In this document: positions 1 to 64,000 of the stretch, piece by piece | Layout of the letters: every line of letters begins with the position of its first letter | How positions within the stretch are numbered: the stretch's first letter is position 1 | Source: Mesaphorura yosii | Taxonomy: Eukaryota > Arthropoda > Collembola > Poduromorpha > Tullbergiidae | Direction: 5' to 3' | DNA: 64,000 nt | Assembly (NCBI GenBank): GCA_009869945.1 | Contig: WIXG01000231.1 | Coordinates: 1-64,000, forward strand | Notes under the pieces: generated by a model | Told to the model about the DNA's origin: nothing | Database searches by the model: none | The model's input: only the letters and a program-made list of their open reading frames with translations | Made by a program: the position numbers and the translations under genes

Positions 1-152
1 AAATGAACATTGACTCTCTTAATGCTTCTTGTAATACTCTTTTGTTTATGTCTGTCATTTTGGGTCAATAAAAGGAGACCAACTCGACAGAGTTGGCACT
101 CTGTTCTAAAATTCTACTCACTGCTGAAACTTCCATTAAATTCCGATTCTGA

Positions 153-1930
153 TAGCCGGGTTCAGAAATAGAAAACGTTGCACCAAAAAGAACACGAGGC
201 ATACGATTAAATTGGGTAAAAGTGGACGTCTTCGCATCCGTGAGTGTGGCACTGGCTTCGGTTAAAAATGAAGGCAGTTGGTGGAAACGAAAGAACACTG
301 AAATTACTGACGGGGTGAAGTAATACTACGACTGCAGGGCATTCAGATTGTGCAAGTGTAAATTCATGCTGCATTTTGTGAACGACTCGCAATCAGTGAA
401 ATTCTAAAAGACGGGGGTGCACAATCACGAAGTGACTGAAAACAGGAAAAATGGAATTTCGACTGAAACAAAGAAGATGATAAATGAGCTGGTACGGACA
501 GGAGTGAAAAAGTTGAAGATCATTTTGCGCAATATTGCAGACAAAGGCGGAGAAGGGCCAACAATTCAGCAACTCAATAATTTTTTGGCGACACTGAGAA
601 AGAAATCCCAAGCCAAACCAATCGTTTCAATCGGACAACTAAAGAAAATTTGTGGAGAAAACCCACAGCCGCAGAAGAGCACGAGCCATACATTATAAGT
701 TTTGAATGCAACCCAGACGACGAAGATTCTTTATCAGCACCAACAGGTAAGTTTAGACAAACTCATTTGTCATTATAAATTGTTCTAATATCTGGTCGTT
801 GCTCTGTACTTTAGACTGCTGACCTTCTCAAATCTTGAGAACGTTCACGTGGATGGTACGTACAAACTATTGTAGCATGGCTTCCCGGTATTGGTTATCG
901 GTTCATCTGACAAAGATTAGAAGTTTCATCCAATCCGCCTCTCAGTTACATCGAGTGAAACTACAGATGACTACAAGTTTGTGTTCATAACCCGGCAAAG
1001 CAAACGAGCTGAATCTCGACCGGGAACTCAGATAGCGGATTGTAGCGACGCAATTTCCAATGCGTCATTGCAAGTGTTTGGAATAGAGACCACACGTGTT
1101 CATTGCTGAGCTCATGTTGTTCGAAACATTGACAAAAAATTGATGCTCGTGCGAGAAGTAAGTAGAGCCCACGTACGTGCCGACATAATATTGCAACTGA
1201 GCAAGTACCAGGAAGAATTTGATGTGGCCAAAACTTTATAGATAAAGAAATCGTCTGAGATAGACACTGCGGAAGCTTTCGTCCGTTACTTTACTGCAGA
1301 GTACCTGGAAAAGTATGACGACTGGTTCGAAGGAAGGTCCGTCGACTCACTCAGCATAAATAATTGTTTGGAGCGCACTAACAACATTAAGAACGAAGCA
1401 ACACTTCGAAACCGGTTCCCGATGAACCAATTCATAGACGCTGCACTGGATCTCGTTAAATAATGGTCGACTGAACGTGAATTATAAACAGTTTGCGTCA
1501 GCACCAACACTCACCACGAAGTTAATGACTGAAGGTTACTCCTGGTTCAAGTCTATTAAAGGGAACGATCAGATCATAAATTGTACTTCCTTGCTTCCGG
1601 AGGTCAGAGAATTGTGAAAACTGAAATCACAATTTTATGCCAAATGCAGAAGAGGAGTTGGCGTACATTTAACATGTTCACCAAATATCAATCAGCGCTT
1701 TGGTTTGTGTCGATTCCTAACCAGGACTGACAAAATGGTTCCTGCACTTGCCCAGTCTTTCTAAAAAAAACTACACGTGTAAGCACAATTTGGGAGTTGC
1801 GATATTCAATAAATGACTGCGCATTCCTGATGAGGCGAAGGCAATTCCTCTTGGCCAGAAACTTAAACGCGGGCGCCCGACAATCGCGAAGGAAGCACTT
1901 TTGGTTCAATAGTAACGAATTTTTATCATG
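153..1930 (+). pseudogene. decayed MULE-type transposase (FLYWCH-like + transposase + SWIM)
   Basis: Fragments of one transposase can be read on the plus strand through several frames. Around 200-430 the frame resembles a FLYWCH-type N-terminal zinc finger and ends in GVHNHE; the usual FY is interrupted by a stop (KF*KTG). The open frame 417-698 follows with the typical GISTETKKMINELV and QLNNFLATLRKK stretches. At 830-1460, DGTYK, an AHVVRNI-like segment, and YFTAEYLEKYDDWFEG then NNCLERTNN match the transposase core and following helices of arthropod MULE-like elements. At about 1740-1800 a SWIM finger CTCP...YTCKH is split by a frameshift in a run of A residues, followed by AKAIPLGQK and KRGRPT. 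Several stops and frameshifts make it inactive. The family call rests on remembered family patterns, not a search. Element ends and terminal repeats were not found. Confidence 0.75.
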
Positions 1931-2106
1931 TGACATTTTTTAGACAAAGTGTAATTTTTCGGTCATTGTTAAATTCTGAGAGATCTCATTAATTTTTTCT
2001 GAGAAATAAAGTTTCTTCGGTTAAATAAATGATTTTTGAAAACAACAATTATTACAGGGAGTAAAATAATAAGCGAAATAAAACCAGTGCAAAACACGAG
2101 TTATGT
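1931..2106. other. intergenic, AT-rich
   Basis: Short AT-rich spacer between the transposon remnant and the end of protease gene A. A minus-strand ATTAAA overlaps the stop codon of gene A and may act as its weak poly(A) signal, but it sits unusually close. Nothing else is recognised. Confidence 0.4.
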
Positions 2107-3558
2107 TTAATATGCACAATGCCGGCCGTCATGTTCCGTATGCAACTTAATCCAGTCTAAGAACTCTGCAAAAAATTAAATGTTTTCATCAAAATGAATC
2201 AAATTTGTACAAAAATATATAGGTTCCTCGTCCTCACCTTGAACACGAGTGTACACTCCAGTGCCCTTTGGTCGTCCGTAGCAGGCAGTCCACGAGTCAA
2301 TTCCAACTTGAATCTTTTGCCCATCCACCGTCACAAGAAGTGGACCGCCAGCATCTCCTGGACAATCCCACGCTTCGCCGTACGCGTGCTCTTTGCTGTT
2401 GATGGCCAATTCCATTTGTGAACACATCATTGTGTCTGGCATCTCTTGCCATTGGTCACTATAGTTCATTGCTTTGCAATCTTCTTTGGTGAGAACGGTG
2501 GAATTAAGTTCAGTTCTTTTCTCTGGTATGATGAAGCCATCTGTACCGCAGTGAAGAAAAATGAATTCTTAGTGATTTATCAAACTACAAAGCAGATAAA
2601 GCATCTGTTACTTGCCATCTTGATAAAATCTCCAAACAAGTGAAGTTGATTCCAGTCCATCGTACGAAGCTGATGCTTTTGGAAGGCAAACTGGGGATAC
2701 ACCGCCTTCATACCCAAAAGTCGGCACTGGACCTTCCAGTCTCAAGAGGGCAATGTTGAAATCTGTCGGAGCATGTGAGATTTCAATGGAAGTCAATCCA
2801 ATCAATCATAGGCAGTGAGGTGATGTACCTAGCACATTCGTTGTGTATTTTGGGTTAAGAATGACCCGTCGGACTCTCTTCCTAAACAACTGCGTCGTAT
2901 CTCCTCTAAAATCAGGCTCATCCTCATCGCTGAAAGGATTCTCGACAAAGTGCGCTCTGGGCCACGTTCCAATCAGGACCTCAACTTCGTCCTCTTTTGC
3001 GCCCTCGACACAAGTCGCTGCGGTCAGCACGAATCTATCGTTTATGAGTGTGCCACCACAGTAAGCAAGGTTGGATCCAGGCGAGACCAGATTGGCTGAC
3101 CACGAATACTCGTTCAACGTCTCAACTCCTTCACTCTCCCATTGTTCAGTGTGATTTGTGGTTTCAGAGTATTGCCCGCATGCTACCAGTCAGGCAAAAT
3201 GAGATCTTGCTATTCAACGATAAAACAGAGTCCATAAATTGCATTACTTACTGCAGTCAATAGTGTTGTTCCGGCTCAGTGACAGCCACCAGCTCAGTGG
3301 GTTCCCTGGCACAGTCGTTTGTTCAATTTCATCGCTGGGTCCATCACTCAGCGATACATTCACAGCCAACTCTGCTCGAACATGACGCCCAAACACGAGT
3401 TCTCCGTGTTTCTAAAAAGAAAGACATGGTTTAAGTTGAGTCTGATGCTCTGTGTGCTGATTTACCGGTGGAAAAACTCGGAATCCGTGAATTCCTGAAG
3501 TGTTCCATAATAGCAATCCAAGTAAAGCGTGAACACAAACTGAAATAGACCAATGCAT
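2107..3558 (-). CDS. gene A: trypsin-family serine protease homologue, catalytic triad lost
   Basis: Six exons on the minus strand: 3558-3466, 3411-3252, 3182-2829, 2762-2616, 2540-2238, 2165-2107; 1116 nt, 371 residues. Residues 1 to about 25 are a signal peptide (hydrophobic HALLGLLLW). The trypsin fold is clear: CGGTLINDRFVLTAA at 126-140, IALLRL near 206, PVCLP, the GGPLL stretch, and GVYTRVQEFLDWI at the end. All three catalytic residues are replaced: His57 is Thr141 (LTAATC), Asp102 is Asn205 (DFNIALL) and Ser195 is Ala315 (CPGDAGGPL). The R/K-IVGG activation site is also absent (SEGVETLNEYSW). It should therefore be a secreted non-catalytic homologue that binds rather than cuts. Exon 2 may be a remnant of the CUB-to-protease linker, since the core CUB is missing. 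One intron (2615-2541) needs a GC-AG splice to stay in frame. It sits at the 3' end of the array. Confidence 0.88.
2541..2615 (-). other. GC-AG intron in gene A
   Basis: The donor reads ATG|GCAAGT on the minus strand, the strong consensus for GC donors. The nearby GT would break the frame, while the GC donor joins YQD to DGFIIPEK in frame and makes the total CDS divisible by three. The intron is 75 bp and its acceptor is GTACAG. Confidence 0.7.
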
Positions 3559-4017
3559 GTCTATTGTTAGCGTCTAAGTATATTTTAGCTGACTGGCCTC
3601 AAATTGACTGGAACATTAGAACACTATCGGCATTGATTATATACCGAGCCAGGCCATCGAGTTGTCATTATGAAACAGGCCATTAAAAGTGTTACGTAAA
3701 AATAGAAATTCGCGGTATTTAACATTCATGGCATGATTTACTGTGTCTGAAGTGTAGCCAGCAGCCAGTGACATATTCTATGGTTTTCTTCCAGCATATT
3801 GAGATAAGCAGTGCGGCATGATGGATATTTCCGCTTCCATTTCATTTTCGCATAAATTTTAGGTTACGTGAAAGCTATAAAGTCATTATTGATTTGCAAA
3901 ACGGCTGGTAGTTTATTCAGCAAAAGTGAAAGTCAATAAAATATTCAACAATCTACTCCGCCGTCTCTCTCATGTCCCTCATTAAAGGTTCTCCATTTAC
4001 AAATTATTGCACTGCAC
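3559..4017. other. intergenic between genes A and B
   Basis: Contains the gene A promoter candidate and, at 3912-3917, a minus-strand AATAAA about 100 bases beyond the gene B stop, the likely poly(A) signal of gene B. I see no coding exon here. Confidence 0.5.
3637..3643 (-). promoter_or_regulatory. TATA-box candidate of gene A
   Basis: The minus strand reads GGTATATAATC about 80 bases upstream of the ATG at 3558, the right region for a core promoter of a secreted protease gene. No initiator was fixed with confidence. Confidence 0.45.
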
Positions 4018-6164
4018 TTATGCTGAGCAATAGCTTCCATCAGCAGTCACGCGCAAAATCCATGGCATGAATTCTAAAAAGTAGACTTGTATCAGGGCAT
4101 GCTGCTGTAATTAATGACAAACCGAACTTGGCTGAGTTTTACCTGTCACTCGTGAATACACACCGGGTTTGTCTTTCCGAGCGCATCCTTGACCCCAGGA
4201 CACAATTCCAACCTGCGTGTACTTGAACACTCCGCGAAGTTGAACTTCTCTGTTATCATGGTACCACAAGTCAGAGTGACCCCACGCACCAGAGTATTCG
4301 TCTTGAGCTCCAATGAGAAGAGGACCACCTGAGTCTCTGTTTCACAAAATCGTTGAAAAATTATTCGAACTGCCAGCATGAACACAAATATTCGATACCC
4401 TTGGCATGCATCGTGTTCCGGCTTGTACGCGCACAGCATTCTTGGTGTCACTGCATTAGGATATGCTCGATTGCATTGCTCATTTGATATAACATCGACA
4501 TCTGTCTTCCGTAACACGTCCGAGAGTTCTTGACCTGCAAGGACAAACGACCGCGTTAACTGCAAATAAGCAAAGTGAAATGTCATGTGGACTGTGGTAC
4601 CATTTTCGTGTGTCAAGCCCCATCCCACTACAGTTGCTGACCTCCCAATATAAGAATCCGTGGTATTTGGGTTTGGTAGACACACCGGCACAATACTTCC
4701 AGTGAAGGCGATGGGCTCTCTCAATTTGATCAGGGCGATATCGTTGTCTAATCTTGAGGTGTAGCTCCGATGTGAGATTATGTACTCAATTTTTCTTCTT
4801 ATTGTTGGCGTCGCCGTCTCATTTTCTAGTTTAATGTTGTGCTCATTAATTATGATCTCTGTATTAAGAGGTGTCCGCCCCGTTGCACAATGCGCCGCGG
4901 TCATGATGTATCTGGAATTAATTATACTCGCCCCACAGAAAGGAAAACTTCTACCAGTACGAACAAGGCTTGCCATCCAAGGAAATTCGCCTATTTGAGT
5001 TTCTTGGCCATTGATGATTTTTGTCGCCAAAAGGGCCTGCCCACATGCTACAGTAGATTAATGTCACTCTGTAATAATACCTACGAAAGAGGCGACCTGA
5101 CAGGTGACGTGACATACCGCAATCAACTTCCGGTGCAACGGCAAGAGGCACAGTATTAATTCCATCCGTGTTGACAGATCCTGAGGAATGACAAGTTAAA
5201 AAAATGTGGGAAGGACGCTGCTAAAATGCTCTCTTACCATCGTCAACGCAAATAACTTGGCACCTGAATCCGACTGAATTGAAGAAGAGGCTCGTCCGGA
5301 AACTTACTTCAGCGCGTTCCTTTAGTATAACGTTCGATGGGCCTTGGTTGCCGCAATATCTATGGTAGGTGATTGTGACACAATTCGACGATATAATTGC
5401 ATTACTCGAGAAAAACGCACTAGACAATGACGCACCTGGTTACGTTTCCAGTAGCATCCTTGATTTCCATGTAATCCGAACACAGGATGTCACTGAGCCG
5501 AAAACTTGGGCAAGACATTGTCAGAGCACATCGAGAAAACTGTTTCAGAATCACGACGCACGCTCACTGGATGTCCACGTAACTTTTTCTAAGCTTCCGT
5601 AAATGTCAACTTACAAGAAATCTCCACCGGCATTCCACTCCATTTGGATAATTGCGATTTTGACTGTAGTATGGACTCTCGATAATCAGAGATTCGTTGA
5701 CCTCCAGCTGTTTGTAAGCTCCGCATGGCAGACCTGAGATCAACAATGTCAACTTTTGATTAGAAGTGCTTCGATCACTTACAGCTGTTATTATAATTGA
5801 GCTGACGCAAGTTACCGTGTTTTGGAACGTGTGACTTTAGCCTTTCGGCATGGCTTATCTGGAATACACATGAATGTGGATACAAAATCTCAGAAGCAAT
5901 CTCAGAAATTGGCAATTATTGGATGCGGCTAGTTGAAGATTCTATATTTGAATGAAGGATTGGCATGGCAAAAGTTCCGCCTTCAATTACAGAAAGTGCT
6001 CAAAGCCGAAAAGATATTAATTTGACATGACAAGTGGACAATTGAGATGGGATTGGATTTGGATCAAGAGTTACCTGAGGTTGTCGCTGAACTGTAAATG
6101 GAAGAAAGACCGAAACACAAATTATCGTAGTGCAAAGAGCTCGATTTTGGATGAACAAAGCCAT
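4018..6164 (-). CDS. gene B: secreted CUB-domain trypsin-like serine protease
   Basis: Ten exons: 6164-6075, 5858-5783, 5733-5615, 5539-5436, 5359-5238, 5180-5118, 5047-4601, 4534-4399, 4336-4143, 4073-4018; 1407 nt, 468 residues, in frame throughout. A signal peptide ([12 protein letters not shown]) covers about 1-27. A CUB domain runs from Cys59 to about 170, with [34 protein letters not shown] and GFRCQVIC. After a linker and the C-x-C-G joint comes the activation site ATK|IING (Lys201/Ile202) and the protease domain 202-468. His244 (TAAHC), Asp294 (NDIAL) and Ser388 (GDSGGP) are intact. The Asp in DACQGDSGG gives an Arg/Lys-specific pocket, so it should be an active trypsin-like enzyme. 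An insert of about 30 residues lies between GGPLL and VGIVSWG. Likely extracellular; the substrate is unknown. Confidence 0.92.
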
Positions 6165-6715
6165 TACGAAGATGATAATTCCAAAAGACTGCAGACTGGA
6201 TTCGCAAAATTCGCAATTCGCCGGAAAGGATACGAATTTCGCACTAAACAACTGTTTGTGTTTTGCAAAATCTGCATTGCGGTCTCCGTGTTCCAGTTCT
6301 ATCGGCCTCACGATTCTAACCTATTCGCGATTACGTTTCCATTTCATGCAATTATGATTATAGGAATGGATTTAGATTTAGTTCAGCTTTCTCTGTGAGT
6401 TGATTCATGCAATATTGAATGGACGCAGAACACAATATGATTAATAATTTGTTATGATAATGGCCGGCATGAAGTCTGCTCCATCATATTAACACATAAA
6501 TTGAATTCCCCTACATACGTCAGCACCCTTCAATGGACCGAGCAACTTTTTAAACTCTACCCTCAATTATTTGAAATTTGCAAGTTTTCAGACGGCAATG
6601 AATGACAACGATTCTCGCCTGTATGAGCAGACTGCTTTATTATTGCATTTCGTTGCAGGAGAACATTTTAAAAGATAGGCTTAATAAAATAATAAAGAGC
6701 GAATGCCGCCAGCTT
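6165..6715. other. intergenic between genes B and C
   Basis: Contains the upstream region of gene B and, at 6636-6641, a minus-strand AATAAA about 75 bases past the gene C stop, its likely poly(A) signal. A second AATAAA overlaps the stop codon itself. No exon-like segment is seen. Confidence 0.45.
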
Positions 6716-9700
6716 TTATTCTTCACACCAAATTCCATCCACCGTATGCAAGCGTATCCAGTAAAGGAATGCTGAAATTATCAAGACACATATATCCTCC
6801 AGTGTATAGAACAAAAGTAAAGAAAATGAAATGACACACACTGACTTACCTGTCACTCTGGAAAATATTCCCGGGTTTCTTGGGTTGCCACAACCAAATC
6901 CCCATGAAGTTACTCCGACTTGGGTGAATCTGTTCTGTTCAAGGGTTACGAGTGGGCCGCCAGAATCTCCCTAAAACCGAAGAAGTTAACTTTACTCCCC
7001 ACACGCGTCAAGCTACGAAGCAAGTATTCTTCATTCTCACGGAGCAAGTGTCCCGTCCGCCCTCGGGGTACCCAGCACACATCATGTTATCTGTAACTTG
7101 CATTGGCTCGGATTTGCTTGAACTGTGATAGTCGTTACAGACCGTATTGCTAAACACTTGGAGCAGCACTTCGAATAGTTTTGGTGATTTCCTTCCGTTC
7201 TCCATCAGGGTGCCCCATCCACTTCCAATCACTTCAGAACCAACGTAAGTGTTATTCATGTCAGTTGGCAGGCACACTGGCGTCGTGGTGAACTTGGTTA
7301 TGTCGACTGGTCTACCCAATTGAAGTAACGCCAAGTCTCCATAAAATGTGGACTACAAACGTAAAAATTATGAAACAGTGCATGTAAGCCCATGACTCGC
7401 GAAGTGTCGAATGTAAACTAACCTCTAAATAATATGGATATGGAATCATTTCAATGACATGCCGAAAAATTGTCCGTGTTTCAGTTTTGTCGAGGAAGTC
7501 GTGCTCATTTAACACGACCAGGAAATCATCGAGGCCTTCACCATCAAGACAATGAGCTGCCGTTAGTACCTGCCAATAATATTTCACTATTGTAAAGCCA
7601 AATCCAAAAACATAAGGATTTGCATTCACAAGTATGCTGAACTTGCATATCTGTCATTAATTAAACTTGCACCACAGAACGGAAGAACTTTTCCCTTGTG
7701 CACTAGAGCAGCCATCCAGGGATACCGCCCAATGGACCTGTCGACGAAAAGAATCGTTAAAGACAGCCCCAGTGAGTAGTTGCGACCTTGTCTCACGTCT
7801 CCTGTCCGCCAACAATGCGGTTTACTCTCTGCGTAACATTATTTCGTACAACAGGAAGAGGTATTGGCGTGGTTGTCCTCGGAGTGGGCTTCACCAGCGT
7901 AACATTATTTGGAATTCCACATTCTGTAAACGCCAATTAATAGAATGCAAGATATTGCATAAAACAAACATGTTGCGAAGATGAAAAGGTAATGGTGTTG
8001 CTTACTGCAGTTCGGAATTGTTCTTGGTTTGGGAGTCGTGTCCTCAATAGTTCCGTTAGTTTGAGGGTGAACAGTGACGACTGTCTCATTATTCAGTCCG
8101 GTGCTTGTCGTGAAGTCCACTAAGTGAACGAAGGTTAATGAGAAGCAGGTCCCGCAAAAATGCCAAATACATAATGGGAAGCATTTTACCTGGATAATGA
8201 ATGCATCGTACATAACACTCGAATTCTGGCCGTTTCGCTACGCTCTGATAACGGTAAGTCACATCCAGAATACCGCTAATTGGGATAAATTCACGCTTGG
8301 GAGCCGGACTATGTTTCGAGTCACAGTAGCTGTGAGAAGTGAAGAATCATATTAATTTCCTGTTCTAAGCTAGGCTAGACAGATGAACAATCAGATAGCA
8401 GAATTAACAAAGACGACTAATAATGCAAAGACTACTTGGGAGATGGTGCTGGCCTGAAAAGATCGAAACTCATTCCGCGTAAAAGTAGAAAACACAAGGC
8501 GATAAACTTGTGGAAACTCAGGCCGGATCCTCTAAAACCACCACAGCGTGTTCATGTTTTAAACTTTGAACATGATCATTTCGAGCTCTGCGCAGCTTTT
8601 GAGACAAAAATAGAGTTACGACGGGTCAAATGAGCCCCACGGAAATCTAAGTTTCGGAAGATTGCGAAATATCCCAAACATGGACAAGTTTGATTGGCTG
8701 AATTGCTGAAAGTATGAGCACCTCCTGGCTGGAACTTACTGGTGAATAAAACTTTCTCCTGAGTCGGAAATTTGCAGGTAGTTCATTCGGCAGTCTGAGT
8801 TTCTCGTTCTGACAACAAACTTCAGGCATTGGATGCTTGGCGTGCAATATCTGCTTCCCTGAATCGAACAGTCCAAAAGGAATGCGAGTTAATAATTAAT
8901 TGTAAGCTGATATCGCAGAACGCAAAATCGTGCCCTTGATATTTCCTACTTTAAAATCCAAACTTCAAGTGCATTCAAATTCAAAGGCAAAAGTTGCTCA
9001 GATATTTGCGGATGAATACGTTTGTTAGCAAAGTAATTCCATTCGGTGGCTGCATAATAATAATAAATATTCAGATTTCAAAGCAAAAACGAAGCGAACG
9101 CGATTTCGCGATACAGAAGTAAGGTAAGTAAATACAAGGGAATGGAAATTTATTGCGTAGAAGAAGCGGAGAAAGGAGGTGAGAGACGAGGCATTATTGT
9201 CTTACAGTAAATTAAAGGAAAACAATAATATGCAAATTTGTTAAGACAACGTGGAATAAATAAAGAGAAGTAGTGAGACTATGAGAAAGAGTCTGCTCAA
9301 AGCAGTCTCACAATTTGAATTTTGTTTCGACAGACAAGATGTATTCCACGGTGAAAAGATATCTTATTCGAACTTCATTTGCATTAAAAGAAAATTCGGT
9401 CATGAAATGCACTGACTAGAAATATTGGCTGGTGAAAGTTCGACCAATCTAAGAACTCAACTCAAATGCGCAGAAATCAGCAGTGCACTCCAGAATTTGC
9501 TTTTGAAATCAAATATTTTGCATACCGAACCCATTTTAGACGGGCACGTCGTGATTTAATGAACTTACCACAAATCCCCAGTTGCACCTTTGAGTTGCCC
9601 GATTCCCAAACATTTTCTCACTCAAGATGTAACCATCGAATGGATTCATGAAGTGAATACCGCATTTGTTGGCTGCGCAAAAGGCAAGGCAAAATACGCA

Positions 9701-10089
9701 GTTGAATTTTATGGCTTTCTTCTTAAACCTAAGCAATGTGCACGGTCCGCACCTCTGTGGTACCGGTATCCCCCGATATTGTATACTTTAGAGGTTGAAT
9801 TATAGGGATCATTGGCCAAGATGTGCGTCTTGTTGAGAGTTGGGTGGTTGACAATTATTGACACCACAGGCGGAACGCGGTAGACAAATGGATTTGCTGG
9901 ATTGAACGCGGACTGTGCCGTGACAATAAAAACGAACTCATGCGGTGTCCATAATCACACAGAATACAGACCCATGATGTCGAACGGATTATATCTTACC
10001 TCATATTTGGATTGCTGAAGCAAAAATCCAGTGACGTGTAAGAGAATTACGAACAGAAACAGCTCCAGACGCACTCTCCAAAGTGCCAT
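6716..10089 (-). CDS. gene C: secreted CUB-domain trypsin-like serine protease
   Basis: Twelve exons: 10089-10000, 9912-9753, 9672-9569, 8858-8740, 8329-8190, 8119-8006, 7923-7797, 7737-7647, 7569-7423, 7352-7041, 6970-6850, 6771-6716; 1581 nt, 526 residues, in frame. Start chosen at the ATG with a CAAAATGG context that opens a signal peptide ([12 protein letters not shown]); the frame is open upstream. A CUB domain from Cys87 to about 200 shows [34 protein letters not shown] and FECYVRC. A Thr/Pro-rich linker leads to VNR|IVGG (Arg278/Ile279). The triad His321, Asp370 and Ser471 is intact, and DTCSGDSGGP has the trypsin-type Asp. The longest intron (9568-8859, about 710 bp) holds nothing recognisable. 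Intron 7646-7570 has a GC donor. Should be an active secreted Arg/Lys-specific protease. Confidence 0.92.
7570..7646 (-). other. GC-AG intron in gene C
   Basis: The exon ends in NDRY and the next begins VLTAAHC, the expected uninterrupted motif around the catalytic His. The donor is TAT|GCAAGT; no GT donor gives the correct phase. The acceptor is TTGGCAG and the intron is 77 bp. Confidence 0.75.
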
Positions 10090-10842
10090 TTTGACTGCAC
10101 GAAATGCTTGTGACTTTCGAGTTAGCTCTTGAATTAATCGTGATCTACAACTAATTGCCACCCTTAAGAATTGAATCCAAAGGGCATTGTTGGCAAGGCC
10201 CAATGAACAAATCTTCAGCCGCTGGCCAGTACGAATTCCATGCACTTAATTCAATTTCCATATGTTTGTGCGCTGGTCGTTTATTATTTGGTTTCAGACA
10301 AAAATTGTCCAGTTGCGGCATAAATTAACGCGTGGATGTTTACCATCGAATTAGTGGCCATTACTATTCATAAACTTGATCAGGACAGGCATAAATTCGC
10401 CCTTATTGGCTTGTCCAGCTATGTTGCCAAATTCAGGTAATTGAATGAGACGTGCTGAGTTGGATAAACATGAATAATGTTTATGTAATTACGTAATTTG
10501 ATTTTGTTTATTAGATCACACACTGTGACATTAGTATTCATGCATTCTGTGCTACACAACTGTACGATCGGTCAATGCTTGCGCTATACTGGATGCACCT
10601 TATCCACATTGCAAATTTGAAGCTTTGATTGGAAAATTTTCAAAGGCACGATACAATTTCCAAAAAGTTAGTCACCATGAAAAGCTTGTATTCTAAAATG
10701 GGTCTTCTTACAATATGTACTGTTTGAAATTCCAAGACCGAATTTGTACAAAATACTCTCCCTCCGTTGCATTCAATAACTTAAAATATTATGTGCGCAT
10801 CAACTGTCAAGTATCCAAATGTGGATACTAAACCACCGAAGA
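10090..10842. other. intergenic between genes C and D
   Basis: The upstream region of gene C and the downstream region of gene D. No AATAAA is visible on the minus strand close to the gene D stop; the first candidate is near 10510. No coding exon is recognised. Confidence 0.4.
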
Positions 10843-13800
10843 TTAGTATTCACACCAATTTGAGTCGGAGTACGTGTTTGAATAAATCCAGTCCGCAAAT
10901 TCTGTAATATAACCCAAACAGAAGTATGCGCATCAAGAACACTGTATGATGCTCTATGTAAAGTAAAACTTACTGGCCACGTTTGTGTAAACGCCGGGCA
11001 AGTTGGGCTGTCCACAACCTCTACAATAAATCACGCATTTTATGCATGGTTAATTGTAAACTGCATAATTATCGTGTATACCTGCCCCACGAAACTATTC
11101 CGGCTAATATGTGTTGCTTTTGATCAGGTTCATCGTCGCCTGCAGTCTGGACAAGCAGCGGTCCACCGGAGTCGCCGCCACACGAGTCCATTCGTCCGTT
11201 GAGTTGTCCAGCGCAAATCATTCGCTGTGTTACTGTCAAATTAGTCTTGTCGTACAATTCAGTGCAGAGTGTTTGATTAAATATTTGCACTTGTGTTTGC
11301 ATCAGTGTCTCTGATGGTGGTCCGCCTGAAAGAATAAGTGACAACGACAAGTGACAAGCGTGAAATATTCTGTCGTTCATGAATATGCAAACAGACTTAA
11401 CAGGCGCCTATTACTGCTATTACGACGTTAGAATCTGAGTAATAAATTATATTACTGTTCTAACTTTGTTTACTCTACAGTGTAAATAGTTTTGCGTTTT
11501 TGAATACTTCGGGTTTCATTTGTAGTCTCTGAATTGAATTTCATTTCAAACCTGGGCATTCTGAAACCTAAAACTTTGTAATTTACGGATTTGAAACGAC
11601 TCTCAAACCTTCTCTCAGCCGCCCGAATCCTGTCACAATAGCCGGTCTCTCATCAAACGATCTTTCTCTTGGTTTCGGCAAGCAAACTGGGATCATGCCG
11701 TCGCCAGATTCAGAGTACGTATCTTCAAATCTGGACTTGCTCTCTCGACCAAAGAATGATTTTTTGACGCTCTGAAACGCAAACGCACAATTAGACAATT
11801 CAAGCCATTCACGCCTTTTCATTCAAACTCTGATTTGTCCACGTATTTGGTCTGCTCACATTTTCAATGATTGCATTGTTGAGTAAAGTCCAAGAGCTCA
11901 TTCTTCGGCTTTCTTTTTCCTTTTCGCTTTGTCTCCTCGCAGTCTGCGTTAGAATGGGCTTGGTTAGTCTAAGAAGAGCGATGTCATAGTCATGGGTTGC
12001 GGGGTTGTAACGTGAGTGCACAAGCATCCTATTGATTGTTGCACGTGTGATTTTTCTGTAGCCGTTGGTCGTTAAATTGTGTGGGTTCAGAAGGACTTCA
12101 ATTGGTGGCTTGATTCTCTTTCCATGTGGGTGATCTGCAGCTGTCGCGTTGTGATCTCTTTGATTTTCGCGACTTGCGCGCCTGCAAACAGTACAAAACC
12201 ACGCTCGTTCGTGAATCAATTCTTCACGGTTCATCACCTTCTCTTCAGGGTGAGCACAGCTTGCCGATCTTAGCATGGCTCCATTTTACATTAACAAGCA
12301 GTTATGCAGTTGCTATTTGCAATATTTGGGAACATGAAAAGGGCCGACCGAACCATTCTTTAAATATTCGCACACAGCATGTGGTCACCGTAAAATATTT
12401 TGCATTCATCGTCTGAAGCAATCCACTGTCACGATAAGCATGAGATTCCTGCGAGATTCTCTTTCGTTAAGCACTAAAAATAAAACTTTGCCATGAAAGT
12501 GGCATTTCATATGACTATAACCATAAAACCAATGCGATTATTTACTCTGTGCCGTGCATTCAGAAGACTTTAAATTCGAAACGTAAACTTGAAAGTCATG
12601 ATCATGATCGTGAGAAGGAAGTAAATATCACGATAAATTTTCATTGAAGGATTAACATGAGCAACCAAAACAATATTTCCGAGACTAGACCACCACGAAT
12701 GAATGCAGCACATCAAAAAGAGAAGAGTAGACAATACAATAGAGAAAATTACATGCGGAATAAATAACGCACATTCTGAAACTGATATGAACACAGCGTC
12801 TTCAGATCGTTCAGATGTCAATCATAATTTATTGTAAACTGCGCCTGTGCCTGCACATGTTGTTTACTTAAGGTGGAATGTGCAGACTCATATTAGATAA
12901 TTTGTAACACAGGCAGTGGAAATGAATGACAAATTGTGCTTGCTTACCCTTTTGGTGTCACGCAATGAGCGGCTGTAACCAGCCAGCGATCGTTTATCAG
13001 TGTGGCTCCGCAGTGCGGTCTTTGAGACGAATCGGTGGTACGAATTAATGCTGCCGTCCATGGAAATTCACCTTCGACGGTTTCCGTTCCGCCGACAATA
13101 CGGCTCAGCGGTAACGAGACGGACACATTCCGAATTCCGCACTCTGAATCACACAGCAATAGTAATTGCTTGTTAAATTTACTCTTATAAAAGCGTAGTG
13201 TTGTCGACTATTCACTTAACTGCAATTGAAGTATCGCAGTTTCGGGTTCAGTTTACTTTCGGAATCAGAAGTCATTGGCGGAGTGAGACCAGTCGTCACA
13301 ATCTGATTCAGGATTGGTGACGTTAAATTCGCGAGTGTGTAGGCTGAACCACTCGAAACACTGGAATTTCCTGAAAATGAAATTTTTGCTTTTAACAGTC
13401 GTCATCATTGTGATTTGCCCAATTTTACAACCTTTCGTAGTGGGACCCGTCGCGTCATCGCTATGATGCTTCTGTTCAACGCTGCAGAGGACACTGCAAT
13501 CAAATGCTGCGGGCAACGCGGCTGGCGAATCGGATTGGAAATCTATTTGCATGGAGTCTGTAGACGACATATAACTGTCTCTCGGCCTTCGACTTCCACA
13601 AAATCTGGAACAAACACATCATAAAACAATTTATGATGTGATGACATTTTATGGGGTCGACATATCGCAATTACACTTCATTCAATAGAGCCGTATCTTT
13701 GACGCTGACAAAGTTCTCCTTGCATCGGAACAGAGCCGGGAGTTGGAATTGAGTGCAAGCGAATTTCAGTTTGCAAGAGCCAAGATGTGCCTAACAATAC

Positions 13801-14544
13801 CACAAAGAGATGTGAATGAGTATGGCATTTATACATCCTCATTAACATATCTGTTACTTTAAAACTCCAAGAACATGAAGATGGCGGAGCCGCTGTCCGT
13901 TGTAAACTTTGACTGAACACTACGCCTGGCGAAAAAAAGCTCCGACTCCGAGCCTGCTCCTCCCTTCCAATATCTCCAGAGGTCTTCGATGAATCTCCAG
14001 ATTTTGGTCCAAACGGCTGGAACTGGAATTGTTCGCTCTTGTAGGACTGGTAAGATGAATATCGGATATTTGCCACTACGAATGGATGAATTGTGTAGGC
14101 GCCACAAGGAACATCTTACAAAAAGGCATTTACGGGGTATGAGTCAAAAGTTTGACGTCTGGGCATCGTTATTCGTACCGTTTGGAACTTACTATAAGAA
14201 GTGTCCCAGTTTTGTATTGTTGGCGTCAATTCGTTGTTTGCGGGCAATTTCCACCAGCCATTGTTCCATATGTTTGGAACATAATTCGGATACGGCGGGA
14301 TTTGTGGTGGGTTGTAAAGCGAGGACGGATAGCTGGATGACCCAGTTGGAACTGGAAAGCCACCAAATCCAACGGATCCTGATGCACCAAGTTGAAAGTA
14401 CGCTTCGCCGTGAGTGAAGTAATTATGGTGCGGATGGACGAGCGAACCACTGGCCACTCTCAAGTCAAGTAGCCCGAAAATTAGTCCTACAAATACGACT
14501 ATATTGCACGGGACTGTTTGGCTCCAACTCCAAGTGTTCTCCAT
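10843..14544 (-). CDS. gene D: large secreted CUB-domain trypsin-like serine protease
   Basis: Eleven exons: 14544-14193, 14114-13858, 13790-13675, 13604-13432, 13370-13221, 13143-12948, 12181-11860, 11771-11609, 11325-11082, 11020-10974, 10901-10843; 2079 nt, 692 residues, in frame. A signal peptide covers about 1-33 ([14 protein letters not shown]). Residues about 34-117 are Gly/Pro/Tyr/Ser-rich and likely disordered. A divergent CUB follows ([10 protein letters not shown], a long insert, [28 protein letters not shown]). The activation site is LSR|IVGG (Arg364/Ile365). His409, Asp481 and Ser629 are intact and [10 protein letters not shown] carries the trypsin-type Asp (Asp623). About 45 extra residues, many charged, lie between IALLRL and IPVCLP across an intron. 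The intron 12947-12182 is about 770 bp and appears empty. Probably an active secreted protease with a modified surface loop. Confidence 0.9.
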
Positions 14545-14558
14545 AGTGGATCAGTTCA

Positions 14559-14565
14559 AAACTGA
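14559..14565 (-). promoter_or_regulatory. initiator-like motif of gene D
   Basis: The minus strand reads TCAGTTT 15-21 bases upstream of the gene D ATG, matching the arthropod initiator pattern TCAKTY. No TATA box is visible about 30 bases further up. Motif match only. Confidence 0.3.
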
Positions 14566-15034
14566 TTTATTGTAAAAATCCACGAGTTTAAGTTGGCATA
14601 ATAAAAATGCTAATTTAGTTGAACTGGGTCAGTTTTCATTTCATATTATCATTAATTGCTGAGGAACGCCTTTGCAAATAAAGCTCCAGAGTGCTTCGTG
14701 AAACGTTTACCTGAACAATGCCACATATTAGCTTTCATCCAGTACTTTTATGAATCATTAACCACTGTATTTTATGAATACCATTTCGAGACGTATTGAA
14801 TACATAATCTGAAATTGAGTTTCTCTTTGTTACGAATTTGGCATTTGCAGTAGTGCCGAGTGCGAGTGAAGAGTGCTTTTATGCCGGTGACGGTGACCTT
14901 TTAACATGTTGAACGAGGCGAGGGTGAGATTAATGGGTGATATCAACAATATATTGCAATTGCATTGAAGTACACAATCGCAATGGGTAGACAGAAGTAG
15001 CGAACGCGGTGAATGAAATGAATGAAGAGTTGAA

Positions 15035-15060
15035 GTGTCGAGTGTCGTGTCGAGTCGAGT
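15035..15060. repeat. GTCGA-type short tandem repeat
   Basis: Repeated GTCGA/GTCGT pentamers in a short run upstream of the XK-related gene. Imperfect microsatellite. Confidence 0.5.
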
Positions 15061-16060
15061 TTCATATTCCTATTCCACAAATCCCATTTAAGTGTCATGT
15101 CATGGTGAATATCATCAAAAAGGTGAGAAATCTTCAAGTCGTAAAATACGGAATTTCCTTTCAGTGGGAGAATTGTACATAAAACCCATCTGCGCTGCAG
15201 TTGACGACCGACACTCACATATGGTGTTCACGTATAGATTGAATTGAGCGTTTTGTCATCCGCTCTGGCATTCCTACCAGAGCTTGACAAGAAGTAATCA
15301 CGACTTTGCTCTGCCGTGCCTGATTCGTCAAGCATTTATTGTGAAGAATGCGTACAATTAAGAAAATACAAAACCGCCTCGACGACTATTCGTTGAGCAA
15401 TGAACTCCTCATTGAATTATTGTTGATTAAAGTGTTTAAGCTCAATTGTGCTTAAACCGTGCGATTTACGAAGTAGTTTAACAGTCTTACGTTTGAAGGT
15501 TATGATTCGTTATGATCGGGCAAGATCATAAATCAAATCACAGGTATAAAATTCGTGTTTTGTGTCACTTTGTGTCTAATATCTGACCTTCTGCGACTGA
15601 CTTTCGTTCCCATTACTGCCAAACAGCCAGCGCAAACGTAAATGCGAGTATGAAATGCTAAATGCATGACACAATTGATTAGAATCTCTTGTTGTCGCCA
15701 GAATACCTGCTGCTTCTGCCTTCTTCGTGCATTTAAGACACGGCGAGCCGAGCGAAGCGACGAGGAGAGACGCATAAATCTGTACGACATGACATACGCG
15801 ACCCGCAAGAGATCAACCATCAGTCCCCAGCTCGATTTATCTCAAACCCGGGTACGATAGACCTTCTTTCCATGTATTGCGTCATTCTTCTTACTCCACT
15901 TTGTAGCAGCAGCACAAAGACCAGCTCACCAATTCCAAATCCACTGTCTACAGGATGGTCAATCATTTTAAAATTTCTGTTAATGAAATGTAAACTATTT
16001 GAAGTATTTATCCGCTCCGAGACACGTACAATTTTTTAAAGGGAAGAATCTCGCGAGTCC

Positions 16061-16080
16061 AAAGCAATGCAAAGCAATGC
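16061..16080. repeat. two tandem copies of a 10 bp unit
   Basis: AAAGCAATGC occurs twice in direct succession. Minor local duplication. Confidence 0.6.
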
Positions 16081-16722
16081 AAGACAAATCCAATACAGCG
16101 CCGTGCTCCGTAAAGTTCATTTCAATCTTGTTATGAGTGCAACCTTTCTCATCGGCTTCGCCATCGCATTCGCATCTCGTTTAGTTAAATGACCGTAACA
16201 TTCATTCAATCACGAGTATCTTGTTAAGCTCACACCAAAACCAAAGCCAAAGCAAGCTGAAGCCTAATCATCTTAATGCGTAATGCTTAATGCACAATGT
16301 GTATAATGTGCTTTTGTATAATTTTCTTAAACGTTTAAGATAACGCAGAACATAACAGGAATGAGAACCATGCCGTGAACCCCTTGGCCGTGTCTCGTTG
16401 TACTTTGCATTTCTAATTCATTAGTTATACCATACCAGTTATACGACCGGGTCTTGTGGCTTGGCTGGGTATCTTTTTTCTCGAAATTCTCGAGTCGATT
16501 ACTAGGCTTGAGTTATAAGGGCTACAGTGCAGTGCGATGCATTGCCTCTTGCATGGAGAAGGCTGCCGAGATTTTTGTCACTTCTCGAAGGGATGAAGTT
16601 GCCTAAAGGCTTCCAAATACCTTTCACAGGTAGGAGTCTTGCTCTTGGAGAAAAACTGTCTTCTTCGTACAACTCGTACTTGTACAAAGCTCAAGCACAG
16701 CATCCTGTTTTGCTTGCTCAAT

Positions 16723-16823
16723 TGTTGCTGTTGCTGCTGCTCTGCTGAGATTTTGTATACCCGAGCCAAGAACTCGAATCGAACCTTTTCATTATTATTA
16801 TTACAAAAAATATTATTATTATT
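16723..16823. repeat. TTG/CTG and ATT microsatellites
   Basis: A TTGCTG/CTG run at 16723-16747 is followed by ATT runs at 16791-16823, about 0.5 kb upstream of the XK-related start codon and possibly in its 5' UTR or promoter. Likely length-polymorphic. Confidence 0.7.
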
Positions 16824-17233
16824 GCCCAGCATTATACAAAATAAACGAATATTTTGTAAAAGGAAATTTTTCTCAAAAGGAAAAGGAAGGTATTAAAGTG
16901 CGTGTGTGCACAGTGCAACCGAACCAGCAACGTTTCTGTGTCTTCGAGCCTGTGACTGGTGACTGTGGAATGTGAATATTCGTATTGTTGTTAAAGATCA
17001 CAACACAGGAAGGAAGTCTTAGTCGCATTCTGATTTTATGATTTGTCGCTCACGGTGGCTTAACGACGGGGAATTTGACTTTGACTTGACGGTCGCGATG
17101 CCTTACCGGTCTCGGACAGGATTTGCAGTGCAGTGGGGTTAATCAGTTATGTGAGCTCAGCGCGTGTGAGCGGATCGTGAACGCTAACGTCAATCGTGAT
17201 TGTGATCCTGAAAGTGACTGACTGAGAGCGAGA

Positions 17234-20200
17234 ATGGGAGACTCTCGTCGATTGAACCCGGCTGGCATTAGCCATAGCCATGAGGAGGCCTCGTCACCGG
17301 GAAATAATCACAGCGTCCAGCAATTGCTGGCGAATTCGCCGCCGCCACCGGGAACAGCAGTTATGAATTGCAAACGTTTTCCTCGAGTGAATTGCCACAG
17401 TACACCAAAGTGCAAGATGAAGATGGGCTGTAGTACGAAGGCAATGAGTTCCAGTCCCAGTACGTCCCCGAATATTCCAAGTCCGAATTCCAGCATCACA
17501 ATCGTGAACTCCAACAGCCAAAACAACAGCAATACAAATACCGCATCGACGAATGCCTCTAAAACTGGAAAAAGGCCCGCCGCGGAGGCAGCTGCTGCCA
17601 TTTACCATCATATTCACAACTACGGTACTCCATCCCAAGCGAATCCGAAATCACCGTACCAAATGCACGCGCAGTTTAACGGCGATGGAAATGGGAGCAG
17701 TTTTTACGATAACAGCAACAGCATCTACACGATAACGCCCAACAAGACGCCAACGATTACCAACTCCAGTAACTGTAATAGTAATTCAGGAAACGAGAAC
17801 CACATCATGAACGGGAGTGACGGAAACGCGAATGGGGAAACGCTCTCGTCGGTGGATGTGCAGGAATTTCTCCCAGTGTGTGATGCTCTATTTAATGTGA
17901 TCTCATTAGCAATCTACTTTTGTGACATTGTGTTTGATATTCTGACTGCGTACTCTTTCTACGCCAACGACGGGCTCCCGCAATGGGCGATTGTCTGCTT
18001 CGTGTTTATATTCAGCTCAGTGATTCTAAGTCAAATGCTCTCTTATCGCCTGTACGCAATTAACGAGAAGAAGCGCGGCCACCAACTGCCATGCTCGTCG
18101 TCCATGCTTCTCCTGACTCACTTCATGGGATGTGGTGTGCTGTGGAGATACTTTAAGTTGTTTATTCCGTTAGATATGAAACTAGTTAAGAACAAAGTCC
18201 GTGATCTGCTCCTGCTGAGACTCGTGCATGGCCTCCTCGAGTCTGCACCCATGCTCTTCATTCAACTGTATTTAATTTTAGGAAAAGATTCATGGAGCAG
18301 GGTAACTGATTTGAATATTGTCAGCACTTCGTTCTCACTGCTCAGCCTCTGTTGGGCTCTCGCATCGTTTAGCAAAAATATCCGCCAAATAAATGTACAT
18401 AAGCTAATGTTAACGTGGCTAGGTTTAATATTCCAATTCATGTGGAGACTTGGCACAATTACTTCTCGAGTACTGGCGTTAACGCTTTACGCAACTGTGT
18501 ACCATTACTGGATATTTCTTGTACTCGTGATGCATTGGCTAAGCATGTTTGCGTGGATCATTTCGCCAAGCTTCCGCATTTTCTCCAACGAGAAGATGGC
18601 CACCGCCAAAAAGTACTGTTACTCAGCAATGCTGGCCGTCGTGTACATATTCTGCTACGTGAATATTCTAGAATCTAATTCCCGAGCCAAAATGTTAATT
18701 TATTACGTGACAATGATCCTCGAAGACTGTCTGCTCCTGAGTGTCTGGTATATTGCGATAAGATTCGACGAGACTGCACCCACGAGGTGGTACGATGAGT
18801 TCAAGATAATGGGACTGACCATCAGCAGTTTTTGTGTCGGACTCGTGTTCATGGGGCTGTACTATCGCTACTTCCACATTACCAAGCTAAATTACGGAAT
18901 TAACACCAGTAATTACGAGCCCACAAAAATTCGTGGGGACAAGACTCGCAGTTCATCTTTAATGAATGGAAACTTTGAAAGTTCACCAACGTCATTCATA
19001 AGCAGCGGCAGTACGAAAGACAAGTTGACTTTCGAGAGTTGTTCTTGTAATCCACCACCACCAGCGAGGAATGCTGCCAACATTTATAATAACAATAATA
19101 ATAAAGATAACAAGTTCGAGTTTAGTGACGGTGTGACAGTGACAAATCATGCCATGAGCAATAATGCCTGTAATAATAATGGCAATAATAATTCAAGTTT
19201 TCATGGTGGTCCGCTGCACTATGCCAACAGCAAGAGACCGTGCACTGCTGGCAATGGCAGTGGTGCTGGAGAGGTGACAGTCGGAGGAAAAAAGTCCAAA
19301 TACAGCAACGGCAACGTGTGCAATAATATTAATGGTTTCGGTAATGCTCCGCCGACCAACAATGTCCAAGGTGTCTTCAATTGCCGATTTAATCCGGCGA
19401 TGAAGAGAAAGAAGAAGAAACCGACCAGTTTTGTACCACCGCCGAATCTCGGCAATATGAGCGAGACTGAAATTATGGCACAACAGCCTAAAGTGATTCC
19501 AGTTCCAATGTCAGCACAGGCACAAGCCGCTTTCTTTAATAATACACCAGGGAATAAAATGCCTCACGGGAGTAAAGTCGCTAACGGTGGAAAGATGAGT
19601 CATCCTTTCTGGAAACGTCCTCTGAACTCGAACTCGAATCCAGACATAAGCCCCAGTCAGGCATCAGCAGATGATCTGGAAAATATTGAATCTGTCTCAG
19701 TATTAAAATCTCCGACCACGTTTGACATTCAACAAAAGATTTACGAGAAAAAGAAGCAGCAACTATCTGATCTGCGTAAGATTGAACAAGAACAGAAACA
19801 ACAGGCCAGCGCTTTTCTGGAACCAAATTACATGCAGGTCAGCAGTACGAACAGTGACCACGACCATTTCAATTCCCATCGCCACGGTTGTACTCCGAGC
19901 AGAGACGAGTCCAGCGCCTACTCCGTGATACTACAACCGCCCAGTGAAAAGAAACGACCTTGGTTCTCCGCTGATAGCAATTCACCGAGTCAATCAAGTC
20001 CTAGGCCTCCGAATGAAGATGTCTTGCACGATTCCCGTTACATTGAAGACTCATTCCATGAGAATGGATTGGACGAATACCAAGACCAAAACTGGTGTGA
20101 ACGAGAAGAAGCTGATTGGCCACAATTTGATCCGTCGTACAATTACGATCCTTACGCCTTGGATGACGATTTACCTGATCAGTATCACCAAGAAAATGGA

Positions 20201-21107
20201 ATTCCTCATGTCCAAGATGACGACGCTCCAGAGTTCGAGGAAGAGCAACCAGTCCGCAATATTAGCGGCGCAAGGCGACGCTTATTAAGAAAATCTGCTA
20301 AAGCAGCTGCCGCGCGTGCATCAGCATCACAATCTGCACTTGATTTAGTAGGCTCTTCATCCCCTGCATATCAAATTCATCAAAGCCAGCAGTCAACTTC
20401 ACCAGAACGAGGCGGCAGCAGGAAGAATGGCAATAAGACAGTTCGGAACGTTCATCAAAGTCAAAGTCATCCTCACCAGCGTTTAGCACCGGGTACAAAT
20501 GGAAGACAAGTCCTTTACAAATCATGTCGACGAATTCCAGCTGACATTGAGAGCCAGCTTTCACTCTCCAGGTCGTACACACTGCCACAGGAGTTCAAGT
20601 ATCGGAAAAAGTCTGTCCGAACGATGAATGCGAAGAATGAGCAGTCAGCAACAACTCTTCCATCAACGAATTCTTCCGATGGTATTTTTATATTTGATTA
20701 TTAAGACAGACAACAGACTTTCTCTACAACTTGAGCATTCTCACTTACGCAGCAGGACGTACTCACATTCTTGGAATTTCTTGCAAACTAGCTTGTTGCT
20801 TGTGAACTTTGCATGGCTTTCTTTGATTTTTATTTTTATTTTCTCAAAAGAAATTGCTCCGTTTCGTAGGCCTGATGCATTAGTACTCGGCAACTTATCT
20901 GTTCTATTTCATTTTTCAGGCGATGTGGACTCGGGTGAAGACGAGACCGAGATTTACGGGCATTTGCAGAAGATTCCGTTACCAGTTCCTTCGGTGCACC
21001 ATTTACACATTCCCAACCAGAGCCGTGCTTCTGAAACTCCTCTTCTACCTGCTGCAAATGGAAGTTATTCGTCCCCGAGAAAGCCAGAGCACGAAACGAA
21101 GTTATAA
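17234..21107 (+). CDS. XK-related multi-pass membrane protein (scramblase family)
   Basis: Two coding exons, 17234-20681 and 20920-21107; 3636 nt, 1211 residues. Residues about 1-205 are disordered and Asn/Ser-rich. Residues about 206-550 are the XK-related domain, with eight or so hydrophobic segments and family stretches such as IYFCDIVFDILTAY, LLLLRLVHGLLESAPMLFIQ and HWLSMFAWI. The rest is a long polar tail rich in Asn, Gln, Ser and acidic residues, ending PEHETKL. XK-family proteins are plasma-membrane proteins, several of which scramble phospholipids, some after caspase cleavage; which applies here is inference. The layout resembles insect XKR4/6/7-like genes. If the last intron is retained, translation ends at 20704 with GIFIFDY; the spliced form is preferred because the second exon continues an acidic, Pro/Ser-rich frame to a stop. 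Donor GATG|GTATTT, acceptor TTTTTCAG. Confidence 0.9.
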
Positions 21108-21335
21108 TGACAAGACTCGCTTATTAGATGGACCATTTTAAGTCGATTAGAATCGACAACGAAATCTCATTAACAAAGTTTTGTATATTTTGTACCAAAG
21201 CATAAGTCACGGACTGAATTTAGAATCTTATTACGAGACTACATTAAGAGACTTAAGTTGCCAAATACTTGTACAAACTAATTATAATACGCTGACCTTG
21301 GAACTTCTTGTTGACTTTAATTTATTAACATGAAA

Positions 21336-21341
21336 AATAAA
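21336..21341 (+). terminator. poly(A) signal of the XK-related gene
   Basis: AATAAA in a TGAAAAATAAAATC context 229 bases after the TAA at 21107. First good match downstream. Confidence 0.55.
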
Positions 21342-21707
21342 ATCGTTACGGATGTTTCGTAAACTGATGCAATGGCTCAAATGCTACTGGTTTTTAGCTT
21401 CCTGCTTTTGCTTTTGTGATGGATTCATAAACCTATTCGTTCCTGTCAAATTAGAGCGAAGTCAGCCTGTTTCTTCATATCTTCGCCTGCCTGTAACAAA
21501 GAAAGAAGGAGTTGTGACATTCACTATTCACTTAGCCACGTCGGACGGGACAACCGAAACCATTTCATTTCTGGTTACAAGCCAATTAAAACAGTGCATC
21601 TTGGAACAACAGAAATTCTCACTCTTCTACATCGCACCGCAGGCTTTATTGAGTCAAATCCAAACCATATGCAATTTGTTCACAGTTCCTCGTATTTTGC
21701 ATTTGCA

Positions 21708-21736
21708 GTTTCATGCACTTTGCCAGTGCATGAAAC
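21708..21736. repeat. perfect 12 bp inverted repeat with 5 nt loop
   Basis: GTTTCATGCACT, then TTGCC, then AGTGCATGAAAC. A perfect hairpin if transcribed. Role unknown. Confidence 0.7.
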
Positions 21737-22327
21737 AATTTTTAAGGATGTGATGCTTTTTCCCAGCTTGAGCCGCCTTAAGTCAAGCTGTCGCTGTTAT
21801 GAATGGAGTACATTGTAAAGATGACACTTTGACTATTGCAAGGTTTTCTTAGAGAATGTGCCAAACGCAACATCCGAAAGGAAAAACACAAGAACAAAGA
21901 TTAAGCTGTACTATTTTCGGAGGAGCCAAAGCTACGAAGATGAAGCGTTTGGGGATGGCGATGTCATGTCTGTCTTCGTTCAGGTAAATAGGAGCAGGAG
22001 AACCTGGCCGCGGTCATTCATAAGTGGCTGGTGATTGACGCAATTAGAGAGGGAATCTTCACATTCGCAATTATATCAAATAGTCTCGGTGTTTCTTTCG
22101 GTGGGCATCGCGCCGCGGAGAGAAGAACGCAGAAAAGTCGGCAACTCCTGACCTTGCGTAGTTGGTATTATTCAAAAATAAAAATAAGAATTTGCAAAAT
22201 AAAAATCCCTCTCTACACTTTCGTCGTCTGCTTGCCATTAGTAGTGAAATTAACTTTGAACAGTTCAATTCAAAAGTTAGATATTAAAAACACTCGTTAA
22301 TTGCAAATTGTGGTATCGATCGCCAAA

Positions 22328-22420
22328 ATGGGGATCGATCTTGACGACATCAGCTACAACACGGATATGACTTATCCGAAAGCGTACTCGACGACGTCCT
22401 CGGAGAGCAACTGCGATTCG
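22328..22420 (+). CDS. alternative first coding exon 1 of an unidentified large gene
   Basis: ATG in a good context (CCAAAATGGGG) opens 31 codons beginning MGIDLDDISYNTDM and ending in a Ser-rich stretch NCDS, followed directly by the strong donor GTAAGTG in phase 0. Acidic, Ser/Thr-rich, no signal peptide. It is far too short for a gene by itself, and it shares phase and design with the exons at 23229, 32060, 47000 and 53925. Inferred to splice to the common exon at 54592. Protein family not recognised. Confidence 0.55.
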
Positions 22421-23228
22421 GTAAGTGCATGAAAGATTCTGATCTCTGCTTGAAATTCTGTCTCAGCGCTCATCACGTCCACGTTACTTATTGTGTTACT
22501 TGTTATCTGGTTTCTCGGGTTCCTTGCAAAAATTTTTGACGTCAAATTATAAAATCGCGAGCTTGACTGGCTCGGCTGGCTGCTAATCTTGTTAGTTAAA
22601 ATGAAAACTCATTTATTCTTAATAATTTGCTTACCCTGACTGGAACCTGTCCAAGAGTCCTCTGTGTCTCCAATCCTCTTTGACTTTTGGTTGAAAGTGG
22701 GCTAATGGCTAATGTGCGAGCACGATGAGTTACGTGAGTGCAGAACGAGGTCCGCCGAATGTGGATCAAGATGATGATTAGACATTCGGATGAGAATGTT
22801 CTGCGGGCAGGCCAGGCAGACAGGCTCAAGACACGATCCAAATATAACAATATTCGTTTAAAAAATGTATTAATAGCTAATAGCTGCTCTGATATCAATA
22901 GTAAAATAAGTGCAGCGTTATATAACCTCTACAAACACGTACAATGTTGTCGTGAATGCCGCTGCCGTTCTATTTCTGGCGTCTCGGAGGAATGAGACAA
23001 ATATTTAACATTGACACTCTCTTTTTGTTTTGCATTACTGCTAATTTCTGAGAAAACATGATACTTTACTGTCTGAACACGTGAGACGTGGAAATAGTCA
23101 ACGAGAAATGTGCATTGTCGCAAAAAGTGAAATAGTAGCAGTGAATTTTTCCATATTTTAATTCTGTGCTGAACTCGTGAGAAATTTCTGGCGATCACGC
23201 AGCAAGCTGCTTGGAAGGTGGAACAATA
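22421..23228. other. intron or spacer between alternative first exons
   Basis: No further exon, repeat or RNA gene recognised. Presumably intronic and carrying the promoter of the exon at 23229. Confidence 0.35.
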
Positions 23229-23321
23229 ATGCACAGCGGCGGAAGCATAAAGCGGAACGAGTGGAGAATTCGACGGGATGACACGGTGCAAGTTGTCAAC
23301 CCGAAGTCAAAGCATGTCAAG
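23229..23321 (+). CDS. alternative first coding exon 2 of an unidentified large gene
   Basis: ATG opens 31 codons, starting MHSGGSIKRNEWRIRRDD and ending KSKHVK, then a donor GTAGGA in phase 0. Strongly basic, unlike the acidic first exon at 22328, so the two would give N-termini of opposite charge. The donor is weaker than in the other candidates. Same reasoning and same proposed partner exon at 54592. Family not recognised. Confidence 0.5.
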
Positions 23322-25319
23322 GTAGGAAATTAACTTCGTTTCATTCGCTGTCAGTTTATTAGCACTGAAATGCATACACCCACAGCACAATGTTGCTTGG
23401 ACTGAACCCAGTAGGCAGAAGCGTGTCAGAGTTATTAAATTAAATTTTTGCTGGACGGCCCGACATTGCATTTCCTGCTTCTTGAAGCGTGTCATTCTTC
23501 ATTTAAAAGAAAGTGTTTACTTTTCCAAACGCCAAAGCTTGCATTTGCGCTGTATTCAGTTAAGCTAGCTAAAGCATTATTTGCATAGCCATGTCCGCTT
23601 GCATAAATGAAAAGTTTACGTTGACGTTTTTGAGTGAAATTATGCACACAAGTGAAATGCCAAGCGGCATATAGGTCAGGTCGTTTTTTGCTAGACGAGA
23701 CTTTGTTTGTTTTCCTGTCCTGACATTTCGGGTTCCTTATTCGGTTTGAGAAAGAATCACGGGAGCATTCAATTATTTCCTGGATATGATTTCCATTTTA
23801 TTATGTGTATGAGTACAACTTTTTGAACGTCTTCTATGCAGGCCTAGTCGGGCGTCGTTTGTTGTTTGCATTCGTAGTTAAATTACATCATGCATAAAAA
23901 TGTTAAATTCCTCTTGTTGTTCTGTGGACATAAATGAGCAGGATAACGATTATTGTTCCGGTACCGTACTCGACTCCAAGAATAAAACTGACCTTTTTCC
24001 CCAGTACGCTTGACTTGGCTTCGAGTCAATTACGTACGGTGTACTGTACTGGAAAGTTCGTATCGCATGTATCGAAGTTTACTCCTGCATGGCAAAAATA
24101 CATTCGTGAAGAGCTTCGCCTTGCAAAAAGCACCGATTTTCAAAAAATAGTACACGCTAATATGCGTGTAGTGCAAAAATAGTGGCAGTGCTCGCAGATT
24201 TCATGAGCAGGTGTGCCAGAAACGGCTTCTCGCCATGCCCCTTCTGTCGTAAGTCGTACATGGCGAGCCCGACGATTCGAGATATTTGCACTACGATAAA
24301 CGATGGGTGACTGGCCCGAGAACGCGAAAACCTGGAAAAGAGACTCGTTTTATATTTCAAATAAAAAACTTTAATTACTTTATTCACTCGTTCTCGAACG
24401 TGTACTTCAATTTCCAGAGTCAAAGAAACGTGATTTTTCTCTTACTTTTGGCTCCTTCATGTTAAACTTCTTTTTTTTTACTTCTCAGAAGTATTGAAAG
24501 ATCTCACAACTTTAATTTACAAAATATTCATGTCGTCCGCGGTGCGATTGTTGTAAGTTGTATGCTCAACAAGAGAAATAATGCTTACTGGGAATTGAGT
24601 TCATTTAAACTGGAAAATTAGAATCTTGTGCTCACTACAAAGCGTTCTCTGTATGCAAATGAATAAAATTGAATCGAATGCCGGGCTCTTACAACTAAGC
24701 CCTCCTAACCTCTTCAGAAAGATAGGAAAGAAAGGTGCTTCAATGCGTTCTCGTTCTCATTCCTATTTCTCCAATAGTAATCCCATTACTACATGCATTT
24801 GGATGGAGAAAGTACTGTTGACAGAATTGATTCTTGTTTGCAGGAACTTGTTCTTTCAGCTCTTTCAGGGTGGACCATTCCGACAGGTTAACTGTGGAAT
24901 CTTCAGCAGGATTTACAAGTCAGGATGTGTTCAATGAAATATGTGCAATGCCTTTTTTGTAGAAATGATCCCAGTTTTAAGCAGAGGTTGTGATTCCATT
25001 AACTATTTTTCGACATTCCACAGAAATGAACCCAGAAAACGAAGGCGCTTCTCAATAGTGCTCACTTTCATTTTTGTGCTACATATCAATTTTAATCAAT
25101 ATAAGTAATAATTACAATTAGGAAAGACATTCGTTTATGAATTTGCAATTTGCATTCGGCTCAGGTTTTTGGACATCTCAGTAACTGGTTTAACAGCAGA
25201 CAAAATCTAGGAACAAGAAACCAAGTTCGCATTCAATTAGTCATAATGATCACCGAAAACCGAGATGCACTCCTAGCTACTTACGGGCTGGTAACTTGTA
25301 ATTAGAGCATCTTTCGTGA
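23322..25319. other. non-coding, presumed intronic
   Basis: No exon I can support. A short ATG segment at about 24206 ending at a GTAAGT in phase 1 was considered and not accepted. Confidence 0.35.
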
Positions 25320-26228
25320 TCATGTGACAAGTTTCTTTATCACAAATATGGCATCGTCCAACCAGTAGTAGCTTTGTCTAAGGTCTCCTTCGCACAGGTA
25401 TGGAAGACGAGTCCATCTGACAAGTTCCCATCCATTGGGTTCCAGAACTTTAGAAATGAACTGACTGGCTTGTGATAGGAATGTCGATTGCCCCGTAGTG
25501 ACTATGGGTAGTTGACTGATAAAGCCTTTGTCAAATTCTACAAATGGAGAATACGGAATCACAAATGAGACTACGGCTAATCCGCCAGGTTCTAGTCTTT
25601 CCTTAATGTCGTTAAGCATCTTAAGTGGGTCAGAGCATCGGTCCAGTACATTAAGGCACGTGATTACACTGAAACTGAAGTTTGTTGATGGCCAATTAAG
25701 CTCGTCCAGGAGGGTAAATCCCTTCTCGGCCAGCACCTTCTTCATTGCAGAACTCATTTCGGTTGCGTACACTTTATAGAAGCATGGTGCCATTAACAAA
25801 GTCGTGGAACCATCGCCGGCACCGATGTCGAGTAAGCTGTCGAGCATTTGACCGTTGTAGTCAATTAGATTCTGGAACTGCGACGAGGAGAACACGTGCA
25901 TGGATCCACGTCCTAACATTCCATTCACTGTTGTCTGATGTAGCCACATCCTAAGGAAGGTGCCGGCGATAGAGAGCCAAAGCTGCCAACAGACGTTGTC
26001 CGTCGTTTCGATGGAAGCTTGGATGAATTCTGCTGTGGCAGTGTCGCAGTGGAACTGGATAAACTTGTCAGACACTTGATTCGTTGTACAATCGGATTCG
26101 CCAGCGTTCCTGAGGTTCGAGAAGTCGACTTGATACCATTTGTTTCGATCGAAGGCTATCAGCTCCTCGTCACTCTTCATCTTCTCGTACACGGCTCGGG
26201 CAAGGGCGGATCGTGGACGAAGCGACAT
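25320..26228 (-). CDS. METTL9: METTL9-like protein-histidine N-methyltransferase
   Basis: Single open exon of 303 codons including the stop, from the first in-frame ATG (MSLRPRSALARAVYEKM). METTL9 proteins use SAM to methylate histidine in HxH motifs with a small middle residue. Family marks seen: DRNKWYQVD, TTVNGMLGRGSMHVFS, the SAM-binding LLDIGAGDGSTT, VYATEMS, the CLNVLDRC segment, LEPGG, and the ending TRLPYLCEGD followed by YYWLDDAIFVIKK. Length fits the family minus its N-terminal signal segment. The frame stays open upstream to 26268, where the minus strand reads ATTAGCAG, a possible acceptor, so an upstream exon carrying the signal may exist; I found none convincing. It lies antisense inside the inferred long intron between plus-strand alternative exons. 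The protease genes nearby are rich in short introns, yet this gene shows none. Confidence 0.88.
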   Translation of the reverse strand: MSLRPRSALARAVYEKMKSDEELIAFDRNKWYQVDFSNLRNAGESDCTTNQVSDKFIQFHCDTATAEFIQASIETTDNVCWQLWLSIAGTFLRMWLHQTTVNGMLGRGSMHVFSSSQFQNLIDYNGQMLDSLLDIGAGDGSTTLLMAPCFYKVYATEMSSAMKKVLAEKGFTLLDELNWPSTNFSFSVITCLNVLDRCSDPLKMLNDIKERLEPGGLAVVSFVIPYSPFVEFDKGFISQLPIVTTGQSTFLSQASQFISKVLEPNGWELVRWTRLPYLCEGDLRQSYYWLDDAIFVIKKLVT

Positions 26229-29200
26229 GTTGACGTCTTGCCGAATCAGGTGAAACTTTAACTCCACTGCTAATGGACAAGGAACGGGTACTTTCTAAGC
26301 TAAATTTAAAGCAGATGAATGAGAGTACAGCCCACCTGTAAACAACCTCGTATTACTTGTTTTAAATTCAAACCGCTTTGTAGCGCCGAGCCGATCTCAT
26401 TCTTTGTTCATTCAATTCATCTCTGTGAGCCAGCATTATTAACCACTTGCGATCAACTCCGACGCGATAGTTGCAAGGTCGTTGAGTATGTCTTGAACTT
26501 CGAAATACATTCTGCATTCTCTATTTAATTAAGTTATTAGTCTAATTATTTAAGATACCTCAGCCATAGGCTCAATAATTGTACACATTTTCAAGGGACC
26601 ACTGGGATAATGCTGATTCATGAACGAAGCGTTCCTGATCTCAATGAATCAATGTCTTATCACCAAAAATTAAACTACTGTGAGCATCAGCGCAGTCAAT
26701 TCAACGCGCTAATTCTGCTCCACGCTGAATTCGCATTTCCTTCCACTCGTCTTCAGTTTCATCACTTAACTGCAAATAAGGCAATGCAGACATGCGTACA
26801 TTCAAGCGTGTGTAATGAATACTTGAATACAAAGGACTCATGCAGTTTTAAGAAACTCGACCTCGTCGCCACAGAGCGTCCACGTCTACTTCTACCCGCA
26901 CTCGACGGTGTGGTGTAGTATTGCGAATTTCTTGGTCTTGGCAAGAGAAAGTTATTTGTTTCTCGGTGGGCATCCTTTTTCCTTTTTCTGCACCAGACTG
27001 AAAACAACCAACGACTCGAGTCATACAAGGCAACATAAAGCCCCAAAGCACATAACCTCAGATAGCATACCTTATAAAGTATTCTCGAAGCCGATGCCGT
27101 CCCAGATGCGGGATGCAATGCAGGATGCGTTCAAAGAACAAAAGCAAGCGCCATCACTGAACAATTTCATTTTCTCCAAATCTTCAGTTCAATCAGATGA
27201 TCCACTTTGTAAATATTTCAAGTGGTTTCGTGATTGTGATGGTTTTGGTCTTTTAGTGATTGTGGCATAGATTTAAAGCTGTTATTTCCTACCGCAGCCA
27301 CGACAGCATCAGGTCAGACAGGCCAGGCATCAGAATATATTTTGTTTATGATTATTATGGAACTTGCGTACTATTTTTCACCAGCTAGAGCTAGACTTAC
27401 ATTTTTACATGTAGAGCACTGTATCCTGTGTATTGGCAAGCCGAATCTGTCTTCCTCGTCTCGTTGTTTGATTCGCTCTCTCTTGCTTTCTCCCTGCGCT
27501 TGTAGCGTATATTCTTTGGAGGAAGAAGCCTCTCAACTCAGTCAGCGTGCTCTCTTTCCTTTTCCACTCTCTTAGTTAACTTCCCTCCTTGCCGCCGAGC
27601 CGCTTCGCTATTTCAGGCTCCTAGCAGGCGAGTCGTATTCGCAATTCGAACTTTGTGTTTTCGTTTTCTACCTCGTCACAGTTCTCAGTGGATTTTACTT
27701 GACGTGATTCTGTCAAGCATTTTTCCGTTAGAGAAGTGAGTTATGCGTGTCATTGAGTCTGAGGCAAGTGTGAGAGTGCAGATCTGTACAGCGTGCATGC
27801 ATGCAAGAAACTAGGAACCAATGTCCAAAGCAATTGAATTTTCGGTACATTACGCCACCACATCAAAAAGTGTGTTGTGAAACACATTCAGTAAACGATT
27901 GACAACTACTTGCTTAGATATTAGTTGGACAAGACAAGACGCACCGTGCAGGCAGTCTCAAATTGTGTCAATTTATGACCTTTCAAAGCTGCGATACGTG
28001 GTCGGAACGCATAACGTACGCACACTTATAGGTCTACCAACACCAAACCGCAGGAAATTTGTTTCATTCGGTTTAACCTCCTCGTTTTTTTATACTTTTT
28101 GTCACATTCAACAAGTGTTTCGCATACTTTCATACAATGGACAAAAGAGAATAGACACACAGAGCATTCAGGCAGGCAGGCATGGCACACGAAACTTTTT
28201 TGCTTTCTTCATTCACTTTCCTCCGGTCCGGACTTTCCTCTTGTACTTGTTCCTGCTCCAGCTCATATGCTATGCGGCCGCACGTACGTACAACGCGCCG
28301 TGTTCATGCTTCAGCATTTAGTTTAGTTGCATTTCGTCCTCTCGCTCACATGCTCGGTTCCCCATCTCGCTTCTTCTGTTTTATATCTCTTAATTTACAT
28401 CTGGATCACGCACCAACGTGCTTTCTCCCTGTATAGCACCAGTGTTTAGTGGTGCAACTTGTGAGCACACAGATTACACAAGTAAATCCATTCATACGGC
28501 ATACGGTGAAAGGAGACGGTGAAGTGAAAGCACGCTTTCACATTAACACGTTGTGTAGTTAGAAATGAGAGTACTTGAGCCGAGTTTTATGTGAAAAGTT
28601 ATTAAAATCACAAATAATTATACTCTTCCTCTACGTGAACAGTGCTGTTCTCGGTTGTTGGTACTGGTTAGCAAAAATTACAGTCTGGTTTTGTATTTCG
28701 TGAGGTGACCGTATAATTATGGCGTGTAAATTGTAGTGTTCCTCGTTCCTCCACTCAACTTCCTCTCAAGCAGATAGCGTCCGAGATAATTGTCTTGGGT
28801 TGTTGTTTTTGTTGTGCTGTGATGTTGCGAGCTTCGTGCCTTTGTTAGCTGACAAATTTATGCGTCGTCCACAAGAGAAGAGAAAGTCGGCCAGAATTTA
28901 AATTTTGATGCCAAAAGGCAGGGAAGACGAACAAGAGTCAAGACGTAATATTATGGTAGTATTTGATTAAACGCTATCTTGTGCAAACTTCGTTTTCGTA
29001 TGGTTTATGGATTTGTTCCAAATTCCACATCGATGAGCACTGCACTCACATGCATTAAGCTGGTGTCTGGTAGTGCAGCATCTCAAATTAATCTCTAGAA
29101 CTCTGCTGCTAGTGATTTACAAGCACCAAATAGAATTCGAAGTATGAGTGGTCGATCAATCAATTTTTAGGGCGCAGCACAATGTGCATTGAATTTCCTT

Positions 29201-32059
29201 TCCTGTGGGATGAATAGAGGAAAATGAAAGAGAGAAAAGTAAGAAATGATGAAGAAATCATATTAAATATGTAGTCAAGAGGAGTCAGTCGGTACAAGTA
29301 GTACAAGACAGTCTTTCTCCAGCCGCCGCCACACAGGATGTGAACCTGCCGAGCCTCGTTACTAGCGTTACCGGCAGCGATAGCAGAACACGGGGTCTAG
29401 CACGGAACGGAAAGTGGGAGCAAAAATTTCGTACCTCAATTTCGTACAACTTTCCTCATAATGAGATGCTGTCTCACGCCGCACTTGTTCTTCTTTTTAC
29501 CAAAAGCAGGTCGAAAAAGTTGAGTTACAAATTGCCTGCATTTTATTGCCTGTAAATATATTAAAATTGGGAAATACGTTGATGAAAAGTGTTTTCACGT
29601 GAAACCGGTTGCTTCAGCTTGGTCCAAGCAAAGAGAAACGGTTGTCGTGTAATTGCACGTAGGCATGGGCAGGAAGGAACCAAGGCATGGCAGACACATC
29701 ATAGCATGTCTAATAATAATTTCACGTGGTGCTGCTGCGACCTTACTTTGCTGCGCCCATCTTTACTTTAAACACTTATGATCCTTATTATTTAACTTCA
29801 CGTATACATTTTACTTCTTACTTTCACCCAGCTTCTTTTTACTTTATGCGCACATACTCCAAAGGAACTTTAGTTTCTTTTGTAAATAAGTAAAAGTAAA
29901 AGCTGTACCCTGAGATGCCAGCTGTACAACACAGCAAGCATGTTCATCTTCGCGCCGGGCCCTATATCTTCATCTCACCGCACCGATTTCGTCCTTCCAT
30001 TCCGCTCTGCTCTGCTCTGCTGGCTGTCCACAATGTATTGTTTTGTTTGTAGTCCTTCTTTTCTTCTCCTGCTGTAGCTGAGTTGTGTATCTTCTGGCTC
30101 ATCTGTTCTGAATCCTATAATTGCAACAGCTGTTTCTGTTTCTTCTCTCTCCTCAGCATGGGACAATGGTTTAGTGAAAAGGTTCTGTGAAATTGCATTA
30201 GAATTGAGGTCGCAGACGCTCACGTTGGTGATAGGACCAAGCAGGCTTGACATTTTAACAAGAATCTGATTAGGAGAAAGTTTTCGTGTCCGAGATACGG
30301 CCATTTGCTCCTTCGAGTGTGCTGGTACTTTGCTTCATTTGAGGCAACTGAGATTGTTTATAATATACACAAAGATGTTAAGCCTCATGCTAAATTGAAT
30401 TCTAATGTTGAGATTTGCTTCAGCTCTAACTGAAATTAACTTTTTATTGCGCAGGTTCCCTGCACCGTTTTGTGTTGCCTCCTCTGTCCTTCTGCTCCCT
30501 TTTATTACTTAATATTCCTGAATTAAGTCATAATAAAATTGTTGCTGACAAAGTTTCGGGCTGTTTTCTTCTTGAAACTTTCTCAGCGCTGAGCTGTGAG
30601 ACGCAGGCGTGCATGCCATATGCTTTCGTTTATGACCGCATTTTATTTGGAAAGAGACCGAAAGTTCAGTGGATTTTACGAGATAACATTGCAACGCAAT
30701 TCCAGAAAACCATAAGCACAGTTTTCTGAAGCCACAAAATGGTCTCTTGGTATTAAGCATTAAACCTGCTGAAATCTCTGCCAGCGCATCAAGAGGCTTT
30801 TAGTAAACAATTTTGAGACTCTCTCCGCATCGAGTGTGGTAATAAAATATGCATTTCTTTGCCATCAGTAATAAAATCAAATCCTTACTTCATTTTCCAG
30901 TCGAAGAGTCTGGAAAGATGAAGACTCTTTATTTTTAAAAAAAGTGCACTATGCGCAGTCCATAAAGAGCTTACGACTTTCTCTGAAATGTGCTTAATGG
31001 ATCACGCCAACAACGGTCATTCCGAAAGTTCATAAACATTTATCTTAACCAAATAAGTTTGAATATAAAGGAGCTTTTCCAGCTAAGAGGCATAATAATG
31101 CGAGCTAAGGCTGTTTTAGCTGCAAACGTTCCTGAAGCCTTGTACTCTACTGAACCAAAAGGTCATCGCAATTACTACGCATGAATGCACGCTGCACAAC
31201 AAGACAACAACCCAATTACACTTTATTTCAGGAAACACCTGAACTCCAAAAAATTGTGAGGTCAAATGTGGAATTATGTTCAGGTATTGATAACTTTACT
31301 CCATTGTTCATGACGCCACGAACACAAGCAAGCTTCGTCTTTGTCTGAAAGTTGACTGAGTAGCAGCAGCCCAAGGCCAGACTGAAAAGAGAGTAATCTG
31401 TAATCTAATAAGAACCGCATCATCTAATACGTTTCGAGACGCATCATCACCGCTGCAGTAGCTCGTTTCCAATAAACACGGAGTTGACACCAGCGACGAA
31501 CTACGAAATAAGGTTAAGTTCCCTGTACCTTGTGCCTGATCCTGAAGTTGAAAAAGTGAGACCATTATCATAATCCTGTGCGAAAAGTTAACGGCAGAGT
31601 TCGAGCGAGAGATTGTGACCGGGCGAGTCAGTGAAAGCAGAGGCGGCAGTAAGAAGTACTTTTACACAATAATAACATTAATAATAAAAATTTGTCAAGA
31701 AAGTTGAGCACGATCTCAGCCATGTGCGTGACTAAGTTTATAAAAGAGGAAACTTAAGACGAACATAAGCCTAACGCAGTGCGTAATGTCATTATTAACA
31801 ACATTATAAATGGAGAGAAAATCTTCCAAGTTCCGTTCCCGTTCCGCAGAGGAAACATGAAAAACACCTTTGGCCTTGCAGCACTGGCAGCAAGGGAGCG
31901 AACAGGACGACAAACATCATTTATTAATGATAATAAGGAGAAGTGAACGAGGAAAACTTCCTCTTGCAAGAGCACGATAAAAGTTCTCAACCTCTTAAGT
32001 AAATCTCAAAATTTAATATTCTGGCTTCTGTGAACTAACTTTGACTGGAGCGAGTAAAG
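26229..32059. other. non-coding, presumed intronic
   Basis: About 5.8 kb without a supportable exon. It includes the promoter side of the METTL9-like gene. A 109-codon minus-strand frame at 29975-30304 and several shorter frames show no recognisable domain. Minor GCAGGCAGG and TCTGC repeats occur near 28165 and 30003. Confidence 0.35.
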
Positions 32060-32167
32060 ATGGCATTTATCGATGCCGGCGGTGCTTCGAGACTGGGTGG
32101 CATGAAAAACGCTACGAACGCTCTGCCTGAAGGCGAAATGGATGCACTCCTGCTTGGTAGGACGAGG
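32060..32167 (+). CDS. alternative first coding exon 3 of an unidentified large gene
   Basis: ATG (context TAAAGATGGC) opens 36 codons beginning MAFIDAGGASRLGGMKN and ending LLLGRTR, then a strong donor GTAAGT in phase 0. Gly/Ala-rich with a short basic end. Matches the other ATG exons in size, strand, donor and phase. Proposed to join the exon at 54592. Family not recognised. Confidence 0.55.
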
Positions 32168-35100
32168 GTAAGTTTTCCTTCTCTTTTTTCTATTGAATGC
32201 TAGAGAAATATCCGGAATGGCTCAGTTTAGGAGATCAAAATATGGGTCAATCCAATTTTTCAACACAACTCTTCATGTAATTTCATACTTCATGCTTGCT
32301 CATGCCAGCATCAGTGAGTTGCTACGTTTCCTACGTATGACCGGAGGCAAAAGACAAATTACGGAAGAGGGTTCGAAATTTAGAATTCTCCATTGTCCTT
32401 AGTAATCGAACCATCGTGTTTGGATCAAGTTCCGCCGCTTAGATGGCACGCTGAACTAGTTTGCGAGTAGAATCAGTCCGAATTCCAAGCCCTAAATGTG
32501 AACCCCACGTGTCCCGAGCGATTGGAATGATCGCGTATCAATTCACAAATTAAAATCCACGAGTGAATGACTGGAGCATTATTCTAAGATAGGTAGATTA
32601 CAGGTAGCGGCGCGAGAACGAAGAGTTGTTGACGACTTGGGGTCGATCTCGTGCGGGAGACGGTCTGTCGCTTTTAAAGTAACAATGAACTTCTGAATCA
32701 ATAACTCTTTCATCGCAAAACGAACAGACGCTCAGGCTCAGATCAGAAACTGCTACCTTACGAAATGAAGTGGAGATGAGCTGCTCCTGGTAGAAAATTG
32801 GTCTTGTTCGTCTTCTCTCTATTTTAATGATGTTGAAAAGAAAGTAATTTGATCTCTTTCTCAGCAGAAACATGTCTTACATCAGCCTACGCTTTTGCCA
32901 TACGTATGTTATACTAAAATAGATTCGAAGAGGAAGAAATTGAGTTGAAGGATGAGAAGGTATTACAAGATCGAAAGGTAGCTCAAATCCTTAGCTGGAT
33001 CGAAAGCCTTATAGCAGTTCAGCTCATGTCGACAAGATTATCTATTCTGTCATTATACTTTGCTCCGCTTTTGAATTTCGTAGATGAGGAACAGAATTAC
33101 GCCTCCGTCCGAAATATAGAGTCTATCTGGCCCAACCGCTGCCGTTGATTTACTTATCAAAACCATATTTTCATAAAAAGAACGCTTCGCTCATGCTCAT
33201 CAGCCGTATTGACAAAAAAAAATACAACGTAAAGGAAGGGAACTTCATTCCTCGAGTTTCAAATCAATGACAAAAAATTGACTGGAATGATTCAAGTGTA
33301 ATTCAAATACTCCAGAAACCAATCGTTGTCAACGCGCATCGGTATCTAATCTTGACTTTACTTTCCACGGCTCCATTCATTCGCTGCCTCCGTCCCCGCC
33401 ATTTCATGCAATCTAAAATAAGATGAATGCAGAACTCTCTTGTAAGAGGAAAAGAAACACCAAGAAGAAAGACTGAAATGTTCAAATACGAGTATACTCA
33501 GGTTGCACTTACTTTACAATGGAAAATTATCTTTAAATTGAGTTCACTTTGCCCGGCCTTGCGATTCAGTCGAAAAGTCGAAATGGCTCACTTTTCAAGC
33601 TTTTTGCTCAGTTGACACTTTTGAGAATAATGGAAATTTCAAATGCGGATTGCATTCTATTCGTCCGTACTGCCAGATTAGATTCCAATCAAACGGTCCA
33701 CTCAAGTCAAATGATTAGATTCACATTATTGCAACCAGAACCAGTGAATCCATGCTGGTGTAGAACCGTCTACACTGGCTAGAGCCTGCAATTGGGTAAA
33801 ATCTTATCACACACCGTCTTAAAATTGTCATACTGTCAATTGAAAACTGCCTCGTAATCATTTTATCGCACTTATGGTTCATTTGAGCATAGCGGGTCGG
33901 CCGGGTTCTCACCAATACGTGGTAAATTAACGAACTGTGAACTCCATAAATCTAATTTGGAGCACAGAAGCGGGACAGACCACGAAAGAACCTGTATCAT
34001 ACAAAGGTAGAATTCTAGACGAATGCTGAAACACTTTTTATCTCGTGCAAAATTCCCCGTGTTCATTTTGGGCATATTTGTGGTAGAAAAGAAAGTGGAT
34101 TTGGAGAAACTAGTTGAAGAGACGGCCAAAATTACACACAGTGGGAAATAAAGTCTGAATGCAGCCAACAGAATATTACCATTTCTTTGATCTTCAAGAG
34201 TTATTGCCTTTTCCGCAACCCGAAACAAAGCTCCATGATTTGACGATTGGAGGCCAGACTGTTTATTGCTTAAGTAGTGTAATAAGAACTTTATGGTGCA
34301 ATATGCTCATTATGTGCCGTTGGAATGATAATAATGCAGCAGCTTTTCTATTGTACCAATAAAAGGCACGTACACTTTCCACTCTAGCATTGCATTGAGC
34401 AAAAATATATTAAATCTAATGAAAATTGGCGTTGGCATCGGTTGGAAGTTCTAGAATGGCAGGCGCTTGAGAACCGAGACGCATTTCTCGTGAGACTCCT
34501 TATAAACAATTTTGCCATGAAGTGAAATTGCTCAAGGTAAGGCAGAGAGTAGAAGAAAAGTTGAAAGCCTAACTTTAGCTTGCCTAAACGAAGTGTAAGC
34601 GAAACCAGGAGCAGAGCAAGAAAGAAAGAGAGATTTTTATCTTTGCTCAATAAAGCTGTAATCATGCCATTCAATGTCGAAAGAGTGATTAAGTTATCGT
34701 TATTTTGTGCGGGAACTGTCATTAACGTGTATTTTGTGGGTGGAAATGAAAAATCAAGGCGAGGCTCTCATTTCAAAGCACTCTTCCAATAAATACTATC
34801 GAATTTCGCAAGTTTTCATTGATCTGAACATTTGGTAAAATAAAAATTGTTTCACAGCTTGCCTTTCTTCAGCGTAAGTTAAAAAATACGCACACATCAA
34901 TGAAATAAAGTGTTTTGTCGCCAGTTTCTTCCGCTCTTCCGCGTATGTTTTTGTTGTAGGCTGGAAATCTAAATCTAATTTGCATGCGAGCTCGAACATT
35001 CTTTCTTGAGATGCTGTGCTCTAAGTGCTGTGGTTGGAAGCATCTTTGCGCATGAGTGCACTTAGCAAAGAGCAGAGAAAAGAGAAATCCCGAAGATGAA

Positions 35101-38100
35101 TTGAGCAAGGCGAAGCCAAGCAATTAGTATCTCGCTCCCCGCATGCTCTTTGATGTGCGAATTTGCTTTCGCCACTTGCGCTTTCACTCTAAACAAATAA
35201 TCCCGAAATCCCAAATAATAAATCTTTGCGTAATGAAATCAGCACAGTGCCGGCCGAGCGAACTGCCTATCCTGGGCCGCAAATTGGAATTTCCACCACA
35301 GAGCACTAGCTTTGTGAAGTTGCTGATTCAATTAGCACGCCTCGTCCTAATCCCTCATAACAAATGACATTTTAAGCTTGCTGACTCACACACATGTACG
35401 AGTAACCCGTTTGCTCGATGGCTTAAGTTTATTAGAAACAGTGTCTTCTTATCTTCATGGAACATTTGATTCGTAAACGTAGCCAATCATGTGCGGGCAT
35501 AGAGGAGCTGGCTAAAGTCATAAATGATTGGGATGTGGCGTCCTTGAGTCGATGGAAAGATTCATCTTACTCAGAATGGTTTTATTAAATATTTGTTGAC
35601 ATATTGACAGCTGACACTTCCTTCTCTGTTAACTGCGTGTGGCATCCTGCATGTGCGTGTGTCTGTTTCGTTCACTCCCTCGCTTGGTGTCATCTTTCCA
35701 ATTTCAGCTCAGCAGTCAACTCAACACTACAAATCGATATTGTCGTAATTTGGTATGACACGAAAACAGGAAGTGTGGTTCACCGTTGTCGTTGTCTTGT
35801 TCCGGTTTATCTTTCCATATAATCATCCGAACTCTAATTTGTCCTGAAATTAGCCAGCGGAGGGAGCACACGATTCCACAGCCGCATCGCGCTTGGGGCT
35901 GGACTGGACTGACATCTAAACCGGACTGATTAAATTACTCTCAACACGCGCCGGCAAACTGCACATTGTCATTTATAAACTCCTTGCTAAATTTAATTAT
36001 AGCCCAAAGTGAAATATCACTCCGCTAATATTTTACGCACTCCGCGGCTGTGTTCTTTCCTACTCCTTGGGGTTTTGCTGAACAAACGCCCGCGTGATAG
36101 CAGCGCTGTGAAGGAAGCAGAAATTGCATTTCGTTTCAATTAAATCTCTATTCATCCCATCGACCACGTACAAACGCAGTAGTCAGAGTCTCTTGTTCCA
36201 TAGTATATGGCTCCGGAGACTCGTGCTAGAGTGTGCTGTATTTGCTTTGCACAGTATCAGAAATTGCTTTTCGTAATTTACAACTTCCAACATTTCAACT
36301 GACAAACTATAATTTTTGTGAGCCTTTCTCTTATTTTGCTATAATTGGAAATAAAAGAGTTGCCGAAATTAGTTTTTCATTGTGACTCGTACTATTATTA
36401 CGGTGGGTTGCCCAACTACGTTGCACGTAATTATGAGCATTTGTCTGTTGTCCGGCCATGAATTCGGCCCAATTACGAAGGAAAGGAAGTAAATTAAGCC
36501 TTTTCACTACCAGTAACGGGATTCGCTTGTAATTTGAAGATATTTCTAGATTTTCGGCGTTTTTCGGTCATTTCTGACCTCGGCCAGGCTTAGAGAGCGA
36601 CGCCAGCATGTCATCTGTGCCTCAGATGCTTTCTTCACAAGGAAATCAGACGCAGACGCTTCCAGCTATTCAGCGTAATTCAGCTTCACAGTTGATGTAG
36701 TTAATTATGAATATTTTATACTCTTTCCGGCTCCATTTCAATCACAGCAAATTGCGAACTCACTCAACTCAGTTCAACTCAGTTGGAAAACTTTATCTTT
36801 GATGTTTGAAGTTGACAGCACGAACCGAACTCCGAGGTTCCAAAACCGGGAACCGAGACATTGCCTCCTCTTGCCTCTGGGTGCACCTGTCACGTCATCT
36901 CGTAATGATATTAAACAAATACTGCCTAGAACTCAGGCCTGTTGAATACGGATGCTCTGAATATGTAATAATGCTCCTTGATGGCAATTTCACTAATTAG
37001 GAACCATGCTCGGGGAAATACTCAAGTAAAAGCCACAGGTTGTTACAAACACATGAACGAGGAACGAAGTGCTCAGACACTTTACAGGTGATGATATTTA
37101 GCTCGATTAGTGAGAAATGCGTCATGGCATTACTTCAACAAGAGGGAACACATTAAAACGATGTGTAATATTCATGTGATGCGAAAGTGGAGACTGCCGG
37201 GGAAAGTGAAAGTCAACAGGTGAATCCGAGAATTAGCAAATCACGGAAAGTAGCGAGTACAGGAAACCTTACGACATAAATATTCAATGAACAAGTGAAC
37301 GAAATGTCTAAATACGTGGAATGTAATGTGCGTCGCAATTTGCGTGCGCAGTTAATATAGTTTAAATTCTCAGATGAAACAAACATTCCAGGCGTTAGCA
37401 TTTCGCCGGAGAAAGCCGTGCGAGCAAGGCCAAAGCTCAGTTGAGTTCGGGGGTTGGAGCTTGCGCTTTCCCCTCAGCAGCACAGCCGCAGACAAAGAAC
37501 GAGTCAGGCACACTGTAAAAGGCTGCAAAAATTATTTACTCCTTGTGCAGGTTCACTCCTTCTGCTCCGCGTAGTTCACCGCTCACTCTTTTCTTTGCAC
37601 TCTGCATGTACTTTCACTGTTGGCTTCGCGTGCCCGTTTCAGTAGTTTTATCTCGCGGTGCTTTCCTCTCTTGGTATTACTAACATACCAATGTTTCCGC
37701 TGCCTCCTACCTTCCAGTCGTCGGTTTAAAAGTGTGCGTACGAGAGATGGAGAAGAACGTCGAGTCAAAGTTTTGTGACAACTTACTTTCGAAGCAGCAG
37801 CAGCAGTGACTGACATTTGGTGAATTCATTGGAAATTGTAAGAAGTGTAATTCAAGTGTATTACTTTCCTGCGTTCTGCCCACCTTCATTCGTCGATGCT
37901 GCGAGCGTGTGAGCCACGTTTCTCCCGCTCTCAAAGAGAAGCGGTCGCTTTTTCTCTGAAAGTTCTCGATATTAAGTCGTACTTTGTAAGTGCGGAAAAT
38001 CTCTTTTTGATCTGTGAAAGCAAGACAACTGCCTCTGTGCTGAGCTCCTACCTTTAAAAAACTGATCATAATATAATATACATAATACACATAAAGCCTT

Positions 38101-38433
38101 TTACGGAAGAGTACGCACTCCACATAAAAGTAGACAGCTTCCATCTCCTTCCTCCAGTCTTCTGTGCTTCGTGCACGTGAAATGCAAAGGCAAATCGGCG
38201 GTAGGAAAAGTTCTGACGATGACATAAACAACGGCGGCAGCAACAGCATCAGTGAACCGCCAATCCTAAACCGCATTTCTCTGATTTCAATCTCATTCGA
38301 AGACGAAGGAATTGCTTGTTTGCACATTGTGCATGTGTGCAGTCAAGTCACTGTATTATTCGGCAATATTTCTATTTATTTCTGCGTCTTTGATTATATT
38401 GTTATTATTATTAATATTGCCAAATCACATCGA

Positions 38434-38483
38434 CAACACAGCCGGTTTTCTCCCAGCAGTGGGACAAAGCACCGGCTGTGCTG
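38434..38483. repeat. nested inverted repeat (hairpin)
   Basis: Outer arms CACAGCCGGT and ACCGGCTGTG are a perfect 10 bp pair, extendable to 14 bp with one mismatch. The 24 nt between them holds a second stem TCCCA/TGGGA. If transcribed it would fold into a two-part stem-loop. Confidence 0.7.
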
Positions 38484-38562
38484 TGCGTTATTAGAAATTG
38501 AGTGTAAGACAGTCAGGCTTATTCTGCTCTCGAGATAGATTCTCTGTCCGTATTCGGTTCGG

Positions 38563-38630
38563 AGCAGCAGCAGTAATAATAATCTCATGGTCATCGTAGC
38601 CAGCAATAACAATAATAAAAACAAATCCAC
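38563..38630. repeat. CAG / AAT microsatellite tract
   Basis: GCAGCAGCAG followed by TAATAATAAT and further AAC/AAT triplets. Simple-sequence DNA in the presumed intron. Confidence 0.65.
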
Positions 38631-40549
38631 AAATCGGAACGATCGCAATAAAAGGCGGTTTGGTTATAGAAACGTACGCGTGTATCTCTCACGATTGCGA
38701 ATCTCCGTGTGCGTTTGTGAGACTGCGGTTGCAATTGAGAAAGAGGCGCGTTGTTTTCTTTTTGGCCTCCGACGAGAGCAGGAAACCCATAAAAGCACTA
38801 CAACTGCTGGTTTGATTGTTCACAGCACCTCGGCACCACAGCTGGTTTTATTTTCATTTTTGGTCGGTTGAAATGAATCTTACACTTGCGAGAAAAGTTG
38901 TTGAGATCTCTTCCTTTCGTTCTTCCTTTTCCTCAACGTCTTTCCAGTTCGCTGGAAGTCCAAGCTGCATGAAGGCTGTAAAGGGTGAGCCGTAACTTTG
39001 CTCTTGCTCGCTGGCTTCGCTATTCGCTTTCTGCTAATGAGATTTCTCAGTACATGGATACGTTCAGTTTCGAACTGCAGTTCAGGAACGTTTAGAATGG
39101 CCATGGCTGTGCTTGTGGCGCACTAATTTTCGATTCCTCTGTATTCCCAACTCTCCGTTTAGTTTAGATAACACAGACACACGCTTTCATCCGGTCGGTT
39201 TTCGTTTTTCTCTTTTTGATGAGCAAACGGTACACGCGGACGCGGCCATCGTTCCACGCGAGACTGAGTGAGTTTCCTTTCGCATCTCGGCTGCTTTTTG
39301 CTTTCACTTCATTTCTCGATTCAGCAAACACAAACAACAGGTTCAAGCAAGGACATTGTTGAATCTGTGTTCGGTGTACACGTGGATGTGTTTTGCTTTG
39401 TTTGAACAGAGCGCGAGTGTGAGAACGAGAATGAGTGCGAGTGAGACATAAAGAAATCTTTGGTGTGCAAAACTGGTTTTAGAAAATAAAGAAGCAATAG
39501 CAATTTAGTTCAAAGTGGTGTTTGAATTTATTAGAATTTTCATGCCTGCCTAGATGCTGATGTGTAGTAGCTGTGGAGCTGAAATTGCTAGTGGGTTCGG
39601 AGCACTGATCTCTTCAGGAGGCACAGGGGACTTTGAAATCGTTTTCAAGTGAACCGTGACAAAGTCTCTCAGAAAATACTTGGCATTGGTACGCCATAAG
39701 GCTGAAGTGCTTAATGCGTCGTATTGCCTGCTTGAGCGGCTTCCTGTCGTGCTATTTCCATTCTCAGGAGCCTGGAACAGGTGGAAGTCATTATCGTCGC
39801 AAACATATAGTTTAAGAAGCAGCGTAAATAGTAAATATGAATATTATTACGAGCCTCCTTCCTGGAAAGGCAGGAAGAAGTTTTGGCGAAACTTACTCTT
39901 GCGAAATAATATTACTCCGGAGAAATTAGTTTCACTTTCCTCGCGTTGTGTTGCGTAGCATAATCTGTTTACTTCAAGAAATTCTTCCGGTCTCGTTATT
40001 TGGGCTCCGACAGCTTAGCCTTTTGGCCTACCTCTCGGCCAGGAACTCTTGAACTTTACAACTTGTTAAATTTTCAATTATCTCCGTAATCGCCTTAGCC
40101 GAGTATTTACGTCGTAATTTAAGCGAGACTCGCTTCCTGCCCGGTCCGGCCATAATAATCACCAACGCCATTCACCATATTGGCAACTCGCTACTCTCTT
40201 AATTGCATTTCTAATTTCTTTGATGCAGAAATGTTGCATAATTACTTCTTAGTTTAATGCGCCGTGCCAACAAATTGCTTTCTTACCTCAAAATTTTGGA
40301 TGCGAGCCCCTTACCTTCTTTTTCCTGCCCACGCATACACAATCCTTCAGCAGCCAGGCTTGCTTGTGTGGCGGACCTTCGTATAAGAAGGTAAAAAGAG
40401 GAGAGTGTCATCAGATTGTTTTCACCATGCGTGCGAAAGCAAACTTTTAATTCGGCGTAGTTCCTTTGAAGTTATGCACGACTGAACTGATGGAAGGCCT
40501 TTCGCCTTTGCCTTTCGGTGGTGGAAGGCAAAATGAAACCCCTTTACCG

Positions 40550-40705
40550 TGGGCTGGGATCAAAAGTTCCCAAGAATTGCAAGCTACATTCCTGGGACTA
40601 GGATCAAAAGTTCCTAGCCAATACAGAATGGTTGTCTGGGATTGCGAACAATTGTTACCAAATCAAACAATCTGCATCCCTGGGACCGGGAACAATTGGT
40701 CCCGT
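40550..40705. repeat. four imperfect copies of an approximately 43 bp repeat
   Basis: Units start with CTGGGA at 40554, 40592, 40636 and 40680, spaced 38, 44 and 44 bases. Units 1 and 2 share GGATCAAAAGTTCC; units 3 and 4 share GAACAATTG. Units 2 and 4 are near-palindromic (CTAGGA...TCCTAG, GGGACC...GGTCCC). The array ends in CCCGTTAAA, a TTAA like the piggyBac target site, about 160 bases before the piggyBac reading frame. It may be the element's subterminal repeats. Confidence 0.65.
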
Positions 40706-40862
40706 TAAATGTTTTTAATTTTCCGTTTACTTCTTCTGAAACGTCGAGTTCATTTTCTCATTGGATCTGAAAAATTTCGTGTTCAGTGGTGAGTGTGTGT
40801 AATGGTGCCTGATTTCCCATTGAAACCGCTCTAATCATCGAATTTCTCGGCGTGACCTGAAG

Positions 40863-41967
40863 ATGCCTTACCATTTACGGTCAAGACTGGTCGCGGAGTC
40901 CTCCTCGTCATCCTCTTCGCAGTCTGAAGCCGAGGAACTTAGCCAAGATGGGGGTCTTCTGCCTGAACCTGACTCGTTGGGTAACAAACCAAATGAAACA
41001 AAACACTTGCCAAAAGATTCACGTGCATTACAACTTTTAGGAATATCAAAGGAGTATCGACTGAATGTGACTCCAGAATTATGGCGATAATTCAACCCTG
41101 TTTATATAGTCATTATAAACGCTAAGTTGGTCGTCTTTGGAGTTATTCCGTCCATATCTCAACATAAATCTTCTGGGTCTTTGTCGATAACTACTTCACG
41201 TCTCCTGATTTGGCACATCAACTCAGAAAGGCAGCCTACGTTTGTGAAACTTTACGTTCAAACAGGAGGCACGTACCGAAACTGGACCAGGGCGAGTAAT
41301 TAGCAAGAGGTGATGTCAAAGTGTTCACTACTGATCAAGAGCCCAGCACTGTGATGATAGAATTGTGGAAGGACCGACGGAACGTCTACCTACCTGAGTC
41401 GAGGAAACATTTCCAGTCATTGTAACTTAGTGTTGTGTAAATCAGTTCGTGTGGCAGATGATATCGACGGGGGTTCCACACGGAATGAAAACTGTCACAT
41501 CGAAATCAGGCACGGTGAAGGAGAAACCTGGAACTGTGGTTCTATACAATCGGCTGGCAAAAGGAATTGACTTGGCGGACATGTCAATGCAATACTACCA
41601 CCTTACAAAGAAAACAGCCAAATGGTACAAGAAGCTGTTCTTCAGGCTCCTGGATTTTGCAATCTTCAACGCGTTTTGTATGCGCTGATCCCTGAAACCG
41701 AAGACAACGTTCTTGGAATTTCGCTTCAACTTAGTCCGTCAAATCCTTAAAATATTCGGGGGACCGACGCAGGTTGGGAATCCGCTGTGTCTGGTTGAGC
41801 GTGATTTTCTGTGCACCAACCCAAGACGTCACGCATTGCATCGGTGCTCTGTCTGCCCGAATGGTGCCATGAAAAAGGAATCAAGAGCTTCGTATCGGTG
41901 CAAGCAATGTAATTTACCGATGTGTATTGAATTCTTCGAACCGTATCACACAAAATTGCACTTTTGA
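40863..41967 (+). pseudogene. piggyBac-type transposase remnant
   Basis: An ATG frame opens with a Ser/Glu-rich acidic N-terminus (ESSSSSSSQSEAEE), as in piggyBac proteins. Further down in other frames are VDNYFTSPDLAHQL and a following SNRRHVPKLDQG, the conserved DDE-core region, then YNRLAKGIDLADMSMQYY and KTAKWYKKLFFRLLDFAIFNA. It ends in a C-terminal cysteine-rich finger, HRCSVCPNGAMKKES then YRCKQCNLPMC...YHTKLHF. The frame is broken by several stops and frameshifts between about 41090 and 41710, and part of the catalytic core is missing, so it is dead. Terminal inverted repeats were not located. It sits in a presumed intron of the plus-strand gene. Confidence 0.82.
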
Positions 41968-44900
41968 GTAGAGTTAGTTTCAGTTCAGGTCGCAAAGTTT
42001 AAATGTTGCATTTGAGTCCTGTAAAAACTTCAAGTTCCACTTCTTACAATAAATCACTGAAAATCCTCCCCAGGGAGCGGCTTGTCAATGTAAAATCTCC
42101 ACCATTGATTAGCAAATGCAAGTTCAGCTTGATAACTAATTAATTGCCCATGAAAACACATTTTTCCCCAATACATGCCCATGCTAAAGGGTAAATTCAT
42201 GCTTGAATTTCTTGAGACATTCCCAAATTGGGACTGACGCTCTGAAGGTTTTGAAAATTTAAAAAAAATTAGGATACCCGAGAAGCTTCAGTCAGGTTTT
42301 TATGGCTCACTGACCAGTTGTCATAAATCAGAGCAAATTTGTCAAATATTCAATCAAGGGCTCACATTTCGTGGCAACTACCACTGCTGTTGTGACGTGA
42401 CGGAGGTTTGTAGTGCCAGAATAGTAAGGCACTTTTCTTGTTCATTTTTATTTCCTGTCGTTTTCACAACACACGAAGTCTGGGTCTGTCGTTATATTGA
42501 GCTGTCGGCTGTCACACTCGGGGAAAGTTCCAAATCGACTTTAGCGAATGCGAACTTGAGCTGTCACGCCGCGGCACTGCAGGAAGTAGTCGAAATATCA
42601 GAGATCATCATCATCAACTTCATCACCTCCTCACCACGCCACACCATGCCATTTGAATTTCTTTCGCATTTCGCCGTGCCCATGCCTACTTTTGGACCTT
42701 TGTTTTTGCCACTTTTCTTCAACGGTGGCTGCGGCTGCTTGAATAAGAAAATAAAGATGCGCATCAACTGGAACGAAACTCGCGAGGCATGGAGTGGGAA
42801 ACTGGAAACCTCATCTTTCTGTCGAGGTTGACTTTTTTCGCATTTCACATTTCGCCTTCTCGTTTCAGAATTCGCATCTGCACTTCGCATTTCGTGCGCT
42901 GTACTTCTTTTGTTTCTAATCCGTTTCATACATGCTTTCACAATCTTCAAGTCTGGAGATTTTCTTTCCCTTTGTCATTACCATCTGTGGCAGCGGCCGT
43001 GGCAGCAGGCAGCATGCATAACTATAAAATATACACGCGTGTGGCATATGGCGGTGACATGCTTACCGCACTCGCATTCACATTTTGCACTGCTTCAAGT
43101 TGAAAATTTGGTTGCATGAATTGCCGCTGAACGAGTGTCAGACCGACTGCTGGCCTAGTGCGTTTTCAAGTTAGGGAAATTGAATGCCGTCCTCTTCCTT
43201 CCCTTTCACATTCTTACACTCGCATTTTGTGGCTTGAAGCGTACAACTCGTAGAAGTTACAAATGCGAGGTTATAATAAAAGGCTTGTCGCTGACAGCCA
43301 CGACATATTTATTACCGCATCACGGAAAAGGCGTGCGCGTACCGAAGAGTACAATTTTTGCGAGTTAATTACGAGATTACAAGAGTCACACCAGTTGCCT
43401 GCCTGCCGCAGCACGCCTGTCCTTGTTACACTCACACGTTTTAGAGTGGCAATTACTGCGAGACAGATGCGCACGACCACAAATGACATCAGCACGAAGC
43501 GTGAATGGGTAGTTAAAATTGCATTTAGGAAACAGGAATTTTACGAGTCCCAATTTGGTAAGTTGTAACAATCGGTCGTCAACACTGCAGTAAATCAGGC
43601 CCACATGGAAAGCAAAAAACAAAAGTTTACGACTTTTCCTTTGTCCCGGCCTTCCATTAGTTTGGTACCAGTCAGAGCAGGCAGAAGCTTGTGTTTTGTG
43701 TTTGGCTATTTTATTACCGGAGGCAAGAAATTACGAAAGGTAAAGAAAAACATGAGTAGAGACTAGTCGTAATCATAATGGCACTGATGATCGTGATAAT
43801 CCACCACAGCCTTCTGCCTCATTTTCGTTGTTTTGGCCTTTTCGAGGTCGTGGGCGCAGGCATCGCATGATCCTATCAGCACAAGTTGGCTGATGTCAAC
43901 CAATGTAATACTTCGTCATGAGTATCACAGGATTAGCACACTTTTAATAGGGATCTTGTTAATGCTGTTGCTGTTGCTTCACTTGGCTGAGGCTGAGTAC
44001 AGGCAGGCAGGCGGTAAAAGTAATCGCATTGTTGACACTTCTTTCCTTTCGCTAACGCACTCAGGCAGGAAAGGAAAGGAACTTGTGCCACACAGCAGCA
44101 TAGTGCAAGTTGTGCAAGTTTGCTTCTTAGCACGGTTCGAGCACGAACCAGCAAAGAATTGAATCTGTGTGTTCCATCCTCTGCGCTGCGAGTGATGCAT
44201 GGCTTTTCTCCTCCTCCATAATAACTCTCTCGCACAGCAACAGTGTGTGCGGTGCTACGGTCTGTGCGGAACCTGCAGTTCAGTTTTTTACTACTTTATT
44301 CCACTGTCTGTCCAAACAACCAGTCAGCCAGCAAGTGCAAACCGACGACTGACTATTCATAGACCATGCCATTGTGAGTGCGAAGCTTTGTGAGAAAGAA
44401 TGAGTTGAGCATTAAGCACGTTTTGAGCATCGCGCACACAGTGCACACGCGTCAAACGCAATTTCCGCGGTTTGTTCTCACAAATTGTTCATTTTCCACA
44501 TTTTGGTGCAAAAGTGCAGTGGATATTTTCATACGCAAAGGCACGCATCAGTTTTTGAAGTGTTTTTGTGCAAAGTCTGTGGTATTGCTACAAAGCCGGG
44601 TGTCCAGCGGTAAATCTTCCTTTGTGATCAAACGTGGTAATCCTTTCTGCACGTAAATACCAGCTTTGGACATTCGACTGTCAGCGTCGGTTCAATAAGA
44701 GACGGGTTCTAGATTAGATCACACAGCCAGGACTGAATTTGAAAGAGATACGAAATTCATTTCATTTCTGAGAAGGACGCAAGCACTGCATAGGAACAAG
44801 TGTTGAATTTCAAAATGCGCGACGCAAGCATGTTTCATAACAATGCAATGAGGTGTTTGGCAGTGAGACCAGTGAAAGGTGGGCAGGCACAAGACTGTTA

Positions 44901-46999
44901 GGCTCACAGACTTATTTGTATGCATAGATTGATAGCATATTGGATCATCATCTAAATTTAGTTTCCAATTCCGTCAGTCTGGACGACAGGGATAAGGTGA
45001 AAGCGAGACGCGACGAGAACCCAATAAGGTGAAAGGAAAACCTCCGGGAAACATTCACCGGGTGCGACGTGAAATCCTGCGCTTTTGGAGCGCGTGCATG
45101 AAAGAATAACTCTTGTTGCAGCCGGGTTACATTTCTTGTCCAAATTGTTGCAACTCTGTCGTGATAGGTTAACAAGATAGCAGAGCTAACTTTCATAACT
45201 CAGTGAATTGACCGGTTATTGTGTGAAATCTGATCTGAAGTAAATCGAGTAGACGTTGGAAATCTAATTAAAATCGCTTTGGACAGCTAATTAATTTAGT
45301 TAATGAATCTGAAGTATTCCCGAGCGTGCTGGAGCGGAACTTCAAAATTGCACGTTAGCACGTGATGTTGCTAACCTCATTCAAGTCGGAGTGTCCAGTT
45401 GCCTTCGCCAAGCCAAGCGTTGGTGTGATGTTGCGTGAAACATTCTCGGTTGAATCTTCTTTTTCATTTCCTTTCTCCTACTCGCATGCTTGCACGAACG
45501 AACGTCCCGACGAAGGTTGACCTCAAATGAATTTTTATCCATTTCAATCCTAGCATTTCTTTGCCTTGACTTTTGCAAAGGTTGAGCCTCTCAAATGTTA
45601 CAAGTCTGCATCGTTGACTTTGACTTCCTACTGTGCGAGTAGACAACAAACACTCTTCTCGAGAATTTAATTTCGTGCGAGAAAGTTCTATTCTAGTGAG
45701 ATGCATTTACAGTTGGAAGGCAATGAAATGAAGGAAAGATTTTGCGCGCTTCCTAATCCATGATTGGCACTCAAATAAAAATTAAATAGAATTCACGATC
45801 CATGTTCGAAAATTCGAAAGCAGTAAATGCCAAGAGAATTTTAAAAAATCCACTCACCAAAAAGTAAATACCAATACAAAGAAATTTTCGTGGAATCGAA
45901 TAATAATTGCGAATGAAAATGCTCTCATTACTTTTTATTGTCAAGGAATGAATATTTGAAAAACCTGGAATCGGCGAAAGTGCTCTTTGATCCTCAGCGC
46001 AAAATTCACGCACAAGACAAAACCACAGCCACAGCCTTGCTTGGCTTGTCAAAAGGCAAAATGCTTGAGCCCCATCAAATGAGTTAGAAATCAGAGAGCT
46101 TTGAAATTTACCATCACTGCCATACGTCGTTCAAAGTTATAATTTTGATGAGTGGGATTTTCCTACCATACACTGAGGCTGAATTGGCGCAGAAGAAAGG
46201 AGTTGAAGGTCTCAATGGCAAGACAAGTGAGCGAGGATGAGCTTGAGTTTAACATGATTAAGCACACGAAGCATGTTAATGTAATAATCCTTACTCATGT
46301 AATAGGAGATGAGAGTTAGCTTCAGGGTCGTTTATGATTCTCCTCTGCTTCCCTTTCTTCCATTGCTTGTGCTGGTGCGCGTGCTGGAGAAAGCGAAGGA
46401 AATCGGTTTATGAAAGCGCCCCGGGTCTACAGCTGTTTGTGCCGCTGCTGCCATTAAGGGCTATTGCCAATCGTACTGGCATTCGTACTCACTGTCTTCT
46501 TCCTTCTCTTTGTCTTCAACAAGTACTTTCTCTTATGCGATAGGCGGTCGGTGACAGAGGAATAATGGCCGAGCAGACATTTGTAATCTCTTGTAATCAC
46601 TTTAAGAGTCTATTATACAAATATGCATTGGAAACAGACAACATGAACTCACACGTCAAGCGTGGTTGCGAAGCGTCAACCACTAAACTCGAGTGAACTG
46701 TTCTGGGCATTCTAATTACAAATGCACCAAAGTTGTTAGGATTCCAGTGACATGCAAAGTGAAACTGAGAAATGTGCAATGGAGTTAAAGAATCTATTAT
46801 GTGGTATGAAACGACGTGCAAGAGACCACACATGAAATTAATTAAAACCTGAGACTGGAGTGAAATGAGTTGATTTGTGGGGCGACCGATCTTGTGCTGG
46901 TGAAGGAACTGTCGGGGTCCCTCCTTCGGCGGGAGCCTTGCTTCGTTCTTAATCTCCATCGTACTTTTGTCAACCCTGTGGTACTAATTACGAGACTAG
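41968..46999. other. non-coding, presumed intronic
   Basis: About 5 kb, no supported exon. Several frames of 80-140 codons lack recognisable domains and have skewed composition from the underlying DNA. Confidence 0.35.
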
Positions 47000-47101
47000 A
47001 TGACTCAAAGCAGACCAATTGCTGGTTCCTCTGGCGGTCGCACGCGACTTCATCGGAGACAAGACAGTATCCAAGACGAAAAAACTGCCAGATTCATTCG
47101 G
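47000..47101 (+). CDS. alternative first coding exon 4 of an unidentified large gene
   Basis: An in-frame TAG lies immediately before the ATG, so the start is well fixed. 34 codons, beginning MTQSRPIAGSSGGRTR and ending TARFIR, are followed by the donor GTAAGC in phase 0. The exon encodes a basic, polar peptide with RRQDS, which fits the basophilic kinase pattern RRxS/T. Same strand and phase as the other alternative exons and same proposed partner at 54592. Confidence 0.6.
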
Positions 47102-49023
47102 GTAAGCACCGCATGCCTACGTTTTACTTGTATACATTCCGCATAATCTACAATCCACGTGGAGGGTAGATTTGGTGCAACGCATCAATCACTGTTAAAG
47201 TTGAACAGAACAGTTTCATTTTATTGGCAAACGGCTTGATAAACCTGCTATCAAATACTGTTAATGTTAATACGTGTTTATTAAGATGAATAACATGAAC
47301 GAATATTGCGTCCGGGGTCCGGTAAGACAAGAAAAATAGCCCACGCTTGTGTCCAATGAAAGGGAAATGATGAATAACGCTGTTTGACAAATTAATTCCT
47401 CAATCTTTTATACATTCGTCTGATTTGTTCTATCGACGGCTCGACTTCTGGTATCCAATATAAATGGACGCAGATCTGCCGTTGGAGTTCTGTCACAGAC
47501 GGCAATTGAATAGAATTGAGTCTTGATTCCTTTTGTCCTGATTTATGATTTCTGAATACTTGCCGGCTGCTCTTCAAGGACGCTGGTTGCACCGTAATTG
47601 GATTTGGGTTGAAGTCTTCCTGATGTTTCCATTTCCTCTGTTTATTTATAAAATTGAAATTTTTCATATGCTTTAACGCATCGCTCAGCTATTTGCAGTT
47701 CTTGAGTCTAGTACGTATCACTTAAGAGTATGGCGTACAGCAGCAACTCACGTATAATTTGCATCGTGTAAATATTTGCGTAAGAAATTTCATGCGTGTT
47801 TATTTTTAGAAGCAGAGAGATGCAAACATGTTTCATACAAGTAGTGCAAAGAATCATGGGATGTGACAGCTTTTTGTAGAGTTTTAGATGCTGAGATTAA
47901 GATTTTATTGCATGAGATAATTTCATTAGGATAATGAGCACGGCGACAGTATGATTTTATTAGCATGACTAAAGAATTAGGTCAGGCGTCAATTATTGCG
48001 TCCTCCTTAAGTTTCGGGCAGGGGAATTGTCGTAATTCATTATTCAGTTGACGCACATCTGCGAAGATTTCCACTGTTATCATGCAATGGTAAATGACGT
48101 GGGAAACCAAGGGAAATGGAGCGTTGCAGAACAATTTTATTCACACATCGCATTATCCAGTTTTATTATTTTATGCCTAGTCTTTTGTCTACACGTGCGA
48201 TGTGCCTAGTCTGGAATGGTCTTTCATGGTTACGGTTACGACACAATTTAAGGCATCAAATCTGGTCGTCACGAATCGCGAAAGCAAATAAGTTAATGGC
48301 GACAGTGTGGTATATCCAGCTGAGCACCACAAAACTTGAGTAGAAAAGCAACAGGCATTTCTCCTGAGATTTGCTGCTACAAATGTCGCCACTAAAATTG
48401 CACATTACCAAATTTATTCGATTCACATAAGGATAACGTGAGAATTACGAGCAATTTCGTCGTACCTGGTGCCAAATTGCGTCGGAAACTGTTGAAAACT
48501 GGTGGAAGACCAAACGCATGACAATAGTGATACAATGTGGAGCCCGGAGTTTGAAATTACGCGAAGTATTTTTTATTTTTTGGGTGCACAAGTTTTTCGT
48601 AACATGCACGTTCGTTGTATGAGCTCTCACCCATCCTGAGTGCAAGCTGCGGTTTAAAGTTGTAAACAGAAGTTGATTTTATGAGGAAACCGAGTTAACC
48701 ACACGTCTTCTGCATAATGTTTTTTGCCTTATTATTGAAAGGTTGAGTGCCTTTTTTACGATCAACCTTCAAACGCTGCGCTGTTGGAATCAATCTTTCA
48801 TTTCTGGTGGCTGGCTCTTACGCATTCCAAAAGAACTTGGGAACTTTACCCTAGTAGGTACCACTCGGTCCAAAGTAAACTGAAAATTCGCAGTGATGAG
48901 TTTATCATTGCTGTTGGCTCCGTGCAGAGTACAGACAGCGAGAGAAAAGCCGGTGGGAAGAAATGAGAAGCATTAATCACTCCATAATTTATAATTTACG
49001 AGCATAAACACATCATTTGGAAA
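47102..49023. other. non-coding, presumed intronic
   Basis: No supported exon, repeat or RNA gene. Confidence 0.35.
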
Positions 49024-49182
49024 ATGGCCGGAAGATTTCTTGCTGTTTTGCTCTGCACTTTTGCAAATGGACAAGACAGAAACAAAAATACTTTGGCGGG
49101 CACAAACAACAACCCACGAATTCCTTTTCCCATAAAATTGTCTTCTTACGGGACAGTTCAGACAGCATGCATTTTACGGTAG
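49024..49182 (+). CDS. possible small secreted peptide (weak)
   Basis: A 52-codon frame with ATG context AAAATGGCC. The first 16 residues look like a signal peptide (MAGRFLAVLLCTFANG), followed by a polar Asn-rich segment and one Cys near the end. No homology recognised, and a frame this short can arise by chance. It lies inside the presumed long intron. Confidence 0.2.
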   Translation: MAGRFLAVLLCTFANGQDRNKNTLAGTNNNPRIPFPIKLSSYGTVQTACILR

Positions 49183-52100
49183 TCGTAATTAGGCCGGTGC
49201 GATAATTTATGGTTTTGTTTTCAAGCCGCGAGACCAAGTGCCGAGGTATCTGAAGTACAAACTGTCCTTGCGTGTGCAAAGTACAGGCAAAAAGACAAAG
49301 TGACAAGCAATACGGAAGGGAGCATTAATCTAAAGCTCATTAGTATGCAATATTTAATGCGAAGGGGCATTTAAAGTCAGCATGCATAAATAATCTTCGA
49401 GTTCTTCGTATGTGCTTTAGTTTTCCCGCGTGAAAGTGAAAAGTAAATAAAGATTAAAGGCAGCTCTGCTAGTTGATAATTCTTTATGTGAGAGACTACA
49501 AAGGCTGTCAGTGGGCATAAAGCATGTTGATGCACAACCCTTGTTAAGAACCTTCTAAATAATGCACGACATGGCCACAACTTCAATTCAAGTACAGCCC
49601 GAGCTGTTGCATATTTCAGAGACATCATGTAAGAGAAAGCAGTACAAGCGCCAGACTTTCTCTTTGTACAATGAAAGTGTTGAGTGCTTTGTTTCGGTTG
49701 TTCAACGAGTTGCCAGTAGATGTGAGTGGCTCCCATTCCCTGCTTTCGTACACCTTGTATGTAGAAAGTAGAACCAAGTAATACAAACAAACACGTAACA
49801 CCGTACAATATTATTTGCTGTTAGCTTCAAGCTTGTGAGGAATTAACTCAAACACTTGTTAATTATTGAATATACGAAATACTAAACCACACTTTAATTT
49901 TTAAAATGCATCAATTTCCTCCGTGCATTTTCGCAATGAGGATTTTCTAAATAATGTCTTCGCCATGTGCGTTGCGCTGGAGCATCTCCATGTTCCTTTT
50001 GTTATGTTAAGTAGTACGTGACACGACCCTTTGTTGTCCACCCTACTCATTATCAATCTTGAGCCCGAGCCACTTCACGACTTCCTTTCCGATTGTCAAG
50101 AATGCGTGGGTAAATACAAAAGTCGAGTGCCGCAGACTGGCTGCGATGATGGAACGGAAGTCGGTAGACAGGCATGACCAAACTTCATTTGTTTTCTTTA
50201 GATGATGAATGATCTTCCAATGAGATATGAGTGAATGAACCTGTACTGCACAGTGCACAGTACTTTAGTCATGTAGTGGTAAAACTCTATTACCAGATCC
50301 CGTTTTGTGGGACTCACACAATCTCTTGCCTGATGTTACGTGAATGTTTGATGATGTGACGCCATTTTATTAAGTGGCCATGCTCACGTTCGACAGTCTG
50401 CACTGTTTGTGTGAAATGAACGGAGTGACTGCTTTTTGAAGGAAAGCATATACGTGATCGTGCGGAGAAAGAAGTGAAGCAGAATTACGATATGATGACT
50501 TTACTCTTGAAGGAGAAAGTTCCACATTAGCAGCACGATAATCATGCGATTTTAGTCCCAAGAGGTCAATCCATGCGGTCGTCATCAGGATGTTCATGGC
50601 ACGAGAGCAGCCAACAGCTGCTGCCGCTGCCGTTGACTGTTGAAGTAGCCGAGCGTGCCTCGCTCGGACTGTCCAAAATGAGCGCGTGAAGAAGGTTAAC
50701 TTAACTTTTTTTTTGTCTTGACTTGGCTTACTTTCACCGAACTGTCGGAACCTCTGCCAGTCCCTCATTCATAATGTATGCGTGCTTGTCAGAAAGTGAC
50801 GCCTGAATTATGAGACCACGCACAAAGTTGACGTCTTTACTTTCGGCTTCGAGTTTTTCTCATTTTTCTTAATCTCATTCCACCTCCTTAAAATTCCGGA
50901 GTGAAAGCAGTGAAGCGGACTGCTTTTCATTCAAGAACATCTATTTGCTTTCAAGATTTCGGCAACTCGGAATCTATTAAAGTAAAATTGATTTTTGTGT
51001 ACTGTGCGCGATCGGGTTTAGTTTGCAGACTGCAGGCACGCACGGGAAAGTGGAGTGGATGAGGAAGTTTGTTGATCTTAACTAATTGCTTCTGCCTCTC
51101 TCTGTAATCTGAAATTTTACGATTTCGTTTCTTTGATCATCTCACTCGAAGAGGAGCAAATAGACTGCTCTAATTTTGTTATGTAAATTCACTGATTGCA
51201 TTTACTCGTAAAATTTGTGAATCGAGGACTGGTTAGAATCAACAATCAGCATTTGGTGACTTGACTTGAGTCAGCACATCGTTTCAATCTTTCAGGGAAG
51301 AATCAGCTTTGCTTTAGCATTGACAGCGTAACATTTGGACGAATTGGAAGCAAATTGAGCGCCGTGATTTCGGATGACTAATTCATTTACTTTCTTAATT
51401 TACGCCGAATTAATGTGTTCATTAATGTGTGCTGAATCAGAATTACTAGTGGCCTCTGTCACCGAGTACTCGGCGACAATAATAATAGCATCATGTGCCA
51501 GGCACGCTATTAACAGAATTGAGTAAAAGCGAAGGAAAATATCTAGACTTTATAAAGTATACTTACCAGAATGGGGGAGAGTGGGAAGAAACTCTGCCAC
51601 TGTTAAATCCGTGTAATCACAGTTTTCGAGATTATCGCACACAAACAACCTGGTGCCAATTAAGATGTCGAATACCCGAAAATGCTGCCCGGATTTTTTT
51701 TTGTCCGAACCGCGAGTAAACTTAGCTAAAACATTCTGACAGAGATTGGGATCACGACTGTTAAGTCTGTTTCTGCTTATCCCTCACCGTTTTCGAGATT
51801 TTTCTGCACAACCAAACTGTCGCCAATTAAGAAGCAGATTGGGACGGGAAATGGGGAGACTTTGTAGTCAATTTTGGGTTAGTCTGCTGGGAAACAGGTA
51901 CGAATGGAGGTTCTATTTATGAATGAACAGGAAGCTTGTGTAATGTGTAAGAAACTATTCCTACCAAATAAATAGTCGGAGAAGGAAACTTGAAGTTGTA
52001 GTGTAGCGCATACTCGTATTCTATAAATGTGAAAAGCGGAAAGAAGGCAATAAAAATGTGTCTCTTGACACTACTTTCGCTGAATATTTTACCTCGGCGC

Positions 52101-53924
52101 TGCATTTTGAGGTACTGAACCCAGGGTCGAGTTATAACCTTGAGCATAATGGCAAAAAATGGACCTGTTTCTTATTTCTGGGACAATTTCCTTTCCCGAG
52201 TCTCGTGAAAGTGACTGAAAGACTCAGCTTTATATTTCGTTTACTCCTGCGTTGTCCGTGCAGTATGCGGCGGCACCTTTTCATCATTCTAACGCGTGGA
52301 TTTCGCTTTTCGCACTTCATCCGGAGCAATGTGTTGTGGTGACTTTGCCCCAGCGGAAGGAGAGAAAGGCACAAAAACCAAAATCGCGGGCACAAACCCT
52401 CTTGACTCGTAACACATAGCCTGCTTTAAATATGGCTTAAGCTAAGACCGTTGTAACGTTCATTTTTCTTACCAAAAGTCGTGTCGTGCCGGGCCCAGAC
52501 CCGGGACCCACAAGTCCTTTGACTTCAGCCCAGCACGCTTGACATGTCGTAAATATCCAAAATAGCACATGGTTATAGTATTAAGTAATCGTTAAGATCC
52601 TTGGTCTGGTACCCACGGGCCCAAGCACATCGCGCGCAAGCATACAAACAGTCCGAGTTCTGCAAACAGTTGCAGATTTTTATCTGGCAGGCTTTTGATA
52701 CGTAGTGTTTACGCATTGTAGTCTTCTATACTTTCCAATGCACAGCTCGAAGAAGCAAAGCTCAGCAAAAAAATTTATTATAATAATTGCGTGACTAAGT
52801 TGCGTCTATAGTCGAGTTTCCAACTTCCAGGCATGCAGCGTAGGCCCGATAAAATCTTTGCCCCTGTTCTGATTTTATGCAAATGCGGAGTTGTTCCGTG
52901 TAATTTTGACGTGAACAGCAAGGCCGTTGGGTCGGCCTGGGATTGAGAAAACCGCAGAGCTCTCGCCCTGCCGAAATTTCAAACCACCGCATTGCATATT
53001 ACGTCGAAGGTGGAACAGAACTCACTCAGCAGCTCATTCACGATTCATTGAAGTGCTAGCTTGGAAGTGGAAATGAATTTTGTGTAGTGTAGCAGCGTTA
53101 CGAGAAATGCGCTGTTCGCTTTGAACCGCAAAGCCCATGTCCTAGTGGTGGTTGCTGGTACATTCACTGCTACATTGGAAGGTAGAATGAGTCCCACCAT
53201 GGGAAAGGAAAGCACAAAGCAGAAAAGCTTAGTTTGAGAGAAAGCGAAGAATTCAAAGCTTCTTTCCCATACTTTCTCTCGAGCTGAAATCGTGCAATCT
53301 CGCGTTGCCCTTTCGAAGCCAAGCCAAGCCAGCCAAGTTGCTTCACTCCACTTTTCTCGCCCAAACTTAGCGAGCACGAGTCTCAACTCATCCTTTGACT
53401 GGGGAACATGACATTTTGTTCGTCATGACTCAAGTATTTTTCTTTGTTCTCCGTTGTTATTGTTCATAAAAATTGGGCACGGACACGAACAAGAGTTTGT
53501 ACTTTTAGTCGCATATTTTGGCAACATTTTCCTTTCTTCAGTTTTGTTGCCATCGTAGAGTTTGGCGTCCTGCTGAGCGCAGCACAGCGCAGTCTGAAGT
53601 CCCCGTTTTGTTAAGGGTTGTGGGGAAGTCTGGCCACTCAGCGACACGACAATAAACGACTTTGCGGGGAGGACAGACAGTTGGTGCTAATTCTTGGGGC
53701 CGAGAGTCCTGTAGTCTGTGGTATTTGTGTTTGGAGTCCGATTGCGCATAATTGTGCCAATACATCATTGATTCGAATCCTTCTTCTGTGGTCCCAGTAT
53801 TTAGTGGTTGGGTGTCACCTCTAAGAAGCAGAAGCTGAAGTTTTAAGTTGCTCAGATCTGAATTGTGAGAGTTTAGTGCAGATTACTGTGCTATTAGTAC
53901 AAGTGCGATTACGCGTTCAAGAAC
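49183..53924. other. non-coding, presumed intronic
   Basis: About 4.7 kb without a supported exon. Its right end is presumably the 5' UTR and promoter of the exon at 53925. Confidence 0.35.
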
Positions 53925-53987
53925 ATGAATACGGTTCAAAGCAGTGGTGGGGGTGGAGGCGGATACGGCAAGAAATGCAAGGACGAC
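53925..53987 (+). CDS. alternative first coding exon 5 of an unidentified large gene
   Basis: ATG opens 21 codons: MNTVQSS, a run of six Gly, then YGKKCKDD, followed by the strong donor GTAAGT in phase 0. It is the first-exon candidate nearest to the common exon, 604 bases away, and splices to it in frame. The underlying DNA is a G-rich tract. Family not recognised. Confidence 0.6.
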
Positions 53988-54591
53988 GTAAGTCTTGATT
54001 AACCAGACTTGCCATGAGTCTTGATATTATAAGGCCTTACAACTGTTACAACAGGCAATACTAGAAATACTATGCAGTTTTGTCCACATTTTCGCGGTGA
54101 TGTCTTTAGAGAATTGTATGACAAATTACTGCTGTCTACATTAATTTTAAATCCACTACATTTCTATTCTATTCCCCATTCAGCTCCTTCATTACGTTTG
54201 CAGTCGTAGTCAAAGACTCAAGACGGATTTGTTCAGACTCACGCCATGTATCATTCTAGTCTGCCTTCCTTCTGCAACGAGCATGATTTAGATGCAAGAT
54301 TAGATTACGTGGACTGCCTGCACGTACACGAATATAGAGAAACACTAGCATTAATTTTAACTTCACTTGTACCAATGTAAGAGTGAACCGATGAAACAGA
54401 AGCAGACGCTCTCTTTTCTTAAAACTGTTAAAACATACGATTATTGCTTTCATTAGATTTCCACCGCGTTCTCATCAGTTCTCATGACCACTCGAAGGAA
54501 GCGATGAAGGTGAAGGCGTTGCCTGACTCACGAAGTGAAAAGAAAGCAACTTTGTGTTTGTCAAATTTAATCCGGCAGTGTCCATTTACAG
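53988..54591 (+). other. inferred intron
   Basis: Begins GTAAGT and ends TCCATTTACAG. Connects the exon at 53925 to the exon at 54592 with frame kept. Confidence 0.5.
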
Positions 54592-54645
54592 TTGGACGAG
54601 GTACAGCTGCTCTTCCCGTACAAGTGCAAGCCCATAAGTACTCTC
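54592..54645 (+). CDS. first common internal exon of the unidentified large gene
   Basis: A 54 nt exon between acceptor TTTACAG and donor GTAAGT, phase 0 on both sides. It encodes 18 residues, LDEVQLLFPYKCKPISTL. It fits every upstream ATG exon in phase. I do not recognise the family from this fragment. The next exon is not found before the window ends, so the gene body must lie to the right. Confidence 0.55.
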
Positions 54646-57600
54646 GTAAGTAGGCGAAATGTAATTCCTGAAGAGAAAAGTATTTCTTTGATGATGATGA
54701 TGCTGGTAAGAAGAGACCAGCAGACACAAGAGCCTACTCAGGACTCAGGACTCAGGATACAAAAACATCAAAGTCTTATTGCTGTACCGTACGAAATTAT
54801 TGCACGCCTGAGAAAAACAACTTGAAGCTGCGCCAAAGCAAAATGCGCGGCACTTCTGCTGATGCCGTTACCATTTGTGTTAGAATTTGTTGGCCTTCTG
54901 TTCGGGACTGCTGGAGAGCAGCAGGATTATGGGCACCGTGGATAATAAATTAGTCAATGACACTGGTAATTAAATTTGCTTGAAATTCATTGCATTCCCT
55001 TTAAAGTGTAGCATGCCAACCACAAAGAATGTGGTCCTTTGTTAGAATTCATTGCTGATTGCACTCGTAGTTTGGTGAAGGCTCGAGCACTGATCTAGGC
55101 AATATTTCAATGTCTGAAATAACATGCATGGGTAATGATTTAAAAGCAGAATTATTAATTGAGAGGGAAGTTAAACAGAGGGTATTGGGAAACAGATAAC
55201 AGTCTGCATTCTGCGGAAAGAGAGCCAGAGCCTACGGCAGCAAAGTCCCTTTGCGAATGCGAATGCTAGTTAGGCCGGTAAGATTCGCTACTAAGTGAAA
55301 GTGGCAACTCTCTAAGGGTGAGAAAAGCAAACCAAGTTTGAAGAGTAAGACAAGTACAGGAAAGGAAAAGCTAAAAAAGAAATTCCAAACTCAATTCCTG
55401 TCATTTATCATAACTTTTCTGTTGGTATTTTCTCCTTTCGCCTTGCACAAGTGCCTGTTCGAATGAGTTGTTGTTTTGTTAACATTTTTCTTAGTTTCGA
55501 GTGGAATTCCTGCAACGCAACAAGGTTTCACTATCTGCTCGGCGCGGCTAGGCACTTAACATCTTGCGTGGCGTATTGCGGCTGCCAACATTCCTGCCAA
55601 AGTCACTCAGATGCTTTTCTCTTGGTTCCGTTTTCCTTTATATATTATTCAAGGCACAACAATGATAATAAGATATATCTAATAAATATAAACGTACACA
55701 AAGTTTGCAGTTGGATGAAAATACAAAATATGAGGGCAGAGAATAAATTGACGACGATTCCCAAGTTGGCCTCAGCAGGAACTTCCATTTTTCTCTTTTG
55801 GCTTACCACTGAAACTGCCAAGCAGAGGCACTGCCGGTACTGCTGTGCAGTTAAGAAATATGAAGATCTCCTTCAATTTTTCGTTCTGAATAGATTCAGA
55901 CGTCGCTGTAGGCTGTGCTGTGGTGGCACAGTGGCATGGTTGGTTACCCAATGAATGCAGTGATGTGATGTGATGCGGCGGTAGTCTGTGCATTCATTTG
56001 GAAAGACATACAGCAAGATGCCTCCGACTTGAAAAGTGACTTCTTCAGCAAGAGTACCAACGCTCGGATCAGTCACATTAAAGTTCGCGTCATTTTCCAA
56101 GAGTTATGTTGATATTTTTATTAAATGTCAATGCACGTTCGGGTGCGTTCTCTTTCTCGGCGAGCAGCGAGTGGCGAAAGTTAAACGAAAATGGTGTCGC
56201 TTAGAAGAGAGAAGACGGGAACTTAATTAAATTAAGGAAGAAAATCTGCATTTGAATTGTGGCTTGAATTCTGGGCCCGGGCTCGCGAATAAATGTCGTA
56301 CTGCTGCTGGCCTTTTCTAGTTTATGACGACTTTCGGGTCGAGTCAGGACTCGTATAATCCTCAAGTTTACGAATGAATTCATTAACGCTAAAAGCAACT
56401 ACTTATTCTGAACTAAAATTATAAAAATGCTGAATTTTACATTGGAAGCTCATTTAAGAGGATTCTTGGAAATAATTCGAGTTCATTTCGTATACATGAG
56501 TAAATATCGGTAATGTAATTAGGAATTCGTCTGAAGACCCATGCCGTAAGAGCTCTGAGGCTAAATGCAGCTCATTTTCCAAATAAAGTTTCTGAGGATA
56601 ACGGAAAAAACGGTCAGGAAAGTGTTATTCAGCGCACAATGATAGTTCTCATTATAATTTAGTCAAACACAGAAAATTTCATTCGAAGCTGGAGATGGAG
56701 ATTATATTAAATTCTATCGTTTGATGATGGAATTGTGGGACAAGACCGTTCCAGGAAATTGTCCGCCATTTTACGACTTTATTTTTCTTTGAGGTATTTT
56801 CCTATTCTCATTTAACATTCTTCGGGATAAACTCAAAGTTTGGCGTATGGCGTTATCTTCCCGTACGATGATGAAGGTATGATGGCTTTTATTCAACGCG
56901 AACGGCGAATTTCAGAGGATCTCCAGATCATGATGGTTCCTTTCAAGTGCGTGCTAGTCGTCAGGTACATTTGCATATCACTGCTAGGTACTTTTACTTT
57001 ATACAGCACTCGCAAGGCATGGTACGGTCGAGTAATGCGACTTGAATGTGTCTATCACTGTCTTGCTATGGATGCTGGTACCCGTTCCCGTTCTCAGTTT
57101 ACCTGTTCTACCAGTCTCAAGACATGAGAACTTTGAAAATGTGTTGAGAGTAAAACGTAAAACCTGCCCCTTTGAAGAAAAGACCGACTAAATTTCATAT
57201 TCAGCCTCAGAGATTATTTCTCACCATTCTTTCACTGTGTCTGTGTGGAAAGCAAACTCTTAAGCGAAGACTTGTTACGGAGAAAGTTAGTTCGTGAGGA
57301 TTATGGATACGAAATCGGTTTTTCCACATACATGTATGTGTATGCGATTCATGATATTCATTCTTGCTACTCTTTACCAGGAACTCTTTTCAGGAATTCG
57401 TAAAGTTTATACAAAAGAAGAAACTTTAAGAATCATCGCGCACTGCACTGTGTACAAATACCAACTTCATTCAATCTGAGACTGATATTGGACCATATTT
57501 TAATATCTGCGTCTGATATTTACATGCAAGATCTCAAGAATCCCAGTCTCACTCGTTCCACTTCATTGGCAGTGTTATTAATTTTTATACTTCACCTTTC

Positions 57601-60600
57601 TGTGCTGCGCCTGTGGATAGGGAAGAGTAGGAATGAGACGAATATGTACCACAGCATAATACAAACAATCCGCGCTGAGATTTGCAAACAGTTCCTCTAT
57701 TTGAATTTTGTTTCTTCCGCTCGATGGAAGGAAGTAAACGCTGGCGAAAAAAGCAATTTTCTAGCTCTATTTTCTAAATAAACAGGCAAAGAAATCAAAC
57801 TCCAGCACGTTACGTATTGTTGTTGGAAGTTGCATCATTTCGCTACTCAAAGTCAGTCGTCTGTGAGCCGTTGTTTGCACAGCTGTACTAGTCAGCGATG
57901 CTCACTGCAGTATTTTACACGTTTAACTCCCCACACGTCATCTCATCATTAATTTTCCTTTCAGGTAATAAAAATGAAGCGCAACACTTAGGCGTGGTCT
58001 CCGATGTCTATTTTTAGAAAGACTGCAGTATAGTTCAGTGAAGCGCATTGTTTCGGCGAATGACTGTGACGAAGACCAATTCCACCCGCGTCAGCTTGTT
58101 CGACCTCCTCGTGTTTTGGGATTTAGATTAAATTCACGAGAAGAAAGTTAATTAAATTCCAAGTAGAGGACCGTAATTGGGATAATGAGCCGTGACGAGT
58201 CGAGCCGCGAAGACGAATGATGAATTGAAGCTCTGTCCCGACGAGAATGCATAGAAAACATTTTAGTCCTGTGAAGAATGAACTCTGAAGAAGTGTTGAT
58301 TAATTACTTTCATTGTTCCGTGCCGTGCCGACTTTGTCTTGTTTTATTCGGAGAAAGTGATTAGTCCGAGCCTATTATTGTAACAAACTGCAGGCGTCGG
58401 AAATGAATGCGCTGCGCCACACGCCTTAATCACTACCCAGTAGGCAGAGTTAATTGTTTCGCTCTGATTTAGAATTCTGGAATAAGACCCTTTGTACTAC
58501 GCTGTCATAAAGTCACGTACTTCCTTCAATCATAATAAAAAGCAATGCTCTTCAATATTAATAGCATTAGTCCTAAGCAACCTTGATAAAAAGAATACTG
58601 TGTTTATGACATGAAAGCTACTTCAGTTTATGATGCGCTTTAATCATAAACTGCCTTTGTTAAGCACTACTATTCTCTCCTCTTCGATATTCTTCCATAA
58701 TGTCATCGTAGAGTCAAAGTTTTAATCTAAAATGTGTCGGTCCATCAAAATTTCCAATTACTCAGGCAGATTATTGTTTCTCATGGATGAGAGCATGGAC
58801 GGAGATGAAAATGGAGGTTTAGGCGAAGCATGTGGATTAGATTCTACGGATTGGGAATTATAAACTGTTGACTTTTCTACTTTTCGCTCTCAAAATCCAC
58901 CCTGAAGCTATGTTACGAGTTTTTCCATGTGTTAAAATGGAAATTGGGTTTCTTGAGCCGGAAATGTAGAGTTGCTGTTTCAAAATCGGGCAAATGTAAA
59001 TTCCTTCATGCCGACTGAGTCAAACCAAAGAATTGTTCATTTGTTAACAGCACTTGGTGATCGTCTGCTTCAGGATCTCGAGTTTAATTGAAGTTTGTGC
59101 ATTTGAACATCATGTGTTCGTTCAATTTACAGAACAAGCAGAAACAGAAACAGTTGCTTGCACGACGGAAAGTACGCGTGTGGACACTTGTTCCGCCATG
59201 AATATAGTGAAGCATGCATGCTTGACAAAGGAAAGATGCTGTCGATCCAAAAGAGATTTCAGGACCGAATGGCGACGGCGACGTGGCAGAGAAAGTTTCT
59301 TCTCTCCTTCTCCTCTTTCTATCGCTATTGATCCTCAATTTCATCGCGTTTCTCTCTTGTGTTTGAACTTAAGCTCCAATCGTGAGCATGAGCGTGTGTT
59401 TCCTCCGCCTGAGAAGATGAAGGCTTGTTAATATGTCAGGTGGACGCGTGGACTAGACTGGACATTTGATGGAATAAAGCACGTAATACCAAACGCAAAC
59501 ATCTTAAGCATCAATTGAGGATTTACATGCGCACATGGACTGTCGACTGTGGACATACTGAAAGCTGGAGGTCCTTTAAAGAATTTAAGGCGCGTTCAGA
59601 AAGAAGCGAAAGATTTTGCTAGTTGTCCATTTGGAACTTGTGAATCCCTGCACTGATTAAGTTTAAGTCGCTCATCTTCGTTGTATTTGTTCTTGTATGG
59701 AGCACGAAGATCTCTTCTTTTCGTTTCCTCTTTTTATCGCAGCGCACCCGCAGATAGATTCCTGGGAGGTAGGCAGGCTGACGGAACTTTGCGTCTTATC
59801 TTGAAACAAAAGTTTTCATCTCCTGCATGAGTGCTGCGTGGATTAGAGCGAGAATTAAAATATCACACCGCTCAAAAGTTTGCAAAGAAATGCACTTCTG
59901 CACTACGAACATATCAGTTCTTGAGCCTCCGTTTCGTGAAACTCCAGACCGTAGGAATTTTGTTGACATAACTTGTTGAATATTTCATTTGATAAATACG
60001 TCGTCCGTCTTTATTATCACACGCTTAAAATGAGTGTTTAATCACCCTAAATGCGCCAACGTCGTAAACGGTAAACTTCACAAACTTTGGTGTTGAAAAA
60101 TATGTTCCACGTGATCACGTAAAAACGCTGTTTCATGTCTGCATCGAAAGTAGCAACAGCCGTCTTTCATATCAAACGTGCGTTGTGCATACAAAGTGCT
60201 AAATCAGCACGCAGAAGATCAAAGAGAAAGCGTTGAGTCATAAAAGGGGCAGGCAAAGAAAGCATTATTCTGTTTTATGAGTCTCTTCGTGAAATGAGGA
60301 TTCACTGTAGCTGCATTGCAGTGTTTTCGTTTTCTTGTTTCTTCATTACAGCCTTGCCTTCCCTGCATGGTGCATTGGCTGCATTGGCAGTGACGCATCC
60401 AAGACAAATTCTGTAGACGGACAGGCAATCCTTTGATGAGAGACAAGACAAGGCAGCGACGTACGACGTCGTCGTGCTGCGTGCTGTTACTGGTCTCCAT
60501 TCCAAGACAAACGTGTATCAATAACGCATTGAATACAAATTAAAGAGCTGTCAAACTTTTAACTACGTTGCGAGACACTCAAGAGATTGCCAGCACAGTG

Positions 60601-63600
60601 TGAAAGACTGCGAGCGAGCAACGAGAAGGCCATGGCACTGGAATTGAGAAGCAGCATTAAAGAAGGGTAATAAATATATTCTGCGACATGAAACAAAGAA
60701 AGAAGAATACGCCGAGAAAGGGCTAGTTTTAAAATGCCGTCGCCGTAACTTTCTCCAGCCGTCGTTCTGCTGGCGAGTGAACACTGAACAAGCACAAAAT
60801 TATTAATGCAATGTAATACTTCTTCCCTCACAATGAACTTTGGTCACATAAACATAAATTCTGGTGTCCGGTTGCATTGTTCTCTGCTTTTACTATTCTT
60901 TTATTCTAAAAGTCTCGAGTTACTCGCATTCCGTTTCCTGCTCGGGTTGATTTTCGGCTGGAAATCTTCAATTTCTGGCATGGCAAGACGCAGGAAGTCT
61001 TTTGTAGCCTGAGAATGTAGATTTTTGTCTGTTGGTTCCCTGCCATGTCTTTTATTGTCGAATGAAGTCTCTTTTCATGTAATAATTCATGGTTTTATTC
61101 TTATACTCTCACATTTTACAAGGCGGTAGTTTCGTACTGTCGGTTTATGGTTTCGCATTGCGGGCATTCGCAATTCGCGAGTATATACGAACTCACGTTT
61201 AAAAGTAGAAAATCACTGAATTATAAAGCTCCAAAACCAATCTCTAACTGCTGGAGCGCATGAAGTAAAGGATTTGTGTAAAATTATAATCGGATTTTAA
61301 CTGCATGTGAAAGTTATGAATAGATAATGCAAATGGCTAACCAAAGAGAGAACCTCAGCATTGAATCTCTGCAATGCAAAGCATGCTGCAGCACGCAATC
61401 TCAACATTCAAAGTTGTATTCAGTGATCAATAGCACACTTTTATAAAGTAAAAGTCCAAATGAAAGCTTTCTGCTGCTGAGCTGCGGAAAGTGAAAGCTA
61501 CTGAACTTTCAGATCGCTAGAGCGAAGCGGGGTATCATTACGTTCAATTTGTTCTATTTACTGAAAGTTGTAACATGGCAGTAGTTAAAGCTCCACTCCT
61601 AATGAATGTCATCCGTACTTCTTCCGGCGTGACAAGAAATGCGAGCACGGAATTGACTTTTCCGTTCTCTTTGCACACACGAGCTTGAGCTTGACTTGAC
61701 TGAGTGACTACTGAAAGTACAGCTATTTTTGTCATTACCGACAGAAAACGGACCTGTGAAGGCTCCTCTCTTGCTGTATGAATTAGACGGACTGTTGTGA
61801 TTATGATTCAGGGCATTTGTCGGGTGTAAACAGCAAATAAACATTGTGTCGTGCTGATTCTTCCACGTTTGCCATGATTTGGTTCTTATACGCGTAATAC
61901 ACGATACACTGACTTTTGTCACGCAGAATCTCACTCAGAATTATGAGCTCACATCCAAGAACCCGAATGCCACACTGAAGGTCCTTTCCATCCGGTGATT
62001 TGTAGAGTAGCTAGTAAGATTGACTGCTCTACTCGCCATTGCCCGACATTGCATTGCATGCGCAAAGACCTTCCAATATCTATGATTAATGACCGAGATA
62101 ACCAACGATCGGCATAAGCACAGTAGCTAATAACCCAAAGTGAATTCCATTCCATTTACTTTTGGCCCTCGAATATTCCGTGCATCAAGCCGTAAAGACA
62201 TCGAGCGCGAATCGCGAGTGTTCTGTAATGGAGAGGCTTGGTAGTTATTACTGGAGGGAGGTTTGCATGACTTTTGCACAGGGGTATAAATTTCCGATAA
62301 TTTTTCTTTGGAATTTCTCCTTGACTTCCTGTACTTACGCGCGACTCGACGCTTTTGGCAAACCGCCCAGGTTTCGCCTTTGCCATTGCTATTGCTATTT
62401 GCACTGAGAGCATAAGTGCATTGTTCGCAAAAATGATGGTTGATTACCGGTTTAACTTATCCCATGCGACAGATTATGCTTGAGAGCAACGAACAAGGAG
62501 AGCTTGAGTACGTAGACTGACGAGTATACTTGATGCCGAGCTCATCATTTCAGTCTCAAGCACCTTTTCGACTTCAAACGCAGAGTAGAGAAGAAAGAGA
62601 CGAGGCACGAAGCTGGAGTGAATGAGAAAATTCCGATGTGCAAGGTACAAATCCAATTCGAGGCTCTGGCACATTCGGTTGAATAAACACGGCGATTCTC
62701 GATTCGAACCTCTCGGGAAAGAGAGTCTCATCGGGACTTGCCGGGTATCATTTATTTTACACAACAATACAACTCTTCATCAAATTACTTTCACTTCCTT
62801 TGTTTTCTTATTGTGTGGCTTGGTTGGAGTCTTTCTTGCAAGTCTTGCTCTCTGGAGATAGAAGAACAGCACCAAAGGAGTTTACACAAGTATAAGTTTT
62901 CTTTCATTATGCGGAATTATCTGTAATTTCGTGCTCTCGTCTTCAGTCAATGCTTGAATTCGTCTTTGAATTCAGGAGTACAAGTCTTCATTCGATTTTG
63001 TTTCATTTATCAACTTCTATCCGGCCACAGTTCTGATGAACGTTACTCCATTATACGGACTCAGCGGGTTCCTGCAAATGGAGAAATGTGTTGGTTCTCG
63101 AAGCTCTTGGCTTTGGCTTTAATCTTCCAATAAGACAGATCCACTCTCGAAGTCTTTGTCCAGATCCGACAGGACTGACTTAGCGAAGCAGGAAAGACTC
63201 AATGCTGATTTCAACAATGCAGTTATCTTTATTAGCCCAATTAAGGAATACTGCCGGAGTACGGTCTCGAATGAACGTCAAGTAATAAAAGTCAATAGCA
63301 GGGAAGTAATTAGTAGGTTATGTAAAAACTTATTTGCATAAGTAAGGACGCCATCCAAAAAGACAAAATTCCATAACCAGGAGCAGGTTCCAAAGGTGCA
63401 TCCAAATTTTGTGTTGTAACCACTGAACTGAATCTCGCATCAGGCAACCATCCCTGGAAGAGTAGAAATTTCTTTTAGCGGAGTGTAATAAATAAGGTCC
63501 GTAGGAATTTGAACGCGAGATGAAAGCAATCGTCACTATCAAAGCAAAGCATCTACCGCCAAATAGCATGGCTCGGCTTGTGGGAATTCCCTTGCACGGC

Positions 63601-64000
63601 AGAAAGATTGCTGATCTCATCTGAAAATCTGATCTCTAATTTGTTTCCAGCCGATAAAAGCTTCAATAAATTGCAAGACTAAAGCGTGATAATACGAAAT
63701 GGGATTTTGATCTCTTCTCTATTTTTAGAAGGACACAAAATGTTCCCACTTGCTGGCATTAGGGCATTAGCCGAGGTGAAAAATGATTGAGTATATTACG
63801 CTTTTTGTTACACTTGCAGTTGTCATTTCACACGTCTTCTGCAGAGGCTCGAATTGAGAACATTTTTCGTTACACGACGATTATACGTTTGAATCATGAC
63901 AACTCTTGGAGCCGCGACTTGGGCGCGAAGTGCAAAGTTCTCGAACGATTTTGTCGAGTGTGCTGTGAAAGTTTAAGATACGAAATTCTTGGATCATAAT
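54646..64000. other. non-coding, presumed intron of the unidentified gene
   Basis: About 9.4 kb in which I can support no exon. Short frames (for example 55451-55954, 62622-62861) have no recognisable domain. A three-copy ACTCAGG repeat occurs near 54735. No tRNA or rRNA gene is seen. Confidence 0.35.

Follow-up and report, generated by a model that had tools for sequence, protein, structure and literature searches.

The stretch analysed here (hereafter the window) comprises the first 64 kb, or 64,000 nucleotides, of contig WIXG01000231.1 (125,860 bases) in the 93 Mb genome of the collembolan Mesaphorura yosii. Trypsin-like frames stand in a row on the minus strand at 2179-13207; the one at 4149-5057 matches Pfam Trypsin (1.7e-41), and the others were recognised by eye. 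On the plus strand, positions 17222-20701 hold an XK-related protein as a single frame that spans 1160 residues between stops; its N-terminal part is long and of low complexity, and its first 552 residues match Pfam XK-related (1e-76). To the right of this gene lie five short ATG-initiated frames and a 54-nt open piece, which a preliminary description had presented as alternative first coding exons and the common exon that they feed. A METTL9-type (DREV) methyltransferase frame (25323-26294, minus strand; Pfam, 8.2e-78) is situated in the putative first intron between the frames at 23229 and 32060, and a transposase remnant (41431-41685, plus strand; DDE_Tnp_1_7, 3.4e-09), which we take to be piggyBac-like, is inside the putative introns. 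Beyond the window the contig carries a gene of the dipeptidyl-peptidase-like DPP6/DPP10 type, a tail-to-tail paralogue of it and, at 106601-107707 on the plus strand, a Chitin_bind_4 cuticle-type frame (3.5e-06) that continues into a tail rich in Met and His, in which QGKR units recur. The features that bear on the gene model are collected in Table 1.

Table 1. Components of the DPP10-like gene, candidate first exons and paralogue. Positions are those of the contig; donor scores, in bits, were obtained with a hand-entered matrix.
Feature	Position	Strand	Remarks
Candidate alternative first coding exon, best support	22328..22420	+	31 codons, MGIDLDDISYN..., donor 22421 (9.0)
Candidate alternative first coding exon, moderate support	23229..23321	+	31 codons, basic, donor 23322 (8.4)
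Candidate alternative first coding exon, moderate support	32060..32167	+	36 codons, donor 32168 (10.3)
Fourth exon of the preliminary description, without independent support	47000..47101	+	open to phase-0 donor 47102 (9.7)
Candidate alternative first coding exon, good support	53925..53987	+	21 codons, poly-Gly then KKCKDD, donor 53988 (7.5)
54-nt common exon of the preliminary description; at best an optional cassette	54592-54645	+	open, phase 0-0
Exon 2, the likely common exon	70465-70678	+	phase-0 start, encodes transmembrane segment, 6.5 kb right of the window
13 further exons of the DPP10-like gene	71517-77078	+	frame ends at 77078
Paralogue of the DPP10-like gene, tail to tail	79240-85740	-	serine kept, GWSYGG at 79818

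The preliminary description had left the gene family open; the sequence to the right of the window allowed a DPP6/DPP10-type gene to be identified by homology. Exon 2 (acceptor 9.2 bits) and the exons that follow it, with borders assigned manually according to splice sites and homology, join into an uninterrupted frame of 877 residues in 14 exons. A query beginning with the first exon at 22328 matched Pfam DPPIV_N (1.7e-77) and Peptidase_S9 (3.1e-49), and together with a short predicted N-terminal tail and one transmembrane segment of the DPP6/DPP10 type these give the domain composition of the family. The best solved relative of the part up to exon E6 is DPP6 (6.1e-47), and that of exons E7-E15 is DPP10 (2.2e-91), followed by DPP4 (1.5e-85). 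Sequence comparison of the ectodomain by itself does not set DPP6/DPP10 apart: in the first part, FAP scored higher (142.8 bits) than DPP6 taken without its membrane segment (120.8 bits) or DPP10 (119.9 bits). The exon-2 region decides, and we chose the DPP6/DPP10 type over DPP4 because the score for DPP6 rises by about 43 bits (from 120.8 to 163.8) once this region is included, compared to 11-13 bits for DPP4 (from 103.3 to 114 and from 112.5 to 125.1). Alignment with the DPP6 chains begins at ELVGSNPPQRNWKG, which corresponds to ELVAATPTNRNYKG in the first residues of exon 2. The hydrolase part keeps its motifs for Asp and His (HGTADEKV and YPDEGH), and the catalytic serine is replaced by Gly (GWGYGG at 76237, aligned with GKGYGG of DPP10), such that the protein does not have the intact Ser-Asp-His triad of active DPP4-like peptidases. 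A Shal-type (Kv4) potassium channel gene is present in the same genome.

All five of the short plus-strand frames run open from their ATG to a GT donor in phase 0, as the preliminary description had stated. The ATGs at 22328, 53925, 23229 and 32060 each have A at position -3, against a background of 30.7% of 841 ATGs, and that at 22328 also has G at +4; the ATG at 47000 has T at -3 and is immediately preceded by a stop codon. Each of the five, with or without the 54-nt piece, gives one open frame into exon 2, which follows from the phase 0 shared throughout and is no separate proof. In the 500 bases before the exons, an initiator-like match was found for three of the five and a TATA-like match for two, with no consistent pattern. 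Local alignment of six peptides along the contig revealed no convincing second copies (best non-self raw scores 35-43, self scores 95-180). In searches of the whole genome, the best match of the 22328 tail besides itself had an E-value of 0.47 and the 23229 tail matched only itself; no relatives of the tested tails were found in the minus-strand paralogue. We also considered whether the exon at 53925 might be linked to the tail that exon 1a encodes in vertebrates (MNQTA with Cys-13), and gave this no weight given that the initial MN and one cysteine are all they have in common.

The preliminary description had put odds of 1 in 81 on a common phase 0, an argument that fails because phase 0 on the plus strand is not in excess in raw counts. 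In the interval from the XK-related gene to exon 2 (20702-70464), ATG-to-donor frames of 30-300 nt with donors of at least 7 bits number 13, 12, and 6 in phases 0, 1, and 2 on the plus strand and 8, 9, and 11 on the minus strand. We also ranked 47 candidates of at least 45 nt, taken from both strands and all three phases, by codon usage trained on 2741 codons of the contig's other coding sequence. Plus-strand phase-0 frames make up 11 of these 47 candidates and hold all of the first four ranks, which are occupied in order by the exons at 22328, 53925, 23229, and 32060. By a hand calculation that assumes independent candidates, which they are only roughly, the chance that all four would come from these 11 is about 0.002. 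The exon at 47000 was placed 25th.

The ranking was repeated for the same interval in 13 variants that altered the donor threshold, the scoring per codon, or the training set, with training slightly unlike that of the main ranking. The exon at 22328 ranked first in all 13. At donor thresholds of 6 and 7 (four runs), the same four exons (22328, 53925, 23229, and 32060) remained on top; at a threshold of 5, the plus-strand phase-0 frame at 68882 came third and a phase-1 frame at 69110 fifth; and at a threshold of 8, the exon at 53925 was excluded because its donor scores 7.5 bits, leaving 22328, 23229, and 32060 on top. With per-codon scoring, the frames at 25246 and 66559 outranked 23229, and 32060 fell outside the top six. 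Training without the XK-related gene placed 53925 second and 23229 sixth, with 32060 outside the top six; training on that gene alone placed the three exons 53925, 23229, and 32060 second, fourth, and sixth; training on the DPP gene alone placed 23229 third and 53925 sixth, with 32060 again outside the top six; and training on METTL9 plus protease sequence placed 53925 second and 32060 fifth, with 23229 outside the top six. This last variant also gave the exon at 47000 its best rank in any run, 8th of 47. Competitors that entered the top six in some variants include 68882, 69110, 25246, 46148, 66559, and others. On the basis of these ranks we regard support as firm for 22328, good for 53925, and moderate for 23229 and 32060.

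We consider it likely that the short exons are alternative starts of the DPP6/DPP10-type gene, which would extend over about 55 kb, and that they are spliced to exon 2 at 70465. Several putative promoters would give rise to transcripts, one per promoter, that open with different short coding exons; 22328 and 53925 are the best supported of these, followed by 23229 and 32060, and each first exon would be spliced in phase 0 across 16-48 kb to exon 2, at the start of the transmembrane segment. The predicted product is a type II membrane protein with a DPP4-like ectodomain devoid of the catalytic serine and, on the cytoplasmic side, an exchangeable tail of 21-36 residues. If vertebrate DPP6/DPP10 and the fly protein DPP10 are taken as a guide, it would bind the animal's own Kv4 (Shal) channel, and its tails may set variant-specific gating or targeting. 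The layout at this locus, four well-scoring phase-0 candidates together with a phase-0 exon 2, retains the core of the preliminary description, in which several first coding exons lead to one phase-0 common exon; that idea fits a DPP6/DPP10-type gene because exon 2 starts in phase 0 and the vertebrate family uses alternative first exons. The interpretation was right in kind and its odds were wrong, and it probably named the wrong common exon and included one first exon too many, that at 47000. If the proposed gene model is correct, phase and codon usage alone can locate the 5' region of a gene at least 16 kb from its nearest recognisable exon.

Several other explanations of the same frames have to be weighed against this model. 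It is possible, although on balance unlikely, that the DPP10-like gene really uses just one of the ATG exons (most probably 22328), or two of them, as first exons, with the rest being chance frames that end at donor-like sites. The lack of any overall phase-0 excess is in keeping with such a reading, as is the fact that 22328 is the only exon to come first in every variant while 23229 and 32060 fall below sixth place in certain variants; against it stand the main codon ranking, in which plus-strand phase-0 exons fill every one of the first four places, and the A at -3 that all four of these exons share. We think it considerably less probable that the ATG exons are all due to chance, or are the beginnings of short or non-coding transcripts with no relation to the DPP10-like gene, and that this gene has some other first exon. 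An ATG in the frame of exon 2 does occur just 5' of its acceptor, making an unspliced start conceivable, but the codon ranking of the four exons and their agreement with exon 2 in both strand and phase argue against this alternative, and the sole recognised gene in the interval, which is METTL9-like, is on the opposite strand.

The arrangement originally proposed, in which all five exons feed a constitutive common exon at 54592, appears very improbable. The 54-nt piece is indeed open in phase 0-0, as the preliminary description had reported, and it preserves the frame into exon 2; its acceptor (5.7 bits) and donor (6.4 bits) are also inside the range of the exons of the DPP10-like gene (acceptors 2.9-10.2 bits, donors 4.6-11.8 bits). 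It is not singled out, however, given that five phase 0-0 open exons on the plus strand and five on the minus strand equal it in splice quality, two and three of which, respectively, also match its codon score; the poor support for 47000 argues against the arrangement as well. We rejected the piece as the common exon on the grounds of these equals on both strands. Exon 2 at 70465 is the more likely common exon, and the 54-nt piece, which is without independent support, may at best be an optional cassette.

The minus-strand paralogue provides a view of how the serine may have been lost. It retains all three of the Ser, Asp, and His motifs, the best match of its hydrolase part is DPP4, and its counterpart of exon 2 lies at 85736-85527 on the minus strand with 49% identity. 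The hydrolase segments of the plus and minus copies share the same residue at 107 of 213 positions; compared with DPP10, the plus copy shares 90 of 208 and the minus copy 84 of 208. In a tree of nine hydrolase segments, in which FAP and other invertebrate DPP10s are left out and the deeper forks are open, the two copies pair (80/83) apart from a clade of DPP6 and DPP10 (100/99). Because the copies pair in this tree and the paralogue and fly DPP10 both keep the serine, the comparison suggests, with moderate support, that the serine was lost here independently of vertebrates. We detected 41 first-exon candidates upstream of the paralogue, the best of which are mostly within or beside other open frames; the minus-strand phase-0 frames at 103731 and 87513 remain, and they look unremarkable. 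A fuller scenario, which we put forward tentatively and regard as rather doubtful, starts from the tail-to-tail duplication of a DPP10-type ancestor: one copy would have kept the serine, and the other would have lost it independently of vertebrates and would carry swappable tails from alternative first exons, so that the combination of an inactive ectodomain with exchangeable cytoplasmic tails would have evolved twice. If the vertebrate arrangement of first exons is in use here, a serine-less copy beside a sister that keeps the serine would constitute a natural experiment in the passage from peptidase to channel subunit.

DPP6 and DPP10, also known as DPPX and DPPY, are Kv4 auxiliary subunits that tune potassium channels, and their alternative first exons tune the A-type potassium current in vertebrate neurons. 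In vertebrates, these first exons supply the variable cytoplasmic tails of both proteins, and the transmembrane and extracellular parts form a common core (PMC3973911). A second study reports that the catalytic serine has been replaced in vertebrates only, by Asp in DPP6 and Gly in DPP10, and that fly DPP10 retains both the serine and peptidase activity, binds rat Kv4.3 and modulates this channel (PMC4873792). Among the literature matches listed, we found no account of alternative first exons in an invertebrate DPP10 gene, which does not prove that none has been given.

The collembolan gene resembles DPP4 and FAP in its ectodomain family, and both match parts of it about equally well; it differs from these active S9B peptidases in its replaced serine, and from DPP4 in the exon-2 region, where DPP4 gains 11-13 bits compared to about 43 for DPP6. 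Judged by the published description of the fly protein, it is like fly DPP10 in being an invertebrate DPP10-type protein, but it has Gly where the fly protein is described as having the serine and peptidase activity; in keeping the serine, the minus-strand paralogue looks nearer to the fly protein so described. In the nine-row tree the plus copy pairs with its own paralogue and not with vertebrate DPP6/DPP10, and its tail sequences are unrelated to the vertebrate ones as far as seen. The likenesses to the vertebrate proteins lie in the domain make-up, in a transmembrane segment that can be aligned to DPP6 starting at ELV, in the rest of the ectodomain, for which DPP10 is the best match among solved structures, in Gly at the serine position, and in the apparent use of alternative first exons for the tails. 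Taken together, the locus apparently presents, in an invertebrate, a gene architecture known for the DPP6/DPP10 family.
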